64,000 nt of DNA, from positions 372,001 through 436,000 of the forward strand of contig NZ_SJPT01000005.1 in NCBI RefSeq assembly GCF_007860095.1, in the 5' to 3' direction. This stretch comes from Novipirellula galeiformis (GTDB lineage: Bacteria; Planctomycetota; Planctomycetia; Pirellulales; Pirellulaceae). The translations under genes and the position numbers were made by a program. Positions 1 through 64,000 of this stretch are shown here, piece by piece (position 1 is the first letter of the stretch; every line of letters starts with the position of its first letter). The notes under the pieces were generated by a model, which was not told the origin of the DNA, did no database searches, and saw nothing but the letters and a program-made list of their open reading frames with translations.

Positions 1-146
1 CGATCCGCCATCAGCTCGACACCATCCTTCATGATGCGAAACAGCCAGGGCTGAGTGTTGTAGTTCGACGGCGCCTGGACCGCTTGCCCCACCGCATTGC
101 GGAGTCGCCCAATCAGAGTGGTTTGTGATGTCGATTCCGTACTCAT
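1..146 (-). CDS. Nitroreductase-family protein (Acg-like), 5' part only
   Basis: The start ATG is at 144-146 and the frame leaves the window at its left edge, giving 48 complete codons. The visible N-terminus contains APSNYNTQPWLFRI followed by VELMAD. This is the signature seen at the start of Acg/Rv2032-type nitroreductases (family knowledge), where the SxxNTQPW segment helps bind FMN. The family is linked to hypoxia and dormancy in mycobacteria; its substrate is generally unknown. No convincing Shine-Dalgarno sequence precedes the ATG, but a good sigma-54 promoter lies about 85 bp upstream. The identification rests on a short fragment. Confidence 0.6.
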   Translation of the reverse strand, partial: MSTESTSQTTLIGRLRNAVGQAVQAPSNYNTQPWLFRIMKDGVELMAD

Positions 147-230
147 TGATTTGCCACACACTTAAATTGTTTTGTCACATACTTGGATGCGAAGGAAAGT
201 TCGCTACGCCAACGGCGTACTCCAAAAAGG

Positions 231-246
231 TGCAAACAGTGCGCCA
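231..246 (-). promoter_or_regulatory. Predicted sigma-54 (-24/-12) promoter for the nitroreductase gene
   Basis: Read on the minus strand the site is TGGCGCACTGTTTGCA. It matches TGGCAC-N5-TTGCW with one change, and the GG and GC pairs are exactly ten bases apart. It points at the nitroreductase start at 146, and an NtrC-type activator gene lies at 11392-12843. Confidence 0.6.
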
Positions 247-311
247 CGTCACGGCAATCGAAACATGCGCAGACACATTCCTCTCGCACCAGAATGATCG
301 ACAACCGCTCG

Positions 312-1793
312 CTACAGCACGGGGCTGAACAAACGTGCGATGGCGGTACCAACGCGAGCCAACCAGGGTCGGAGTGGCCCGTCCAACGCATTGCTCCACT
401 GAGATTCGGCAAAATCTTGCTCCAGCATGTTGGCGACTTCTGTGATCAAGCTTGGTTCTGCGATCGCCACCATCAATTCAAAGTTCAAGTGCAAGGAACG
501 ATTGTCAAAGTTGGTCGACCCGATCAACACCAACTCATCATCGACCAAAACGCATTTTTGATGCAACACGCCTCCTTGATATCGATAAACCGGAATTCCA
601 AGCTCCGCCAACTCTTGTTCGTAGTGGTACCCGGCCATGTAGACCGCCCATTGGTCGGCAACCGAGGGAATCAAGAGTCGCACATCCACCCCACGCGCCC
701 GCGCCATCGACAACGCTACCATCAAGGCGTCATCGGGAACCAAATACGGCGTGCTAATCCACAATCGCTCTCTCGCCGCCCCCGCTACCGCCGCGAACAT
801 CATCGTAGCGCGTGGCCGTGGATCGGCAGGTCCGGTGGCACACACCGCTGCTAACCCCGAGTCGTTTTGCGGGTTGGGATCGCGATCCCATCTTGCCTCC
901 GGCAAATCGATCCGCGCCGCCCAGTAGTAGTCACCCGCAAACACGGCTTGAACTTTTCTTGCCAATTCGCCATGGATCTCCACCGCGGTGTCGCGCCACC
1001 GCGTCACCCAACTCGCCTTGCCAAGATACTCATCCCCTAAATTCAAACCGCCCACGATGGCGACCTTGCCGTCGACGATCACCAACTTGCGATGATTGCG
1101 AAAATTGATTTGAAATCGGTTCACGAATCCTTGCCGTGTGTTAAACGCACGGACGTCGACGCCTCCCTCGGCCAAGCGATCCAAGTAGGCTTGGCTCAGC
1201 CGCAAACACCCTACTTCGTCATACAACAATCGCACCACAACCCCACGCGCTGCGGATGCGACTAAGGCCTCGGCAACTCGATTCCCCAGCTCGTCATCGC
1301 GAATGATATAGAAAGCGAGGTAGAGATACTCTTGTGCCGCTTCAATCTGGGATAGCAACGTGTCGAAGAACGCTTCGCCGTCAATCAGTAGCCGAAAGGT
1401 ATTGCCCGTGCAGAGGGGCGTGTCCAAAACATCGGCCAAATACTCCAACGTCGTGTTGGCCGATGTCGTGCTGGCCGACGTTGACCGCGCGTTCACTTCG
1501 GTGACCAATTCTCGACGAACCAACTCGACCGATTGGACATACCGCTCGCCTACGGCACGAATCGCTTCTCGATAACCTTCGAAGCGGTGCCGCGCAAACA
1601 CCCAATACATCGGCAATACCAGGAACGGAATTGTGATCAAACCAATCACCCACGCCACCGCCGCCTGGGATGTACGAACATGACGTAGCGAGTGAAACGC
1701 AGATGCGATTGCCAACAGTTCGATCAAAATCACGATCGCGGGAATCACCGTGATGAACCACCACTGGTCGGTAAGTGAATCAAATATCGACAT
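312..1793 (-). CDS. cls: Cardiolipin synthase (phospholipase D family)
   Basis: This 493-residue protein condenses two phosphatidylglycerols, or a related phospholipid pair, into cardiolipin at the inner membrane. Two hydrophobic helices at about residues 13-33 and 45-66 anchor it, followed by two PLD domains. The catalytic HxKxxxxD motifs are complete: H234/K236/D241 in the HRKLVIVDG segment and H411/K413/D418 in the HQKCVLVDD segment. Length and order match bacterial Cls. It is the gene downstream of nothing obvious on its strand and is divergent from a universal stress protein. Placement in a stress island suggests membrane remodelling during stress (inference). Start is the ATG at 1791-1793. 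Confidence 0.9.
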   Translation of the reverse strand: MSIFDSLTDQWWFITVIPAIVILIELLAIASAFHSLRHVRTSQAAVAWVIGLITIPFLVLPMYWVFARHRFEGYREAIRAVGERYVQSVELVRRELVTEVNARSTSASTTSANTTLEYLADVLDTPLCTGNTFRLLIDGEAFFDTLLSQIEAAQEYLYLAFYIIRDDELGNRVAEALVASAARGVVVRLLYDEVGCLRLSQAYLDRLAEGGVDVRAFNTRQGFVNRFQINFRNHRKLVIVDGKVAIVGGLNLGDEYLGKASWVTRWRDTAVEIHGELARKVQAVFAGDYYWAARIDLPEARWDRDPNPQNDSGLAAVCATGPADPRPRATMMFAAVAGAARERLWISTPYLVPDDALMVALSMARARGVDVRLLIPSVADQWAVYMAGYHYEQELAELGIPVYRYQGGVLHQKCVLVDDELVLIGSTNFDNRSLHLNFELMVAIAEPSLITEVANMLEQDFAESQWSNALDGPLRPWLARVGTAIARLFSPVL

Positions 1794-2187
1794 AATAGAA
1801 CATTGTACCGCAATTAGTTGCCTCGACTCCCAGCCGAGCGCCCCCTCAGTTCGCTCCTTTCGCGTTGCAAACCATCGAAACTACGAGCGTCACAAGCCCA
1901 AAAACTCAATTCACCGGCTCGTGGATCCACCGGAGCCTGCATCTGCGGTGCTGTGCACATTGTCTCGCGTCGCCGTTAGCAATCGGTTCTGTTTGTCACG
2001 CTCCTTCCACGCTACGTCAACCGGCCGCCCCATTTCCGCTTCGGCCCGTGGTTTGCAAGCTTGCAAGATTTGCACATGGAATACCGCTCGACCGGGGGAT
2101 TACCGCGTGCAGGTGCATCGAGATGACATTTATCGTTACCACCACCCTCAAGTTTCTCATTCCTGTTTCAATCGTGGAGACCGAAAC
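1794..2187. other. Divergent intergenic region between cls and a stress-protein gene
   Basis: No supported gene. An open frame runs through it into the stress protein, but its codons look non-coding. A weaker sigma-54-like element, CGGCCCGTGGTTTGCA at 2042-2057 on the plus strand, has the correct GG-N10-GC spacing and a perfect -12 box. It could drive the stress protein at 2188. Confidence 0.4.
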
Positions 2188-2616
2188 ATGTCAGGATTAA
2201 TAGCCAAGCGAATCGTTGTCCCCGTCGATTTCAGTAAGATGTCGCTTGATGCCGTCGACCAAGCGCTCGAAATCGTTGAAAACGAAGGTTCGATTGATGT
2301 GATCCATGTGCTCTCGACCTTGCCCGCGATGGAGTATGGCAACTTGTATGGCACGGTCACCGATGAAACTCGAATTGAACACGTCAAAAAGAATCTTCGC
2401 GAACGGCTGTCCGACGCCAAACACGCCGCGACGACCATTCATGTGAGCATCGGCGATGCGGGGCGTGAAATCACAAGTTTCGCCGAACGCGAACACGCCG
2501 ATTTGATCGTCATTCCGTCTCACGGCTATGGGTTTGTCAAACATATCTTGCTGGGCTCGGTAGCCGAACGCGTGGTCCGGCTCGCCCATTGTCCGGTGCT
2601 TGTGTTACGCAACTAA
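2188..2616 (+). CDS. Universal stress protein, single UspA domain
   Basis: A 142-residue cytoplasmic protein with one UspA fold. It begins IVVPVDFS and ends with the nucleotide-loop segment ILLGSVAERVV and the terminal strand CPVLVLRN, as in ATP-binding Usp proteins. The ATG at 2188 was chosen because GGAGA at 2176-2180 sits seven bases upstream and because the conserved domain starts directly after it; the frame extends further upstream without domain signal. Such proteins bind ATP and aid survival under starvation or low oxygen (family knowledge). It is one of four Usp genes in the first 21 kb. A weak sigma-54-like site lies about 130 bp upstream. Confidence 0.9.
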   Translation: MSGLIAKRIVVPVDFSKMSLDAVDQALEIVENEGSIDVIHVLSTLPAMEYGNLYGTVTDETRIEHVKKNLRERLSDAKHAATTIHVSIGDAGREITSFAEREHADLIVIPSHGYGFVKHILLGSVAERVVRLAHCPVLVLRN

Positions 2617-2676
2617 GCGGTTTGCAACACCGAAGCACGCTGTCTTGAGATATCGACCTGAGCCGAAACTCCGACA

Positions 2677-3138
2677 CTATCCAAGTTGTTTTCGCAGCGT
2701 TTCCAGACAGACATCCAACGCGGTTTGAGTGTCAACGCCGATCGCCATCTGCGGCTGGAACGCTTCCGCTCGACCTAACCAGAGTGTGACCCGTTCGATG
2801 GGTTTGCCCAACGACTGTGCCATCCGGTAAGTCGTCGAGAGCCCCCAATCATGAGTGCCATGACTGGGCAGCATCTGGATTTGATTCCGGTGCTCGGGGT
2901 TCGCCCCCTCAAGTCGCCACAAGCAAACATGCTCGGGCAACCCAATCGCCGCATCCACCACATGAACGTGAGAAGCCAAATCAAGCCAGAACAAGATGTC
3001 GATGGGATGCCTAATTTTATGGAGCTCGACAGCGATCGGCGACCGCAACAGCGCGTCGATGACGCACCAGCCAAATTGGTCATCACCGTTCAAACTGCCT
3101 AGCCCAAGCACCACTTGGCCGCTTGGATTTACGTTCAT
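2677..3138 (-). CDS. [NiFe] hydrogenase maturation endopeptidase
   Basis: A 153-residue HybD/HoxW-family protease. After nickel insertion, enzymes of this family clip the C-terminal peptide of the hydrogenase large subunit just after the DPCxxCxxH motif. The N-terminal nucleus VLGLGSLNGDDQFGW carries the conserved GxGN/S-DD-xG motif with the nickel-sensing acidic residue, and a second acidic segment follows at VVDAAIG. Its ATG overlaps the stop of the large-subunit gene by four bases, so it is the last gene of hydG-hydD-hydA-protease and should be specific for that large subunit. A second, different endopeptidase is encoded at 37155-37736 for the other hydrogenase. Confidence 0.85.
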   Translation of the reverse strand: MNVNPSGQVVLGLGSLNGDDQFGWCVIDALLRSPIAVELHKIRHPIDILFWLDLASHVHVVDAAIGLPEHVCLWRLEGANPEHRNQIQMLPSHGTHDWGLSTTYRMAQSLGKPIERVTLWLGRAEAFQPQMAIGVDTQTALDVCLETLRKQLG

Positions 3139-4430
3139 CGCGGTCCCCGATCAATGGTCACTGCGTGAGTCGAACAACTAATACAGGGATCATAGGTACG
3201 AATCAGTTTCTCGCATTCGGCGGCAATGATTTCATCCGGTTCATGAATCAGTTGCGGTAGATACAAACACAAATCGGATTCGATTTGTCGCTGGTTCTGT
3301 GACGTGGGTGGAACAATCTTTGCCTTGGTGACGAGTCCGTCATCACTGATCTCGTAGTGATGGTACATCATCCCACGCGGTGCTTCGGTCGCGGCACATC
3401 CGAAGCCGGCCTTGGCAACATGAGGCATAAAGGCTTCCTTCGTTTCACGGTACTCTTCGATGATCAAGATCGCTTGCTGCAAGCAGCTAACGACTTCGAT
3501 GATCCGAGCGAGGATGGAGCGGAAACGATTTTGCATCAAGGAAGGTGGGGCGATTCGATTTGCCAGACGGAGTGCGTCTGGAACGAGCCGATGACGATTC
3601 AGCGTGAGTCGTGCCAGGGGGCCTAGCAAGTAAGACGAAGGGTGATCGCGACGAGTCGAATGCAGGGCGTTGCTGTGAGCCACCTGAGTTTCGGCGAAAT
3701 CCCGCTCATACTCGCCGACATCGATTGCGGGAAATCGCGTCGACGCAATCACGCCTTCGTTCATCGCGTATTCATCGGGATGATGCAGCGCCACCCACTC
3801 GCAATCGGGCTCGAACGAGGGAAAGTCAAATCCAGCGATCCACTCCGCCGAGTCGATCGCCGCATCGAGCGCCCCACAAAGGGGTTGCAACAATGACGTC
3901 AGTTCATCCCGCGACGGCAAGCGATGAAAGCCGCCTACCCGAACGTTGACCGGATGAATCGCGCGGCCCCCGAGAATTTCGACAATGGAATTGCCTGTTT
4001 TCTTGATGCGCAATCCATCATTGATGCGTTCTGGAAACTGCTTAGCCAGTTCGATGCCGTTGGCACATCCAAAAAAGTCGGCTGCGTTGAGCATGAAGAT
4101 ATGTAGGGCGTGGCTTTCGATCCATTCGCCACAGTAAAGCAAACGCCGTAGTTGCCGAATCTCGGGTGTCACCGCAATGCCCAAGGCGGCCTCCAACGCA
4201 TGCACCGATACCATTTGGTATGCGACCGGACAAATCCCACAAATTCTGGCCGTCATGTCGGGCACGTCTTGAATCGATCGTCCACAAAGAAAGGCTTCAA
4301 AGAACCGCGGTGGCTCATAGATACAAAGACGCACCTCTGCGATTTCGTTGCCGTCGATGCGGATGTGCAGCGCTCCCTCGCCTTCGACTCGAGTCAGTGC
4401 ATTGACGGTGATCTTTCGACTACGGCTCAT
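3135..4430 (-). CDS. hydA: [NiFe] hydrogenase large (alpha) subunit, group 3b-like
   Basis: A 431-residue catalytic subunit carrying the Ni-Fe(CN)2CO site. The N-terminal nickel ligands are in RICGICP (C64, C67) and the C-terminal ones in DPCISCSTH (C416, C419). The nine residues after H422 would be removed by the adjacent protease. The compact size, the absence of export signals and the neighbours (NAD(P)/FAD subunit and [2Fe-2S] protein) match the cytosolic NADP-linked sulfhydrogenase type rather than membrane uptake enzymes. It overlaps hydD and the protease gene by four bases each (ATGA), so translation is coupled. The group assignment comes from motifs and gene content, not from a tree. 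Confidence 0.9.
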   Translation of the reverse strand: MSRSRKITVNALTRVEGEGALHIRIDGNEIAEVRLCIYEPPRFFEAFLCGRSIQDVPDMTARICGICPVAYQMVSVHALEAALGIAVTPEIRQLRRLLYCGEWIESHALHIFMLNAADFFGCANGIELAKQFPERINDGLRIKKTGNSIVEILGGRAIHPVNVRVGGFHRLPSRDELTSLLQPLCGALDAAIDSAEWIAGFDFPSFEPDCEWVALHHPDEYAMNEGVIASTRFPAIDVGEYERDFAETQVAHSNALHSTRRDHPSSYLLGPLARLTLNRHRLVPDALRLANRIAPPSLMQNRFRSILARIIEVVSCLQQAILIIEEYRETKEAFMPHVAKAGFGCAATEAPRGMMYHHYEISDDGLVTKAKIVPPTSQNQRQIESDLCLYLPQLIHEPDEIIAAECEKLIRTYDPCISCSTHAVTIDRGPR

Positions 4431-5242
4431 GGCGCAGGCCGATTCGTGGGATGCTCGGATTCGATGCGGTTGCTTTCAATCTGAAACAACTTCGCAGCGG
4501 AGTTCATGTTTCGCAGCTGATGAATCATCTGCAAGGGCGTGACCCCTACTTCGAGATAGTGCTCGGACATCGCTTTTGCATTCGCTTGGTCACAGGGGCC
4601 AAAACAGCCGTAGCATGGTCGGTGGTACGCTGGACAGATCGCTCCGCACCCGGCCTGCGTGATCGGGCCCAAACAGGGCTTCGCTTGGGTCACCGCAATG
4701 CACACCACGCCGCGCCGCTTGCAATCCAAGCAAACACTGTGTGAGGGAATATTCGGTCTGCGTTGGTTGATGAACGCCAACACGACCTCTAACAATTGAA
4801 CCTTATCCACCGGGCAACCACGAAGTTCAAAATCGACTGTCACGTGATCGCTGATCGCGGTGCTGGTGGCGAGCGAATCGATGTATTCGGGATGCGCGTA
4901 GACACGTTGCAAGTATTCATCGTGATCGGCCCAATTCCGCAGCGATTGGATACCGCCCGCCGTTGCGCATGCGCCGATGGTGACCAAGACGCGTGATTGT
5001 CGTCGAATCTCGCGAATGCGATCTTCATCCTCGTGAGTCGAGATCGAGCCTTCCACGAGCGTCAAATCAAAAGGTCCCGTCTGCGTATGGCTACTGAGTT
5101 CCAAGAAATGAACGATCTCAACCTTGTCCGCCAAAGCGAGCAACTCATCCTCACAGCTGAGCAGTGAAAGTTGGCAACCGTCACAGGAGGCGAACTTAAA
5201 AACCGCCAGGCGTTTCTTTTCTTTCATTGGCAAATTCGTCAT
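4427..5242 (-). CDS. hydD: [NiFe] hydrogenase small (delta) subunit
   Basis: A 271-residue iron-sulfur subunit that passes electrons from the NiFe site. The proximal-cluster motif FASCDGCQ has C20 and C23, with further cysteines at GACAT and RGCP. The C-terminal half is cysteine-rich (CLDCKRRG, CLGPITQAGCGAICP, CYGCFGPC) and provides additional [4Fe-4S] ligands. There is no Tat signal peptide, so the complex is cytoplasmic. It lies between hydG and hydA with ATGA overlaps on both sides. The tail after residue 250 is poorly conserved-looking. Confidence 0.88.
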   Translation of the reverse strand: MTNLPMKEKKRLAVFKFASCDGCQLSLLSCEDELLALADKVEIVHFLELSSHTQTGPFDLTLVEGSISTHEDEDRIREIRRQSRVLVTIGACATAGGIQSLRNWADHDEYLQRVYAHPEYIDSLATSTAISDHVTVDFELRGCPVDKVQLLEVVLAFINQRRPNIPSHSVCLDCKRRGVVCIAVTQAKPCLGPITQAGCGAICPAYHRPCYGCFGPCDQANAKAMSEHYLEVGVTPLQMIHQLRNMNSAAKLFQIESNRIESEHPTNRPAP

Positions 5243-6087
5243 AGATCTTTGACCTCCAACAATGCCTCGATGAGATCGAAACGCAGCACCGGCCCGTCTT
5301 TACAAACGAAATGGGGCCCGAATTGACAGTGCCCACACGTGCCTACGGCGCAGTTCATGTTACGCTCGAGCGATACCCACATCCGTCGCCGCTCGAATCC
5401 TCGCGAGATCGCCATCTGAATCGTGTACATCATCATGACCTCGGGACCACACGTCATTAGCGACGCTCCGGCGGGCTTGAATCGGTTCAATCGCTCCAGC
5501 AATAGCGTCACGACACCAATGTTCCCCGTCCAAGTCGATTCCGCGCGATCCACGGTCGTTTGCACGTTGATCCCCCCGGCTTTCCAGCGAGAATATTCGT
5601 TGCGGTAGAGCAGGTCGCGGGGAGTTCGTGCACCGATCAACAGGTGCACTTCCCCAAACTCGCTACGGCGACGAATCAACTGATTTACCAACGACCGCAT
5701 CGGCGCCAAACCGATCCCCCCACACACCAGCACCAAATCGGCACCGACGCATTCATCGATCGGCCAAGCCGAACCAAACGGGCCTCGCACCCCGAGTGTC
5801 GCCCCCACCGACAAACGAAACATCGCTCCGGTGACATTACCTACTTTGCGAATGGTGTGTAGCAGGAGGTCTGAGTGCAGGGCATCTCCACTGAGCGAAA
5901 TCGCGGTTTCCCCCACTCCCGGCATGTACAGCATGTTGAACTGGCCCGGCTTTGCCGGCACTCGGGGTTTCGACTTCGCATCGACCCAGGCAAGCTCAAA
6001 CGTGGCAACGCCCGGCGTCTCGGCCCGGATCGCGGTGACCACAGCAGCCTGGGTATGCCAAGGATTGCGGTACGCTGGTTCGCTCAT
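5239..6087 (-). CDS. hydG: Hydrogenase gamma subunit, FAD/NAD(P)-binding oxidoreductase
   Basis: A 282-residue ferredoxin-reductase-type subunit that exchanges electrons between the iron-sulfur chain and NAD(P)H. It has an N-terminal FAD barrel (about 1-100), a nucleotide-binding domain with CGGIGLAPMRS, and a C-terminal [2Fe-2S] motif CAVGTCGHCQ...CKDGPV, as in HydG/PyrK-like proteins. The start MSEPAYRN at 6087 was preferred to the longer frame beginning at 6147 because the extra 20 residues have no domain signal and overlap the next gene. The matching beta subunit, hydB, is not adjacent but 10 kb away on the other strand. Confidence 0.87.
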   Translation of the reverse strand: MSEPAYRNPWHTQAAVVTAIRAETPGVATFELAWVDAKSKPRVPAKPGQFNMLYMPGVGETAISLSGDALHSDLLLHTIRKVGNVTGAMFRLSVGATLGVRGPFGSAWPIDECVGADLVLVCGGIGLAPMRSLVNQLIRRRSEFGEVHLLIGARTPRDLLYRNEYSRWKAGGINVQTTVDRAESTWTGNIGVVTLLLERLNRFKPAGASLMTCGPEVMMMYTIQMAISRGFERRRMWVSLERNMNCAVGTCGHCQFGPHFVCKDGPVLRFDLIEALLEVKDL

Positions 6088-6143
6088 GAGTGCTATCCAC
6101 TGGATCCGCCGTGAGGAGTCCGAACACGCGATAATGATTGAAT

Positions 6144-6656
6144 TCACCGAGGACGCGCGGTGGACCTTGATTTGGAGAACGACTGCGCCGTCTCCTGAGG
6201 TGCAATTCTTGATTCTGGCTGTTCTTCGTGCTCGTACTCAGCATCGCGGTACTCGTACTCGTCACCCGCATTGTACGGTGCGTTGGATTCGGAGACAGCG
6301 TCAGCGCGGGCGATCAGTCGCGTCAGCATCGAAACAATCCGTTTGAGCGTTCGTTTCAATTCGCCGTGCACTTTGTCACCAAGCCCGTCCGTAACGGCGA
6401 GTACATCCTGAATCGAAGCGCATTCTAATGCCGATCCGCGGGCAATATCGAGAAATCGATTTCGATCCTTGAGGCTGCGTTTGCCGTTGCCTTCGGCAAT
6501 GTTCAGCGGAATCGATTGAGCGGCGCGAACCCATTGGTCACGGGCATGACGATGAAGACCGACTAAATCCTTTGCGACCGAAAACGACGAAGCGACGTAG
6601 TCAATCGACAGCCGGTAAACATCAAGTCGATCATGGTCGAAGATTGGTTCGGTCAT
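6144..6656 (-). CDS. Four-helix-bundle protein (23S rRNA intervening-sequence protein family)
   Basis: A 170-residue protein whose first 115 residues match the S23/IVP-type four-helix bundle family: LDVYRLSIDYV, then QWVRAAQSIPLNIAEGNGK and RFLDIARGSALECASIQDVL. The family's role is unclear; members sit inside 23S rRNA insertions or as solitary genes. The C-terminal 50 residues are low-complexity and acidic (EYEYRDAEYEHEEQ). This tail is encoded by the same GAGTAC/GAGCAC hexamers that form a tandem array just upstream of the start codon. It precedes hydG by 56 bp on the same strand but has no obvious functional link to it. Confidence 0.75.
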   Translation of the reverse strand: MTEPIFDHDRLDVYRLSIDYVASSFSVAKDLVGLHRHARDQWVRAAQSIPLNIAEGNGKRSLKDRNRFLDIARGSALECASIQDVLAVTDGLGDKVHGELKRTLKRIVSMLTRLIARADAVSESNAPYNAGDEYEYRDAEYEHEEQPESRIAPQETAQSFSKSRSTARPR

Positions 6657-6670
6657 CAGTGCCCCGTTTC

Positions 6671-6718
6671 GAGTACGAGCACGAGTACGAGCACGAGTAC
6701 GAGCACGAGTACGAGCAC
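6671..6718. repeat. Four exact tandem copies of GAGTACGAGCAC
   Basis: The 12-bp unit GAGTACGAGCAC is repeated four times, ending in a decayed GAACTC. It starts 15 bp upstream of the four-helix-bundle start codon, in its probable leader. Related hexamers occur inside the 3' end of that gene near 6231-6265. The remaining intergenic sequence to 6924 shows nothing further. Confidence 0.9.
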
Positions 6719-6924
6719 GAACTCTTCAATGCCAGTAACGAGTCGTTCCTATGACGCTGAGCGGCAGAAGTGCATCTGTGATGCCAAGCAATGCCAGGAC
6801 GCTTCGTTTACGCGAGTTGCGACCCGAACATGATCGCCAATGTGCTCTCGTGCTCATCGCGTCTGTGCTATGGGGAGCAATTTCAAGCAATCCGCTTCCA
6901 ATCACCACGCGTGGAGGGGCCTAT

Positions 6925-8058
6925 TCAGGACCGCCATTTCCGCGGCAGATGGACGGCGAAGGTGGTGCCCACGCCAAGTTGGCTTTGAGCTTCCAAGTGG
7001 CCTTGATTCTTATCCAAAATGGCAGCGGAAACGGCCAACCCCAACCCCATGCCTTGCGCCTTGGTTGAAAACAGCGGTTCGGTGATCCTGCGCAGGTGCT
7101 CGTCTTTAATCCCGGTCCCGGTATCGATGACTTCGATGACGATTTCCTCCCGCGTCACGTCGGAGCCAAGCGTGATGGTGCCGCCATCGGGCATCGCGTC
7201 CCCCGCGTTGCGGATCAGATTGTGCAACACGATCGAAATTTGATTGGGATCGACCATCGCAATGGGCTTCTCGGTCGCCACCTGGTTCAAAATTTTCACG
7301 TTCTCGGGCACCGAAACGGACTCGAGGACCTGATGCACTAAATCATTGATGTTGCACCGTGCGATGCGTGGTTCAGGCAAACGGACGAAGTCCGAAAGTG
7401 CCGTAATCACGTTTTCGATCAACGAGACTTGCCGGTCGATTCGATCGAGATGCTCTCTCGTTTTTTCGAGCGAGAGGTTCTTGGCGTTGCGAAGGTAGTA
7501 GGCTGAGGTGCGGACTGCGTTGAGTGGATTGCGGATCTCGTGCGCGATGCCACCGGAAACTTGCCCCAACGTCGCCAACTTCTCCGCTCGCAACAACTCA
7601 GCCTGCGTGGCGCGCAACTCGCCGGTGCGATCTCGCACGCGTTGTTCGAGTTGATCATTGACTTCGGACAACTGCTGCTGGGCACTTTTCAGGTCACTGA
7701 TATCGCGAACGATTCCGGCAAACAGCTTCTTGTCGCCAAACGGCACCTCGCTGACAGCCAAGTGCATCGGAAAGGTGGTATCGTCTTTTCGCTTTCCCGT
7801 GACCTCGCGTCCAATGCCAATGATTTTGGCGCGGCCTGTATTCTGATAATTGCGCAGATAACCGTCATGCTCTTCACGGTATGGAGAGGGCATCAGAATC
7901 TTGACGTTCTCGCCAATCATGTCCGCCTGGGTGTAAGCGAACAATTTGGTGGTTGCCGGATTGACCGATTGAATGATCCCCCGGGTGTCAATGACGATGA
8001 TCGCATCGACGGCGGTTTGCAATAATGCGGCGAGCAGCGCCTGGTCTTGTTCTTGCAT
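6925..8058 (-). CDS. PAS-domain sensor histidine kinase (FixL/NtrB-like)
   Basis: A 377-residue soluble kinase. A PAS domain at about residues 8-125 has the FixL-type core (AIIVIDTRGIIQSVNPATTKLFAY and MPSPYREEHDGYL), followed by a coiled-coil linker, the phosphoacceptor H-box HEIRNPLN, and an ATPase domain with NLIRNAGDAM, DTGTGI and GMGLGLAV. FixL-like PAS domains often bind heme, flavin or nothing; the ligand cannot be read here. It lies 24 bp downstream of the receiver-PAS kinase on the same strand and probably shares a transcript. It may phosphorylate the NtrC-like regulator at 11392 (inference). Confidence 0.87.
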   Translation of the reverse strand: MQEQDQALLAALLQTAVDAIIVIDTRGIIQSVNPATTKLFAYTQADMIGENVKILMPSPYREEHDGYLRNYQNTGRAKIIGIGREVTGKRKDDTTFPMHLAVSEVPFGDKKLFAGIVRDISDLKSAQQQLSEVNDQLEQRVRDRTGELRATQAELLRAEKLATLGQVSGGIAHEIRNPLNAVRTSAYYLRNAKNLSLEKTREHLDRIDRQVSLIENVITALSDFVRLPEPRIARCNINDLVHQVLESVSVPENVKILNQVATEKPIAMVDPNQISIVLHNLIRNAGDAMPDGGTITLGSDVTREEIVIEVIDTGTGIKDEHLRRITEPLFSTKAQGMGLGLAVSAAILDKNQGHLEAQSQLGVGTTFAVHLPRKWRS

Positions 8059-8082
8059 CCGTCCGCAATCAAAAAAGGAAAA

Positions 8083-9558
8083 TCAATCAAGCGACGCGAA
8101 CTGCGACTGATGAGACAGGTCATGGTGCACTTCGAGAGGCAATCGAATCACGATGCTGGCGCCAATCTCGGAGGGTTCAAGATCAATGGTTCCGCCGTGC
8201 GCTTCGATAATGCGTTGACAAATCGACATTCCTAATCCGGTCCCCGATTTCTTGGTCGTGTAGAACGGTTCGAAAAGCTTTGCCTGTTGTTCTACGTTAA
8301 AGCCGGGGCCATTGTCGGTGACGCGAACTTCCACGATGTCGTCACAGTATTGGCAATCGACATGGATACGAACGGGATCATGACAAGCGGCCAACGAGTT
8401 TTCAAACAGATTTCGAAAGACTTGCTCCATCCGCACCGTATCGATCTCGATCTGCTGGTCATCGAGATCGAGCGGTTCGATCAACTCCGCGTCGCGTCCG
8501 GCGCGGGTCGCCGCGATATCACCCCAGGCGCGTTGCCAAACGTTGGCCAGCGAGGTTTCGGTACGGTGCACTTGAAACGGGGCTGCAAAGGACCGCACTT
8601 CTTCGAGCAGGCATTGCAAATCGCCGCTGGCGCGTTGAATCGCATGCAGGTCGTCCTCGGCATTCTTGTTTCCCGCAACCTCCAACGAGAGCACATCGGC
8701 TGCAGCCTTGATGCGCTGCAATGCATTGCGACTCTCATGGGACAGCGCCGTCATCGTTTGTCCGATCGCGGCCAACCGCTCGGACTGCAATGCCCGCGTT
8801 TGGGCCTCTATCAAATCGCTGACATCCACCCCCACGGCAAGCACCGCCTCGATCGTTCCGTCGCAGTTCCTCAACGGAGCGTGGGACCAACGGATCCGGT
8901 GACAACGTCCCTGTTTGTCCAAAACATCATGCAACACGCCACGGTTGCGCCGAGTACGCGAGGTGTCAACAAACATCTCTTTGACCCAAGTACGATCCGC
9001 CTCGGGGATACAGCTCAAAAACCAATCCCGCCCGACCAAGTCGGCAGCGGTCCAACCCGTCAATTTTTCAAAATAGGGATTCAAGCGAATCACGTGCCCC
9101 TGCATATCGAGCACCAAGACAATCGACTCGGCGGTCTTTAGCACTTGATCGGCAAAATAATGCTCTTCGACTAAAGCCGCTTGCAAACGTTGTTTCTCCG
9201 CAATGCGATTGACGATGCTGCGGATGTCGTCGGGAATGATCGGCTTGATGACGTAGTCGCTCACGCCCAAGCGAAGCGCCGAAATCGTACTTTGCATGTC
9301 GCCATAACCGGTCACGACAATGATTTCGGCCCCCGCCGAATTCGCTTTGACCTGCGGCAGAAACTCTTCAATCATCCCCTCAGGCAATCGGCGGTCAGTA
9401 ATCACCAAGCCGATATTGTTCCCGCTGGCAACCGCTTGGGAATCGGTGAAACAAGAGGCCATAAAGACCTCGTGCCCGTCGAGCTCCAGAATGTCGCGCA
9501 GATTCGCCCGCGTATCGGGATTATCCTCGATGACCAGGATACGAAACGGTTGATCCAT
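8083..9558 (-). CDS. Receiver-PAS-histidine kinase
   Basis: A 491-residue signalling protein with the receiver first: ILVIEDNPD at the N-terminus, phosphorylatable Asp in LVITDRRLP, and the conserved Lys in YVIKP. A PAS domain follows at about 135-255 (SIVLVLDMQGHVIRLNPYFEKLTGW), then the histidine box HESRNALQ and an ATPase domain with FENSLAAC, DNGPGFN and GTGLGMSI. The H-box differs from the usual HExRTPL and is identical to that of the kinase at 10126, suggesting a recent common ancestor. No transmembrane segments. It may integrate phosphate from another kinase before signalling to the NtrC-type regulator. Confidence 0.86.
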   Translation of the reverse strand: MDQPFRILVIEDNPDTRANLRDILELDGHEVFMASCFTDSQAVASGNNIGLVITDRRLPEGMIEEFLPQVKANSAGAEIIVVTGYGDMQSTISALRLGVSDYVIKPIIPDDIRSIVNRIAEKQRLQAALVEEHYFADQVLKTAESIVLVLDMQGHVIRLNPYFEKLTGWTAADLVGRDWFLSCIPEADRTWVKEMFVDTSRTRRNRGVLHDVLDKQGRCHRIRWSHAPLRNCDGTIEAVLAVGVDVSDLIEAQTRALQSERLAAIGQTMTALSHESRNALQRIKAAADVLSLEVAGNKNAEDDLHAIQRASGDLQCLLEEVRSFAAPFQVHRTETSLANVWQRAWGDIAATRAGRDAELIEPLDLDDQQIEIDTVRMEQVFRNLFENSLAACHDPVRIHVDCQYCDDIVEVRVTDNGPGFNVEQQAKLFEPFYTTKKSGTGLGMSICQRIIEAHGGTIDLEPSEIGASIVIRLPLEVHHDLSHQSQFASLD

Positions 9559-10125
9559 CGAATGGCGATCATGAAATGATGATGTTTAGCACGACCCGTT
9601 GTCGTTGCCCGTTCCACAATCATACCGAAATGATGCATCGATGGTCCAGCAGCTATTTTGATGCAAATTCGCGTCCCCTTTGCTCATGTGGCGATATTTC
9701 ACTCCCTGCGCTTAGGCGGGTTCGGAAAGACGAAGTGGAGATCGTGCTCGATCGTTTTTTGACAACGCTCGAGGAACGCAGCCCACACCTCGGCCGCCCC
9801 CACGCAAATGGTGACCCGTCGGCGAACTCGCAATTGTATCGGAGGCCCGACCGATTCCTGCTCCGGTGACAATCCGTCGCAACAAAAATCCCCACAAGTG
9901 GAAAACGCAGAAACGCGTTGCCGGAGGTTCGCAATTATAGCCCTCGATTCAGGGTTCCTTCCATGCGGATCGGCTGATCCATCCTCCGCATGAGCATCGC
10001 TACCAGGCGAACGGCGTCCCCAAGTCGCGGCGATAATGCGACGAAGTTTTCTGTCAACGATCCGATTCGGCATCCGGGTTGCTCCATGCTCGAATCGGCC
10101 GATCATCGAGCAAGAGTAATTAATA
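9559..10125. other. Divergent intergenic region between two kinase genes
   Basis: Open frames on both strands have no recognisable domain and poor codon character. A weak sigma-54-like element CGGCATCCGGGTTGCT at 10068-10083 (plus strand) has correct GG-N10-GC spacing about 45 bp before the kinase start at 10126. A minus-strand frame ending near 9699 shows a faintly protein-like tail, but I cannot support a gene. Confidence 0.35.
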
Positions 10126-11244
10126 ATGAACACCAAGACCCAGCCGTTTTCCGACGCCCCGTTAGCGCGCCGCATGCTAGAAATTTCCCCCGCCGCCGCT
10201 GCGGTGATCGATCCGGATGGGACGATCCTCTTTGTCAATGAAAAGCTGACTGAATTGCTTGGCTATACGAGCGAAGAACTCGTAGGGCGTCCCTCCGAAC
10301 TCTTTTTTCCAAGCGGCGTCAATTGGTTCCAGGAAGCACAATTGGCGCGCTGTGTGTCACAATCGGATTCAAATCAGCGGGAAAACGAGCAATCCGTCGT
10401 TGCCCGCGATAAAAATGGACACGAGCTTCACGTCACGATTAGCGTGCACCAAATAGCGAATCAGCGTGAATCCCCCTTGCTCGCGCACCTTGTTCGCGGT
10501 GACCAGCCCTCGGTCGACCACGATCTGTTACAGTCCGAGCGACTCGCGGCGATTGCACAAATGGTCAGTGGTTTAGCACACGAAAGCCGAAATGCGTTGC
10601 AGCGTGCGGTGGCCTGTTTGGACCTGCTCGAACTCGATCTCAAGAATAATCCTGAACAAATGATCCTTTCTCAACGGATACGTGATTCGTTGGGGGATCT
10701 GATCGAAAACTATGACGAGGTGCGGCGCTATGCCGAACCGATCACGCTCAAACCACAACGCGTGAACCTGCTACACCTTTGCCAAGTTGCGTTTGACGAA
10801 ATCGCCGTCGAGCACGATTTCTTCCCTCATCAGCTGGAATTTTCACGCGTCAGCGATCGAGATGTCATCGCTCAGCTTGACCGCGAAAAAATGAAACAGG
10901 TCTTCCTGGCGATTCTGGAGAACGCAATTGATGCCGCCGACGAGATTGCCCGAATCGAGGTTGCCTGTAAACGGATCCGCTGGCAAGACAACGAAGCGGT
11001 GAAGTTGACAATCCACGATCATGGACATGGATTTCAGTGCGAATCGCTTCCCAAAGTCTTTGAGCCGTTCTACACCACGAAACAGCATGGCACGGGACTC
11101 GGCCTAGCTATCTGTCGGCGCATTGTCGAAGCCCACCGCGGCGAGATTCGCGCCGCAAACCACGCCGATGGAGGAGGCATCATCGAAATGACCCTCTCGG
11201 TCCATCCGCAACCGCTCAGCCTTCCTCGCCAATCGCCCTACTAA
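10126..11244 (+). CDS. PAS-domain sensor histidine kinase (NtrB-like)
   Basis: A 372-residue soluble kinase. PAS at about residues 15-125 (AAAAVIDPDGTILFVNEKLTELLGY), then H-box HESRNALQ, and an ATPase domain with LENAIDAAD, DHGHGFQ and GTGLGLAICRR. It is followed, 150 bp downstream on the same strand, by the NtrC-type activator, the classic kinase-regulator order, so it is the most likely cognate kinase. The ATG at 10126 is preceded by a modest GAG. Its dimerisation and catalytic parts resemble the receiver-PAS kinase across the divergent promoter region, consistent with duplication. Confidence 0.87.
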   Translation: MNTKTQPFSDAPLARRMLEISPAAAAVIDPDGTILFVNEKLTELLGYTSEELVGRPSELFFPSGVNWFQEAQLARCVSQSDSNQRENEQSVVARDKNGHELHVTISVHQIANQRESPLLAHLVRGDQPSVDHDLLQSERLAAIAQMVSGLAHESRNALQRAVACLDLLELDLKNNPEQMILSQRIRDSLGDLIENYDEVRRYAEPITLKPQRVNLLHLCQVAFDEIAVEHDFFPHQLEFSRVSDRDVIAQLDREKMKQVFLAILENAIDAADEIARIEVACKRIRWQDNEAVKLTIHDHGHGFQCESLPKVFEPFYTTKQHGTGLGLAICRRIVEAHRGEIRAANHADGGGIIEMTLSVHPQPLSLPRQSPY

Positions 11245-11391
11245 CCGCCGCCCGCGGAAACGCGACTCTCTACTGTCTCCAAATGTGCCTTAACGCACGT
11301 TATCTTGAGACAATACGCACACTTTTGATGCATCCCCCCCGATTTCATTGGAAAACGGAAGTTGGAACACGTTTCGCTCATCTGGAGCAGC

Positions 11392-12843
11392 ATGCCCCAT
11401 CCTGAATATGCATCACCGCCCCCGAACGAGCCACTCGCGATGACAAACTCACCTATCAAATTGCTCTTGGTCGATGACGAGGATGATTATCGCCGGAGTT
11501 GCATGAAATACATGCAGCGCAAAGGGCATGATGTCCAAGAAGCAGGAAGTGGCGCTCAAGCGATGATGCTGTTGGAACGAGGGTCCTTTGACGTCGCGGT
11601 GTTGGACATCGACATGCCCGGAATGACGGGGCTGGAGTTAATGCAGCGGATTTACGAAGCCAAGATGGATCTGGAAGTGGTCTTTCTGACCGGTCACGGC
11701 AGCATTGAAACCGCCGTCTCCGCGATGAAGTTAGGCGCCTGCGACTATCTCACCAAACCCTGTTCACTGGGAGACCTCGAGCACCGTTGCCTGCTCGCAC
11801 GCGATCGCAACCAACTTCGCAAAGAGAACCTGCAGCTCAAAGCCCTGGTTTCTCGTTCGACGCCGAAGCAAAAGTTGGTCGGTGAATCGGCCGCGATGAA
11901 GGAGGTCGTGCGGATGATCGAGAAGGTCGCACCGACGGGGAAACCGGTGTTGATCGAAGGGGAGAGCGGGACGGGCAAGGAGGTCGTTGCTCGATCGATT
12001 CAAGAGCGTAGTGAGCTCGCCAACAAGCCATTCGTCACCATTAATTGTGCCGCGTTACCCGAACAACTGGTCGAGAGTGAACTTTTCGGCCATCAAAAAG
12101 GATCCTTCACCGGTGCCACGTCCGATAAATTGGGGCTGTTTGAAATCGCCGATGGTGGCACGTTGTTCATTGACGAAATCGGCGAATTGCCACTCGCGCT
12201 CCAGCCCAAGTTGTTGCGTGTTCTCGAAGACGGATCGCTTCGCCGCATTGGTTGCCATCGCGAGCGGAAAGTCAAAGTGCGGATTATCGCCGCGACCAAC
12301 CGCGATCTGACCCAAGCCGTCAAAGATGGCCACTTTCGCGAAGACCTCTTTTACCGTGTCAATGTGCTGTCGCTGACACTGCCGCCTCTACGCCATCGCG
12401 AGGGCGACGTCGAGCGTTTGATCGATCACTTGCTGCCCAAGGGATGGTCAATCGATTCCGATGCGAAGGAGGCACTGATGCATCATCCGTGGCCCGGCAA
12501 CGTGCGTCAGTTAATCAACGTTATTGAACGGGCCACGATCTTGGCGGATCATCACGACATTACGCTGGACGATCTGCCTAGCGAAATCGCCCATCCTGTG
12601 GACATGCACACCCCGATCTTCAACGGTGACGCCTCCCATGGGTCGGCTTCGCTGCCGCCTCAATTTGTGGTCGGATCCCCTGATTTGAAAGTCGACGACT
12701 TGGTCAGAACCCACGTGCTTGAAGTGCTCGCCAAGGAGAAGGGAAACAAGGCACGGACGGCACGAAAACTCGGCATCCATCGCCGCAAATTGTATCGCTT
12801 GCTCGAACGCTATGCACAGTCTGCGACGGCCGCAGCGGTCTGA
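11392..12843 (+). CDS. NtrC-family sigma-54-dependent response regulator
   Basis: A 483-residue transcription activator. The receiver (about 22-135) has LLLVDDEDD, the phosphoacceptor Asp in VLDIDMPG and Lys in YLTKP. The AAA+ domain (about 155-385) has Walker A GESGTGKE, the sigma-54 contact loop GSFTGA, Walker [10 protein letters not shown] and the arginine-finger segment. A C-terminal Fis-type helix-turn-helix ends the protein ([19 protein letters not shown]). The ATG at 11392 was chosen for its GGAG four bases upstream; MTNSPIKLL at 11440 is an alternative. Sigma-54 promoter matches near several surrounding genes make it the probable master regulator of this island. Confidence 0.93.
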
Positions 12844-12903
12844 CCCTCCCTCACACTTGGCTGGCTTGTCTCGAGTCGATCCCTCGCGATTGATTGCCCG
12901 CGA

Positions 12904-13017
12904 CTAACTGCCCGCGATCTTCGTTGCGAACAGCAGTATCGACGCAATGGCGGTCGCGATGACCACTCCCCAGAAAATCTTTTCGTGTGGGGTGTCTTTC
13001 CATTTGATTCGGCTCAT
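12904..13017 (-). CDS. Small single-span membrane protein (37 residues)
   Basis: The predicted peptide has a charged N-terminus (MSRIKWKDTPHEK), then a hydrophobic helix (IFWGVVIATAIASILLFA) and a short TKIAGS tail. This is a typical positive-inside small membrane protein layout. A GAGG sits eight bases upstream of the ATG. It is convergent with the NtrC-type gene and is followed upstream by the inverted-repeat element at 13054. I do not recognise a family and function is unknown. The coding claim rests on layout and start site alone. Confidence 0.5.
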   Translation of the reverse strand: MSRIKWKDTPHEKIFWGVVIATAIASILLFATKIAGS

Positions 13018-13053
13018 CGGTTTGCCTCGGCAGGATGGGGTCACAGCGGATCC

Positions 13054-13174
13054 TAAGCAGGGAGGCAGGAATGATTGGGTGAAATCCCATTAGCCGCTTT
13101 GGCGTTAGCCACGGTTCAACCGGGGCTAACGCCAAAACGGCTAATCTACCGAAAGACTCCTGCCTACCTGCTTA
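13054..13174. repeat. Palindromic MITE-like element, copy A
   Basis: The element begins TAAGCAGGGAGGCAGGA and ends TCCTGCCTACCTGCTTA, so its termini are inverted repeats with one mismatch. A second inverted repeat lies inside: TTAGCCGCTTTGGCGTTAGCC against GGGCTAACGCCAAAACGGCTAA, separated by about ten bases. The whole unit could fold into a long hairpin. A nearly identical copy lies in opposite orientation at 31973-32103. No coding capacity. Confidence 0.85.
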
Positions 13175-13336
13175 ACATCAAAATCAAAACGCACTTCTTG
13201 TGCCGATTCCGACGGGCCGCTTGACCGCAGTGATCGGGGAGTCGCCGACGCCCGACGTTTCACGAAGGCCCGTCTCGACGTTGCGACGTAGCTCGTCCTT
13301 GCTCATTTTCACTCGAACAGATCAAACCGTTGCACG

Positions 13337-13352
13337 AGGCACAGCGTTTGCG
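13337..13352 (+). promoter_or_regulatory. Predicted sigma-54 promoter for the tandem Usp gene
   Basis: AGGCACAGCGTTTGCG matches TGGCAC-N5-TTGCW with correct GG-N10-GC spacing. It lies about 50 bp before the ATG at 13400. A palindrome GCACTTCTTGTGC at 13191-13203 is a candidate upstream activator site. Confidence 0.6.
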
Positions 13353-13399
13353 TTGCGTTGACCTGCACCTCAACGTCGTTCTTTGTCAGGAGAAGTGGT

Positions 13400-14326
13400 A
13401 TGCGTGTGTTAGCGGCGGTCGATCAATCGGAGTACGCCTCCTTCGCATTGGATTGTCTGAAGCGACTGCCGTGCCACGACGAAGTTGACCTTTCACTCCT
13501 CAGCGTTGCTCCGATGGTCCCCGAGTATGATCTCAGCGGCACCGCGTTCGCCATGGATGCCTCGGTGATCATGAAACGCGAGATCGAGTTGATGCGAAAA
13601 TCACTCAACGCGATGGTCGCGTTTGCTCACGATGAATTCCGATCGATTGAGACAAGCACTCCGATCGGGTCACCCGCTACGGAGATCATCCGGTTCGCAA
13701 AAGAAAAGCGAGCCGACCTTGTGCTCTTAGGGGCAACAGGCCATTCCGCGATTGCACGCGTTTTGCTGGGCAGCGTCTCTGACACCGTGGCCACCCACGT
13801 CGAATGCTCGGCATTGGTGGTCCGTCCACAGGGCGAACAGAAGCCTGAGCAACACGCGGCAAGCCCCGCGCCTCGACGTATCTTGATCGCGATTGGCGAT
13901 GCCGCCAGCGACGCGAGTCTGACCACATGGGTCACTCGTTTTCGCCTTCCGACGACGACCCAGATTCACTTGGTTCACGTCAAACCGATCCTGCAATTCT
14001 ACGACGAAGATCTGTTTCAATACGCATCAAAGTTTCGCGAACCGACCCCATCGATCTCCGAAGAAACCATTGCAACACTCAAGTCGCAACTTCAGTCGCA
14101 AGGTTTTGCCACGCGATCGAAATTAATCCCTGCAAAGCACATCGGGCAAACCTTGCTGGAGTACGCTCAAAGTGAAAAATGCGATCTAATCATCACGGGT
14201 GACCAACACGAGACATTGATCCACCGGATATTCTTAGGCAGTAATTCACGGCATGTTTTGCGACACGCCGAATGTAGCGTGCTGATTTCCCGCGACGTCC
14301 CGCCCTCGGCTAACGATCCAAGTTAG
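13400..14326 (+). CDS. Universal stress protein, two tandem UspA domains
   Basis: A 308-residue protein with two Usp domains (about 1-145 and 155-300). The first has the complete ATP-binding loop GATGHSAIARVLLGS (G-2x-G-9x-G-S). The second has a degenerate loop around HRIFLGSNSRHVLRHAECSVL, so only the first is likely to bind ATP. The ATG at 13400 follows AGGAGAAG at 13388-13395; the frame starts 14 codons earlier without a ribosome site. Preceded by a sigma-54 promoter match. Confidence 0.9.
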   Translation: MRVLAAVDQSEYASFALDCLKRLPCHDEVDLSLLSVAPMVPEYDLSGTAFAMDASVIMKREIELMRKSLNAMVAFAHDEFRSIETSTPIGSPATEIIRFAKEKRADLVLLGATGHSAIARVLLGSVSDTVATHVECSALVVRPQGEQKPEQHAASPAPRRILIAIGDAASDASLTTWVTRFRLPTTTQIHLVHVKPILQFYDEDLFQYASKFREPTPSISEETIATLKSQLQSQGFATRSKLIPAKHIGQTLLEYAQSEKCDLIITGDQHETLIHRIFLGSNSRHVLRHAECSVLISRDVPPSANDPS

Positions 14327-14394
14327 GCCGGTCACAGCGAGCGTCAACGAGGTCGCCGCATGTGCTTCCGGATAACACCGCATTGGCAATGGGA

Positions 14395-14862
14395 CTATCC
14401 CATGCTCGCGACCAAACGCATAAAGTCGCTTGAGGACAACATGCCTAACAATTTTCCGTTCTTCGTAACGGCGAGGTGATGGATCCCCAATTCGGTCATC
14501 TGTTTTGCCGCTTCCCACATCGATCGCCCTGGTTCGATCGATGCCACGCTCTCACTCATCACCTCGGTCACTTTGTCGCTTCCCAATCGTCGTTGAATCA
14601 AGTCCACGGCCCACAAACAATCTTCGTAGTGGGGATAGTCACTGTCGAGCAATTGGTCCGTGGAAAGGACCACACTTGCGAGGTCACGCTGGGTCACGAT
14701 CCCGATGACGAGCCCCTGAGGATCCACCACGGGGACCGAAGTGATCTGCTTGCCCTTCATCAACTCTAAAACATCGCGAACCGTCCCCTCGCGCTGCACC
14801 GAGTTCGTGGGGATCGACATCCATTGCTGGACGGAGTCTTCATGGCTGCCGAACTTAGTCAT
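14395..14862 (-). CDS. Two-CBS-domain protein
   Basis: A 155-residue cytoplasmic protein made of two CBS motifs (about 12-68 and 92-150). Conserved segments are ITSVPVVDPQGLVIGIVTQRD and IHHLAVTKNGKLLGMLSSSDF. Such pairs form a Bateman module that senses adenine nucleotides or NAD-type ligands. Stand-alone forms such as Hrp1 of mycobacteria belong to hypoxia regulons (family knowledge). AGGAG precedes the ATG at 14862. Its start overlaps the 3' end of the cytochrome gene by eight bases, so the two are co-transcribed from the sigma-54 promoter at 15359. Confidence 0.85.
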   Translation of the reverse strand: MTKFGSHEDSVQQWMSIPTNSVQREGTVRDVLELMKGKQITSVPVVDPQGLVIGIVTQRDLASVVLSTDQLLDSDYPHYEDCLWAVDLIQRRLGSDKVTEVMSESVASIEPGRSMWEAAKQMTELGIHHLAVTKNGKLLGMLSSSDFMRLVASMG

Positions 14863-15310
14863 TGCTGACTCCTGTTTTGGAGGCATCCGGCGCACGCGTC
14901 TCGGAAGCATTGGCATCCGAACTGCGCAGCAATTTGTGACAACTGACACAACTAAGGGTCAAGTGATTGAACGCCAAAGTCGCTCCCTCTAGATTGCCTT
15001 TGTCGGATTGGCGAATCAGCTCGTCACAAATTCGCTCAAAGGCATGCAATTGCACCTGGTATTCAGGGTTCCCACGGCGAACGAACCCTTCCACCTTGCT
15101 CAGCAAACGCATTTGACGAGCGTTCTCAGCCATGCCTTTGAAGTCCGCCATCGCAAGTCCTCGCAAAACATCTTGCGAGTATTCCATTTTCTTTTGCATC
15201 CAGAAACTAGTCGGTTTCCCATCCGACTCGGCTTGCGATTCCTTGGGGGAATCCGCAAGCAGGGTCATGGAAAAAACGGTGGCCAAAACGACGGTGGCGA
15301 TCATACGCAT
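14855..15310 (-). CDS. Small secreted c-type cytochrome, cytochrome c'-like
   Basis: A 151-residue protein with a signal peptide (MRMIATVVLATVFSMTLLAD) and one heme-binding CVSCH motif close to the C-terminus. A mostly helical body precedes the motif. Position of the heme site and helical content recall cytochrome c', but similarity is only general; it could be another class II cytochrome. The ATG at 15310 was chosen since the signal peptide starts there and GAGG lies upstream. The last 20 residues after the heme site are low-complexity. First gene of a two-gene operon with the CBS protein. Confidence 0.75.
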   Translation of the reverse strand: MRMIATVVLATVFSMTLLADSPKESQAESDGKPTSFWMQKKMEYSQDVLRGLAMADFKGMAENARQMRLLSKVEGFVRRGNPEYQVQLHAFERICDELIRQSDKGNLEGATLAFNHLTLSCVSCHKLLRSSDANASETRAPDASKTGVSND

Positions 15311-15358
15311 GGGTAAGTCCTCAGGTGACGGTGCTAAACGTTGCAAAACAATCCAACG

Positions 15359-15373
15359 GCAAAGCCTGTACCA
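15359..15373 (-). promoter_or_regulatory. Predicted sigma-54 promoter for cytochrome-CBS operon
   Basis: Minus-strand sequence TGGTACAGGCTTTGC matches TGGCAC-N5-TTGC with one change and correct spacing. It is 49 bp before the cytochrome start at 15310. Confidence 0.6.
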
Positions 15374-15460
15374 CTTCGATATCGAATCCGCATCGACATC
15401 GGTTTCAGCACGACGCGAAGCAAGTTGGTTTGGTAAACGATGGGCGCAAGAGCACACTCA

Positions 15461-15478
15461 TGTGTCACATGGCACACA
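15461..15478. promoter_or_regulatory. Candidate activator-binding palindrome between divergent sigma-54 promoters
   Basis: TGTGTCACATGGCACACA is an 18-bp imperfect palindrome. It lies about 90 bp from the cytochrome promoter and 130 bp from the hydB promoter, a distance typical of NtrC-type enhancers. A similar GTGC-N6-GCAC half-site pair is at about 11284-11297, upstream of the activator gene. The assignment is inference. Confidence 0.3.
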
Positions 15479-15607
15479 TTGAGTGCTGCTCACTCGCTGG
15501 CAACGCAGGTCAATACAGACCACGGATCGATCACCGCCACCAGGAGCCATCCCGGTTCGTTCCCATTTCCCGTCCACAGGATCAAGTGACTCGTTCGCTA
15601 TGGCGGT

Positions 15608-15623
15608 TGGCACTCGTTTTGCG
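15608..15623 (+). promoter_or_regulatory. Predicted sigma-54 promoter for cNMP-binding protein and hydB
   Basis: TGGCACTCGTTTTGCG has a perfect TGGCAC box, five bases, and TTGC. It faces the genes starting at 15773. With the site at 15359 it forms a divergent sigma-54 pair in a 460-bp region with no gene. Confidence 0.65.
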
Positions 15624-15772
15624 TGATGCACTCGCGTTGCATTCGCTTGCGAATCGCAGTTGAGATCTGAAGCGTTCCGTATCGGCCGCGTTGCGATTCA
15701 CCGTCCCACCCTCCGAAACCCAAATCAGACCGACCCCTCGATGAGTCTGAGACAGAAAAGGAATCAACGCGG

Positions 15773-16243
15773 ATGAGTCTCGACGAACTCGAAACGCTGA
15801 GTCTCGCCAGCGAGCTTTCGCCAACGTCGCGTACCCGTCTCGCCAATTTAGCCACGATCGTCGCGTGGCCACCGCAATCCCTTTTGTTTCGCGAGGGAGA
15901 GTGTCACCGTTACATTTATTGGATCCAACAAGGACGCGTCCGATTAGAGATGTCGGGAACCGGCGGCGGTGCGATGGCAATGTTGACGGTCGGCCCAGGC
16001 GATTTGTTGGGTTGGTCTGCATTGCTCGGAGACCAACGTATGACGGCAACCGCGATCACCGCGACAGCGACGACGTTGATTGCGTTGGATGCCGATGCAC
16101 TGCAGCAACTCTGTGACGAGAACCATGAGATCGGCTACAAGGTCATGCAAATGATCGCCAAGTCGATTTCCAAGCGTTTGCTGGCGACTCGCTTGCAATT
16201 GCTCGACCTGTTTCAGCCCCCAATGGCCTCTGTGGATGAATGA
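15773..16243 (+). CDS. Cyclic-nucleotide-binding-domain protein without HTH
   Basis: A 156-residue Crp-like sensor domain, with the beta-roll segments LLFREGECHRYIYWIQQGRVRLEM and VGPGDLLGWSALL and a C-terminal dimerisation helix. It lacks the DNA-binding helix-turn-helix of full Crp/Fnr proteins, so it is probably an allosteric or accessory protein rather than a transcription factor. Such short cNMP-binding proteins commonly precede hydB in group 3b operons (family knowledge). It overlaps hydB by eight bases. AGGA precedes the ATG at 15773. A sigma-54 promoter lies upstream. Confidence 0.85.
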   Translation: MSLDELETLSLASELSPTSRTRLANLATIVAWPPQSLLFREGECHRYIYWIQQGRVRLEMSGTGGGAMAMLTVGPGDLLGWSALLGDQRMTATAITATATTLIALDADALQQLCDENHEIGYKVMQMIAKSISKRLLATRLQLLDLFQPPMASVDE

Positions 16244-17363
16244 CGCATCGAATCGATCGAATCCGCCGATGAAGTGGTTACCGCGTCAGGAACTGCAACG
16301 GTTAATCGACGTCTTACAGCAGCGTGGCTATCAGGTGATTGGCCCGACGAAGCGTGACACGGCGATCGTTTATGAACCGATCGACCAAGCCGCACAATTA
16401 CCAGCGGGTTGGACGGACGATCAATCCCCGGCAACCTACCGAATTCGCGAAACGAAAAACGACCGCCAATTCTACTTTAACTCCAGTCCCGATTCTTGGA
16501 AAAAGTATCTCTATCCCGCTCGCCAAGAGCTCACCGGCGCCACGTTGACCAAGGACGGTTGGAAATTCGCCAGCAAAATTGCCGATCCTCCGCGACGGGC
16601 TTTGCTCGGCATACGCGCCTGCGACTTGGCGGCAATCCGGATCCAGGATCGTGTATTCAGCGAAGGTGACTACGTGGATCCGGTGTACACCCGCCGCCGT
16701 GAAGCGGTGCTCCTGATCGCGGTTCAATGCTCCACCGCCGCACCCACTTGTTTTTGCACCTCGATGGACACCGGGCCCAAATGCCATGCGGGTTTCGATA
16801 TCGCATTGACCGAGACGGACGAGGGGTTCTGTGTTGAAACCGATAGTGAAATGGGTGCGAGCATCGTGGCCGAGTTGCAGTTGGCCCCTACCGATAGCGA
16901 ACAAACAGCCTTAGCTGCTAACGAAACCAATAACGCGATCCGCGCAATCACAAAGCGGCTTGATACGACCGACATTCACGACCTGTTGTTGGAGCATCTT
17001 GAACATCCGCATTGGAGCGAGGTTGCCCAGCGATGCCTTTCCTGTACGAACTGTACGATGGTTTGTCCGACTTGTTTTTGCGCGACCGTCAACGAGTTGA
17101 GTGATCTGGACCAGACCGAGGTGACTCGTGTTCGCCAATGGGACTCCTGTTTCAATCTCGACTTTAGCTACACGGCGGGTGGAACCGTTCGCAACGATGT
17201 TCGCAGCCGTTATCGACAATGGCTGACGCATAAGCTTGCGACTTGGCACGACCAATTCGACACCAGCGGGTGTACGGGTTGCGGTCGCTGTATCACTTGG
17301 TGTCCGGTTGGCATCGATTTGACCGAAGAGGTCGCGGCGATTCGAGAAAACCCGGCAAGGTAA
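16236..17363 (+). CDS. hydB: Hydrogenase beta subunit, [4Fe-4S] protein
   Basis: A 375-residue protein of the sulfhydrogenase beta-subunit family, which relays electrons to or from the flavin subunit. The middle has [10 protein letters not shown] and [10 protein letters not shown]. The C-terminal half carries two ferredoxin-type motifs, [16 protein letters not shown] and [16 protein letters not shown], enough for two [4Fe-4S] clusters. It overlaps the cNMP-binding gene. In most 3b operons hydB is next to hydG; here hydG, hydD and hydA are 10 kb away in the opposite orientation. An alternative start at MKWLPRQ (16269) is possible. Confidence 0.9.
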
Positions 17364-17438
17364 ACGAAGGATGCCGCCAACGATTCGTGAGACAGCATTG
17401 ACCGAACGATCGTCGATGGCTTGGATGGGAACCGCCGC

Positions 17439-17474
17439 GACGGCGTTTTCGACGGCGTTTTCGACGGCGTTTTC
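17439..17474. repeat. Three tandem copies of GACGGCGTTTTC
   Basis: Three exact 12-bp copies lie in the 258-bp gap after hydB. Short open frames that cross them give low-complexity peptides, so I call no gene in 17364-17621. Confidence 0.85.
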
Positions 17475-17621
17475 GTGGCGGTGGCCCCCGAAGGATTGTC
17501 TGCCGACGTCACCGCGTCCCTCACACGGGGCGTTCGTGCAATGGTATGCCACAAAACGCCGCTGCGCCGATTGCCAGCGGCCGAAGGGGTGAAGTGGGCG
17601 ATAGACGGCGGCATTGGAGAA

Positions 17622-18647
17622 TCACGGCCGAGGACTCACCGAATCCGCAGGGGAGGCGACGTTGAGCCGGGCCGACAACGCGGCGATGTAGTGCACCCGT
17701 TCTTGGTCATTGGCAAATTCGAGCGGGCGATGCAACTGCAAATCCCGGAGCGATTTAAAATGGTGCCGCTGTAGAAATGCGACCAAGCCGTCGATCAACG
17801 TGCGAATCGTGGTAGGCCCCGAGCGATACAATTCGGACGTGATCATGGCCACGTCGGCTCCCGCCAACAACACTTTAATGACGTCTTCGCAACTGGCAAT
17901 TCCTCCGCTTGCCGCAATCGACATCGCGGGACAGGTTGCATGAACTCGCATGATGGGGTTGAGCAGTTGAATCGCCGACCCCGGAGCAGTCAAACTCCAG
18001 AATGACTTTAACTTCAAACTTTCGAGACAGATATCCGTATCGGGACCACGTCCGTACACCACAAAGCCATTGGCTCCGGAACATACCCGGCGGGCAAGAT
18101 GCGGCAGACTAACGCCGACGCGTTCGAACTTGATAAACAAAGGGATCGAGATGGCTTCATTCACCTCCCCCACTGCGGCAACGATCGAGTCTTCGATCTC
18201 GCCCGATCCACGATAATCGCTCACCGGTGCATGATAGACATTCAGCTCAACCCCGGCGGCGCCCGCCTGTTCTAATTCTCCCGCGAAATCAAGCCACCCG
18301 TTCGCCGAATAGCCATTCAAGCTTGCGATCACGGGAATGGAGAGCTGCGAACTCGCACGCTCGACCAATGCCAAATAGTCTTCGGCACCTTCGCCTGCGG
18401 AACGGATTCGAAATCGTTCGCTGCGGGCCAACAATGCCTGTTCACGCTCGGTGATGGGGCGTCCCATCTTTTGTGTCCAGCGGATCACCTGTTCTTCAAA
18501 AACCGATGGCAACACGACAGCCCCCGCACCGGCCGCCTCGAGACTTGAGCGTGTTTGTTCGTCGCTCACCATCGGCGAGGCCCCCACGACAATTGGGGAA
18601 TCAAGAATCAAGCCACCGTACGCGGTCGAGAGATCAATCTTCATCAT
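17622..18647 (-). CDS. Dihydroorotate dehydrogenase-like flavoprotein
   Basis: A 341-residue TIM-barrel FMN protein. Family segments are [16 protein letters not shown] at the N-terminus, [21 protein letters not shown] and [21 protein letters not shown] near the phosphate-binding end. Pyrimidine synthesis is not its likely role. DHOD-like proteins of this branch occur next to hydrogenases and pyruvate:ferredoxin oxidoreductases and probably act on another small molecule (family knowledge; substrate unknown). It is convergent with hydB. Start [11 protein letters not shown] at 18647 was chosen over a frame beginning 21 codons earlier because the conserved fold starts here. Confidence 0.8.
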
Positions 18648-18816
18648 AGTGCTCAGAGAAAAGACCCACCTCGCCGTCGAGGAGGAAATGCAATCGAAAA
18701 GAAGGAACACCCAAGGCCGCGAAACAGACTCCCCCCCAAGAAATTCGAGAGAGGGAGGTCAGCGGTACGCATCGCGAACGGCGAGAACCTCGGCTATTCC
18801 ATGTTCAAGTAACGAC

Positions 18817-19767
18817 TCAACGGCCGACCTCTTTACCAGCGACCTCGATCGGCGAGAGGAAGCCTGTGGGTTTGAGCGCGAGCATCGAACACGTTAGCTC
18901 CGAAATGATGGAATCGGCGGTGTTGCCAATCAAGAACCCAGGAACTCCGGTGCGACAAACCGTGCCCATGACGATCAAGTCGGCTTCGATTTGGTCCGCA
19001 ACCGCCCGAATGACTTCGGCCGGATCGCCTCGTTCCAAGTGGACATGAACGTGGGTGTCCTCCGCCCAGGGAGCTTGCAACAAATCATCGAGTGCCTGTC
19101 GCACCTTCGCTTCCTGCATTCCGACCAGACGATCGACCGTATCGTCCCCCATTCGCTTTCGCAAAGGCTCTTCCATCCACAGCCCCCAAACGCTAACGAG
19201 ATGCAGTTGAGCGTCTTCTCGTGCGGCAATGGAGAATGCAAGCTCAAGAATATTGCGATTGAGGTTTTGATGAACCTTGTCTTCGGTATCCAAGTCGATC
19301 GCAGCCAGCACTTGGTCGAACGGCCCGTGAACTTCGGGTTTGAGCAGCCAGACAGGACAGGGGCACATCCGCAACAGCGATCTCGCGACACTCCCAAAAA
19401 GCCGTCCTGTGGTCGAAAAACCGTCTGCCGTTTTGATCACCAAGTCGATGTCTTCAGCAATCACCCTGCGGATAATCTCCGTCGCGGGATCACCGCTAGC
19501 GACCACCAATTCGAGCGAAACCGCCGTATCGGCGTACTCCGACATGCGATCCAACAACCGCTGTTCACGATCCTTGACGACCAAGTTCTGGAGGTCATTG
19601 GAGGGAAATGCTTTGGTGATCAAGCCGACCGCTTTAGGAATGGGCTTGATCACATCCATGACCGTCAAGGCGGCACCGTTCGTGATCGCCAAGCCGACCG
19701 CGCGTGAGATCGCGGTCTCATCGGAACCGGTACCGGCATAACATAGGATTCGCTTGAAACGTTGCAT
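18817..19767 (-). CDS. Universal stress protein, two tandem domains (UspE-like)
   Basis: A 316-residue tandem Usp protein. Domain one (about 1-145) ends in GRLFGSVARSLLRMCPCPVWLL and domain two (about 155-300) in GVPGFLIGNTADSIISELTCSMLAL. Neither loop keeps the full G-2x-G-9x-G-S/T pattern, which in UspE-type proteins goes with other ligands or partner binding rather than ATP. The ATG at 19767 follows GAGAGGA; the frame opens earlier without support. It lies downstream of another tandem Usp gene on the same strand and may be co-transcribed with it. Confidence 0.88.
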   Translation of the reverse strand: MQRFKRILCYAGTGSDETAISRAVGLAITNGAALTVMDVIKPIPKAVGLITKAFPSNDLQNLVVKDREQRLLDRMSEYADTAVSLELVVASGDPATEIIRRVIAEDIDLVIKTADGFSTTGRLFGSVARSLLRMCPCPVWLLKPEVHGPFDQVLAAIDLDTEDKVHQNLNRNILELAFSIAAREDAQLHLVSVWGLWMEEPLRKRMGDDTVDRLVGMQEAKVRQALDDLLQAPWAEDTHVHVHLERGDPAEVIRAVADQIEADLIVMGTVCRTGVPGFLIGNTADSIISELTCSMLALKPTGFLSPIEVAGKEVGR

Positions 19768-19810
19768 CGTCCTCTCGCTCCGGTGGATGATTCCTCTGTT
19801 GCACGACACG

Positions 19811-19875
19811 CCTTATTCATCAACGCCTTACTCAATAACGGCTTACTCAACAACGGCTTACTCAACAACGGCCTG
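19811..19875. repeat. Tandem 15-bp repeats spanning a Usp stop codon
   Basis: Units of the form AACGGCTTACTCAAC are repeated three to four times with slight decay. The stop codon of the Usp gene at 19858 lies inside the array, so gain or loss of a unit could change its C-terminus. Confidence 0.75.
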
Positions 19876-20775
19876 CTCGGCAGACGCCACAGGATCGGCG
19901 CCCTGAAACAAGCGATTGCGAGTGATCCAAACGCTGCAACGAGCATGCCGAAGGGCATAACGCGATGTGCTGCCTAGCAAAAACCGACTCAAGCCATAGC
20001 GTGGCGTCTCGCCCAACACCAACAGGTCAATGTCGTTCTGCTCGGCAAACATCACAATGCCTTCTCCCACATGCTCGCTTTCGAGCAAATGAGTCTGGGC
20101 TTGAGGCGCCACGCCCAACAGTTGTTCTTGGGCTTGTTTCAAGTACGCGTTGTATTGCGAAGCCGCATCGGAATCCTCTCGGAGCTCGCCAAAAAAGTTA
20201 TAGAGATACGAAGCAACGCAGAGCACATGAAACTCGGTATCGTGACGCCAAGCGATCTCGGCAATCTCCTTCAGTGCGGCTTGGGATGGGACGCGACCGT
20301 CGTACGTCAAACAAACTCGGCTCCCCCTCTCGGTAACCTCACGGTCGCTCGGTCGCACCACCCAAACGCTACAATGGGCATGTGTTGCCACATGATCGCT
20401 GACACTGCCTAGCAACACACGACTGATCTGCGAGCGTCCTTTCGCGCCGACCACAATCAGATCGGCGCCAATCTCGTCGGCCGTTTCGATAATCGTTTCA
20501 TTGACGCTCCCGTTTTCGATCCGCTGCCCGATCGACACATTGGCGCCGTCAAAGATCGCCGAAATTTTTCCATAGTGCTCCACTGCAAATTCGCGGTCTT
20601 GATCACAAGCCTTTTCAAAGGCCTCGACCACCCCATCGCTGTCGAGCCGATAGGGTCGCTGTACGACGGTCAGCACGGTTACATCCCAACGATCGTGATG
20701 AGCCAAACAAGCGACCTGATACGCAGCCTCGTCCGACGCCGCGGAGCCATCAACGGCGAGCAACACCTTGTGCAT
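19858..20775 (-). CDS. Universal stress protein, two tandem UspA domains
   Basis: A 305-residue protein. Domain one has a complete ATP loop GAKGRSQISRVLLGS. Domain two has the related but incomplete GETPRYGLSRFLLGSTS, ending in CSVWITRN. The start ATG at 20775 has AAGGAG upstream; a longer frame starting at 20886 is not supported. A perfect sigma-54 promoter match lies 40 bp upstream. The closest relative in the window is the tandem Usp at 13400, with the same VLLGSVSD...VATH loop. Confidence 0.9.
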   Translation of the reverse strand: MHKVLLAVDGSAASDEAAYQVACLAHHDRWDVTVLTVVQRPYRLDSDGVVEAFEKACDQDREFAVEHYGKISAIFDGANVSIGQRIENGSVNETIIETADEIGADLIVVGAKGRSQISRVLLGSVSDHVATHAHCSVWVVRPSDREVTERGSRVCLTYDGRVPSQAALKEIAEIAWRHDTEFHVLCVASYLYNFFGELREDSDAASQYNAYLKQAQEQLLGVAPQAQTHLLESEHVGEGIVMFAEQNDIDLLVLGETPRYGLSRFLLGSTSRYALRHARCSVWITRNRLFQGADPVASAEQAVVE

Positions 20776-20811
20776 CTCCGAATCTCCTTGGAGGAATTCC
20801 AAGAAAAAGAA

Positions 20812-20828
20812 AGCAAACGGAGTGCCAT
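20812..20828 (-). promoter_or_regulatory. Predicted sigma-54 promoter for the tandem Usp gene at 19858
   Basis: Minus-strand sequence ATGGCACTCCGTTTGCT is a full match to TGGCAC-N5-TTGCT. The -12 GC is about 38 bp before the start codon. This is the best such site in the window. Confidence 0.7.
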
Positions 20829-21009
20829 TGATCGAAAACAACACTTTTCGCGCATGCCAGACGCTGGAGTGTGCAGATTGTCGCAACCCCCAGAGTCGAC
20901 GCGGACACCTGAGGGCTATTTGGGCTGGGCGCAGGGGCTACGGGCGGCACGACCGATGGTCAACTTCGATCGACCACCAGCGAAGCAAACGTTCACCGCT
21001 GGAGGGCGG

Positions 21010-22764
21010 TCAACGGTCAGACGTCTTTCGTGTTTCAGAAACTCTCCACGATTGGGTCGATTCGGTGAACTTCCCGAAGGTACAAGGCAGCAAGAGCAGC
21101 GAGGCGCCGCGCTGGAGCCCTTCGTCTTCCCCGTTTCTTCCTAAGATCAGATTCTCTCGCTGCTCTAGCGACGCAGCGAACCGCTGAACCTGTCCTGACG
21201 AGGCGTCGATGCAATTGACGATCGTGCCCGGTTGATCCTTTCCAGCGTCCGCATCCGTCGTCAAGCCAAGCGACGGCAACAGGGGACGGATAAAATCGAC
21301 ATCGCGTTCCCCCAGGCAACGGTAAATGCAATGACCTGCGTTCGCATCCGCAGCAAGCGACGGCAGCGTCTCTCCGAGATCAGCTAGCATCTCGACCAAT
21401 CCCGCACGCGTGTGGTGGACCAGGTCGCTTGGCGAGGAATTGCAATGGCGCCGAAAAACGCTGGGGGATGGAATTTCAACCGCATCCCACGAATCCCATT
21501 TACCGACCGCAAGCCAGCCGATTAAGACGGCAATTTTGACTAATTCCGCGTCCTCGCGGTCGAGCCGGTCGAGCGATACCAATTGTTCGTAGGAGGTATC
21601 GAAGTGCCGTAGCGGTCCGATGACATCATCAGGAACCTGCCAATTGCTCAATAGTCGTGCGAGTATCTCCGACTGACTCGCCGAGAACGTTCGCCGCTCC
21701 AAGACCGTCAACGACTCACCCGTTTGCTCCGCCAACTCGGTCAAGGTGGCCATGTCGTCTGGGAATTTTTTCGCAAGGACCATGCGACCGAGAAGATGCA
21801 TCGCCGCACTGAGCATCAGCCCGGCACTACGCTGGGCACTCGTTCTCTGAGAGAGGATCTGTTTAATTGCCACATGCGCCGCAAGACTGCGATGCCATGC
21901 GAGCTTTACATCCAAGGAAGGAACAATCATGTCACGCATGGACGAGCATGCATTGAGCGCAAGCGCCAGTTCTCCGATATGACGTCGTCCGATACGAACG
22001 ATGATCTCTTCCATGCTCAACATGGTGCGGCCGGATCGATTGTAAAAACTACTGTTTCCTAACCGCAGCAGTTCGGCCATCAATGTAGGCTCGAGCTCAA
22101 TTGCCTCGGCGATCTCATCCGCCTCCGAATCGTCGTCGCACGCCAGCCGGCAAACGTCGAGAGCCGCCTGAGAAAAGGGCAACGACTCGACCCCCAATGA
22201 GTCGATGGACTTGATTGCCGAAGCCTTGTCCTCCGCCGGAGGCGGTGTTTTTTTGTCACCCACTTGGCTCTCGGGAACGTCCGCCGTCGATGGGTCCACA
22301 GCGGGATCCGCCGAGCCCAGCACCGGTTCCGCCGTCGCAACGTTCGCGGGCGTCGAGCGTGGTGAGTCGCTTGCCGACGACTTGAGACGACGATCGACAA
22401 TCCCTCGAATTTTCGCGGCAAAAGCAGCGTAATCGGTGGGCTTGAAGATAATGTCATCCACCCCCCGGTTCATTAAATCCTTGGTAATCTTGGGTTCCAC
22501 GATCGCGGTGTGAACCGCAATCGTGGGGCGATTCGGTCGAGCTAACAACTCAACCGCGAGCGCATGACCATTTTTGTGCGGCATCGCCAAATCGGTGACC
22601 ACGAGATGGTATTCGCGCGATTCAATCAACTGCATCGCTTCCTCCCCATCACTGGCCGCATGACACACGAAGCCTTCCTGGCGCAACGCAAACGCCATCA
22701 TCTTTCTTACGATACCTTCGTCATCGACGACGATCGCAAATCGCTCTGTCGTTTGATCACTCAT
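21010..22764 (-). CDS. Response regulator with HDOD output domain
   Basis: A 584-residue protein: receiver at about 8-125 (FAIVVDDEG, Asp in LVVTDLAMP, Lys in IIFKP), a low-complexity linker at about 130-200, then an HDOD domain (about 205-400; LPFSQAALDVCRL, ELLRLGNSSFYN, IVRIGRRHIGELAL) and a less characterised C-terminal part. HDOD domains are HD-like and usually lack catalytic residues; they work in signalling complexes. It lies 40 bp downstream of the HD-GYP regulator and completes a three-gene unit. Start MSDQTTERF was preferred to a frame 24 codons longer. Confidence 0.83.
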   Translation of the reverse strand: MSDQTTERFAIVVDDEGIVRKMMAFALRQEGFVCHAASDGEEAMQLIESREYHLVVTDLAMPHKNGHALAVELLARPNRPTIAVHTAIVEPKITKDLMNRGVDDIIFKPTDYAAFAAKIRGIVDRRLKSSASDSPRSTPANVATAEPVLGSADPAVDPSTADVPESQVGDKKTPPPAEDKASAIKSIDSLGVESLPFSQAALDVCRLACDDDSEADEIAEAIELEPTLMAELLRLGNSSFYNRSGRTMLSMEEIIVRIGRRHIGELALALNACSSMRDMIVPSLDVKLAWHRSLAAHVAIKQILSQRTSAQRSAGLMLSAAMHLLGRMVLAKKFPDDMATLTELAEQTGESLTVLERRTFSASQSEILARLLSNWQVPDDVIGPLRHFDTSYEQLVSLDRLDREDAELVKIAVLIGWLAVGKWDSWDAVEIPSPSVFRRHCNSSPSDLVHHTRAGLVEMLADLGETLPSLAADANAGHCIYRCLGERDVDFIRPLLPSLGLTTDADAGKDQPGTIVNCIDASSGQVQRFAASLEQRENLILGRNGEDEGLQRGASLLLLPCTFGKFTESTQSWRVSETRKTSDR

Positions 22765-22804
22765 GTCATTGCCCCTAATGGAGATGCCCCCCGTACTAAC
22801 TTTT

Positions 22805-23902
22805 TTACCACCCATGCCCACAGGACTGCGTCTCAACCGGGCTCCAAGTCACGCTCGGCGAACCTACAAGTCCTGAACTCTCTTCGCAAGATTCCACTTC
22901 CAACCGATCTGCGAAACGCGAGCGAATCGTCTGAAAATTGCTCTCCAGTTCTAAAAATGCATCGACGACTCGCGGGTCAAAGTGCTGCCCGGCGCCCTCG
23001 ACAATGATCGCCTTTGCGACGTCGTGAGAATACGCGTCCTTGTAGACTCGCTTCGAAGTCAACGCATCATACACATCGGCCACGGCAACGATCCGTCCAC
23101 ATAGCGGTATCGCTTCACCAGCGAGCCCATGGGGATACCCCGTACCGTCAAATTTCTCGTGATGTGATATCGCGATGTCGCGAGCCATCTGCAGAAATCT
23201 TGCGTTGGGGTATTGATCCAATGCAGCCTGGAGCGTTTTGGCCCCTTCGACCGTATGCCCGCTCATGATACCAAACTCTGCATCGGATAGCTTCCCCGGT
23301 TTCAACAATATATTGTCGGGAATCGCAACTTTGCCAATATCATGTAACGGGCTCGTCTCGTAAATCAAATCAATGAAGCACTGATCCAACTCCGATGCGA
23401 ATTCCTGCTTCTTATACAACTGCTGGGCGAGGGACCTCGCATAATTGCGAACGCGTTCGAGATGCTCTCCCGAATCGGGATCGCGGGACTCCGCTAGTTT
23501 CGCCATCATGAAGACAGCCAAATCGCGAGTTTCCAGTGCGACAATCCTGCGTCCCGTGTTCACACGCATCAGCAACTCACCAGGATTGAACGGCTTCGCG
23601 ATGTAATCATCAGCTCCGGCGCCCAAGCCTTGAATCATATCTTTTGGACTATCGTGGCTGGTCAGCATTAAAAAATAGACGTAGCCGCCTGTCCGACGTT
23701 GACGCACGGCGTGACACAACTCGATGCCATCCATCAACGGCATTTCGCGATCGCAGACGACCAATTGGCAGTGCCCGCTCTCAATCACTTCGAGCGCTTC
23801 GATCCCATTGCATGCCGTGCTGACCTCCCACCCGGCGTTTCGGAGCACATGAGCCACCGCGTTACGTGCGACCGCTTCGTCGTCTACAACTAAAACATTC
23901 AT
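22805..23902 (-). CDS. HD-GYP response regulator (RpfG-like c-di-GMP phosphodiesterase)
   Basis: A 365-residue protein with an N-terminal receiver (VLVVDDEAV, Asp in LVVCDREMP, Lys in YIAKP) and an HD-GYP domain (about 140-325). The metal-site motifs HDIGK and HHEKFDGTGYP are complete, as is the downstream DVYDALTSKRVYK segment, so hydrolysis of cyclic di-GMP is expected. The ATG shares one base with the stop of the upstream hybrid kinase (TAATG), indicating coupled translation. It is therefore the probable output of that kinase. Confidence 0.92.
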   Translation of the reverse strand: MNVLVVDDEAVARNAVAHVLRNAGWEVSTACNGIEALEVIESGHCQLVVCDREMPLMDGIELCHAVRQRRTGGYVYFLMLTSHDSPKDMIQGLGAGADDYIAKPFNPGELLMRVNTGRRIVALETRDLAVFMMAKLAESRDPDSGEHLERVRNYARSLAQQLYKKQEFASELDQCFIDLIYETSPLHDIGKVAIPDNILLKPGKLSDAEFGIMSGHTVEGAKTLQAALDQYPNARFLQMARDIAISHHEKFDGTGYPHGLAGEAIPLCGRIVAVADVYDALTSKRVYKDAYSHDVAKAIIVEGAGQHFDPRVVDAFLELESNFQTIRSRFADRLEVESCEESSGLVGSPSVTWSPVETQSCGHGW

Positions 23903-26900
23903 TATTTACCGCCCCCGTTCTGCGCTGATTGATTCGCTTGTTCCCGCACCATGGGGACATAGCCCAAGCATTCATCGACGACCTCACGCAGATCATCGAT
24001 CAGGCTACGCAAGACCTCTATTTTGCCCGCTTTTCCTGCGGATTCGACCTTTGCGGAGACCGACTGCACATCGTGCGCTGCAACAATTCCCGCAATTCCT
24101 TTCAAGCCATGAGCCACCGCTCCCGCGGCAACGGCGTCCCCTCGTTTCGCATGAGCACAAATCTCATCGAAGCGATCACGACCATCCTCCATAAACGAAT
24201 CGAGCAACGACGACGCGAATTCCATGTCGCCCATACAGCGATTAAAGAATGTCTCGCTATCAATTGGTGTCAGAATGCGAGGTTCAACCGCGTGCCCCCG
24301 GTCGGCATTTTCCAGCGATTCAAACGGCTGGTCCACGTCCTGACGCAGGAATCGATTGATCGCATCGGTGAGCTGATCGGGATGAAACGGTTTGGAGATG
24401 TAATCATCCATGCCGGCGTCCAAACAGCGTTCATGGTCCCCCTTCACCGCATTGGCGGTCAGAGCAAGAATGGGCAGACGTCCCACCAATCGCCCGTCCG
24501 CTTCCCGCTCTCGAATCTGGCGAGTGGCATCATAACCATCCACTTCAGGCATCTGACAATCCATTAGGATCATGTCGTAATCCACGTTCACGGCCGCCTC
24601 GACCGCCTCTCGACCGTTGCCCACAAAATCGCAAGGCCAATCCTGACTCCTCAAGATTTCATGGACAAAAAGTTGATTGGTGGCGTTATCTTCCGCAACC
24701 AAAATACGGATATCCGAATGCGTCACAGGAGTCTCAATCCCATCGCCACCCACCGTCGAGACATCGCGCGAGGCCAACAAGGGTGGTTGCTTGCAACAAC
24801 AATCGACAATCGTGCTCAACAGCACCGATTGGCCGAGCGGCTTTCGCACATGGCGATCAAACACCGCGTTTGACGCGGCAGGGATCTCTTGCTCGATCGG
24901 CGCCATCAAAATAAGCAACATCTCTTTGCACGCCACGTCCGCTCGCAGACGTTGCCCTAATTGACAACCGTTCATGTCGGGAAGAGTCATATTAATCAGC
25001 GCCAGATCAAACGGCGTTCCCTGCGATTGTGACTTGCGAAGTTGCTCCAGGGCATCTTCCGCGTTGCCGGCCGAGACCACACTCATCTCCCAACCCTGCA
25101 TCATACTGACCAGCGTTTTCCGAGATTCCTCGTTGTCTTCTACGACCAACACACGCAGCTGGTGCAATTCGTCGTACTCGATTCGCTCACGTAATTTCGG
25201 TACATCGGATCGTTCGAAGGAGAGCGTGAACCAAAACTGCGAGCCCACGCCGACTTCGCTTTTCACACCAATCGCCCCCCCCATCGCTTCGACAAGTCCT
25301 TTGCTAATCGAGAGCCCGAGACCGGAACCGCCGTATTGGCGACTCGTCGAACTATCCATTTGCGAGAACGAACGAAACAGTCGGTCCAAGCGATCTCGCG
25401 GGATCCCGATGCCGGTATCAGCAATCGTGAATCGAATGGTCGCCTCGCGCTCGGAAAGCTGCAACGGTTCGGCGAGCAGCGTCACTTCGCCCTCCGCGGT
25501 GAACTTGATCGCGTTACCGATCAAGTTGAACAGGATTTGACGCAACCGATTGCTATCTCCTACCAGCGATAGTGTGGAGGGATGATCCAAATGATAGAGC
25601 ACTTCGACATTCTTGCCGTCGAGCCGTAGCGGCATGGACGTCATCACATCATCGAGCAGCTCCAACAGATCGAAGGGATGCTCGTCCAACTCGAGGCGCC
25701 CCGCCTCGATTTTGGAAAAATCGAGAATGTCATTGATCAACGTCATCAGCGCCTTCCCGCTCGATTGACATGCGTTCAAGAATCGCTGTTGGCGAGCGTC
25801 GAGTCCCGTTTCGGACAACAACTCCGTCATTCCGATCACCCCATTGAGCGGAGTGCGCAGTTCGTGACTCATCGCGGCAAGAAATTCACTTTTGGCCATA
25901 CTGGCCTTTTCCGCCGCGTGTTTCGCCCCCATTAGTTTTGCTTCTGACGCTTTCTGTAACGAGGCATCCAACACGAAGCACAAAATCAAATCGTCTTCAT
26001 CGTCGAGCAGCGTGGCACCAAGGAAAACGGGTACACGGGATCCATCTTTGCAAATGAGCTCTTTTCCATACGGTTTGACAGCCCCGGTCATGGTAAGTTC
26101 TTGAATCGCTTCTTCGTCCATGGGCAGCAGCTCGGCGGGGGTGAGTTCTCGCCAGTTAAGATGTCCCTGGTCAAGCTCCTGTTGAGAGTAACCAATCATC
26201 CGCAACATCTCATCGTTTGCCTGTTCCACCTCTCCACTCAAACGACACATCGTGATGCCCACGATATCCGACCGCAGCAACCGGGCAAATCGATTCTGCT
26301 GTTTCCGCAATTCCAATTCCGCATTCTTTCGCTCCGTGATATCCACTTGCGTTCCAATGAACTGCGTCAACTCTCCCTGCTCGTTGAAGACGGGATCAAT
26401 TTTCAAATCCACCCAGTACCGGCAACCTGATTTTCGATAGTTCACAATTTCTACCGCGACGCTTTCCCTGCGCATCACAGACGCTTCGATCAAGGCAACC
26501 GTAGCAGGATCGGTATCAGACCCTCGCAGTCGAGCCCCCGCGTATTCCCCGACGACTTCATCCAAGCGGTAACCGGTCAATTGCGTAAATGCATCGTTGA
26601 CCCACTCGATGCGACCTTCCGCGTCGCTGATCACGACGGAGTGCTTTGTTTTGCTCGCCACCAGCGAAAGCTTTTGAATTTGCTCGGTGTATTGCAGCAA
26701 CTTTGCCTCCGCATCCTTTCGCCCCTGAACATTCTCGATCAATGAAATAAAGTGCTTGGGTTCTCCGCTCGCGTCACGCACCAACGAAACGGTTAAGTTG
26801 CCCCAAACGTGCGTGCCATCTTTACACAGGTAGCGTTTTTCCATCGAGTACGAATCAATCTTGCCGCTCAATAACTCATTCGTCTTGTGGAGATCCGCGT

Positions 26901-28134
26901 CCAAGTCATCGGGATGCGTGATCTGTTGGAATGTACAGCGGAGCAACTCCGACTCAGTGTACCCGATGATGTCACACAACCCCTTGTTGACTCGCAACCA
27001 TGTGCCATCCGGAGCGACATGCGCGATCCCCATCGCGACCTGCTCAAAGGTGGTTCGGAAGTTGTTTTCGCTTTCCAAAATTGCGTCATCCAACAATTGC
27101 TTTTTTGTGAAATCGAGACAAACCCCGGTAAAGGTTTCCGCCTTGCCATCTTCTCCGAACAGCACCTTGCCTTGTCCTCGAATGTGGCGAACCGATCCGT
27201 CGCGATGGAGAAAGCGATACTGCATATCAAAAGCCGTTCCCTGCTGAAGACTCGCATTCAACGCCCGTTGCACACGTTCTCGATCGTCGGGGTGAATCCC
27301 TGCGATGATCCGCTCCATGTTGACCTCGGTTTCCAGATCGATATCGAAAATCTGACAACACGTCTTGTCCCAAGAAATCACATGAGTGGAGAGGTCTACC
27401 TCCCAAACGCCAATTTCCCCCGCTTCCAAGGCAAAGCGAAGACGCTCCTTGTCCTTTTTTATCTGCTTCGAAAGCAGCGCGGCGGAGGGAAGATTCAGTG
27501 CTTCGGGCAACACGCGAGCGAGCATCAGCACCGTCATCCAAGAGACGATCGCAGTAACCGCCTTGACCAGCCCCGAAAGCCGGTAGACCGGCCACCAAAA
27601 TATCGCAGCCTCGATTAAGTGCGTCAGCCCACAAGAAAGAATGAAGGCGGCAAAGAGCCAAACCACGCGCGGAAAGGGGAGGTCTCGCCGGCGCAACAAA
27701 AAACAGAGCAGGACGAACGGGATTGCCGCATAGGCTGCAAAAATCGCGACATCCGACGCAACGTGCAACCAACCCACATCGGACGACCACACACCACAGT
27801 ACCAACGGGCTGGAAAATCGGCGGTGTCGACCAACTTCGAAAAGAAGGTGACGGGACCTTCGGCGTGAAATTCGCGTCCCAAAGCGGCAGTCGTAGCAGC
27901 ACCCTGAGTAACGCAACAAACGCTTCCCGGTACGCTGGCGTCGGCTGCGGCGGCTTGTTGTACGCAAGCCACCATCCCTACGACCATCCCAAGCATCCCA
28001 ACAGGAACCCTAAGGGTGCCGTAGCTTCCCAGATTTTTAATGGACCCGAATCGAAAACAACCACCCACAGATTTGCCCCCCGCGAGATCTTCAAATTGCC
28101 ACCGTGTGCTAAAACACAAAGTGCATAAAGACAT
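23902..28134 (-). CDS. Hybrid histidine kinase with ethylene-receptor-type membrane domain
   Basis: About 1410 residues. After a signal-like helix (about 47-66) come three membrane helices matching the ethylene-binding domain of plant ETR1 and cyanobacterial receptors. Without a gap, D128, Y135, P139, C168 and H172 align with ETR1 Asp25, Tyr32, Pro36, Cys65 and His69; the last two hold copper. Four PAS domains follow (about 225-350, 355-475, 485-605, 610-730), then H757 in SHELRTPLNG, an ATPase domain (GLGLSIS), a first receiver with Asn1048 where the phospho-Asp should be, a second receiver with the Asp in MILMDCQMP, and an HPt domain with AHGLKG. The start is uncertain: a GTG at 28152 and ATG at 27996 are alternatives. 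Confidence 0.9.
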   Translation of the reverse strand: MSLCTLCFSTRWQFEDLAGGKSVGGCFRFGSIKNLGSYGTLRVPVGMLGMVVGMVACVQQAAAADASVPGSVCCVTQGAATTAALGREFHAEGPVTFFSKLVDTADFPARWYCGVWSSDVGWLHVASDVAIFAAYAAIPFVLLCFLLRRRDLPFPRVVWLFAAFILSCGLTHLIEAAIFWWPVYRLSGLVKAVTAIVSWMTVLMLARVLPEALNLPSAALLSKQIKKDKERLRFALEAGEIGVWEVDLSTHVISWDKTCCQIFDIDLETEVNMERIIAGIHPDDRERVQRALNASLQQGTAFDMQYRFLHRDGSVRHIRGQGKVLFGEDGKAETFTGVCLDFTKKQLLDDAILESENNFRTTFEQVAMGIAHVAPDGTWLRVNKGLCDIIGYTESELLRCTFQQITHPDDLDADLHKTNELLSGKIDSYSMEKRYLCKDGTHVWGNLTVSLVRDASGEPKHFISLIENVQGRKDAEAKLLQYTEQIQKLSLVASKTKHSVVISDAEGRIEWVNDAFTQLTGYRLDEVVGEYAGARLRGSDTDPATVALIEASVMRRESVAVEIVNYRKSGCRYWVDLKIDPVFNEQGELTQFIGTQVDITERKNAELELRKQQNRFARLLRSDIVGITMCRLSGEVEQANDEMLRMIGYSQQELDQGHLNWRELTPAELLPMDEEAIQELTMTGAVKPYGKELICKDGSRVPVFLGATLLDDEDDLILCFVLDASLQKASEAKLMGAKHAAEKASMAKSEFLAAMSHELRTPLNGVIGMTELLSETGLDARQQRFLNACQSSGKALMTLINDILDFSKIEAGRLELDEHPFDLLELLDDVMTSMPLRLDGKNVEVLYHLDHPSTLSLVGDSNRLRQILFNLIGNAIKFTAEGEVTLLAEPLQLSEREATIRFTIADTGIGIPRDRLDRLFRSFSQMDSSTSRQYGGSGLGLSISKGLVEAMGGAIGVKSEVGVGSQFWFTLSFERSDVPKLRERIEYDELHQLRVLVVEDNEESRKTLVSMMQGWEMSVVSAGNAEDALEQLRKSQSQGTPFDLALINMTLPDMNGCQLGQRLRADVACKEMLLILMAPIEQEIPAASNAVFDRHVRKPLGQSVLLSTIVDCCCKQPPLLASRDVSTVGGDGIETPVTHSDIRILVAEDNATNQLFVHEILRSQDWPCDFVGNGREAVEAAVNVDYDMILMDCQMPEVDGYDATRQIREREADGRLVGRLPILALTANAVKGDHERCLDAGMDDYISKPFHPDQLTDAINRFLRQDVDQPFESLENADRGHAVEPRILTPIDSETFFNRCMGDMEFASSLLDSFMEDGRDRFDEICAHAKRGDAVAAGAVAHGLKGIAGIVAAHDVQSVSAKVESAGKAGKIEVLRSLIDDLREVVDECLGYVPMVREQANQSAQNGGGK

Positions 28135-28373
28135 TAGGGAAGCGTAGGTCACCTACTAACCGCAGCGATAAAAACAAGCCATTTTTCCCGAATTCGGCCC
28201 TTCAGCGACTGCGGAAGCAAAATTCGGGGGGACAACCAACCATCCGAATAATCCGGGAAATACTTCCTCTGCGGCAAGCAAGCTTGCCTAAACGAGTTCC
28301 CGCAGCTTAAAAAAGGTTGTCATCGAAGTGAGTGAATACCGATATTACTAAAACCTCCAAACCACCCAGAAGC

Positions 28374-28480
28374 CATCCTCCTTTGTGGCGGAGGGCATCG
28401 CGTAAGGACGGCCAGCCAGTCGACATTAAGACGACGGCTTCCCATCCTCGGTTGTGGTGGAAGGAACACCGTCAGCACGG
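28374..28480. repeat. Imperfect direct repeat in the region upstream of the diguanylate cyclase
   Basis: Two 38-bp segments, 28374-28411 and 28443-28480, both start CATCCTC and share TTGTGG, GG and the end ACGG, with roughly two-thirds identity. The rest of 28135-28613 shows no gene; an 85-codon minus-strand frame merely reads through the repeat. Confidence 0.5.
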
Positions 28481-28613
28481 ATAAACAGGAAGCAAGTCTG
28501 ATAGTGAACGAGGGATCATCGGTCATCCGTTGTACAAGCGGGGCATCCCGGGCGGCTTGATGATTGACTCGGAGCATTTTACGAATCGATCAAAACTTAA
28601 CTAGGATTTTTGC

Positions 28614-29681
28614 GTGGCTGTGGACCCCTTGAACGCCTCGTCCCCCGACTTTGACGAAGCGATCGCGATCGCGAAAAAGGCTCTCCTGTTTATTGGGAAG
28701 TTTAAAACCCCTCCGACACCTGCTGTCTATGAGGTTTGGTATCGATTCGCCGCAGGTGCCGACACGGCGATTGGCGAACAACTCTCCCATGCGGTTCATG
28801 AAGCCAAATCGGTTACCACGCAGCAACTTGAGGACCTGCATCAACAATTCTGCCTTGCTGCAGATCCGCAGCTCAACAGCAAGATCCGCGACGGCCTCGA
28901 GCATGAGATGCATGGCTTGCAGCTCGCGATCGAACGCCAAGTGAATGCGGGCGAAGAGCTTGGACATTCAATCGATCATACCAACCGCAATTTGACATCT
29001 CCCAACCTCACGCCTCAGACAGTCGAGTCCTGCGTTGCCGAGATGATCGTAAGCAACGAAAAGATGCGATCACAACTCGAGAGCATGAAAACGCAACTGC
29101 AGCAGTCCCAAGCTCAAATCAGTTTACTAAAGCAAGATCTTCTCGACTCTCAGAAAGCGACTCTGATCGATCCGCTAACCGGAGTTGGCAACCGTCGTTG
29201 TTTTGACAAATTGATGGAGACCGCGATTCGAGATCGAGATTCGGCCGCAGGGACCATCACGGCGCTGATCCTGGTTGACCTCGACGAATTCAAACACATC
29301 AATGACAGCCAAGGTCATGCCGTAGGCGATAGTCTGCTAAAGTTCACCGCCGCGAAGATCCAGGAACTCCCGGGCAACGCCACGGTCACCCGCTATGGAG
29401 GCGATGAATTTGGTGCTTTCTTGCGCGTGACCCAATCGGGCGATGCCTTGCGTTTTGCGGAAGCGATCTGCAATACGCTGGCAACGAATCGTTTTACGCA
29501 CAAGCAAAGTGGCCAATCGCTACACCGGGTGACCGCATCGATCGGCGTGGCAATCTTGCGTCCCATCGATACCCCAGAGAGTTGGTTTCATCGCGCTGAC
29601 AAGATGCTTTACTGTGCGAAGCAAGATGGACGCAACTGTGCCCGCGTCGAACGTCAACTCGATTGCACGATTCCTGAGTGA
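28614..29681 (+). CDS. Diguanylate cyclase (GGDEF domain)
   Basis: A 355-residue soluble protein that makes cyclic di-GMP. The N-terminal 180 residues are helical with a coiled coil at about 140-180 and have no named domain that I recognise. The GGDEF domain is at about 185-345: DPLTGVGNRR, DLDEFKHINDSQGHAVGD, and the active-site RYGGDEFG. No RxxD inhibitory site is visible upstream of GGDEF, so product feedback may be absent. Start is GTG with AGGA nine bases upstream. It is divergent from the ethylene-type kinase/HD-GYP operon, which encodes the opposing phosphodiesterase. Confidence 0.9.
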   Translation: MAVDPLNASSPDFDEAIAIAKKALLFIGKFKTPPTPAVYEVWYRFAAGADTAIGEQLSHAVHEAKSVTTQQLEDLHQQFCLAADPQLNSKIRDGLEHEMHGLQLAIERQVNAGEELGHSIDHTNRNLTSPNLTPQTVESCVAEMIVSNEKMRSQLESMKTQLQQSQAQISLLKQDLLDSQKATLIDPLTGVGNRRCFDKLMETAIRDRDSAAGTITALILVDLDEFKHINDSQGHAVGDSLLKFTAAKIQELPGNATVTRYGGDEFGAFLRVTQSGDALRFAEAICNTLATNRFTHKQSGQSLHRVTASIGVAILRPIDTPESWFHRADKMLYCAKQDGRNCARVERQLDCTIPE

Positions 29682-29701
29682 CCGCGATCGATTCGCCTGT
29701 G

Positions 29702-30403
29702 TTAGACTCGCCGTCGTTTCTTGCGTGTCAAAAATTCCGTGACCAGCTTGCGACCTCGCTGGATATGGTCACTCATCAATTGACGCGCACGATTCGCATC
29801 GCGATCACGCAACGCTTCCACCAACTCGGCTTTGGATTGCCAAGTGGTTTCGGCAACCTCGGCGGTTAATATTTGCGGCTCAGATCGCTGTGCCGAAAAG
29901 ACCGCACAAACCGCTCGGTTATCATTGGCAACCTTCGCCAGCAAGGGGTTCCGCGACGCTTCGATGATGAGACCATGAAACTGCTCTTCATCATCAAGCC
30001 ATTGGTTCCACTGTTTTTTTGTGCTATGCCCTTTGGCTTGACGAGCGATGTGCTGAGCGGTTTGTTTAAATTGCCCCACTATCACGTCAAATTCTTCGAG
30101 TTGATCTTCCGTAATGTACTTGGCCGCTTCGGCTGCAGCGCAACTCTCTAACGCGTCTCGCAGCACGTACATGTTGTCAAGATCCTGACGATTGGCACGA
30201 CGCACAAACGCCCCTGCGTTGGGCACGTGGTCGACCAAACCTTCGCTTGCGAGCCGAATAATTGCCTCGCGGACCGGGATCACACTGACCCCAATCTCTT
30301 CCGCCAGCGTTCGATTGACCAATCGCTTTCCAGCCGAGAACTCGCCGCTCTCCAATTTGTCACGGATGTATTGGTATGACGTTGTAACGAGACTTTGATC
30401 CAT
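29702..30403 (-). CDS. GntR-family transcription regulator (FCD type)
   Basis: A 233-residue regulator with an N-terminal winged helix (YIRDKLESGEFSAGKRL, LAEEIGVSVIPVREAIIRLASEGLV) and an all-helical FCD ligand domain with the metal-binding-type Asp/His positions (YVLRDALES, FHGLIIEASRNPLLA). FadR/NanR-like members usually repress sugar or acid use genes until an effector binds. It is divergent from the sialidase gene, and a 12-bp palindrome lies between them, so it probably controls sialic acid or amino-sugar use (inference). Confidence 0.87.
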   Translation of the reverse strand: MDQSLVTTSYQYIRDKLESGEFSAGKRLVNRTLAEEIGVSVIPVREAIIRLASEGLVDHVPNAGAFVRRANRQDLDNMYVLRDALESCAAAEAAKYITEDQLEEFDVIVGQFKQTAQHIARQAKGHSTKKQWNQWLDDEEQFHGLIIEASRNPLLAKVANDNRAVCAVFSAQRSEPQILTAEVAETTWQSKAELVEALRDRDANRARQLMSDHIQRGRKLVTEFLTRKKRRRV

Positions 30404-30570
30404 GGCAGTCGTCCTGGTTCGGTTTTCATACGGAATCGCTCCGCCGGCCGCCTAACGCTGCGGAACTCGCAGCCGCGTTTACGCAAACGGAACTCCTGCT
30501 GACGCGAACAATGCAGAACCTTAAAACACCGTTCTCTCAATGGGTCGTGTCAAACCGCTCACGTTAGAAC

Positions 30571-30582
30571 ATGTTATAACAT
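30571..30582. promoter_or_regulatory. Candidate GntR operator
   Basis: ATGTTATAACAT is a perfect palindrome in the 233-bp gap between the GntR gene and the sialidase, 55 bp before the latter's start codon. The GntR link is inferred from position. Confidence 0.4.
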
Positions 30583-30636
30583 CAACCATGACTACCGGAA
30601 ATCCTCTCACTGTGCCCCGTAAAAAGTGAAGCCTCA

Positions 30637-31893
30637 ATGATGCCGTTCCGCTACCAGCCGTTCCGCTACCCAACGCTGATCATGATCGTCTTTCTGCTTT
30701 CTGGGGGCCTGCTTTCTGGAGGATTGCTCAGCCCAAGCCACGCAATGAACCCGCCTAACGATTCCGCACCCGCCAAGTCGAGTGCGAACGCGGATACGGC
30801 GATGGTGGACGTCTTCGTCCCCAAGCAAGACGGATACCCGGCGATTCGCATTCCCGCACTGGTGACCACCAAGCAAGGCACATTGCTGGCGTTTGCCGAA
30901 GCGCGGCAAGGAGGCGATCACTCTCAAAACGACATTGTTTTGAAACGCTCGACCGACCACGGAACGAGCTGGGGCCCCATACAGGTCGTTCATGGGGCAG
31001 GGGAGTTGGCATTGAACAATCCTCAACCGGTCGTGCTGGGATCGGGACGAGTGTTGTTGATGTACCAGCGCAGCACATTAGGGGAACGCAACGCAAAAGC
31101 CGGCTTTGGTCCCGATGCGTTTTTCACATTCACTCAATTCAGCGATGATGATGGAAAATCATGGTCCGATCCCGTCGATGTCTCACGGCAGGTCAAACGC
31201 GCCGAACATGTCACCAGCGTCGCTTCGGGTCCCGGCATTGGCATCGTACTCGAACGAGGAAAATATCGCGGGCGCATCGTCATGCCTTTCAACCAAGGAC
31301 CGTATGGTGAGTGGCAAGTCTATGCCGCGTATAGCGACGACGAGGGCCAGAGCTGGAAAATGGGCGATCTGGCACCCGGAGATGGCAAAGGGCACGGCAA
31401 CGAGGTTCAGATGGTCGAACTTCAGGATGGCCGCGTGATGCTAAACGCACGCACCCAAGGCCGCGGTGGAACCAAACATCGCAAAGTGGCCTGGAGCGAA
31501 GATGGCGGACAAACCTGGACGCCACTCCAAGTCGACGTGAACTTGATCGATCCGGTGTGCCAAGCTTCGATCCTGCGTTATTCGTGGTCCGAGGATGGAG
31601 CGGCCGAAAATGGAGCGGCCGAGGATAGCGCCAGCCGCATCCTGTTTTCCAATCCCGCTTCGCAAAGCGGCCGGCAAAACGGAATCCTACGGCTGAGCGA
31701 AGACGAAGGCCAAACGTGGCCCAAATCTCGCGTCATCTATCCCGCTGGATTTGCCTACTCCTGCCTGACCAAGCTCGCTGACGGGCGAATCGGAGTCCTG
31801 TTTGAACGCGATGGATACAAAGCCATTACCTTCACCGCCCTTTCGCTCGACTCACTTTTGCAGGAAGACAACGGAGCCGACGGTGACCTTTGA
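30637..31893 (+). CDS. Secreted exo-alpha-sialidase (GH33/BNR family)
   Basis: A 418-residue six-bladed propeller enzyme that releases terminal sialic acid from glycans. A signal peptide ends near LSPSHA. The Arg-containing FRIP-type motif is IRIPALV, and five Asp-boxes are present (STDHGTSW, SDDDGKSW, SDDEGQSW, SEDGGQTW, SEDEGQTW). NNPQPVVL and the C-terminal YSCLTKL supply family catalytic-site regions. Small in-frame duplications occur in the signal region (FRYQPFRYP, LLSGGLLSGGLLS) and in a loop near residue 325 (GAAENGAAEDSA). First gene of sialidase-sulfatase-epimerase. Confidence 0.92.
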   Translation: MMPFRYQPFRYPTLIMIVFLLSGGLLSGGLLSPSHAMNPPNDSAPAKSSANADTAMVDVFVPKQDGYPAIRIPALVTTKQGTLLAFAEARQGGDHSQNDIVLKRSTDHGTSWGPIQVVHGAGELALNNPQPVVLGSGRVLLMYQRSTLGERNAKAGFGPDAFFTFTQFSDDDGKSWSDPVDVSRQVKRAEHVTSVASGPGIGIVLERGKYRGRIVMPFNQGPYGEWQVYAAYSDDEGQSWKMGDLAPGDGKGHGNEVQMVELQDGRVMLNARTQGRGGTKHRKVAWSEDGGQTWTPLQVDVNLIDPVCQASILRYSWSEDGAAENGAAEDSASRILFSNPASQSGRQNGILRLSEDEGQTWPKSRVIYPAGFAYSCLTKLADGRIGVLFERDGYKAITFTALSLDSLLQEDNGADGDL

Positions 31894-31972
31894 CAAAACA
31901 CTTGATCCCGCCCAGCCCCAGCTAAGGAACACGAACTCGATGAAGTGCAACCGTCTCGACGTTGCTATTCAC

Positions 31973-32103
31973 TAAGCCGGTAGGCAGGAGTCTTTTCCGT
32001 AGATTAGCCGTTTTGGCGTTAGCCACGGTTCAAGCGGTTCAGCCGGGGCTAACGCCCAAGCGGCTAATGGGACTTCACCCAATCATTCCTGCCTCCCTGC
32101 TTA
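31973..32103. repeat. Palindromic MITE-like element, copy B (inverted relative to copy A)
   Basis: Begins TAAGCCGGTAGGCAGGAG and ends TCCTGCCTCCCTGCTTA. It is the reverse complement of the unit at 13054-13174 apart from a few changes and an extra AGCGGTTC-like insertion in the loop. It sits 20 bp before the sulfatase start, between it and the sialidase, where it could fold in the transcript. A reading frame runs through it into the sulfatase. Confidence 0.85.
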
Positions 32104-32123
32104 CAAACAACGGAAGCCACACA

Positions 32124-33683
32124 ATGAGAGCGATGCTATTTCTGATTTCCGTTTTACTATTGGGGGTTCTCGCATCAGCGGCCCAGCCGGAGGGTTCGCG
32201 CCCGAACATTTTGTTCGTGTTCTCGGATGACCATGCGTTAGAGGCCATCTCGGCTTATCGTGGTCGGTTCAAAGACATCGCGCCGACACCCCATCTCGAC
32301 CGTATCGCTCGAGAGGGTGCGATTTTCAACAACTCCTTTTGTGCCAATTCGATCTGCGGTCCCTCTCGCGCCTGCATCCTGACCGGCAAGCATTCGCACA
32401 TCAACGGATTCCGTACGAATCGTGACCACTTCAACGGAAACCAATGGTCGTTCCAAAAAGACCTTCGCCAAGCCGGCTACACAACGGCATTGATCGGAAA
32501 GTGGCATTTGCATGGTCAACCGCAAGGCTTCGATCACTGGGAAATTTTCCCTGGCCAAGGAAACTACTACAACCCCGACTTCATCACGATGGACGCAATG
32601 CGACATCGCGAGCAAGGGTATTGCACCGATCTGGTCACGGACAAAGCCGTCGCTTGGCTCGACGGGCGAGACAAAACCAAGCCTTTTTTGTTGATGTGTC
32701 AGCACAAAGCTCCGCATCGCACCTTCGCCCCCGCACTGCGACATTTGGGCGCCTTTGACGGCGTCGAGTTTCCGGAACCCAGCAACTTATTCGACGACTA
32801 CGCCACGCGGTCCAAAACGCTGGTGACGAACCAGATGTCGATCGAAAACCATTTCCGCTGGACCTATGACCTCAAAGTGCGTCCCGAAGAACACGAGGGC
32901 ATTGACTTGCCTGGTCCGGACAGCGGTTTCGCGATTGAATACAACCGCATGACGCCGGCGCAAAAGAAAGCGTGGGACGCGCACTATGGACCGCTAAACC
33001 AACAATTCATTGCCGACTACCAAGCCGGAAACAAGGACGACCCCAAAACGCTCACCCGTTGGAAGTACGCGCGTTACCTTCAAAACTATCTCGCCACGAT
33101 AAAATCCGTCGACGAGTCGGTGGGCCGGTTACTTGACTACTTGGACAAGCATGATCTGGCCAACAACACCCTGGTGATCTATTCCTCCGATCAAGGTTTC
33201 TACCTGGGCGAACACGGTTGGTACGACAAACGATGGATGTTCGAAGAGTCATTCAAAATGCCGTTCCTGATCCGCTGGCCCGGCGTCGTCACCCCGAACA
33301 CGCGTCCCGAAGCCATGATCCAAAACATCGATTATGCACCGACGTTTCTCGAGGCCGCCGGCCTTTCCATTCCCACAGCCGTACAGGGACGGTCGTTGTT
33401 GCCGGTGCTGCGCGACACGACCACGATGCCCGCAGATTGGCGTGAATCGCTCTACTATCACTACTACGAGGCGGGGGGAGAACACAATGTACCGATCCAC
33501 TACGGCGTCCGTACGCAGCGGTACAAACTGATCCATTTCCCCGCGACCGACCAATGGAACCTGTTCGACCTCGAAGCAGATCCGCATGAAATGTTGAACA
33601 TTTATGAACGCAGCGAAAATCGAGGACGGCGAGACGAATTGAAGCGGGAACTCGACCGTCTTCGCAAGCAGTACCAACTCTGA
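32124..33683 (+). CDS. Secreted sulfatase (type I, Cys-type)
   Basis: A 519-residue enzyme that removes sulfate esters from glycans. The signal peptide is MRAMLFLISVLLLGVLASA. Metal-binding residues are in FVFSDDH, the formylglycine motif is CGPSRACILTG (C to be oxidised by a maturase), with later IGKWHLHG, HKAPH and SSDQGFYLGEHGWYDKRWM segments. The ATG at 32124 starts the signal peptide; the longer frame to 31962 only reads through the palindromic repeat. Placement between sialidase and epimerase suggests action on sulfated sialo- or aminosugar-glycans (inference). Confidence 0.93.
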   Translation: MRAMLFLISVLLLGVLASAAQPEGSRPNILFVFSDDHALEAISAYRGRFKDIAPTPHLDRIAREGAIFNNSFCANSICGPSRACILTGKHSHINGFRTNRDHFNGNQWSFQKDLRQAGYTTALIGKWHLHGQPQGFDHWEIFPGQGNYYNPDFITMDAMRHREQGYCTDLVTDKAVAWLDGRDKTKPFLLMCQHKAPHRTFAPALRHLGAFDGVEFPEPSNLFDDYATRSKTLVTNQMSIENHFRWTYDLKVRPEEHEGIDLPGPDSGFAIEYNRMTPAQKKAWDAHYGPLNQQFIADYQAGNKDDPKTLTRWKYARYLQNYLATIKSVDESVGRLLDYLDKHDLANNTLVIYSSDQGFYLGEHGWYDKRWMFEESFKMPFLIRWPGVVTPNTRPEAMIQNIDYAPTFLEAAGLSIPTAVQGRSLLPVLRDTTTMPADWRESLYYHYYEAGGEHNVPIHYGVRTQRYKLIHFPATDQWNLFDLEADPHEMLNIYERSENRGRRDELKRELDRLRKQYQL

Positions 33684-33793
33684 GCTTGCAGACGCATCAC
33701 CGCTGAATTTTGAGGAGCGCATCGTCGCCGTCACTTACGGGTCGCCACTTACGGCGCGCGACGAAACACGATCTGACACAGGAATCTCATAAA

Positions 33794-35023
33794 ATGAATC
33801 CCGCCCAACTCGATCATCTCCTCGCCACCTATCGAGATGGCTTGCTCGGCGACACGTTGCCGTTTTGGACGAAGCATTGCGTGGACCGAGAACAGGGTGG
33901 CTTCATGATGTCACTTGATCGCGCTGGCAACGTCATCGATACCGATAAAGGGGTTTGGCAACAGTGTCGATTTACGTGGTTGCTCGGCGAGCTTTACAAT
34001 CATGTCGAACCACGCCAAGAGTGGCTTGAACTAGCAAAACATGGTGCGAACTTTATCGACACCCACTGCTTCGATCCCGCCGATTCTCGCATGTGGTTCC
34101 ACCTCACTCGCGATGGAACACCGATTCGTAAACGTCGCTATGCGTTTTCGGAAAGCTTTGCTGCGATCGCCTACGGTGAACTCGCCAAGGCGACCGGCGA
34201 ATCACACTATGCCGAAAAAGCCCAACGTACGTTTGAGCGTTTCATCGATCACAATCTCAATCCGCAGGGCGTTGAACCAAAATTCACCCACACGCGTCCG
34301 ACCCGCAGCATCGGGTTTCCGATGATCGCGATCGCCACGGCACAAGAGCTTCGCGAGTCCATCGGGTTGGCCAGCGCGAACGAGTGGATCGATCGCGGCA
34401 TTGACGACATCCGGCGGTATCATCTCAAGCCACAGATCGAGTGCGTGATGGAAACCGTGGGCATCCATGGCGAACCGCTGGATCACTTCGATGGCCGCCT
34501 ACTCAATCCCGGACATGCGATCGAAGCCGCCTGGTTTCTGATGCGGGAAGGCCAATGGCGAGGGGACCAAGAACTGATTCATACCGGCTGCAGAATGCTC
34601 GATTGGATGTGGCACCGCGGTTGGGATGAAACCCACGGCGGCATCCTCTATTTCGTCGATGTCGACGGACATTCGGTTCAAGAATATTGGCATGACATGA
34701 AGTTCTGGTGGCCTCAAAACGAGACCATCATCGCCACGCTGATGGCCTACACGCTGACCGGCAATCCTCGATATTTGCAGTGGCATCAACAGATTCACGA
34801 TTGGGCTTACTCTCATTTCCCCGATCCTCAGCACGGAGAGTGGTTTGGCTACCTTCACCGCGATGGCAGCGTCAGCTCTCAACTCAAAGGCGGGCTTTGG
34901 AAAGGCCCCTTCCACCTGCCACGGATGCAACTAGTGTGCTGGAAACGATTGGCCCAATGGAAAATCGAATCCAGCCAATCGGCCAATGCCGAACGAGGCC
35001 ACGATCCTCAATCGCTGCTGTAG
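33794..35023 (+). CDS. N-acylglucosamine 2-epimerase (AGE family)
   Basis: A 409-residue cytoplasmic (alpha/alpha)6-barrel enzyme that interconverts N-acetylglucosamine and N-acetylmannosamine. Conserved catalytic-region segments are FTWLLGELYN, LLNPGHAIEAAWFL (with the active His), WDETHGGILYFVDVDG, KFWWPQNE and KGPFHLPRM. The ATG at 33794 has AGGA 12 bases upstream and begins the domain; the frame opens 28 codons earlier. It would feed ManNAc, released from sialic acid by an aldolase not encoded in the window, into GlcNAc metabolism. Confidence 0.9.
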   Translation: MNPAQLDHLLATYRDGLLGDTLPFWTKHCVDREQGGFMMSLDRAGNVIDTDKGVWQQCRFTWLLGELYNHVEPRQEWLELAKHGANFIDTHCFDPADSRMWFHLTRDGTPIRKRRYAFSESFAAIAYGELAKATGESHYAEKAQRTFERFIDHNLNPQGVEPKFTHTRPTRSIGFPMIAIATAQELRESIGLASANEWIDRGIDDIRRYHLKPQIECVMETVGIHGEPLDHFDGRLLNPGHAIEAAWFLMREGQWRGDQELIHTGCRMLDWMWHRGWDETHGGILYFVDVDGHSVQEYWHDMKFWWPQNETIIATLMAYTLTGNPRYLQWHQQIHDWAYSHFPDPQHGEWFGYLHRDGSVSSQLKGGLWKGPFHLPRMQLVCWKRLAQWKIESSQSANAERGHDPQSLL

Positions 35024-35110
35024 CACGCGCTGTCGTAGCACGCACGTAGTGACACGTGCCAAGGGAGCAAGCGGGCACGTAGCGTGTGCTGCGTCTGATT
35101 CGTACGAGGC

Positions 35111-36025
35111 TCACCGGCGGGCGGGTACCACCATCGCGGATGCGAACACCGCTGCGACTCCCACCAGCCCCGGCACGATATTGAGCAGGGCAATCGAAGC
35201 CATCCCGGGCCATTGGTAATCGGGCATGGGTGCAGCGAGAATGGCGGGGCTTTCGTGATGCCCAAGCGCCGTCAACGTCGCTTCAAGTCCATCGGGCCAC
35301 GGCGACGCAAACGGCGTGGCAACGACCACCAGGATTGCCGCCAACCCCAGTCCCGCGACCGCGTGGCTGACACGGATCGCTGGCGCTGGCGACTGGTGGT
35401 TGCCCAGCAATGCAGCCGACCGCCAGCTCCACAACGCGGACATCGCCGCCACCGTGATCGCCGCTTCGCCAATACCGATCACGCTATGGGCGAGCACCAT
35501 CGCCGTTACCGTCGGAACCAGTGGAAAGTCACCGCTGGTAGACAACTGCAAACTGCACACTCCGGCGCCGATCGTTACCGCGACCCAAGATGCGACGGCC
35601 GCGGCGAAGAGTGAACCCGCTTTCCCATCGAACCGTTTGCGCAAACGATCATAGATCGCGTAGCCGACAAGCGAACCGACCATGCCCATGTTCACGACAT
35701 TGGCCCCCAGCGCAGTGATCCCACCATCTTGGAACAATAAACACTGGACAACCAGGACCGCAGTGATCGCCAACATCCCGGCCCAGGGGCCAAGAATCAC
35801 CGCCGCCAATACGGCTCCGACCCAATGCCCCGAAACCTCAATCCCGACCGGAAAATTGAACATCTGAGCAGCAAAGACGCAGGCCGCGACGACACTCAGC
35901 GAGGGAACTTTTTGTCGTGGAAATTCATGGTAAACGCGATACGCCGCGTAGCCAACGCCGGCCACCGCAATCGCGGTCATGGCGATACCGGTACTGGGGT
36001 CCATCACGTGGTCTGGAACGTGCAT
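35111..36025 (-). CDS. cbiM: CbiM/NikM-type nickel or cobalt ECF permease
   Basis: A 304-residue integral membrane protein with about eight helices. It starts with the metal-binding N-terminus MHVPDHVMDP (His2) and has the family segments AQMFNFPVGIEVSGHWVGA and GANVVNMGMVG. This is the substrate-specific component of an energy-coupling-factor transporter; ATPase and T components are not in the window. Being the last gene of the hyp/hhy cluster, nickel is the likely cargo. MHVPDH at 36025 was chosen as the start because the free N-terminal His is essential in the family. Confidence 0.87.
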   Translation of the reverse strand: MHVPDHVMDPSTGIAMTAIAVAGVGYAAYRVYHEFPRQKVPSLSVVAACVFAAQMFNFPVGIEVSGHWVGAVLAAVILGPWAGMLAITAVLVVQCLLFQDGGITALGANVVNMGMVGSLVGYAIYDRLRKRFDGKAGSLFAAAVASWVAVTIGAGVCSLQLSTSGDFPLVPTVTAMVLAHSVIGIGEAAITVAAMSALWSWRSAALLGNHQSPAPAIRVSHAVAGLGLAAILVVVATPFASPWPDGLEATLTALGHHESPAILAAPMPDYQWPGMASIALLNIVPGLVGVAAVFASAMVVPARR

Positions 36026-36061
36026 GATTATCTCTCCCAAAACGAACTGACGGTGCGAGTG

Positions 36062-36820
36062 TTAGGTAGGGTCGGTCATTGACGCATTTCGTTGCGTTTC
36101 CAAGCGATGGAACCAACGCTCCATCTGAGTTCCTGACTTGGCCGATACTTCCAAAATATCCATCCCTGGACGCACGGCATGAATATGTTTGTGGGCGGTC
36201 ACCGCGTCGAACTCGACCACTTCGGCCAAGTCCATCTTGGTGATCACCGCGATATCGGCCGTGTTAAATATCGTCGGATACTTGAGCGGTTTGTCTTCCC
36301 CTTCGGTCGTGGAAAACAACACCAACCGTAGACTTTCACCCAAGTCATAGGTTGCCGGGCAGACCAGATTGCCGACATTCTCAATAAACAAATAATCAAG
36401 TTCTTCGAGCGTCCAGCCGTCCAATGCGTTCTCCACCATCTCGGCTTCCAAATGGCACACCGTCCCCGTCGTGATTTGACGTACCGGCACCTCGGCGCGG
36501 GCCAGTCGAGCGGCGTCGTTTTCAGTCGCCAAATCACCCACCAGCGCTGCGACGCGATGTCCCCGTTGTCGCATGGATGCGAGCGTTTGTTCGAGAAACA
36601 TCGTCTTGCCCGATCCGGGACTTGAAACCAAGCTGACCACAAATACATTGTGGTCGCGAAAGCGTTGTCTCAAGCGACGCGCCGCGACATCGTTCTGTTT
36701 GAGTATCTTGGTACGGACTTGAACCAGTCTTGTCGGATTGGCCGCTGAATGATTCGACATGCCTGGATTCGGGACGTTTGCATTTGAGACGGTTGCATTT
36801 GAGACGGTTGGAATCGGCAC
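36062..36820 (-). CDS. hypB: Hydrogenase nickel-insertion GTPase HypB
   Basis: A 252-residue GTPase that delivers nickel to hydrogenase precursors with HypA. It has the P-loop SSPGSGKT, metal-site segment TGTVCHLEAEMV, FIENVGNLVCPA and the guanine motif ITKMD. The N-terminus (VSNATVSNANVPNPG) is a short repeat and lacks the histidine-rich nickel store of some HypB proteins. The GTG at 36820 was chosen: GGAGGT lies six bases upstream and the codon shares one base with the hypA stop. The frame extends 34 codons further upstream within hypA. Confidence 0.92.
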   Translation of the reverse strand: MPIPTVSNATVSNANVPNPGMSNHSAANPTRLVQVRTKILKQNDVAARRLRQRFRDHNVFVVSLVSSPGSGKTMFLEQTLASMRQRGHRVAALVGDLATENDAARLARAEVPVRQITTGTVCHLEAEMVENALDGWTLEELDYLFIENVGNLVCPATYDLGESLRLVLFSTTEGEDKPLKYPTIFNTADIAVITKMDLAEVVEFDAVTAHKHIHAVRPGMDILEVSAKSGTQMERWFHRLETQRNASMTDPT

Positions 36821-37179
36821 TAGACTACCTCCATCGGTTCTAATTCCATCGCGACCACTTCCAATTCGCAGCCCTGAGTGATCTCGGGCGACAGGGTTCC
36901 GCAGACGCTGCAACACAGACATTGAATGGAATCGGCTAATTGTTCACAACCGCATTGCGGGCAATGAACTCGCACGGGCATGTCCTCGATCTTCAATTCG
37001 GCAGCGGCCAACAAAGTGTCCTCACGGGCCAATTCAAACGCCGACAACAACGCTTCGCTGACCACGCCCGACATGCGACCGATTTTCAGATGGACCGCGA
37101 TCACGCGGGCGTCGCCTCGTGTACGCGATTCTTCACAGGCGATGTCGATAATGCTCATTGCGATCGAAAGTTCGTGCAT
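36820..37179 (-). CDS. hypA: Hydrogenase nickel chaperone HypA
   Basis: A 119-residue protein beginning MHELSIAMSI with the nickel-binding His2-Glu3 pair. The zinc-ribbon cysteines are CPQC and CSVC, with two further Cys next to them. It passes nickel to HypB. Its 5' end overlaps the endopeptidase gene by 25 bases. Confidence 0.93.
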   Translation of the reverse strand: MHELSIAMSIIDIACEESRTRGDARVIAVHLKIGRMSGVVSEALLSAFELAREDTLLAAAELKIEDMPVRVHCPQCGCEQLADSIQCLCCSVCGTLSPEITQGCELEVVAMELEPMEVV

Positions 37180-37736
37180 AATTTGTTACTTCCCTTGTGG
37201 ATACGGCTTGATGCTTCAAGCCGCTGCGTGAGTAAGGTTTCCGATAACCGTTTGACTAACTTCACCGCCTCGCTAACCGCCGCCCCAACCGGTGCACTCA
37301 ATCCCATCCGTCCCTCTTCGCCCCCCAAGTCCGCCGGCTGACAACCAACGATCATGACTCGTTTCAAATCGCCTCCCATCGCCTTGACCATTTGCAACAC
37401 TCTCAAAGGGTGCAACGAGTGTGCATCAAGCAGGGCGGACGGGTTCGATTCAAGCTCCAAGCCTTCCAATTCGGGTTCGATCACCCGCAGTGTTCCAGGA
37501 GCTTCGTCCCCTGGGATCGCATCAATCAAAATCACCGCCTCGTGTCCATCGAGCAGTGCGTAGGCCAAATCGATGCCACGAATCCCATAATCCACCACAC
37601 GCACGTCGTCGGGCCAATCCAATAAAAGTAGCTGACGCGCCACTTCGCTTCCGAAGCCATCGTCGCCGAGAAAGATGTTTCCGATCCCCGCGACTAGAAT
37701 CGCATCGATTGAATGGGAGTTTGAGGATAGGTTCAT
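37155..37736 (-). CDS. Hydrogenase maturation endopeptidase for the group 1h enzyme
   Basis: A 193-residue HyaD/HybD-family protease. The core ILVAGIGNIFLGDDGFG carries the GIGN-DDGFG motif, and LIDAIPG and the histidine in DAHSLHPL complete the nickel-binding site. It should clip the 22-residue tail of HhyL. ATG at 37736 is preferred; a GTG two codons earlier is possible. It differs clearly from the 3b protease at 2677. Confidence 0.87.
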   Translation of the reverse strand: MNLSSNSHSIDAILVAGIGNIFLGDDGFGSEVARQLLLLDWPDDVRVVDYGIRGIDLAYALLDGHEAVILIDAIPGDEAPGTLRVIEPELEGLELESNPSALLDAHSLHPLRVLQMVKAMGGDLKRVMIVGCQPADLGGEEGRMGLSAPVGAAVSEAVKLVKRLSETLLTQRLEASSRIHKGSNKLCTNFRSQ

Positions 37737-37792
37737 GATCACGGACCTTTCGCAGTAGCGTTGGAGACGCCAACCTCGCTTTGACTAAATGC

Positions 37793-38104
37793 TCACGTCG
37801 CCTCGGCATCCATCGGTTCGACTTCTTCGAGTTGATAAAAGAAGCGGTGTCCCGGTTGCCGCAACATGCCAAGGTCACGACCGGGATCGTCTTCCATGAC
37901 CAAGGCAAGATGGACGTGATCTTCATAATCTTGTTCAATCGCTTCGATGATGGCGACTTTCCCGCTCAACAGACAATCCATCGCGTCGCCTCCTTTTTGG
38001 GGACAAACGCGAACACGGTCGCCGACTCGCAAATCGCGTCCTCCACAGCAGACGCTCTCGAGTTGGGGCCGCGCCTCCAATCGATTCCAGTCGTCTTGTT
38101 GCAT
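37793..38104 (-). CDS. Small conserved-looking protein of the hydrogenase cluster, function unknown
   Basis: A 103-residue soluble protein. It has VCCGGRDLRVGDRVRVCPQKGGDAMD, a glycine-rich hairpin region with three Cys, followed by a beta-rich stretch (SGKVAIIEAIEQDYEDHVHLALVM) and HRFFYQLEEVEPM. The layout recalls small SH3/KOW-like beta proteins, similar in concept to HypC. The start MQQDDWN at 38104 has GGAGGG eight bases upstream. It lies between the 340-residue protein and the endopeptidase. I do not recognise a named family; a role in assembly or regulation of the group 1h enzyme is inferred from position. Confidence 0.75.
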   Translation of the reverse strand: MQQDDWNRLEARPQLESVCCGGRDLRVGDRVRVCPQKGGDAMDCLLSGKVAIIEAIEQDYEDHVHLALVMEDDPGRDLGMLRQPGHRFFYQLEEVEPMDAEAT

Positions 38105-38201
38105 GTTTGCTTCCCTCCAATAAAACGCAGCAGAATTCGCTACGAGTGTTTGATTGCAGCCATGATGTTTGAAAATCTTTTCGACCTCGACGCTGGCCCC
38201 C

Positions 38202-39224
38202 TCACGTGACCTTGGATGATCCATGCAAATTCATCATCTGCGCCGAAGACATCGACTCGGTTCGATTCAATATCTGTCTCGCTCGTTCATCCACATTCCG
38301 CATTTCCATTTTTTCTTGATCGGTCATCGTCATCACTCGCAGCGCCAACATTTCGTCAATCTCGGTGCCGTCAAAAAAGTCACCACTACTTTGAGACGCG
38401 ATTTGCGGATAGTCGTACAAAATGATAGGGGCAGCCAACATACAGCCACGATCCGGTTCAATGCCTGCGAGAACGGGCCACAGCCCTCTATTTTCACATG
38501 CCGCCACACGGTCGGCATATTCCGGCGGCGGATCGATTGCGGAAACAAACTCGCCCCCGTCGACACCGAGGATGATGTGCGTCGAGGCAAGCACTTGATC
38601 GAACGGATCCTCTTGGTAGGCGGATGAAGGCATCGCCATTTCGGAGATATTTTGTAGTTCGACGGTCAATTGGAAGACTCGATCCTCCAACGCGACGCAA
38701 GCCGTTTTGACACCCACGCCGATCATCGCCTGGCTACGACGCACGAGTCCCACACAATGTCCGTCGCGGGTCAACAACTGCAAACCGGAGTCGATCCCGA
38801 AGGAATACACGTCGTGGCTGTGACAGCCCCCAAGTTCGCAAAGCGGTTGGATCGGACCAACGATTTCGCGTTCGATCGCTTCCTGCCATGTCTGATAAAG
38901 CGTGCCGTCAACGTCCATCGACGCGACCCGATGCGCATGCAACTCCCAATCCTCGGGCAATCTTTCAACCGGTATCTCAAGCTCGAAGACGTCCCGATTC
39001 AGCAGATGCAAAAAACGAACGGTGACATTGACGGTCGGGGTCTCGCCAATCACCAAGCACTCGGTCCGCATCGTGGAGGGTTCGCCAGCACGATTCCCCG
39101 CCGGGTAGAGTGTCCCAAAGTGGTAGCGTTTTTGATTTTTGATCGCCGAGGCCCGGTAGGGATAGAGGATATAGCCCTCGTACAAAACCGCGTCCGCGAT
39201 TTGCTTGACTCGCTCAATATTCAT
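38202..39224 (-). CDS. Hydrogenase-cluster protein of unknown function (340 residues)
   Basis: A soluble protein without signal peptide or obvious metal motif. It starts with VKQIADAVLYEGYILYPYR, continues with a beta-rich middle and ends with a charged helical region. The segment LYPYRASAIKNQKRYHFGTLYP is strikingly aromatic. Its ATG overlaps the DUF6084-like stop (ATGA), so it is made together with the other accessory genes. Proteins of this kind accompany group 1h hydrogenase operons as far as I recall, but I cannot name its function. Nothing suggests a pseudogene. Confidence 0.8.
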   Translation of the reverse strand: MNIERVKQIADAVLYEGYILYPYRASAIKNQKRYHFGTLYPAGNRAGEPSTMRTECLVIGETPTVNVTVRFLHLLNRDVFELEIPVERLPEDWELHAHRVASMDVDGTLYQTWQEAIEREIVGPIQPLCELGGCHSHDVYSFGIDSGLQLLTRDGHCVGLVRRSQAMIGVGVKTACVALEDRVFQLTVELQNISEMAMPSSAYQEDPFDQVLASTHIILGVDGGEFVSAIDPPPEYADRVAACENRGLWPVLAGIEPDRGCMLAAPIILYDYPQIASQSSGDFFDGTEIDEMLALRVMTMTDQEKMEMRNVDERARQILNRTESMSSAQMMNLHGSSKVT

Positions 39225-39868
39225 TGCGTCGTCCCCTCTGCTGCGGTTTCAAGCAATCGCTCTAGCGCTTGCTCGAATGTCGGGATTCCATGGTCTCGCT
39301 TGTATTGCTGTAGTGAATCGAACGCATCACGTTGCAAACACAACCAAGCCGAGTTGGGGTAGTAATGCTCCATCATCTGCTTCCAAACGGCGATGGGCAT
39401 CCGATAGCGAGCCTCTTTGTCCCAAGAGATTTGAGTGGTCTGAAGCCCCCGCTCGCCACGATAGAAGATCGTCCCGCTGAACTGAAATAACAACGGGATC
39501 TCGCCATCATCGATGGCCGCAAAATACTTGGTGGCTGCGACATTGAAATCGAATGTGCAAGTCACCGGCAAAGTCACCTCCACCCTCGAGGTGAACGGCG
39601 GCACATTGACCGTGGCGTGCGTCCACAACATCGTCTTTAACGTTTGACTCCAGCGATGCGGTGGACCGAACAAATCGAGCAACCCCGGCTTTTCATCGTC
39701 CTTGTAGAGACGTTGGAGCGTTTCGATTTGAAGTTGGCATTGAAGTGAAATGTTTTGCACCGCGGGTTCCCCGTCATGATGGGTCACCCGGAGTCCAAAT
39801 CCGATCATGGGTGCCGCGGCAAACGTAATCGGTTGAGCTGTCAAAATCTCGAAGTTCAAATCAAGCAC
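39221..39868 (-). CDS. DUF6084-like hydrogenase-cluster protein
   Basis: A 215-residue protein with a beta-rich body and a helical C-terminus (PIAVWKQMMEHYYPNSAWL and LQQYKRDHGIPTFEQALERLL). The order NifU-like, DUF5947, DUF6084 is the arrangement I know from actinobacterial group 1h operons, and the C-terminal helix pattern fits DUF6084. The GTG at 39868 has AAAGGAG seven bases upstream; the frame opens 32 codons earlier inside the previous gene. Function unknown, perhaps maturation or electron transfer partner of HhyLS. Confidence 0.72.
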   Translation of the reverse strand: MLDLNFEILTAQPITFAAAPMIGFGLRVTHHDGEPAVQNISLQCQLQIETLQRLYKDDEKPGLLDLFGPPHRWSQTLKTMLWTHATVNVPPFTSRVEVTLPVTCTFDFNVAATKYFAAIDDGEIPLLFQFSGTIFYRGERGLQTTQISWDKEARYRMPIAVWKQMMEHYYPNSAWLCLQRDAFDSLQQYKRDHGIPTFEQALERLLETAAEGTTQ

Positions 39869-40535
39869 GACTGGACTCCTTTGCAAATGGAGCCGAAGCG
39901 ATGCGCAGCCTTGAAAAGAACGCGTTGATTTCCCGCCACACTTCGGTACCGCCGGACAACCCATGCCAATGGGTGCGCATCATGCCGACGAGTTCATAAC
40001 AGCGATCGATCGGGACGAGGTAGTACTGGAAATCACCGTCGCGATCGAGCCGGTTCACTAACAAAGCTTCGACGTCTGGCTGCATGTCCTCGACGATTGG
40101 GTTGTCCGTGGCAATCGAATCCCAAGCTTGTAATGTCAAGCTGGACTCCGTGGCACCCGCTGGACTGGGATAAACCGCCACGACTTTTTGCTGCGGCGTG
40201 CTATCGTAGAAAAACACCACATTGATCGGGACACGCAAATCGTCCCATTGGGCATCGCTCAATTGAAAATTGGTCAACTCGGCAAACCGTCTCGGTACGC
40301 GGCGGTAGCTGACATCGCTATCGCTGCCGACGTGCCCCGTAAACAAGATCGCACACGCTTCGCAACAACAGAGAATATTCCGGCGGTGAATCTCCACGAG
40401 ATGATCGTGATTTTTGGCAAGTTTGAGATTACATAACTCGCAACGCTCACTCGGCTGGCGACGTGATTGCACAAGTTGCCTGAGTCGGGTGAAACCGGAT
40501 GGCAGCGGCTTTGCGGAGTTCATTTGAGTGGTCAT
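39861..40535 (-). CDS. DUF5947-like protein with cysteine motif
   Basis: A 224-residue protein. Near the N-terminus are CELCNLKL, then HDHLVEIHRRNILCCCEACAILF, i.e. a CxxC plus CCCxxC group likely to bind a metal or iron-sulfur cluster. Later segments are YRRVPRRFAELTNF, IPxNVVFFYDST-type strand and AVYPSPAGATESSL. These fit DUF5947, known to accompany group 1h hydrogenases. It overlaps the NifU-like gene by ATGA and the next gene by eight bases. Function unknown; a rubredoxin-like or cluster-carrying role is a guess. Confidence 0.75.
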   Translation of the reverse strand: MTTQMNSAKPLPSGFTRLRQLVQSRRQPSERCELCNLKLAKNHDHLVEIHRRNILCCCEACAILFTGHVGSDSDVSYRRVPRRFAELTNFQLSDAQWDDLRVPINVVFFYDSTPQQKVVAVYPSPAGATESSLTLQAWDSIATDNPIVEDMQPDVEALLVNRLDRDGDFQYYLVPIDRCYELVGMMRTHWHGLSGGTEVWREINAFFSRLRIASAPFAKESSRA

Positions 40536-41098
40536 CGTGTCGCCGGGGATCCCAATTGCACGAGAACTTTGGGGGCCTGTGTCGAATCAACCTGGGTCGA
40601 ATCAGCCACGCCCTCGACCAACACCCAGCGGATCTCCGGAGCGGATTCGAAGATCGCCTTTTCAATCGTATGCTTAGCGGTTAATGCCGAGGAAGGACAA
40701 CCATCACAACTGCCTTGCATTCGCAATCGCACCGTATCGGCCGTGATCGAGATTAGTTCGACGTTGCCACCATGCGATTCCAAGTACGGTCGGACGCTCT
40801 CCAACGCGTCGCGGACGCGTTGCTCGGATGCCTGCGGATGCAAATCATAGAGCACTAACAAACTTGCGACCAACGGATCCTCGGCCCACCGCACCAAGGC
40901 ATCGCGGTTACCGACACCGTCGCTGACGGTGATGGCGGTGACCATTCGCGTCAGCGCCTCACCGTGGTAGTCTAGGATCGCGGCGAGCACGTCCAGCATC
41001 TGCTCGCGAATCAGCGGGTCAGCGATGGCGTCGATACTCTCGAGCAAGCTCTCGATTTGGCCGATTCGTTGTTCGAATTCCGCAGCGTCGTGGGTCAT
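40532..41098 (-). CDS. NifU-like scaffold domain protein
   Basis: A 188-residue protein. The C-terminal part is a NifU-type domain with LESHGGNVELISITADTVRLRM and the cluster motif GSCDGCPSS; the N-terminal 100 residues form helices of unknown type. NifU-C domains hand over [4Fe-4S] clusters. In group 1h operons it probably loads the hydrogenase small subunit. It is the first gene after hhyL, separated by a 187-bp repeat region. Start at 41098 chosen over a frame 16 codons longer. Confidence 0.82.
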   Translation of the reverse strand: MTHDAAEFEQRIGQIESLLESIDAIADPLIREQMLDVLAAILDYHGEALTRMVTAITVSDGVGNRDALVRWAEDPLVASLLVLYDLHPQASEQRVRDALESVRPYLESHGGNVELISITADTVRLRMQGSCDGCPSSALTAKHTIEKAIFESAPEIRWVLVEGVADSTQVDSTQAPKVLVQLGSPATR

Positions 41099-41166
41099 AA
41101 CAAATTCTCTGGGGGGATGGCTTCGATACGTTTCGGAAAGGGACAAAGGGTCGTCGAGGTCCCTCG

Positions 41167-41246
41167 CTGACGCGTCGGGTTATGATTTGCTAGGTAAAAC
41201 TGCAATAGCGCAACTTCAAAACTGACGCGTCGGGTTATGATTTGCT
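41167..41246. repeat. Pair of 25-bp direct repeats of a dispersed family
   Basis: Two identical 25-bp copies, 41167-41191 and 41222-41246, each start CTGACGCGTCGGGTTATG. They lie 55 bp apart between hhyL and the NifU-like gene. The spacer GCGCAACTTCAAAAC recurs at 50406-50420 (as ACGCAACTTCAAAAC) before the related CTCGCTTCGGGTTAG, and a diverged form, CTGACACGCCGGGTCAG, is at 53378-53394. Confidence 0.8.
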
Positions 41247-41285
41247 GCAACAGCGCAGAAGGCTTCGGGTTGTGAATCATCCAAG

Positions 41286-43085
41286 CTAGCCGTGTGCGGC
41301 ACCGAACATCGGCGAGTGGTGCGTTTCGATGGTTTTGCCGTTGCCCACGTACATGTGGACGCCACAGGGCAAACAGGGATCAAAGCTGCGAACGGCCCTC
41401 ATGATGTCGATCCCTTTAAAATTCTCTGGCCCGTTTTCTTCAAAGATCGGCGTGCCTTGAACGGCGTCTTCGTAGGGTCCCGGCGTGCCGTCACTATCGC
41501 GTGGGTTCGCATTCCAAGGTGTCGGCGGGTAGGGATGGTAATTAGCAATTTTGCCATCGCGAATCACCATATGATGCGAAAGCACGCCTCGAACGGCCTC
41601 ATGGAATCCGCAACCGATTGCTTCGTCGGGGACCTTGAAATCGGTCCACGTTTTTGTGTTGCCTGCGTGCAACTCTGCAAGCGCCCGCTCGACGAAGTGC
41701 ATCGCACACGCTGCCGCATAGGCTTGAAAATAGGTTCTCGCTCGGTTGCGTTCGATCGCGTTACTCCATTTTGGGATTTCCCACTCAAACTCGACTTCGC
41801 CCATCGTGGCGGTTTTGGGCATCAACATTTTGACACTGTGCCCGGTCGCTTTGACGTAACCAATGTCGACTTTGCCGGCCAATGCGGTGGCCCAAAAGCG
41901 AGCGATCGGTCCGCCACCGGTATCCAGCGCCAAATGGTCACCGGTGCGTTTATCCAACCATCGCGGACACATGACCCACGTGTACTTGTCGTCGAAATTT
42001 CGCTTTTGAGGCTTGGGAATCGTGGTTTGGTTCCACGGATGCCGCATGTCAACGGGATTGCCCAACGGGTCTTTCTCAACAAATTTCTCACTGTTTTGCC
42101 AATCGTCATAGAACGAACTGCCAAGCAAAATGCGGATGCCGAGGTTAATGTCCACCAAGTTAGTCGTCACCAATTCACCATCGATGACAATGCCTGGGGT
42201 CACGAACATCTCGTTGCCCCAGGCGTCCATCCGTTGGTAGGTGTAATCGCAGTGGTCGGGATTGTTAAACGATCCCCAACACCCCAGCAAGATTCGACGT
42301 CGACCGACTTCTTCGTAGCCTGGCAACGCTTCGTACCAGAATTGGAACAAGTCATCGTGCAACGGCACACACTTCTTCATGAACTCGATGTACCGCATCA
42401 GCCGGACGATGTAATCGGTAAACAGTTGCACCGAGGGTACCGTGCCCACGCCGCCGGGATACAGGGTGGACGGATGCACGTGGCGTCCTTCCATCAAACA
42501 AAACATTTCGCGGGTATAACGACTGACTTGCAGCGTTTCTCGATAGAACTCGCCGGTGAACGGGTTCAACGCCGTCATGATCTCAGCGATCGTTTTGTAA
42601 CCATGCAAATGGGCGTGGGGCGCTTCGCTGTGCAGCGCTTTCTCCCAGACGCCTGGGTTGGTTTCCCGGACCATTGTTTCGCAATAATCGACGCCCACCA
42701 AGTTGTCTTGGTAGAGATTGTGGTCGAACATGTACTCGGCAGCTTCACCAAGATTCATAATCCACTCCGCGATCGCTGGCGGCTTGATCCCGAAGGCCAT
42801 ATTTTGAGCGTAGGTGGCGCACGTGGCGTGGTTATCACCGCAGATGCCACAGATCCGGCTGGTGATGAAATGAGCATCCCGCGGGTCTTTGTTCTTCATA
42901 AAGATGCTGTAACCGCGAAAGATCGATGAGGTGCTGTGGCACTCGGCAACGACTTTGTTATCGAAGTCGATTTTGGTGTAGATGCCCAAACTGCCGACGA
43001 TACGGGTGATCGGATCCCAACTCATCTCGACCAAATTCCCGCTGCCGGATTTGGATACACGACTCGGGTTGGTGGCGGTACTCAT
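41286..43085 (-). CDS. hhyL: Group 1h [NiFe] hydrogenase large subunit
   Basis: A 599-residue catalytic subunit. The first nickel-ligand pair is in RICGICGDNH (C79, C82), the second in DPCLPCGVH, followed by the tail MYVGNGKTIETHHSPMFG that the endopeptidase removes. The GICGDNH signature, the length and the accompanying NifU, DUF5947 and DUF6084 genes place it with the actinobacterial-type, oxygen-tolerant, high-affinity enzymes that oxidise atmospheric H2. MSTATNP at 43085 was selected as the start; the extra 18 codons lack support. Phylogenetic placement was not computed. Confidence 0.93.
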   Translation of the reverse strand: MSTATNPSRVSKSGSGNLVEMSWDPITRIVGSLGIYTKIDFDNKVVAECHSTSSIFRGYSIFMKNKDPRDAHFITSRICGICGDNHATCATYAQNMAFGIKPPAIAEWIMNLGEAAEYMFDHNLYQDNLVGVDYCETMVRETNPGVWEKALHSEAPHAHLHGYKTIAEIMTALNPFTGEFYRETLQVSRYTREMFCLMEGRHVHPSTLYPGGVGTVPSVQLFTDYIVRLMRYIEFMKKCVPLHDDLFQFWYEALPGYEEVGRRRILLGCWGSFNNPDHCDYTYQRMDAWGNEMFVTPGIVIDGELVTTNLVDINLGIRILLGSSFYDDWQNSEKFVEKDPLGNPVDMRHPWNQTTIPKPQKRNFDDKYTWVMCPRWLDKRTGDHLALDTGGGPIARFWATALAGKVDIGYVKATGHSVKMLMPKTATMGEVEFEWEIPKWSNAIERNRARTYFQAYAAACAMHFVERALAELHAGNTKTWTDFKVPDEAIGCGFHEAVRGVLSHHMVIRDGKIANYHPYPPTPWNANPRDSDGTPGPYEDAVQGTPIFEENGPENFKGIDIMRAVRSFDPCLPCGVHMYVGNGKTIETHHSPMFGAAHG

Positions 43086-43176
43086 CACAGGGTTCCTAGC
43101 GGGGTGAATGGAAACAAATGGGGCCCACGGCGATCGCAATTACGGTCATCGTTACTTCGCAAAGCGACGCGTGGGC

Positions 43177-44220
43177 TTAATGCTTAGGCTTGTAGCCTGT
43201 GGTCAGTTCCTTTCGGTTGTGTCTCCAATGGGGTTCTTTATTGAGTTTTCGCTGAGTGATATTTCGCAGCGCTTTGATGATGCCACCGTAGACCATCGAT
43301 CCGGCCGACGAGACGTAACTGCCGGGCGGTGGATTCATGAACGGCATGAATTTGTCGGGGAACCCAGGCATTGTGCAACCAATACAAATTCCACCGACGT
43401 TGGGACAGCCGCCGATGCCGGCCATCCAACCGCGTTTGGGCACGTTGCAATTAACGACCGGTCCCCAGCAGCCGAGTTTGACCAAACATTCGGGTTGACC
43501 GTACTCGCTAGCGAAACGGCCCTGTTCATAGTGACCACCGCGATCACAACCTTCGTGCACGGTCGAGCCGAACAGCCATTTCGGTCGCAGTTTGTCGTCC
43601 AGCGGAATCATGGGTGCCAAGCCGGCAACTTGGTAGAGCAGGTACAAGAGTGTTTCCATAAAATTGTCGGGCTGAACCGGACAACCGGGAACATTGACGA
43701 TCGGCAGCCCCGCTTTGGATTTCCAATCCCAGCCGAGATAGTCGGCCAATCCCATACACCCGGTCGGATTACCTTGCATGGCGTGGATGCCACCATAGGT
43801 CGCACACGTGCCCGCGCCCACGATCGCCAACGCTTTGGGAGCGAGACGATCGATCCACTCGTTCGTCGTGATCGGTTGACCGGTCTCTTCATTGGTCCCC
43901 ATCGCGGCCCAATACCCCTCACCGCTCAGATTCTCGTTGGGAATCGAGCCTTCGACGACCAACACAAACGGGTCGAGCTCGCCGCGCTCGGCCATGTACC
44001 ACCACTTCATAAAATCGTCACCGACTTCATAGGCCAAAACGGGATTGTGCAAATGGACTTTCGGCAAGCCGGGGATCGCGCCGAGCACCACATCTTCGAT
44101 ACTCGGTTGCATCGCTGCGGTGATCGAAACGGAATCTCCATCACAACCCAGCCCGGTGGTCATCCACACGATATGGATCTCTTTCACGTCGGGTTCCCGG
44201 TGCGCTTGGATCGTCTTCAT
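43177..44220 (-). CDS. hhyS: Group 1h [NiFe] hydrogenase small subunit
   Basis: A 347-residue iron-sulfur subunit without the Tat signal usual for group 1 enzymes. The proximal cluster motif is GLGCDGDSV: Cys26 is kept but the usual second Cys is Asp29. Such an Asp ligand is known from the crystal structure of the Ralstonia group 1h (actinobacterial-type) enzyme. Other ligand segments are GAGTCATYGG, VPGCPVQPDN, HEGCDRGGHYEQG, CLVKLGCWGPVVNCNVPKR and CPNVGGICIGCTMPGFP. It is 34 bp downstream of the FNT gene and upstream of hhyL. Confidence 0.93.
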   Translation of the reverse strand: MKTIQAHREPDVKEIHIVWMTTGLGCDGDSVSITAAMQPSIEDVVLGAIPGLPKVHLHNPVLAYEVGDDFMKWWYMAERGELDPFVLVVEGSIPNENLSGEGYWAAMGTNEETGQPITTNEWIDRLAPKALAIVGAGTCATYGGIHAMQGNPTGCMGLADYLGWDWKSKAGLPIVNVPGCPVQPDNFMETLLYLLYQVAGLAPMIPLDDKLRPKWLFGSTVHEGCDRGGHYEQGRFASEYGQPECLVKLGCWGPVVNCNVPKRGWMAGIGGCPNVGGICIGCTMPGFPDKFMPFMNPPPGSYVSSAGSMVYGGIIKALRNITQRKLNKEPHWRHNRKELTTGYKPKH

Positions 44221-44254
44221 CGCAGATCTCCTATGCAGGACGCTTGAGAAACGG

Positions 44255-45121
44255 TTAACGGTGAACGCGTGCGGAAGTCATCTCGGTAGGATCGTCGGGT
44301 CGCGCGTGAGTGTGTTTCAATAACGCTAGAAAAACAGGGCCACCGATGGCATTGCCCAAGGTGGTCCAGAAGAGGAAATAACCGAAGTCGGCAACCGTCG
44401 TCTCGCGGGAGGTAAAGACTCCGGCAAGCACTTCGACGGTGCCGACAATGCTGTGGTGCAAATGACCGAGCCCGATCGTCGCGGTGACCAACCACACGAT
44501 CACGATTTGGCTGATCGTGTCGCGACCGGCAGCCACCAACCACGACAATAATCCCATCAACCAGCCCGCCAAAATCCCGCTGACCAAGATTACCGGCGGT
44601 GCATGATGAACGACGCTGTGAGCAATCTCGGTAAAGACGACTGGATCGATCACCCCGAGCGCAGGCCCCAAATAAGCAACCATTCCAGCGAAGGCAACCG
44701 CCCCGAGAATATTGGCGACGTAGACGATCGCCCAAAGTCGCAACAACCCGCTCAGCGACGCTTGGCCGCTGAGCACCGGCAACACCGCCAAACTGGTTTG
44801 TTCGGTGAACAATTCGGAGCGGCCTAAAATGACCAACAGGAAGCCGAACGCATACATGTTCGCGACCAGCAAATCGACCACGGACTTGGGCAAATCGTCT
44901 TGCAGCAACGTCTGCATCACCGCCATCAAAAACAGACTGAATCCAATTTCGAGTCCCGCCGACAAACCGGAAAAGAACAGCCGAACGGAGGAGCGTTGGA
45001 AGGCCGCCAACGCCTCCTTCAATTCGTGACGCATGATCTGCTGAGACGGCTTCTTCGGCTCCGTTTCGTGCTCCGACGCATCCTCGGAGTTCAAGTCCGT
45101 TTCGGATCGTTCTTTGCCCAT
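44255..45121 (-). CDS. Formate/nitrite-transporter (FNT) family channel, YfdC-like
   Basis: A 288-residue protein. A charged 35-residue N-terminal tail precedes six to seven membrane helices (LFFSGLSAGLEIGFSLFLMAVM; LLVANMYAFGFLLVILGRSELFTEQ; SGILAGWLMGLLSWLVAAGRD; GTTVADFGYFLFWTTLGNAIGG-like end). The GRSELFTEQ segment and DTISQI loop fit the YfdC branch of FNT channels. Transported ion unknown; formate, nitrite or similar small anions are usual in the family. Located inside the hydrogenase cluster, between hypE and hhyS. ATG at 45121 has AAAGGAG upstream. Confidence 0.85.
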   Translation of the reverse strand: MGKERSETDLNSEDASEHETEPKKPSQQIMRHELKEALAAFQRSSVRLFFSGLSAGLEIGFSLFLMAVMQTLLQDDLPKSVVDLLVANMYAFGFLLVILGRSELFTEQTSLAVLPVLSGQASLSGLLRLWAIVYVANILGAVAFAGMVAYLGPALGVIDPVVFTEIAHSVVHHAPPVILVSGILAGWLMGLLSWLVAAGRDTISQIVIVWLVTATIGLGHLHHSIVGTVEVLAGVFTSRETTVADFGYFLFWTTLGNAIGGPVFLALLKHTHARPDDPTEMTSARVHR

Positions 45122-45178
45122 GGTTGCCACTCCTTTCGCGGCAATGGTTGCGCAACGTTGGTAGGCGAGATGGATTCA

Positions 45179-46270
45179 TCAACAAATCCTCGGCAATTGC
45201 TCACCCGCCAACATCGTCACCACACGTTGGCCTCCGATCAAACTGCGCATCACGACCATGCCGGGGTGATCGGCAACGACATGCCCAATCACCGCAGCGT
45301 CACGCCCCAAAGGATGTTGTTTCATCACCTGCAACAGAGATTGGCAATCAGGTTCGGGGACCACCACAATCAATTTTCCTTCATTAGCGACGTACATCGG
45401 ATCCAAACCGAGCATCTCGCATGCCGAATGCACCTCCGGGCGCAGCGGAATCGCAGACTCGTCTAACGCCACCCCGACTTCGGATGCCGCCGCCAATTCA
45501 TTCAACGTGCTCGAGACGCCACCACGTGTTGGATCACGCATCACGCGAATCGATGGACAAGCCTCGAGCATCGCTCGCGTCAAACCATTTAGCGCCGCGG
45601 TGTCACTCTGCAATGCCGTCTCAAATTCGATCCCCTCGCGAGTCGACATGATCGTCATCCCGTGATCGCCGATCGTACCTGAAACGATGATGCGATCTCC
45701 AGGACGGGCATGATGGATCGACAAATGGTGATTGACCTCATGCACTCCGATCCCGGTCGTCGTGATGAATACCTCATCCCCTTTGCCCCGATCGACCACC
45801 TTTGTGTCGCCGGTCACCAAGGTCACCCCAGCTTCGACGCATGCCTCACGCATCGACACCACGATTCGCCGCAGCGACTCGATCGAGAACCCTTCTTCCA
45901 AAATGAATGCAGCGGAAAGGAACCGCGGCGTCGCGCCCGAGACGGCTAAATCGTTGACCGTCCCGTGCACGGCCAATTTGCCGATGTCCCCGCCAGGAAA
46001 GAACAGCGGTTTGACGACAAAGGAGTCGGTGGTGAAGGCGATTCGAGGCCCGCCGCGGTGCTGGCCAGACGCCGCGTCGGGCGACCCAAGATCGAGGGTC
46101 GCGGAATCCTCTAGCGCCAAAAGCACATCGTTACCCAACTCGGCCAAGAAGACACGCTGGATCAAATCCGCGCTCAATTTACCGCCGCTACCATGTCCCA
46201 GCAGCACACGCTCGTATTGGTTTCGAGGTGTCGGGCATGTCATGCGGTCAAAGTCGGCGACGTGCGTCAT
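45179..46270 (-). CDS. hypE: Hydrogenase cyanide-ligand enzyme HypE
   Basis: A 363-residue AIR-synthase-like enzyme that dehydrates the thiocarboxamide on its terminal Cys to thiocyanate, source of the CN ligands. The essential terminal PRIC is present as the last four residues. Other motifs: LLGHGSGGKLS, TTDSFVVKP, GTVNDLAVSGA, RDPTRGGVSSTLNEL. Six bases separate it from hypD. Confidence 0.95.
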   Translation of the reverse strand: MTHVADFDRMTCPTPRNQYERVLLGHGSGGKLSADLIQRVFLAELGNDVLLALEDSATLDLGSPDAASGQHRGGPRIAFTTDSFVVKPLFFPGGDIGKLAVHGTVNDLAVSGATPRFLSAAFILEEGFSIESLRRIVVSMREACVEAGVTLVTGDTKVVDRGKGDEVFITTTGIGVHEVNHHLSIHHARPGDRIIVSGTIGDHGMTIMSTREGIEFETALQSDTAALNGLTRAMLEACPSIRVMRDPTRGGVSSTLNELAAASEVGVALDESAIPLRPEVHSACEMLGLDPMYVANEGKLIVVVPEPDCQSLLQVMKQHPLGRDAAVIGHVVADHPGMVVMRSLIGGQRVVTMLAGEQLPRIC

Positions 46271-46276
46271 GTCGGC

Positions 46277-47416
46277 TCAATCGGCGGGTATAGGAATGTT
46301 GTGAAGTTGGCTTGACTCGTCTTGAGCGTGAAGAAAACGGCCGTAGTTGTAGTACGCCGCACAGGCGCCTTCGGACGAAACCATCGTCGCCCCCAAGGGA
46401 TGCTCGGGCGTGCACTCTTTTCCAAACGCCGGACACTGGTGCGGTTTATGAATGCCTTGCAAAATCATGCCACTGATACATTGGCTGGATTCCTGGACCT
46501 CCATGTCGCTAACCTCGAATCGCTGCTCCGCGTCGAAGCCCTGGTACTCATCACGCAAGCGATAGCCGCTCTTGGGAATCGTGCCGATGCCGCGCCACTT
46601 GCGATCGGTAATGTCAAATACCTCTTCAATCAGCCCCTGCGCCGACCGACTTCCTTCGCGTTGGACCGCACGGGCGTATTGATTGTCGACTCCGACTTCC
46701 CCTTGTTCCAACATTCGCACACAGCGATAGATCCCTTCCAACAAATCGACCGGCTCGAACCCCGTCACCACGATTGGAATTTGAAAGCGATCGGCCAACG
46801 GTTCGTACTCTTCGTACCCCATCACCGAACAGACATGTCCCGCGCCCAAAAATCCTTGCACGCGATTGGTCGGTGATGACAGAATCGCTTCGATCGCTGG
46901 CGGCACCAAGACGTGGGAAACGAGCACGGCAAAGTTTTCAATGTTTCGCTTCTTGGCTTGCCAGACCGCCATCGCGTTGGCGGGCGCCGTCGTCTCAAAC
47001 CCGACAGCGAAGAAAACCACCGTTTGACCGCGGTTTTGTTCAGCGATTTGCAAGCAATCCAATGGCGAGTAAACAATCCGCACATCGCCGCCACAGGCTT
47101 TGACGTCAAATAAATCGCGGTGACTGCCGGGAACACGCAACATATCGCCAAATGAACAAAAGATCACATCGTCACGCGATGCAATCTCAAGCGCCTTGTC
47201 GATCAATTCCAACGGAGTCACACAAACGGGACACCCCGGCCCATGGACCAGTTCCACGTTCTTGGGCAACAGTTCGTCGATCCCATAACGCACAATCGTG
47301 TGCGTTTGGCCGCCACAAACCTCCATGATCGTCCAGTCCCGCGTCGCCACATCCGCGATCGCTTGTTGCAACTTCTTGGCCGCCCCCGCGTCTCGGTACT
47401 CCTCTTGAAACTTCAC
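46277..47416 (-). CDS. hypD: Hydrogenase Fe(CN)2CO assembly protein HypD
   Basis: A 379-residue [4Fe-4S] protein that, with HypC, assembles the Fe(CN)2CO unit. Motifs [30 protein letters not shown] and the C-terminal cluster ligands in [24 protein letters not shown] and EGACAAYY are complete. ATG overlaps the hypC stop by four bases. Confidence 0.95.
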
Positions 47417-47688
47417 AGCGTTGACTCCAATTTCGAGTCCGATTGATCTGTGTCTAGCTCTTCAAGATCGTCCATATTCCGCAGAAACTCGAAAACCTTC
47501 TCCGCTTCTGCTTCGTCGATTACTTGCAACGCAAACCCGACATGCACGATCACGTACTGGCCGACTTCGACCTCGGGAGTCAGGTTCAAACAGACCTGCT
47601 TCGAAACTCCACCGAAGTCGACTTTCCCCATCAACACCTCGTGCTGGAGGAACGTTTCAGTCACCCTTCCGGGGATACCAAGACACAT
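47413..47688 (-). CDS. hypC: Hydrogenase chaperone HypC
   Basis: A 91-residue protein starting MCLGIPGRV, whose Cys2 binds the Fe intermediate, followed by [14 protein letters not shown] and [16 protein letters not shown]. It works with HypD. The acidic C-terminal tail is typical. Couples to hypD by ATGA. A GGATGCAGCATCC palindrome at about 47714-47726 lies in the 147-bp gap to hypF. Confidence 0.94.
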
Positions 47689-47835
47689 CGACTCACTCGC
47701 TTTTTGAAGAACATGGAGGATGCAGCATCCACCTAACGTATCACGCTAACGCAACCACTGGATACTGTTAAATTTCGATTTCTCCGATTTTCAAGGCTTT
47801 GTCACCGAGTGCGAAAACGTCGATGAAAGGGACCG

Positions 47836-50202
47836 TCAACGGCGCGCGTCGGTCTGCAAAAGGCGTGCCGCAATGGCAAGTTGGCCGAGACTCAAACCCC
47901 CATCGTTCGCAGGAACTTGGTGGTGGACAAAGTGCCGAAGCCCTTGCTTTTCGAGCTGTTGTGTTACCAAACTGCGGAACAAGCTGTTGCCAAACACACC
48001 GCCACTGAGCACAACCCGATCGAGCCCAACGACAGCGGCAATTTGGCCGCAAACTTGCCCGACCATGGTTGCCAATGTGTTGTGGAAACGACGGGCAATC
48101 GTGGCGACTTCGACGTTGTTTTGCTGGTCGCGATGAACACCGCGGATCAAGGGACGCGTATCCACGCCCCATCGCGAACCTGCTTCACCATCGCGCACGA
48201 AGCATGGTGCGACGCAGTAGCATTCGTCTGAGTCTCGCTGGGTTGCAAGCGACTCAAGATCGATCGCCGCTTGGCCTTCAAAGCTGACCCGTTGGCGAAC
48301 TCCCGCGATTGCGGCAACGGCATCAAAGAGTCGTCCGGCGCTGGATGTCCATGGCGAACGGACGCCCCGATCGATCATTTGCCGCACGACACGAATCGCC
48401 GCGGGAGAAACCGGCGTCGCGAAACCTCGACCTCGTTGTGTTTCAGGATTCGAGTCTTGAAAAAACTCAGCGACGCCCGCACTCCATTGCTCCACGTCAC
48501 ATCCCGCATCACTCAAATAACTTAGCGCCATCCGCCACGGTTCTTTCGTCGCTTGGTCACCACCGGGAAGTCGCACCGGACGCAAATGGGCCACGCGCTG
48601 AAATGATTCGTAACCGCCAACCAAAAACTCTCCTCCCCAAATCGTTCCGTCCGTGCCATAGCCGCTGCCATCAAAAATGACTCCAATCACCTCACCTTGG
48701 AGTTGATGTTCGGCCATACAACTCGCCAAATGGGCGTGATGATGCTGAACCGCCAACGTCGGTATCGTCTCTCGCTCCGCACGCGCGAGTGCATAGGTCG
48801 TTGATGCGTAATCAGGGTGCAGATCATGAACCATACAGCGAGGATGAATCCCGAACATCGACTCGTACAGTTCAATGTCTCGCTGGAATGACTCCAAGGC
48901 CGCCAAGTGATCGAGGTCTCCCATGTGATGACTCAAAAAGGCATTGCGTCCGCTCGCTAATGCAAAGACATTTTTCAATTGACCGCCGACCGCAAGACAC
49001 GGCAGGGAGCATGCCATCGGCAGTTTGATCGGCATCGGTGCATCGCCTCGCGAACGACGCACCGGCGATTCTCGTCCTGCGATCACACGGGTCACCGAAT
49101 CATCGCAACGCACGCGAATCGGGCGATTGTGCACCAGAAAAACATCCGCGATCCCGCTCAATCGCTCGGCCGCGTCGCGGTCATCATACGCGATCGGTTC
49201 ATCGCTGCGATTACCGCTGGTCATCACCAAGGGCTTGTCGCCGACCCCATCCAACAATAACTCATGCAGCGGTGTGTAGGGCAACATCACCCCAAGGAAT
49301 GGATTGCCAGGCGCGATTGTATCCTTGGTTGATGCCTCACCCGCTCGCTTGCGCAATAAAACGATGGGCCGCCTCGGCGAGCAGAGAAGTTCCCGTTCGG
49401 CATCGTCGAGCACACACCGCTGCGCCGCTGCATCGACATCACGAACCATCACGGCAAACGGTTTTTCATCGCGATGTTTACGTTGACGCAGTGCGATCAC
49501 TGCAGCGTCATTGGTTGCATCGCAAACCAGATGATAGCCTCCGATCCCTTTCATCACTCCAATCTTGCCACGCCCGATCGCTACAACAAACGCAGCCAAT
49601 GGATCGGCGGATTCCATCGGCACTCCCTGTCCATCGAGCAACTGCAATCGAGGTCCACAGTCCGGACACGCGATCGGTTGAGCGTGAAAACGCCGATCCC
49701 TTGGATCGTCATACTCGGCGCGACAGGCCGAGCACATTGCAAACGTGGCCATCGTTGTATTGACGCGATCATACGGCGCACGATGAATGATCGTCAGCCG
49801 CGGACCACAATGAGTGCAGTTCAAAAATGGATAGCGATAGCGGCGGTCCGAGGGATCAAACAATTCGCGTCGGCAATCCACACAGGTCGCCACGTCCGGT
49901 GAGACAAAAACCTGGGTCGACGAAGCGTCCTCACTCGCAATGATCCGAAAGCGAGAATCATGCTGTGCCGGAATCGAACGCCAAGAAAGGGTATCGATCC
50001 GCGACAACGTCGGGGCCTGTGAACGCAAACATGCCGTGAACCGGTCGAGGTCCGCGTCGCGGCCCTCCACCTCGATCCACACCTCGCCGGATCGATTTTG
50101 CACCAACCCAGCCAACTGCAATTGCGAAGCGAGCGTATAGACAAACGGCCGGAAGCCAACTCCCTGGACGATCCCCGCTACCGTGAACGCTCGCCGCTGC
50201 AT
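47836..50202 (-). CDS. hypF: Carbamoyltransferase HypF
   Basis: A 788-residue enzyme that transfers the carbamoyl group from carbamoyl phosphate to HypE. In order: acylphosphatase domain (VQGVGFRPFVY), two zinc fingers (CVDCRRELFD...CTHCGPR and CSACRAEYDD...CPDCGPR), a YrdC-like domain (IGRGKIGVMKGIGGYHLVCDA; KRHRDEKPFAVM) and a Kae1-like C-terminal domain (VQHHHAHLASCMAEHQL, FDGSGYGTDGTIWGGEF, LSGGVFGNSLF). GGGGGAG precedes the ATG at 50202; the frame opens nine codons earlier. It is the first gene of the 15-kb cluster. Confidence 0.95.
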   Translation of the reverse strand: MQRRAFTVAGIVQGVGFRPFVYTLASQLQLAGLVQNRSGEVWIEVEGRDADLDRFTACLRSQAPTLSRIDTLSWRSIPAQHDSRFRIIASEDASSTQVFVSPDVATCVDCRRELFDPSDRRYRYPFLNCTHCGPRLTIIHRAPYDRVNTTMATFAMCSACRAEYDDPRDRRFHAQPIACPDCGPRLQLLDGQGVPMESADPLAAFVVAIGRGKIGVMKGIGGYHLVCDATNDAAVIALRQRKHRDEKPFAVMVRDVDAAAQRCVLDDAERELLCSPRRPIVLLRKRAGEASTKDTIAPGNPFLGVMLPYTPLHELLLDGVGDKPLVMTSGNRSDEPIAYDDRDAAERLSGIADVFLVHNRPIRVRCDDSVTRVIAGRESPVRRSRGDAPMPIKLPMACSLPCLAVGGQLKNVFALASGRNAFLSHHMGDLDHLAALESFQRDIELYESMFGIHPRCMVHDLHPDYASTTYALARAERETIPTLAVQHHHAHLASCMAEHQLQGEVIGVIFDGSGYGTDGTIWGGEFLVGGYESFQRVAHLRPVRLPGGDQATKEPWRMALSYLSDAGCDVEQWSAGVAEFFQDSNPETQRGRGFATPVSPAAIRVVRQMIDRGVRSPWTSSAGRLFDAVAAIAGVRQRVSFEGQAAIDLESLATQRDSDECYCVAPCFVRDGEAGSRWGVDTRPLIRGVHRDQQNNVEVATIARRFHNTLATMVGQVCGQIAAVVGLDRVVLSGGVFGNSLFRSLVTQQLEKQGLRHFVHHQVPANDGGLSLGQLAIAARLLQTDARR

Positions 50203-50526
50203 TGAATTCACTCCCCCTTGGCTCGCCACCGCTCCGATGGCTGCATTGAGACGAATTCAATGTACTCGATGCGTACGCGCTTTGAGGTTGCGCGTTTGTA
50301 TTTCCGGGCAAAGCTGCGGAAGTTTAGCTGACCAAACCCCACGGGCTAGGCAAATTGCTAGACCTTCAGCCCACAACCTATCGCAGCCCGCACCCTATCG
50401 AATAACGCAACTTCAAAACCCTCGCTTCGGGTTAGATTTTGATTTCCTGCATCCCTCCACAAACCGTACCGCTTTGTCAAATAAGCGGTGGAGTCATTTC
50501 GGGTTGTTGCGATGCCAATGGCCGAA
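50203..50526. repeat. Intergenic region with a dispersed-repeat copy
   Basis: No gene. It should hold the promoter of the hypF-led cluster, but no convincing promoter boxes were recognised. At 50406-50442 the sequence ACGCAACTTCAAAAC followed by CTCGCTTCGGGTTAG repeats the family seen at 41210-41237. Confidence 0.5.
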
Positions 50527-51039
50527 CTAGTGGGCGGTGACGTTGAGCGGCAGACTGCGTTCGGCGAGCGTATTGTCAAAATCGAGGATCGCCGCAGGGT
50601 CCTCGGCCACCATCTTGATACGGGTCAAATTCGCTCGCGCCGATTGCTCCTCTTCCACCTGCTCGGTAATGAACCACTGCAACTCGACCAACGAGGCAAA
50701 GGCTTTCTGGTCCATCGCGAGTTGAAACAGGGCATCGATCCGTTGCGTGTTCTCTTTCTCTTGCTGCAACGCCCAATCAAAGATTTCGACGATCGAGGCA
50801 AAGTTTTCACGCGGGGGATCGACTTGTGTGAGCGTCACTCCAACATTACGAGCGAGCAAGAAATCATAGATTTTCATCGCATGGGTGTATTCCTCTTGGG
50901 CTTGTGCGCGGAGCCAACCGGCACAACCGCTGAGTTGTTCGCGCGAGCACCAAGCACTCATCGCGAGGTACGAATACCAAGAAGACAATTCGCAGCAAAG
51001 TTGCTCGTTTAAAGCGTCGGTTACTTGTTGGTGTGACAT
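50527..51039 (-). CDS. Bacterial non-heme ferritin
   Basis: A 170-residue four-helix protein that forms a 24-subunit iron store. Ferroxidase-site residues are visible in LNEQLCCELSSWYSYLAMSAW (Glu17), AQEEYTHAMKIYD (Glu50, His53) and QWFITEQVEEE. Length is normal for FtnA. It stands alone next to dodecin and other stress proteins. Confidence 0.93.
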   Translation of the reverse strand: MSHQQVTDALNEQLCCELSSWYSYLAMSAWCSREQLSGCAGWLRAQAQEEYTHAMKIYDFLLARNVGVTLTQVDPPRENFASIVEIFDWALQQEKENTQRIDALFQLAMDQKAFASLVELQWFITEQVEEEQSARANLTRIKMVAEDPAAILDFDNTLAERSLPLNVTAH

Positions 51040-51128
51040 TGAAATTCGCTTTCGTTTTCGTAAAAAAGTAGTGGTGCGCTACAGCACATTTCCCATTTCG
51101 AGCTTCACGCACGCAGTCGCGATCGTTG

Positions 51129-51338
51129 TCAATCGTTGAGCGTGAACCCAACCTTGATCGTGACTTGCCAATGGGCGACCTTGCCGTCGACAATATCGCC
51201 GCGTGTCTCGACGATCTCGAACCAGCGGAGATCCTTCAAGGTCTTCGCGGCTCGCTCGATCGCGTTTTTCACAGCGTCTTCAATGGACGATGGTGAAGTA
51301 CCGGTCAGCTCGATCTTTTTGTAAATGTGGCTAGACAT
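51129..51338 (-). CDS. Dodecin
   Basis: A 69-residue flavin-storage protein of dodecameric dodecins. Conserved segments: [31 protein letters not shown] (the Trp stacking on flavin) and [12 protein letters not shown]. Length typical. Confidence 0.93.
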
Positions 51339-51514
51339 CGCGATTGCTCCGAGGGGGATTACAGAACCGTCACCTACGTGCGTGACTGTTCATAGTATAA
51401 CGCTGCCCGCGCTAGCAATATTGGATTGAAATTGCCCGCAGATCCGGGAAACGACCATTCCAAACGCACGACGTGCGGCGTCCGATGAAACCGCAATCGC
51501 AGCAATCGTTTGAT

Positions 51515-51865
51515 CTAGGCGTCGGTCGCGGAGCTGATGTTGGCGGCTTTCGATGGTGACGTGTCGCTAGGATTTTTGGACTCCCAACGTGCCAGGTCGG
51601 CAAACTGTTTTGCTAGTTTTTCCGACATCGACGACAACGCACCCCCACGATGCATCGCACAATCACGGCACTTCGCCTTCACTCGAGTCTCTAAGTCGAC
51701 TTGAAACGAGGCTTTCTTCTTCCCCACATAGCCACTCATCAGCAACGTCTTTAACAAACGTTCGCTGCGATCGACTGCGGGATCCGCCGTACCACTTAAC
51801 GATTCGCAACACAGCGTCGCAAGGGCGTCCAAACTGGCTTCAATTTCAGGATTGGTTTCGTTCAT
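51515..51865 (-). CDS. Hypothetical protein, possibly metal-binding
   Basis: A 116-residue soluble protein of unknown family. It is mainly helical and has LATLCCESLS and a CRDCAMHRGG motif (CxxC-xx-H), which might bind a metal. The tail (WESKNPSDTSPSKAANISSATDA) is low-complexity. Start MNETNPEIE at 51865 chosen because the upstream 40 codons overlap the next gene. No functional inference possible. Confidence 0.6.
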   Translation of the reverse strand: MNETNPEIEASLDALATLCCESLSGTADPAVDRSERLLKTLLMSGYVGKKKASFQVDLETRVKAKCRDCAMHRGGALSSMSEKLAKQFADLARWESKNPSDTSPSKAANISSATDA

Positions 51866-51884
51866 GTTTTTATCTCGCAATAGT

Positions 51885-53102
51885 TTAGGTCGTGGATGGA
51901 CCGTTAAAAGAAACGACTTCAGTCGACACTTCGACAACACACTTTTCGGTTTGAGTCTCAGCAGCTTTGTTGGTTTGCGGTTCATGGTCCGTACTCTCAG
52001 CCCCTAAGATCGTCGCCAACGGCGTCAATCCCTCGAAGCCTTCACAAGCCATACGCATCGCAATCAGGATCGGAATCGACAAAAACACCCCCATCAATCC
52101 CCACATCCATCCCCAGATCACGATCGACAAAAACACGAGCACAGGACTCATGCTCATCGACCTTCCTAAGATCGCAGGTGTAAGGAATTGCCCTTCGATC
52201 GAAGTCAACGTCAAGAAGGTGCCAGTAACGACAAACGCATAATACGTTGCTTCAAAGTTGACCAGCGCGGTGACAAAGATAATGCACGCTCCAGCAACGG
52301 CCCCGATCATCGGAATGAAATTGAATGCGAACGCCATCACGCCCCAAACGATCGGCGAGGGCATCCCCAGCAACCCCATCGCGGTGCCGACCGCAACCCC
52401 CAACCCCGCGTTGATTACCGAAACTTGAGCAAGGTAGCTGCCTAAGCCTTCCTGTACATTTTGAATCACCTCGATCAAACGACGGCGCGCAGTGAAACTA
52501 GGCAGCGTCCGCATAATGCTGCGCAACAAGTCATCACCGGTTGCCAACAAAAAATAGAGCAGCGCGCCACAGATCGTTAGAAACGAGACGATATTGCCCG
52601 TGCCACTGAGGTACGACAGATTGCTCGCCCAATTGGCTTGCTTGATTTCAACCGGCACGGGCGTCTCTTCCTCAGCGACACCGACTTCCTCGGCCTCTGC
52701 TGTTTCAGCCAACTCTTCGGTCGCCGCGTCCACCGCTCTCAATCTCTCGGTGATGAACGACAATTTTTCCTTCACTACCACTAAATGACGCGGCGTGTCG
52801 GCGATGATCTCCTGAGCGGGCTGAATCACAAGGTAGGTGCCCAGACCGAGCAACACGAGTATCCCCAGCATCGTACCGATGGCCCCGATCGAAGGCGGGA
52901 TACCGATCCGGCTGCCGTGCCGGACGATCGGCCGCAGCACCAAGTACACAACCATGGCGGTGACAATCGGGACCGCCAAACTGCGGGCAAAATAGAGGGC
53001 GTAAAGCACCAACATGAACGCGCACACGCGGATCGAAATCAATCCGCCCCTGCGGGCGACTGGCCCGGCATCAACCGTGTTGTCTACCTCTGCGCTCATC
53101 AT
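51885..53102 (-). CDS. AI-2E family transporter-like membrane protein
   Basis: A 405-residue integral membrane protein of the PerM/TqsA superfamily with about eight helices: LISIRVCAFMLVLYALYF, VPIVTAMVVYLVLRPIV, and a long loop with an acidic Glu/Ala-rich stretch (ELAETAEAEEVGVAEEE). Conserved C-terminal family segments are GLGVAVGTAMGLLGMPSPIVWG, AFNFIPMIGA and FLSIVIWGWMWGLMGVFLSIPI. Substrate unknown; family members export autoinducer-2 or ions. The longer frame to 53396 begins with LTRRVSEG, which is repeat-derived sequence, so the start MMSAEVDN with GAGG upstream was chosen. Confidence 0.85.
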   Translation of the reverse strand: MMSAEVDNTVDAGPVARRGGLISIRVCAFMLVLYALYFARSLAVPIVTAMVVYLVLRPIVRHGSRIGIPPSIGAIGTMLGILVLLGLGTYLVIQPAQEIIADTPRHLVVVKEKLSFITERLRAVDAATEELAETAEAEEVGVAEEETPVPVEIKQANWASNLSYLSGTGNIVSFLTICGALLYFLLATGDDLLRSIMRTLPSFTARRRLIEVIQNVQEGLGSYLAQVSVINAGLGVAVGTAMGLLGMPSPIVWGVMAFAFNFIPMIGAVAGACIIFVTALVNFEATYYAFVVTGTFLTLTSIEGQFLTPAILGRSMSMSPVLVFLSIVIWGWMWGLMGVFLSIPILIAMRMACEGFEGLTPLATILGAESTDHEPQTNKAAETQTEKCVVEVSTEVVSFNGPSTT

Positions 53103-53450
53103 GGTTGCCTCGGTGTTAATCCGCCCACGATTGGTTGAACGCCAACTCGGCCGAATTTCGTCCGCAGTGAGATTCACCCCACCACTCCTTTGTCTTTCAT
53201 TGCATCCTCTGCTTTGCCATCCGTGTTCCAGTCTTTTCGACCGCGCCGGCGGGGAAAGCGCAACGCCCACTTTTTGAATCTGAAGCTGCACACCGTTCAT
53301 CGATCGCCGTTCATCGATCGCCGTTCTCATCACCCGCCGTGACGCGAGGGAAAATCGCGTTTGACTCGATCCCTCACTGACACGCCGGGTCAGCACTTAT
53401 CAAGGACAACGGCAATAGCGCCACTGCAATACGTCCGCCTTAGAGCCTGA
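53103..53450. repeat. Intergenic region with short repeats
   Basis: No gene. GTTCATCGATCGCC is duplicated in tandem at 53296-53323. A diverged member of the dispersed family, TCCCTCACTGACACGCCGGG, lies at 53371-53390, followed by a GGCAATAGCGCCACTGCAAT segment like that at 41201. Confidence 0.5.
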
Positions 53451-53651
53451 TCAACGGCACGACGATTCAAAGTCATGGACTTGTCGCTCCGCCTCGTCCT
53501 TGGCGATCCCATAACGCTCTTGAACTTTCCCTACAAGTTCTTCGCGTTTGCCATCGATGACATCGAGATCGTCCTCGGTCAAGTCACCCCATTTCTGTTG
53601 TGCTTGTCCCTTGACTTGTTTCCACTTGCCTTGAATTTGGTCCCAATTCAT
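53451..53651 (-). CDS. CsbD family stress protein
   Basis: A 66-residue hydrophilic helical protein with the CsbD signature: MNWDQIQGKWKQVKGQAQQ, WGDLTEDDLDVIDGKREEL, VGKVQERYGIAKDEAERQV. In Bacillus the gene is under general stress control (family knowledge); molecular role unknown. AGAGGAAC precedes the ATG at 53651; the frame opens 29 codons earlier. Confidence 0.9.
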   Translation of the reverse strand: MNWDQIQGKWKQVKGQAQQKWGDLTEDDLDVIDGKREELVGKVQERYGIAKDEAERQVHDFESSCR

Positions 53652-53783
53652 TGTTCTGTTCCTCTGTGTTAGGTAAGCCAAAATGAATCGCCCCACGGGG
53701 CGAACCGCTTTAAAAATGAGAAGCACTTTCTGGGCCAATCGAATTCAATCGATTGCAAATCAGGCCCCCGATCGTAGAAAGCG

Positions 53784-53966
53784 TTATTCCCTGTCGACGT
53801 CGACGGTGATCTCGCCCGTGTCGGTCGAGCGTTCGACCTCAACACCACCATTGGGTGCATCGACATCGAGCAATGTCTCCTTGTGGTCGCAACCAGCAAC
53901 GAAGAATCCCACAACGAGTGTGACGGCTAGCAGAAAAAGACGGAGGGCATCATCAACGGCGTTCAT
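53784..53966 (-). CDS. Small secreted lipoprotein
   Basis: A 60-residue protein with a lipobox: membrane segment LFLLAVTLVVGFFVAGC, the Cys at residue 26 for lipidation, then an acidic tail (HKETLLDVDAPNGGVEVERSTDTGEITVDVDRE). AAAGGA lies upstream of the ATG. It resembles short planctomycete lipoproteins; function unknown. Between CsbD and the PA2169-like gene. Confidence 0.72.
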   Translation of the reverse strand: MNAVDDALRLFLLAVTLVVGFFVAGCDHKETLLDVDAPNGGVEVERSTDTGEITVDVDRE

Positions 53967-54089
53967 GAGAATCCTTTGTTCGCAAACGAGAAAACGAGTC
54001 AGAGAAACGGAAAATGGAGAGATTCAAGAATGGGGCTCAACGATCCAACAGGAACCACAATCAGCCCACTCAACAACAGCACACCCCCA

Positions 54090-54126
<37 letters not shown>

Positions 54127-54432
54127 AACCGAAGGGCCCCAATCAAAGATTGCTTGCTAGGGCCGGTGCACACTGGGTCCCGTGTCGCAATGACGGCGGC
54201 GTGACCACGTGAAGATGATTACCACCATCGTGGACATGCTATCGCCATGTTGCAAAGCGACGTCTTTGCGCTCGCGCGAATGAGCCATCACAGTGCCTAA
54301 TTCCGTGCTTCATTACGGCTATCGCTCCACAGTCCAAAGGCCGCAAAGCAACAACCTCACTACGCCGTCGCGAGGCCCCAGTGACGTGCTATCGCCCCCG
54401 CCTTCCCTTGGGCGTCAACGACATCGGCGGGA

Positions 54433-54903
54433 CTATTGATTCTTGTACGAATCTCGCAAATCACGCACCTTGTCGTGCCCTGCTTTCACCACCGCGTACT
54501 GCGAGATCAAGACGTCGTTCATCGCACTACCGGCCGTCTCCTTCAACACGTCCTCATAGGCCGCTTTGATGTGATCTTCGCCTCGCTCGGCTTCAATCAG
54601 AATGACATACGGATCACCTCCGTTGAGCTTGCTACGGACGTTGATCCAAGCGCGGTGGACACCGGCAGTGGCCGAACCGTCGTCTTCGGCTTCAGCGCCG
54701 TTCCACTCGACGTAGTTTTGCAACTCGGTGGCCAGTGCAGACCTTTCGTTGGCGATCTCACGAAACAGGGTAGAGAGCGCGGCGTCATCAACCTCTTCGG
54801 CCGACTCGCGAAATCCATCGTAAGCGTCAATGTTCGCGCGGATTAGCTTCTGCAGTTTGGTCAGCGTGGTTTCGCTAAGCTTGTGCTTTGTTTCAAGACT
54901 CAT
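54433..54903 (-). CDS. PA2169-like four-helix-bundle protein (DUF2383)
   Basis: A 156-residue ferritin-like helical protein with TTLTKLQKLIRANIDAYDGFRESAEEV, LSTLFREIANERSALATEL and ILIEAERGEDHIKAAYEDVL. Members are stress-related and of unknown activity. The ATG at 54903 has GGAG upstream. It is the last of the small stress genes before a gene-free region. Confidence 0.87.
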   Translation of the reverse strand: MSLETKHKLSETTLTKLQKLIRANIDAYDGFRESAEEVDDAALSTLFREIANERSALATELQNYVEWNGAEAEDDGSATAGVHRAWINVRSKLNGGDPYVILIEAERGEDHIKAAYEDVLKETAGSAMNDVLISQYAVVKAGHDKVRDLRDSYKNQ

Positions 54904-55322
54904 GACTAACTCCAATCGATCATAGGGTGGTTTAAAATGTCGTGTTAGGATGAGCACGACACTCTCGCCGCGCTCACAAAAACGAAAAAGCAAACCGTGT
55001 GCCGCTCGGTATTTGGGGCGACAAAGGACGCCAGCTCCCCCTGAACTTGACCGCAAATCGCTCAAACTGCTCGAACGACAAGCGTCCGCTCGCGGGGGGA
55101 CGCTCTGCGGGATCCGAGCGGTAAGAGGGCACCGAATCGGAGCACTTGAGCGGCGACGTCTCGCCTCCTGCTTCTCGCGTGCTTTCACTGTGGAACGCGC
55201 CCTCACAGCCGCACGTGTTCACCACGCTCCGCCAACTAACCTCTCGCCTTCTCGCGTTTTCGCCTTCTCGCTGCATCGTGCATTTCGCCACCGGAGCAAC
55301 GTTCATCCAAAGGTGCTTCCGC

Positions 55323-55400
55323 CGGTGTGCCACACGATCGCCCGTGCGGTACCTGATCACCGGTGTGGTACCTGATCGCCCGTGCGGTACACGATTTGCC
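55323..55400. repeat. Four tandem ~20-bp units around CGGTACCTGATC
   Basis: Units of 18-20 bp alternate as CGGTGTGCCACACGATCGCC, CGTGCGGTACCTGATCAC, CGGTGTGGTACCTGATCGCC and CGTGCGGTACACGATTTGCC. They lie in the 620-bp gene-free region 54904-55526 before the three-gene operon. The rest of the region has another short duplication, CTCACTAGG/CTCACGAGG at about 55408-55437, and no recognised gene. Confidence 0.7.
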
Positions 55401-55526
55401 AATGCATCTCACTAGGCTCTCACGAGGCTCTCACTAGGCAACGTGGTGGCATCGGCTCCCACTCGATCTCTCACCACCGCTGCATCGTGTCTTCTTCAAC
55501 CGCTTCGTTTTTAGGAATTTGAAATC

Positions 55527-56312
55527 GTGGCAATCACACCTCACTGCATCTTTCAACGGGGCGCGGGGCCGATCATTGCGGCGGCGATTCATAATGGGCA
55601 CGACACGCGTCGCAGCATCGAGCGACGTTTGGCGATCGACGAAGACGAGCAACGTCGAGAGGAAGATCCGATCACGGGCGAATGGACTCAGATTGCCAAA
55701 ACTCAGATCGTCGGTTTGCGTTCTCGCTTCGAAGTCGACCTGAACCGACCGCGTGACAAAGCGGTCTACCAGAGACCGGCTGATGCTTGGGGCATGAAAG
55801 TCTGGGACACCCCGCCCGATCCCAAGATGATGGAAGCATCGCTTCGTGAGTACGACCAATTCTATGCCGATGTGGAAGCGTTGTTGCGAGAGAAGGTCGC
55901 TCAACACGGGCGTGTCGTCGTCTACGACTTGCACACCTACAACCATCGTCGCGACGGCGTGGATGCCCCGCCGGCCGATCCCCACGCCAACCCTGAGGTC
56001 AACATTGGCACCGGGACAATGGATCGCGAATTCTGGGCTCCCGTGGTCGATGGTTTTATCGCTGCCCTGCGCGGCTACGACTTCCACGGTCGCCGTTTGG
56101 ACGTTCGCGAGAACGTGAAGTTTCGGGGTGGATACTTCGGGGAGTGGATTCACACCACGTTTCCCAAGCAAGTCGGTTCGATCGCGATCGAATTCAAAAA
56201 GTTCTTTATGGACGAATGGCAAGGTGATCCTGACCCGTACGAAGTGGAGTGCATTTACGAGGCGTTGGAGTCCACCGTACCGGCAGTCGAAGCTGCACTG
56301 GAACGATTGTGA
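55527..56312 (+). CDS. N-formylglutamate amidohydrolase family protein
   Basis: A 261-residue zinc hydrolase-like protein of the HutG/FGase superfamily. Ligand segments are AAAIHNGHD near the N-terminus, FEVDLNRPRDKAVYQ in the middle and VYDLHTYNHRR, with AIEFKKFFMDEW near the end. The family hydrolyses N-formyl or N-acyl groups from glutamate-like compounds, but here the context is not histidine degradation. Start is GTG at 55527. Its stop overlaps the next gene (GTGA). With the QEGLA and ATP-grasp genes it forms a compact operon of unknown product. Confidence 0.85.
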   Translation: MAITPHCIFQRGAGPIIAAAIHNGHDTRRSIERRLAIDEDEQRREEDPITGEWTQIAKTQIVGLRSRFEVDLNRPRDKAVYQRPADAWGMKVWDTPPDPKMMEASLREYDQFYADVEALLREKVAQHGRVVVYDLHTYNHRRDGVDAPPADPHANPEVNIGTGTMDREFWAPVVDGFIAALRGYDFHGRRLDVRENVKFRGGYFGEWIHTTFPKQVGSIAIEFKKFFMDEWQGDPDPYEVECIYEALESTVPAVEAALERL

Positions 56313-58303
56313 ACACTCCCAACGGGCAAACCGCCAGCGAGAGCCCATCGGCGGAAACTAAATTTGCGAAGATCGCCGCTGCGGCATGCGCTCGGTTGGC
56401 AAAGAACGAACGCGTTCGCCGAACGTTGCCAGGCGAGGGTCGGTTGAAGTTCGATCGCCAGCTTCCGTTTCTGTGCGTTTATCGCTCGCCCATCGACCGC
56501 GATGACAAGGGTACACGCGAGTTGGTGACCACCGAAGCCGCTTACCTATTTGCGTCGGCCGCGCCCCAATACCATCCGGGTTTGTCAAAGTTGTTTGCCG
56601 CGATCTATACCGCGATGCAAGAACACTTTGGTACGTTCCTGTTGATCGAGGTGTGGTCGATGGACGAGCGTGAAAGCGACCTGAACTCGCGCCCGGCGTT
56701 TGAAATCGTCACCCCGGAGCTCGACTCGTTGCCCTCAACACTCGAGGTACTGCAGCGTGCCTTGTCCGAGATCACCGTCTACGGTCATCCGTCTCTCGTC
56801 AGCTCACGGTACGCAGCGAGCGTTGCACCGTTTGGGACCGCCCCCATTGTCCCGACCGACTTGGAAAATGCGTCTGCGGGGTGCTGCACGATCGGATTGG
56901 CGGTCAACCCGATCTATCGCGACCGCAAATCGGGATCGGTTTACCCGATGGTTTTACAGATCTTGCGGCGGCAATTGGCTACTGCGTTTCGAAAAGCGAT
57001 CGCCGAATTCACGGGTACCAAAAACAAAACCCGAAAGCTCCATTACGAAACCTTCGGCCCCTCTTCGTTGGTAAAAACATGCCGCTTGATCGACCAACAA
57101 CTCTGTGAGGTTTCAGAGTCATTTGACTTTCTATTGCAAGTCACTCCCACGAACACCGATGAGCTGTGGGAACAGTTCCAAGCGAGCGGCTATCGCGAGT
57201 TGGCGCCGCTTCGATACCGCCCGCTACCCTATCACCCCAATCGACTCAAACGCCAATTATTTGAGATCGAGATTGAACGAGTCGAAGATGCCACATTGGC
57301 TTATCTCTTTTCGGAGAAACAAGACGAGATCGATCGACAATTAACAGCGTTGCGTGACCTGAGCATGCCAGCGCTCACCACAGCTCATGTTCAACCATCG
57401 AATTTCTTGACGACCAGTTTGCAATTGTATGGTCGCCCGGAAGACTCGCTCGTCGAACTGGCCGACACCATCCTCCACACGATCGCCACTCTCCCAGCGC
57501 GTTCCGAGAAGATCACATCAGCAGCCGAACAAACAGAAATTGGAGAAGAAGCCGACTGCATCTCGGCGACCGAACTTGTCGCTCAAGCTCGCGACGAAAT
57601 CGACTATTACCACACCAAGATGAATGAGTTCAGTGCCACGGTCGAAGTATCCGACTCGATCGCCGCCGGGATCATGGTGTCTCAGGATCGCTTGCTGATC
57701 GATCGCAATCTCCGCATCTCGCCCCAGCGGGTCGAAGCGTTACTGCATCATGAAATCGGCACTCATTTGCTAACGTATTTCAACGGTCGCTGCCAACCGT
57801 TCCGACAACTCTACGCAGGCCTAGCTGGCTACGAGGAATTGCAGGAAGGTTTGGCGGTATTGGCGGAATACCTTTGTGGCGGTTTGACGCACGGTCGCCT
57901 CCGCACCCTCGCCGCTCGCGTGCTCGCCGTCGATTCGATGGCCCAAGGAAATTCGTTTGCGGCCACCTTTGATTTACTGCACCACACACACCGATTCCCT
58001 CCACCACGGGCATTCAAGACCGCGCTACGTGTTTACCGTGGCGGGGGTTTTAGCAAAGACCTGATCTACTTGCGTGGGCTGCGAGATCTACTGGACTATT
58101 TGGATTCGGGACACGAGATCGACCCTTTGTATGTCGGCAAAATCGGATTGCAACATGTGCCCTACATTCAAGAGATGCGGCGGCGAGAAATCATCACACC
58201 GCCTCGTATCCTGCCTCGTTTTTGGAACGACACACGGATTCGTAACCGCCTCAAATCCTGTCGCGGAAAATCGGTCCTTAACCTGTTGGAAATCGACGAA
58301 TGA
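56309..58303 (+). CDS. DUF1704 / QEGLA-motif putative zinc metalloprotein
   Basis: A 664-residue protein annotated in databases as 'flavohemoglobin expression-modulating QEGLA motif protein'. The diagnostic region is LLHHEIGTHLLTYFNGR, giving HExxxH, then EELQEGLAVLAEYLCGGL with the third-ligand Glu. The fold is shared with the eukaryotic tubulin carboxypeptidase MATCAP (family knowledge), so a carboxypeptidase-type reaction is plausible. The N-terminal half is of unknown function. Start is GTG at 56309, overlapping the previous stop; it in turn overlaps the ATP-grasp gene by ATGA. Confidence 0.85.
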   Translation: MNTPNGQTASESPSAETKFAKIAAAACARLAKNERVRRTLPGEGRLKFDRQLPFLCVYRSPIDRDDKGTRELVTTEAAYLFASAAPQYHPGLSKLFAAIYTAMQEHFGTFLLIEVWSMDERESDLNSRPAFEIVTPELDSLPSTLEVLQRALSEITVYGHPSLVSSRYAASVAPFGTAPIVPTDLENASAGCCTIGLAVNPIYRDRKSGSVYPMVLQILRRQLATAFRKAIAEFTGTKNKTRKLHYETFGPSSLVKTCRLIDQQLCEVSESFDFLLQVTPTNTDELWEQFQASGYRELAPLRYRPLPYHPNRLKRQLFEIEIERVEDATLAYLFSEKQDEIDRQLTALRDLSMPALTTAHVQPSNFLTTSLQLYGRPEDSLVELADTILHTIATLPARSEKITSAAEQTEIGEEADCISATELVAQARDEIDYYHTKMNEFSATVEVSDSIAAGIMVSQDRLLIDRNLRISPQRVEALLHHEIGTHLLTYFNGRCQPFRQLYAGLAGYEELQEGLAVLAEYLCGGLTHGRLRTLAARVLAVDSMAQGNSFAATFDLLHHTHRFPPPRAFKTALRVYRGGGFSKDLIYLRGLRDLLDYLDSGHEIDPLYVGKIGLQHVPYIQEMRRREIITPPRILPRFWNDTRIRNRLKSCRGKSVLNLLEIDE

Positions 58304-59346
58304 ATATTGGATTTGTGGTCAATGATCTGATGACAGAACAAGCCGTTTACACCACCACTCGGTTAGCAATGACCGCCGTGAATATGGGGCACAAAGTCTA
58401 CACCCTAGGGGTGGGAGATTTCGTCTATGCGCCGGACGGAGCGATTCATGCGTGCGCATGTTCGGTCAACGGCGATGGCTATGAATCGCAGGAAGATTTT
58501 TTGAATGAACTGAAGGACAAACAATCCAACGGTTTAAAGGTGTCGCTTGATGACTTGGACGTACTGCTGCTGCGGAACGACCCGTCGGAGGACGCCGCAG
58601 AACGCTCATGGGCTCAGACCAGCGGCATTCTGTTCGCCCAACTCGCCGCAGCCCGTGGCGTGATCGTGTTGAACGATCCGGAGAACTTAGCCAACGCCAT
58701 CAACAAAACCTACTTCCAACACTTTCCGGAGCAAGTGCGACCTAAAACATGCATTAGCCGTGACACCAAGGAGATCAAGGCGTTTATCGAATCCCAAAAA
58801 GGGAAAGTCGTGATCAAACCGCTCCAAGGCTCTGGTGGCCAGAGCGTGTTTCTGATCGAAGAGGATGAAAAGGCAAACATGAACCAAATGATCGACGCGG
58901 TTTTGCGCGACGGTTATTGCATCGTCCAAGAATATTTGCCTGCGGCGGCCGAAGGCGATGTGCGATTGTTCGTGATGAATGGCCGACCGCTGTTCTATCA
59001 AGACCACTACGCAGCCTTTCGTCGCGTGAACAAGAGCGGCGACGCACGCAGCAACATGCATTCGGGTGGCCAGTGCGAAGCGGCCGAAGTGACCGACAAG
59101 ATGCTCGAATTAGTCGAAATCGTACGCCCGAAACTCGTCCGAGATGGCATGTTTTTGGTTGGTTTGGATATCGTCGACGACAAACTGATGGAAATCAATG
59201 TGTTCAGCCCCGGCGGACTCGGCAGCAGCCAGCAACTCACCGGAGTCGACTTTACCGTCGCCATCATCCGTGATCTCCAACGCAAAGTCCGCTACAAGCA
59301 ATATTACGGCACACGCATGCGCAACGTCGATCTCGCCACGCTCTAA
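58300..59346 (+). CDS. Glutathione-synthetase-like ATP-grasp ligase
   Basis: A 348-residue ligase of the GshB/RimK superfamily. MNIGFVVNDLMTEQAVYTTTRL is the N-terminal domain. The ATP-grasp core has VVIKPLQGSGGQSVFLI, QEYLPAAAEGDVRLFVMNG, and the metal-binding end LMEINVFSPGG. It should join a carboxylate to an amino group using ATP. A free-standing glutathione synthetase without a gamma-glutamylcysteine synthetase neighbour is unusual, so another small peptide is the likelier product (inference). Last gene of the three-gene operon. Confidence 0.87.
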   Translation: MNIGFVVNDLMTEQAVYTTTRLAMTAVNMGHKVYTLGVGDFVYAPDGAIHACACSVNGDGYESQEDFLNELKDKQSNGLKVSLDDLDVLLLRNDPSEDAAERSWAQTSGILFAQLAAARGVIVLNDPENLANAINKTYFQHFPEQVRPKTCISRDTKEIKAFIESQKGKVVIKPLQGSGGQSVFLIEEDEKANMNQMIDAVLRDGYCIVQEYLPAAAEGDVRLFVMNGRPLFYQDHYAAFRRVNKSGDARSNMHSGGQCEAAEVTDKMLELVEIVRPKLVRDGMFLVGLDIVDDKLMEINVFSPGGLGSSQQLTGVDFTVAIIRDLQRKVRYKQYYGTRMRNVDLATL

Positions 59347-59710
59347 GGGCAACACCGCGAAATCGCTCACGTTTGCGGCGCCAGGCCGTCCCGACGGCTT
59401 GCATCGTAAAACGCTGGGCAACTCGCGTCGCACCGCGATCCAATTCGAACTTCCATTTTGGCGCCTTGGAAGTGGGCGACGTCCGTTATGCAGGGGAAAA
59501 GGTTCAGCGGCGAGAATGCTTGCAGCGAATGCTCCGCGAGAACGCAATCGACCCCAACGCCCCCACCAATGGTGGGTCGAAACGAGGTCGCCGCAGCGTC
59601 TTGAATCCTTCGTTGCTCGACCTCAGACGCTTAGGGGGAATTGACGAAACCTCCGTCGCCCTCTTCAATTTGAGACCGTCTCAATGTTTGTAAGGTTTGG
59701 AAGGTGTGCG
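59347..59710. other. Gene-free region after the ATP-grasp operon
   Basis: A 107-codon plus-strand frame (59373-59693) spans most of it and its second half looks faintly protein-like (FGALEVGDVRYAGEKVQRRE), but it has no good ribosome site or recognised motif. I do not call it a gene. Confidence 0.4.
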
Positions 59711-59926
59711 ATGGGTGTCAAATCAATGGTGGGCAAGCTCGACGGCATGCTTCGCGTAGGCGAAGCGGCCGAGTACTTGAGCGTGACGACCGAAACGCTA
59801 CGGAATTGGGATAAATCGGGCCGACTTGTTCCGACACGGCATCCGGTGACCGGGTATCGCTATTATCGGCAAGCGGACCTCGAGGCGTTTCTAAAAGCCA
59901 TCGTCGCCAAACGCGAGCCGCAATGA
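59711..59926 (+). CDS. MerR/excisionase-like helix-turn-helix protein
   Basis: A 71-residue protein consisting of a MerR-type winged helix: LRVGEAAEYLSVTTETLRNWDKSGRLVPTRHPVTGYRYYRQADLEAFL. No effector domain. GGAAGG is upstream of the ATG at 59711; the frame opens nine codons earlier. Its stop overlaps the next small ORF (ATGA). It could be a small regulator of the downstream signalling gene. Confidence 0.82.
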   Translation: MGVKSMVGKLDGMLRVGEAAEYLSVTTETLRNWDKSGRLVPTRHPVTGYRYYRQADLEAFLKAIVAKREPQ

Positions 59927-60069
59927 ACGACATAGGCGAACGCACCACCAAGCTATCTGTGACAGCGGAGTCGCAGATTGCGAACCGCATCCCCAAGGAT
60001 GATCTTGGGCCACCCGAAGCGAACGCGGCAGTGGCACGAGGTGCCCGCCAGCGAGGAACAAACGCATGA
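59923..60069 (+). CDS. Coupled 48-residue ORF between MerR-like and CheB-CheR genes
   Basis: The frame starts ATG at 59923 and stops TGA at 60067-60069. Both ends form ATGA overlaps: its start with the stop of the MerR-like gene, and its stop with the start of the CheB-CheR gene. The product begins MNDIGERTTKLSVTAESQI and is hydrophilic and uncharacterised. The exact double overlap favours real, coupled translation, but no family is recognised, and it may simply carry ribosomes forward. Confidence 0.5.
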   Translation: MNDIGERTTKLSVTAESQIANRIPKDDLGPPEANAAVARGARQRGTNA

Positions 60070-63000
60070 ATCATGGCAATCATTCGCAACACGATCGCGT
60101 CGTCGATTCCTCGCCGTTGATTGTCGGTGTAGGAGCTTCGGCAGGTGGACTCGAAGCGTTCCAAGAACTATTGACGGCGCTGGGAAACACCCCCGGGTTG
60201 GCAATCGTATTCGTTCAACATCTCGATCCGCATAGCCAATCGTTGTTGGTCGAACTGTTATCACAATCAACTTCGATGGACGTGATTGAGATCACCGACG
60301 GTATCGCGTTGACCACCAACACGGTTTACGTCTGCCCGGCGCAGAAGTTGCTTGAACTGCACCGCGGTTCGGTACGCATTCTGAATCCAGACGAAAAAAT
60401 TCGCCGCATTTCGACGATCGACCATTTCTTGCATTCGATCGCTGAAGACCAACGGGACCGAGGGCTCGGCATCATTTTGTCGGGCACCGGCAGCGATGGA
60501 ACGCTGGGACTTAAAGCGATCAGCGACCGCGGAGGCTTGACGTTTGCTCAAGACCAAGCCTCGGCCAAATACGATGCGATGCCTCAGAGTGCTGCAACAG
60601 CGGGCGTCGCGGATCATGTGATGCCACCCCGCGAGATTGCCGCAGAACTACTGCGTTATGCCAGACATCTGAGGGACCAAGTCGAATCCGCCTCTCCGGT
60701 TCGCTTGCAAGAACAGATTGAAGCCGCGATTCCGGTGATCGCGGAAATGTTGATGAAGGCAACTTCGCATAATTTCCAGCATTACAAATCCAGTACGCTG
60801 CAGCGCCGCATTCAGCGGCGAATGCAAATGCTGAAAACCGCTTCGGTAGAGGCCTATCTTGCCCATCTTCAACAAAACGAGAACGAGCTCCAGGCTCTAT
60901 TTCGAGACTTGTTGATTGGGGTCACCGCATTCTTTCGAGACCCCGAAGTCTTTGCGGTTCTCCGCAACCAGGTATTGCCAAGCATATTCGAAAATCGGGA
61001 CTCCAATGACCCGGTGCGCATTTGGGTTGCGGGTTGCGCCAACGGGTCAGAAGCTTACACGATGGCGATCTTGTGCCGCGAAGTCATGGACAACATCCCC
61101 ACGCCGCCCGAGGTCCAAGTATTTGCCACCGACATTGATGAACGTTCCCTCGCGATTGCCCGCAATGGCAAGTACCCATTGGGGATCCAAGATCACATCA
61201 GCCCCGAGCGATTGCAGCGTTTTTTTGTCAAACAGGGCCAGCAATACCACGTTACGAAGGAGCTTCGTGAGCTGGTTCTATTTTCACAACACAATTTGAT
61301 CAGCGACCCTCCGTTCTCGCGTCTCGACCTGATTTCATGTCGCAATCTGTTGATTTATCTCGGACCACATCTGCAAAAAAAACTAATCCCGCTGTTTCAT
61401 TATGCCTTGCGTCCTGCGGGTTATCTGCTTCTTGGTCCTAGCGAAAGCATCGTCTCGCATGGTGAATTATTTCGCCCCATCGATGTCAAGTCGCGCATTT
61501 CGCAACGCAAAGGGACCGCGATTGGATCGGCAACTCCGACGGGATTCCAACCGCGAGCCGCGACGTCATCACAAGCCATCCCTATCCCCGGCACCCCCGT
61601 CGATTTGACGGAGATGATGCAGCGGATCGCGCTCGACGAATTCACACCGAAAACGGCGGTCATCAATGAATCCGGCCAAGTGCTAACGTCGTCGCCGAAT
61701 ATCAAAAAGTACCTGAATCTGACCACCGGTCCATTTGAAAACAACATCGTCAAAATGGCGGCAAGTGGATTGCAAATTGGCTTGCGTGCGGCGATTTCAG
61801 AAGCCAAACGGACCAGCCGTCGAGTCCAACACGATCATTTATCGCTGCATGACGGCGACCAAGTGCAACGAGTGATGTTGACCGTCCAACCGATGCCTCG
61901 CTTGGGTGAAGACGAGCCCTTGTTCTTGGTCGTTTTTCACGATGTCGGCTTACCCATCCAACGTGATGGGCACGAAGCACTCACGCCGCATGCTCACCCC
62001 GACACCGATTCGTTGATCCTGCAGATGGAAAATGAATTGGCGACCACTCGCAGCGATCTTGAGCGCATGATGCAGGACACCGAAGCCACCAATGAGGAGT
62101 TAAAGTCGTCCAACGAAGAATTGTTGTCGATGAACGAAGAGCTGCATTCGACCAACGAAGAATTAGAAACTTCGCGTGAAGAGATCCGCGCCAGCCGCGA
62201 CGCCATTGCCAATATCAATAGCGACCTCGAGAACTTGTTCCGCAGCACGCAAATTGCCACGATTTGTCTGGACAACAACCAAAATACCCTGTGGTACTCT
62301 CCCGCTGCAGCTCAAATCTATCGGTTGATTGCAACCGACATTGGTCGACCGCTGAGTGACATCTCGCATGTCGCATTAAAGATGCCCGCGATCCCCGACG
62401 CCGAGGATCTTTCGGGCGACCACGTGCGAATCGAAGATGAGATCGAAACGAACGACGGACGCTGGTTCCTGCGGCGCGTGCTGCCGTACATGCGAGGTGA
62501 CAAAGCCGATGGAATGATCTTGACCTTCATCGACATCACGCTGCAAAAACAGTCAACGATTCGCATGGCGACGGAACACCAAGTCATCCGACTGCTCGCC
62601 GAAGCAAAATCGTTTGACACCGTGGTCCCCAAAGTGCTCAATGCGATTCGCGAAACGCTGGGGGCCGACATCTGTGCCATTTGGCTTCCCGACGCTCAGC
62701 ACCAAACGTTGCGATGCACGGACGCCTCGGTTTGGCCAAACGACGCCAAGATGGAGCAAGTCGCCGTCCAAAACCAAGAATTTGAGTTTACGAAAGGCCA
62801 GGGGCTACCCGGCCGTGTCTGGCAATCGTTAACCGCGCAATCGATTGAAAAACTGGCCGAGGACACCGATTTTTCTCGCACTCACGCTATTGCTGCGGGA
62901 CTGACCCAAGCGATGGCGATGCCCATCGTGGTCGGAACGGATTTCTTTGGCGTGATTGAAATTTTCTCGCGACACCCAGGGAGATACGAGCAACCATTCC

Positions 63001-64000
63001 TGGCGATGTTACAATCGATGGGAATTGAATTAGGACAGTTCATTCGGCACACCCAAGCCGATGCGAATTTACGTGACGAAGAGGCTCGCAAGTCTGCGAT
63101 CCTAGCCTCGGCACTCGACTCGATCATCACGATGGACGTCGATGGCCGGATCGTCGATTTCAATCCCGCAGCCGAGAGCACCTTTGGTTACAAACAACAC
63201 GAGGTGAAAGGGCGATTACTAGCCGAAGCCATCATTCCCGAGGAACTGCGTGAGGCGCACACCCGCGGACTCAACCGCTACCTAGCATCGGGCGAATCGA
63301 CGATCATCGGCCGTCGGGTTGAAGTGACAGCGCAGCGATCCAACGGCGAAATCTTCCCTGTCGAACTGGCAATCAACGCGACAAAATCGCGTGATGGTTC
63401 ACCTTTTTTTACCGCCTACCTTCGTGACATCACCGAGCACAAACAATTTGTGCAAACCATCTTTGATCGCGATGAGCGGATTGTTGCCCTCCTAAACTCC
63501 ACCGCCGAAGGCATCTACGGCATCACCCCTGAAGGCGTTTGTACGTTCGCCAATGCATCGTGTGGCAAACTTCTAGGCTATGCGGATCCGGATGAACTCG
63601 TAGGCAAACACATGCATTCGTTGATCCACCACACACGACGTGATGGCACGACGTGCGAGCACGATGAATGCCATATCTACGATGCCTTTCGAGTCGGCGC
63701 CCAAGTCCATATCGACGATGACATTTTCTGGCGCTCCGATGGAACACCGTTTGATGTTGAGTATTGGTCGTACCCGATGATCCGGGATGGCCAGACGATC
63801 GGTTGCGTGGTGACGTTTCTCGATGTAACGCACCGTAAGGAAGCCGAACAGATCGTGGTCAATCAACGCGAGGATCTCGAACTGGCGTTTCGCGCGGGCC
63901 GTTTGGGTTCGTGGAAATGGAACATTTCCGAAGATCGTGTCACATGGTCCGATCACTTGTACGCGTTGTTGGGTTATTCGAAGGATCAATTCACAGCCAC
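60066..64000 (+). CDS. CheB-CheR-PAS-GAF multidomain signalling protein, 3' end outside window
   Basis: At least 1311 codons are visible and the frame is still open at the right edge. The CheB methylesterase domain is at about 18-205 (VGVGASAGGLEAF with the Ser, FVQHLDPH, LSGTGSDGTLG). The CheR methyltransferase is at about 220-480 (TAFFRDPEVF, WVAGCANGSEAYT, ATDIDERSL, CRNLLIYL). A coiled coil at about 650-730 (ATNEELKSSNEELLSMNEEL) is followed by a PAS domain, a GAF domain (about 830-990) and three PAS domains up to the edge. A kinase domain probably follows outside the window. Such fusions are not chemotaxis proteins proper but hybrid sensors. GAGGAA precedes the ATG. Confidence 0.9.
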   Translation, partial: MNHGNHSQHDRVVDSSPLIVGVGASAGGLEAFQELLTALGNTPGLAIVFVQHLDPHSQSLLVELLSQSTSMDVIEITDGIALTTNTVYVCPAQKLLELHRGSVRILNPDEKIRRISTIDHFLHSIAEDQRDRGLGIILSGTGSDGTLGLKAISDRGGLTFAQDQASAKYDAMPQSAATAGVADHVMPPREIAAELLRYARHLRDQVESASPVRLQEQIEAAIPVIAEMLMKATSHNFQHYKSSTLQRRIQRRMQMLKTASVEAYLAHLQQNENELQALFRDLLIGVTAFFRDPEVFAVLRNQVLPSIFENRDSNDPVRIWVAGCANGSEAYTMAILCREVMDNIPTPPEVQVFATDIDERSLAIARNGKYPLGIQDHISPERLQRFFVKQGQQYHVTKELRELVLFSQHNLISDPPFSRLDLISCRNLLIYLGPHLQKKLIPLFHYALRPAGYLLLGPSESIVSHGELFRPIDVKSRISQRKGTAIGSATPTGFQPRAATSSQAIPIPGTPVDLTEMMQRIALDEFTPKTAVINESGQVLTSSPNIKKYLNLTTGPFENNIVKMAASGLQIGLRAAISEAKRTSRRVQHDHLSLHDGDQVQRVMLTVQPMPRLGEDEPLFLVVFHDVGLPIQRDGHEALTPHAHPDTDSLILQMENELATTRSDLERMMQDTEATNEELKSSNEELLSMNEELHSTNEELETSREEIRASRDAIANINSDLENLFRSTQIATICLDNNQNTLWYSPAAAQIYRLIATDIGRPLSDISHVALKMPAIPDAEDLSGDHVRIEDEIETNDGRWFLRRVLPYMRGDKADGMILTFIDITLQKQSTIRMATEHQVIRLLAEAKSFDTVVPKVLNAIRETLGADICAIWLPDAQHQTLRCTDASVWPNDAKMEQVAVQNQEFEFTKGQGLPGRVWQSLTAQSIEKLAEDTDFSRTHAIAAGLTQAMAMPIVVGTDFFGVIEIFSRHPGRYEQPFLAMLQSMGIELGQFIRHTQADANLRDEEARKSAILASALDSIITMDVDGRIVDFNPAAESTFGYKQHEVKGRLLAEAIIPEELREAHTRGLNRYLASGESTIIGRRVEVTAQRSNGEIFPVELAINATKSRDGSPFFTAYLRDITEHKQFVQTIFDRDERIVALLNSTAEGIYGITPEGVCTFANASCGKLLGYADPDELVGKHMHSLIHHTRRDGTTCEHDECHIYDAFRVGAQVHIDDDIFWRSDGTPFDVEYWSYPMIRDGQTIGCVVTFLDVTHRKEAEQIVVNQREDLELAFRAGRLGSWKWNISEDRVTWSDHLYALLGYSKDQFTA

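Follow-up and report, generated by a model that had tools for sequence, protein, structure and literature searches.

What controls a gene island in which universal stress proteins (Usp), an Acg-type nitroreductase and an NAD(P)-type hydrogenase lie together? For the island in the 64,000-nucleotide window (the whole stretch of DNA analysed), a preliminary description had proposed a sigma-54/NtrC-type regulon joining these genes. Conserved promoters support this proposal, with further support from a phased candidate enhancer common to part of the promoters and from relatives, where comparable genes stand under comparable sites. In this planctomycete-like bacterium, a dormancy-type set of stress proteins, nitroreductase and hydrogenase seems to be controlled by a kinase that senses oxygen, together with a sigma-54 activator; the best explanation, and probably the right one, is a low-oxygen (redox-stress) regulon composed of a FixL-like sensor, an NtrC-type activator and sigma-54. 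Domains, sites, conservation, enrichment and phasing were taken from the sequence, from which we infer what the signal is, in which order and with which sign phosphate is passed on, and that the activator binds the enhancer dyad.

Kinases, activator and predicted target genes

The NtrC-type activator and three kinases of the preliminary description were found in the island (Table 1). The activator has the domain composition of the NtrC family (receiver, AAA+ with a GAFTGA-type loop, Fis HTH); across 30 homologs the loop reads GSFTGA in 17, GAFTGA in 12 and GSFTSA in one. HK1, a FixL-type haem-PAS kinase by sequence, adds a likely sensor to the earlier reading. In the PDB, FixL sensor domains take the first seven places among its matches (E 2e-33), and His64 and Arg84, which by alignment to FixL we take to be the haem (proximal) His and one distal Arg, are kept in 9/9 relatives scored; the second FixL Arg is replaced. 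At this level HK1 has the haem-PAS residues expected of FixL, a proximal His and a distal Arg. It is syntenic with the activator in two same-genus genomes, G013 and G077, and was found in the vicinity of the activator at 9 of the 30 loci fetched, a count that speaks against the regulon proposed here.

The sole PDB match of the nitroreductase at E ≤ 0.001 is the Acg nitroreductase 2ymv (E 9e-23), and the best PDB matches of hydA are sulfhydrogenase 1 alpha chains (E 2e-60). With its sulfhydrogenase-type large subunit, the hydBGDA set belongs to the group 3b [NiFe] hydrogenases, here divided between two transcription units; the protease-like gene beside hydGDA has no Pfam match and is named by position. 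Pfam likewise gave no match for the CxxCH protein. Counterparts of the microprotein, also of 37 residues, occur in G013 and G077, and the Usp19, Usp18 and dihydroorotate-dehydrogenase (DHOD)-like genes form a probable operon. The CBS protein was also considered as a counterpart of mycobacterial Hrp1 and rejected, no Hrp1 entry being recognized, by what we presume to be its entry codes, among 38 PDB matches at E ≤ 0.001. In the fetched loci, a hydrogenase lies beside the conserved activator within the genus only; stress genes are kept around the activator in relatives.

Table 1 Genes, sigma-54 sites and candidate enhancer dyads of the island
Feature	Position	Strand	Remarks
Acg-type nitroreductase gene, 5' part	1..146	-	Continues out of window to -855
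Sigma-54 site, nitroreductase gene	231..246	-	Score 14.4; 85 bp before start
Candidate enhancer, short Usp gene	1952..1967	.	90 bp upstream of -24 element; score 10.2 (null p 0.019)
Sigma-54 site, short Usp gene	2042..2057	+	Score 11.1; kept in G013 as CGGCCCAGCGTTTGC
Short universal stress protein	2188..2616	+	Pfam Usp, E 8e-32
hydG-hydD-hydA and hydrogenase-protease-like gene, group 3b-like NAD(P) hydrogenase	2677..6147	-	Pfam (hydA, hydD, hydG)
Sigma-54 site upstream of hydGDA	6771..6786	-	TGGCATCACAGATGC; score 13.6
HK1, FixL-type haem-PAS histidine kinase, likely oxygen sensor	6925..8058	-	PAS, HisKA, HATPase
HK2, receiver-PAS-HisKA-HATPase kinase	8083..9558	-	Pfam; layout similar to NmpS
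Sigma-54 site, HK3	10068..10083	+	Score 12.0; conserved in G013 and G077
HK3, PAS kinase	10126..11244	+	PAS and HATPase by Pfam
Two candidate enhancer dyads before activator gene	11284-11299, 11306-11321	.	Scores 14.3, 14.9; second is a matrix-training instance
Weak sigma-54 site, activator gene (predicted autoregulation)	11363..11378	+	Score 11.2
NtrC-type activator (receiver, AAA+ with GSFTGA, Fis HTH)	11392..12843	+	Pfam
Putative membrane microprotein, 37 residues, conserved	12904..13017	-	No Pfam match
Sigma-54 site, microprotein	13190..13205	-	CGGCACAAGAAGTGC
Sigma-54-like site before Usp13	13337..13352	+	Score 11.8
Usp13, tandem Usp	13400..14326	+	Pfam
Cytochrome-like (CxxCH) gene and CBS-domain gene	14395..15310	-	CBS by Pfam; CxxCH seen in translation
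Sigma-54 site, cytochrome-CBS	15358..15373	-	Score 12.4; G013: TGGTACGGACTTTGC
Candidate dyad common to divergent cytochrome-CBS and cNMP-hydB promoters	15461..15476	.	TGTGTCACATGGCACA; score 16.9; matrix-training instance
Sigma-54 site, cNMP-hydB	15608..15623	+	Score 15.9; 150 bp before gene
cNMP-binding protein and hydB (Fe-S subunit)	15773..17363	+	Pfam; relatives
Usp19, Usp18, DHOD-like gene, co-directional	17622..20844	-	Pfam
Sigma-54 site, Usp operon	20812..20827	-	Score 18.1
Candidate enhancer dyad, Usp operon	20870..20885	.	Starts 58 bp upstream of -24 element; score 16.9; matrix-training instance

Sigma-54 promoters and their conservation

Sites were scored with a generic -24/-12 matrix, home-made with weights based on the published consensus and independent of this window, and genes were called with a home-made gene caller. 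All seven sites first described as resembling TGGCAC-N5-TTGC are present, each with its GG-N10-GC spacing: those at 15608 and 20812 are exact, those at 231, 13337 and 15358 have one mismatch, and the two called weaker (2042 and 10068) have two mismatches each. Motif and spacing, a location upstream of genes and the single sigma-54 gene in the genome mark them as predicted -24/-12 promoters. Beyond these seven, a further Usp gene has an exact match 44 bp ahead of it (-1515..-1500, just beyond the window), and conserved sites precede hydGDA, the activator gene and the microprotein.

Conservation in related genomes, proposed earlier as a check, was found for six of the seven, which stand before the same genes in one same-genus genome; the exception, 13337, has no counterpart in G013 or G077. 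Security also varies among the rest, the nitroreductase site being degenerate in G013 (CGGCCC..TTTGC at the equivalent position). Counterparts of the hydGDA site precede hydG in G013 (score 13.5) and G077 (15.0), the activator site is identical at ten core positions in both genomes with a different spacer, and the microprotein site is conserved in G013 and found in G077 (14.9). The Usp operon site recurs in G013 (17.0) and before Usp19 homologs at loci L111 (18.0) and L118 (17.4). For cNMP-hydB, sites in G013 (14.0) and G077 (16.1) lie ~60 bp before the gene as against 150 bp here, so that the site is present but its distance is not kept.

Among 49 ortholog upstream pairs, 9 conserved sites were found at a threshold of 10, against a mean of 0.05 and a maximum of 2 for 100 column-shuffled matrices. 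Six can be assigned clearly to island promoters (short Usp and Usp19 once each, HK3 and the activator twice each); the other three comprise a CsbD-like gene outside the island, one site in coding sequence and one pairing of non-equivalent positions. When all 19 aligned site pairs are pooled, those that fail among them, the core is 73% identical, compared with 44% for spacers and 49% for flanks. GG..GC is kept in 11 of the 19, counting cNMP (G013), which is read across alignment gaps rather than in contiguous sequence, and one pair that sets the upstream Usp's site against the promoter of the operon holding its G013 counterpart. Of the eight others, hydG and microprotein in G077 were left unaligned, and for these two, as for cytochrome (G013) and cNMP (G077), other scans found a site. 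Usp13 has lost its site in both genomes, and none was found for cytochrome in G077; the upstream Usp in G013 is without a site of its own.

Enrichment over background

Matches with at most two mismatches show a modest excess over chance (95 versus a mean of 72.2, s.d. 7.3); what distinguishes the sites is position, not raw count. From -2600 to 23000, 11 promoter-facing sites scoring at least 11 stand before 11 of 23 called genes, one of them (19935) inside a coding region, whereas a 400-kb background from the same genome, with 272 genes, has 17 such sites. Promoter-facing sites are enriched over this background (Fisher p = 3e-6, taking a conservative 11/27 genes and counting the 17 background sites as 17 genes). 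At a score of at least 14, the numbers are 12 promoter-facing sites in 144 kb around the window versus 1 in 400 kb of background. Across 28 loci from relatives, a promoter site of at least 12 precedes 24 of 93 island-homologous genes versus 19 of 321 other genes there and 5 of 272 background genes in this genome (24/93 versus 5/272, p 2e-11); none was found before 6 DHOD-like, 9 HK1, 10 HK2 and 5 cytochrome homologs in the relatives, a result that weighs against the regulon.

All five Usp loci elsewhere in this genome were fetched, an exact dyad (contig C8) and an exact sigma-54 match (C7) being known beforehand. These two carry both elements (C8:27184, scores 15.7 and 19.7; C7:45617, 15.5 and 15.6), and the other three (C2:821k, C2:855k, C5:624k) have no sigma-54 site of at least 10.5. 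At other places in the genome, pyruvate phosphate dikinase and some of the Usp genes probably belong to the regulon as well.

A phased candidate enhancer

Many island promoters are accompanied by a candidate enhancer, YGTGC-N6-GCACR, in helical phase with the promoter, and some are not. The motif was first spotted by eye in five promoters; among the other 33, some of them orthologous to these five, 16 have it with at most two mismatches versus 6.7% of random segments. Because 14 instances served to train the enhancer matrix, the island dyad scores, pair counts and phasing are partly circular for those. Phasing gave R 0.65 at period 11 over 33 sites, a value reached by 0 of 5000 shuffles; leaving out the training instances provides a cleaner check (24 sites, p 0.0012). 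Background dyads of at least 13 number 2 in 400 kb. Enhancer and sigma-54 pairs number 25 in 531 kb around orthologous activators, including four whose dyads are training instances and one promoter counted twice, versus 1 in 400 kb of background; the flanks hold 1 in 160 kb. The short Usp dyad recurs at equal offset in G013 (16.9, but a training instance), and dyads also lie between the equivalents of the cytochrome-CBS and cNMP genes in G013 and G077.

Genome-wide, exact dyads are in mild excess (46 versus 31 for the reversed pattern), and no sigma-54 promoter was found at the dyad in loci chosen for strong dyads (C15, C2:669k, C6:27k). In two composite-pattern searches of 149 family genomes, the signal was not clearly apart from the reversed control; hand counts in 31 genomes with an activator match gave 48 composite patterns versus 43 reversed in one search and 41 versus 25 in the other.

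The sigma-54 promoters might be real and a CRP/FNR-type regulator, acting jointly with sigma-54, might occupy the phased dyad in place of the NtrC-type activator. CRP sites have TGTG..CACA ends, which the dyad resembles in addition to its length, with A at the fifth half-site base; some dyads fit well (for example, TGTGATCGATTTCACA at locus L116), and the island encodes a cNMP-domain protein. That protein has no HTH match, however, C occupies the fifth position in 51 of 66 half-sites, and 18 of 23 promoter-facing composites in relatives precede an activator or Usp gene, making CRP/FNR binding less likely and, in our judgement, unlikely.

Several sigma-54 regulons (nitrogen, envelope stress) clustered by accident and answering a signal other than oxygen would account for strong sites without an enhancer at 47855, 54989, 68671 and 69677, the last three of which point to other activators acting nearby. 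They would also suit the 19 strong matches among the 23 activator-domain matches in the genome and the weak or absent enhancer at nitroreductase, HK3, hydGDA, the microprotein and the Usp just outside the window. The dyad common to the other promoters, the synteny of the FixL-like kinase in G013 and G077, and the Usp, nitroreductase and hydrogenase content nevertheless render accidental clustering distinctly improbable. Finally, that the best-placed of many common TGGCAC-like sequences were simply picked is very improbable: matches with up to two mismatches are only ~1.3 times as frequent as by chance, but background comparison, shuffled matrices, aligned core identity and the exact site beyond the view of the preliminary description rule out chance as the whole explanation and make it unlikely for most sites, 13337 being less secure.

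Proposed signal path

Under the low-oxygen regulon that we prefer, HK1 probably senses O2, and the signal would reach the activator directly or via the receiver-bearing HK2 and the PAS kinase HK3. The activator would then bind the YGTGC-N6-GCACR dyad on one face of the helix and open sigma-54 RNA polymerase at -24/-12 promoters. The activator is predicted to control its own gene, HK3, both units of the group 3b-like hydrogenase (hydGDA, cNMP-hydB) and Usp genes, and further the DHOD-like enzyme, cytochrome-CBS and the Acg-type nitroreductase. Candidate sensor, activator, enhancer and promoters of a low-oxygen control circuit can all be placed.

Comparison with known systems

The HK1 sensor domain aligns to that of FixL, a kinase active without O2, and shares its haem His and one distal Arg; unlike in FixL-FixJ, the neighboring regulator is NtrC-type, and no receiver-plus-LuxR-type protein was found among the island proteins scanned. 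In HoxA/HupR-type regulation, an NtrC-type activator and a kinase control hydrogenase; the island shares this association, but with another hydrogenase group and much wider stress targets. DosR is a LuxR-type regulator and the Dos haem lies in a GAF domain, whereas here an NtrC-type AAA+ activator, not of the DosR class, would be paired with sigma-54 and a PAS haem.

The mechanism has a precedent in NmpRSTU of Myxococcus xanthus (2025), a regulon that answers low oxygen through an NtrC-like regulator and sigma-54 and includes CBS and Usp genes (PMC11841059). Shared are the NtrC-like regulator with sigma-54 and a hybrid kinase with an N-terminal receiver (NmpS there, HK2 with receiver-HisKA-CA here); predicted here from sequence to be shared are a haem sensor kinase, control of its own genes, CBS and Usp targets and the low-oxygen response (PMC11841059). 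There, however, a globin kinase that is active with O2 serves as sensor, whereas here it would be a FixL-type PAS; NmpT is a double receiver and HK3 a PAS kinase; the NmpR site is GCGCA-N5-TGCGC, and the dyad found here is YGTGC-N6-GCACR; and cbb3 oxidase and HemN are among the targets there, hydrogenase and Acg among the predicted ones here (PMC11841059). No globin domain matched in HK1, HK2 or HK3. In the part of the open-licence full-text literature covered, no planctomycete counterpart was found.

In M. smegmatis, the genes under dos control include those for Usps and Acg as well as two hydrogenases, Hhy and Hyh (PMC8125079). Like DosR/DosST, the island combines Usps and Acg with hydrogenases resembling both the Hhy and Hyh types in the window, together with haem-based sensing predicted from sequence; the 1h-type hydrogenase counts here as content, not as a regulon member (PMC8125079). 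The earlier suggestion of a counterpart of the mycobacterial dormancy regulon under another regulator is apt in content, with an NtrC-type regulator here. We lean toward a dormancy programme of the planctomycetes' own, with a FixL-like haem kinase, an NtrC/sigma-54 activator and a phased YGTGC-N6-GCACR enhancer, convergent on Dos in content: Usp, Acg, group 3b and perhaps group 1h hydrogenase, joined in relatives by Hsp20 and pyruvate phosphate dikinase. The island resembles the mycobacterial hypoxia programme in content but seems to use a different switch. This suggests that the combination of Usp, nitroreductase and hydrogenase is a response to oxygen loss that keeps recurring and has come under unrelated regulators on more than one occasion.

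Sigma-54 promoters in the island

The 7.40 Mb genome of Novipirellula galeiformis, of which the window is C5:372001-436000, holds one sigma-54 gene, and the sigma-54 activator domain has 23 matches in it, 19 of them strong. All seven sigma-54 sites of the preliminary description are present at the positions it gave: the five main sites comprise two exact matches to the consensus and three with one mismatch, and the two weaker ones (short Usp and HK3) have two mismatches each. Because the raw count of near-matches only modestly exceeds that in shuffled sequence (95 versus 72), site position was put to the test. With a generic -24/-12 matrix, 11 promoter-facing sites scoring at least 11 precede 11 of the 23 called genes between -2600 and 23000 (negative positions lie upstream of the window), as against 17 such sites for 272 called genes in 400 kb of the same genome (20 stretches of 20 kb), a density in the island above background; one of the 11, located within coding sequence, is perhaps spurious. 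Promoter-facing sites reaching 14 number 12 over 144 kb surrounding the window versus 1 in the 400 kb of background. The original observation is thus confirmed and extended, including by a site upstream of another tandem Usp gene that had been missed.

Features in and near the window (window coordinates)
Feature	Position	Strand	Remark
Sigma-54 site	-1515 to -1500		tandem Usp; exact consensus
Sigma-54 site	231		nitroreductase
Sigma-54 site	2042		short Usp
23S rRNA-intervening-sequence-type gene	6144-6656	-	between hydGDA promoter and hydG
HK1	6925-8058		histidine kinase
Sigma-54 site	10068		HK3
Activator gene	11392-12843		NtrC-type
Dyads, two copies			upstream of activator gene
Putative membrane microprotein	12904-13017	-	37 residues
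Sigma-54 site	13337		Usp13
Dyad	14935-14950		strong (16.0); inside cytochrome-like gene
Sigma-54 site	15359		cytochrome-CBS
Dyad, one copy			between divergent cytochrome-CBS and cNMP-hydB promoters
Sigma-54 site	15608		cNMP-hydB
Sigma-54 site	19935		within coding region
Dyad, one copy			starts 58 bp before Usp19 promoter
Sigma-54 site	20812		Usp19
Second hydrogenase cluster	35111-50229	-
HofG-like hydrogenase	41286-44220
Sigma-54-like site	47855		upstream of hypC; score 15.2
CsbD-like gene (presumed)	53451-53651
Sigma-54 site	54989		DUF2383-type gene (presumed)
Sigma-54 site	68671		MgtC-like gene (presumed)
Sigma-54 site	69677		PRC-barrel-like gene (presumed)

Conservation of the sites

The island is kept in two same-genus genomes, G013 (over 60 kb) and G077 (within a contig of 14 kb), and most of the proposed sites recur there: in G013 upstream of Usp19, cNMP-hydB, cytochrome-CBS, HK3, the activator, hydGDA and the short Usp, and in G077 upstream of cNMP-hydB, HK3, the activator and hydGDA. 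The Usp13 site recurs in neither, and that of the nitroreductase is degenerate in G013. The cNMP-hydB site lies about 60 bp from its gene in these relatives versus 150 here. When 49 pairs of upstream regions were compared automatically at a threshold of 10, nine conserved sites emerged (six clear island promoters, one outside the island, one coding and one pairing non-equivalent positions); 100 shuffled matrices gave 0.05 on average and never more than 2. In alignments from the window sites alone, GG..GC is kept in 11 of 19 pairs, in one case only by reading over gaps in the alignment. Identity over all 19, failures counted, is 73% for the core, 44% for the spacer and 49% for the flanks. The microprotein and its own sigma-54 site are conserved in both genomes; the hydGDA promoter is also conserved, and no 23S rRNA-intervening-sequence-type gene is called between it and hydG in G013 or G077.

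Activator matches with E ≤ 1e-150 occur in 31 of 149 family genomes, 28 of which provided 30 activator loci (60-83% identity). In the 28 fetched loci from beyond the genus (8-20 kb each), the activator often adjoins Usp, DHOD-like and kinase genes, and no hydrogenase subunits were found. Promoter sites scoring at least 12 precede 24 of 93 homologs of island genes in relatives' loci, compared with 19 of 321 other genes at those loci and 5 of this genome's 272 background genes; the homologs differ from the background genes with p 2e-11. Among the homologs, Usps stand out most (10/18), and the activator has 10/33; no site was found at DHOD-like, HK1, HK2 or cytochrome homologs, and other site-bearing genes resemble, by their N-termini, pyruvate phosphate dikinase and Hsp20. 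Enrichment, conservation and the similar genes under similar sites in relatives all support the sigma-54 regulon first proposed from the sequence. Two activator homologs (L079 in G011 and L080 in G075) have one TGA inside the matched frame.

A candidate enhancer

Many of these promoters are preceded by a dyad, first noticed as TGTGNC-N4-GNCACA and best described as YGTGC-N6-GCACR. Pairs of dyad and promoter number 25 in 531 kb around activator orthologs (four of the dyads having been used in matrix building and one promoter being counted twice), with 4 in the window and its surroundings (144 kb), versus 1 in 400 kb of background; 23 of the 25 precede a gene, which in 18 of the 23 is the activator or a Usp. 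Dyad offsets cluster near 46, 57, 69, 78 and 89, with a period of 11, and this helical phasing (R 0.65, 33 sites) was reached by none of 5000 shuffles and persists without the matrix-building instances (p 0.0012, 24 sites). Genome-wide, exact dyads are only mildly enriched (46, compared with 31 when the pattern is reversed). At three loci chosen for their strong dyads no sigma-54 promoter stood at the dyad, and no good copy was found at the nitroreductase, HK3, hydGDA, microprotein or upstream Usp promoters.

Elsewhere in the genome, two of the five other Usp loci (C8:27184 and C7:45617) have both elements, the dyad at C7:45617 being common to the Usp and a divergent gene, as does, more weakly, pyruvate phosphate dikinase (C7:52820). 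The remaining three, of which two are on C2 and one is on C5, yielded no sigma-54 site; a dyad lies nearby at both C2 loci. Hsp20 on C13 has a very strong site (19.2) and no dyad. The C7 loci belong to a second stress cluster (L275, C7:43466-55246) of Usps, a transporter-like gene and pyruvate phosphate dikinase, with sites and dyads similar to the island's and one dyad common to two divergent genes. The DUF2383-type, MgtC-like and PRC-barrel-like genes have sigma-54 sites and no enhancer dyad, and a conserved site precedes the CsbD-like gene; these four sites perhaps represent a second sigma-54 stress regulon.

Proposed sensor, targets and mechanism

The NtrC-type activator and three kinases recognized earlier are borne out by their domains. 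The activator combines a receiver, an AAA+ domain and a Fis HTH with a GSFTGA loop (GSFTGA or GAFTGA in 29 of 30 homologs); HK2 has an N-terminal receiver followed by PAS and kinase domains, and HK3 PAS and kinase domains. HK1 gives an alignment with haem-PAS structures of FixL (E 2e-33). The positions that correspond to the haem histidine and one distal arginine of FixL are kept in nine of nine relatives scored; a second FixL arginine is replaced in the HK1 alignment.

Among the proposed targets, the nitroreductase has Acg as its sole PDB match at E ≤ 0.001, HydA matches best sulfhydrogenase 1 alpha chains in the PDB, and the three best named relatives of HydB are from Planctomycetaceae or Planctomycetales MAGs. 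The second hydrogenase matches HofG of C. necator along 567 residues and is presumably group 1h-type; its cluster also contains hyp genes and genes for a NifU-like and a DUF5947 protein, and the dyad-less site upstream of hypC could serve it.

In FixL, haem without ligand at low oxygen leaves the kinase active. By analogy, low oxygen would probably leave HK1 haem unliganded and the kinase active, phosphate would pass to the activator directly or via HK2 or HK3, and the phosphorylated activator would bind the dyad and open the sigma-54 promoters. A less likely rival explanation is that the dyad is bound by a CRP-type protein rather than by the activator. A low-oxygen regulon running from a FixL-type kinase to an NtrC-type activator and sigma-54 is the best explanation and a likely one, with confidence slightly lowered because several island promoters are without an enhancer.

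Comparison with known systems

Searches of an open-licence library did not identify a planctomycete counterpart. NmpRSTU, a close mechanistic precedent, has in common with the island its NtrC-type output, the layout of the hybrid kinase, sensing by haem, autoregulation, and CBS and Usp genes as targets; its sensor is a globin and its DNA site a different one (PMC11841059). In Nmp the haem kinase works in the presence of oxygen and then keeps NmpS silent (PMC11841059); if the sensor here is FixL-type, the sign of phosphotransfer may differ. The likeness to the mycobacterial dormancy regulon suggested earlier is one of gene content, the M. smegmatis dos regulon sharing Usp, Acg, Hhy and Hyh with the window (PMC8125079).
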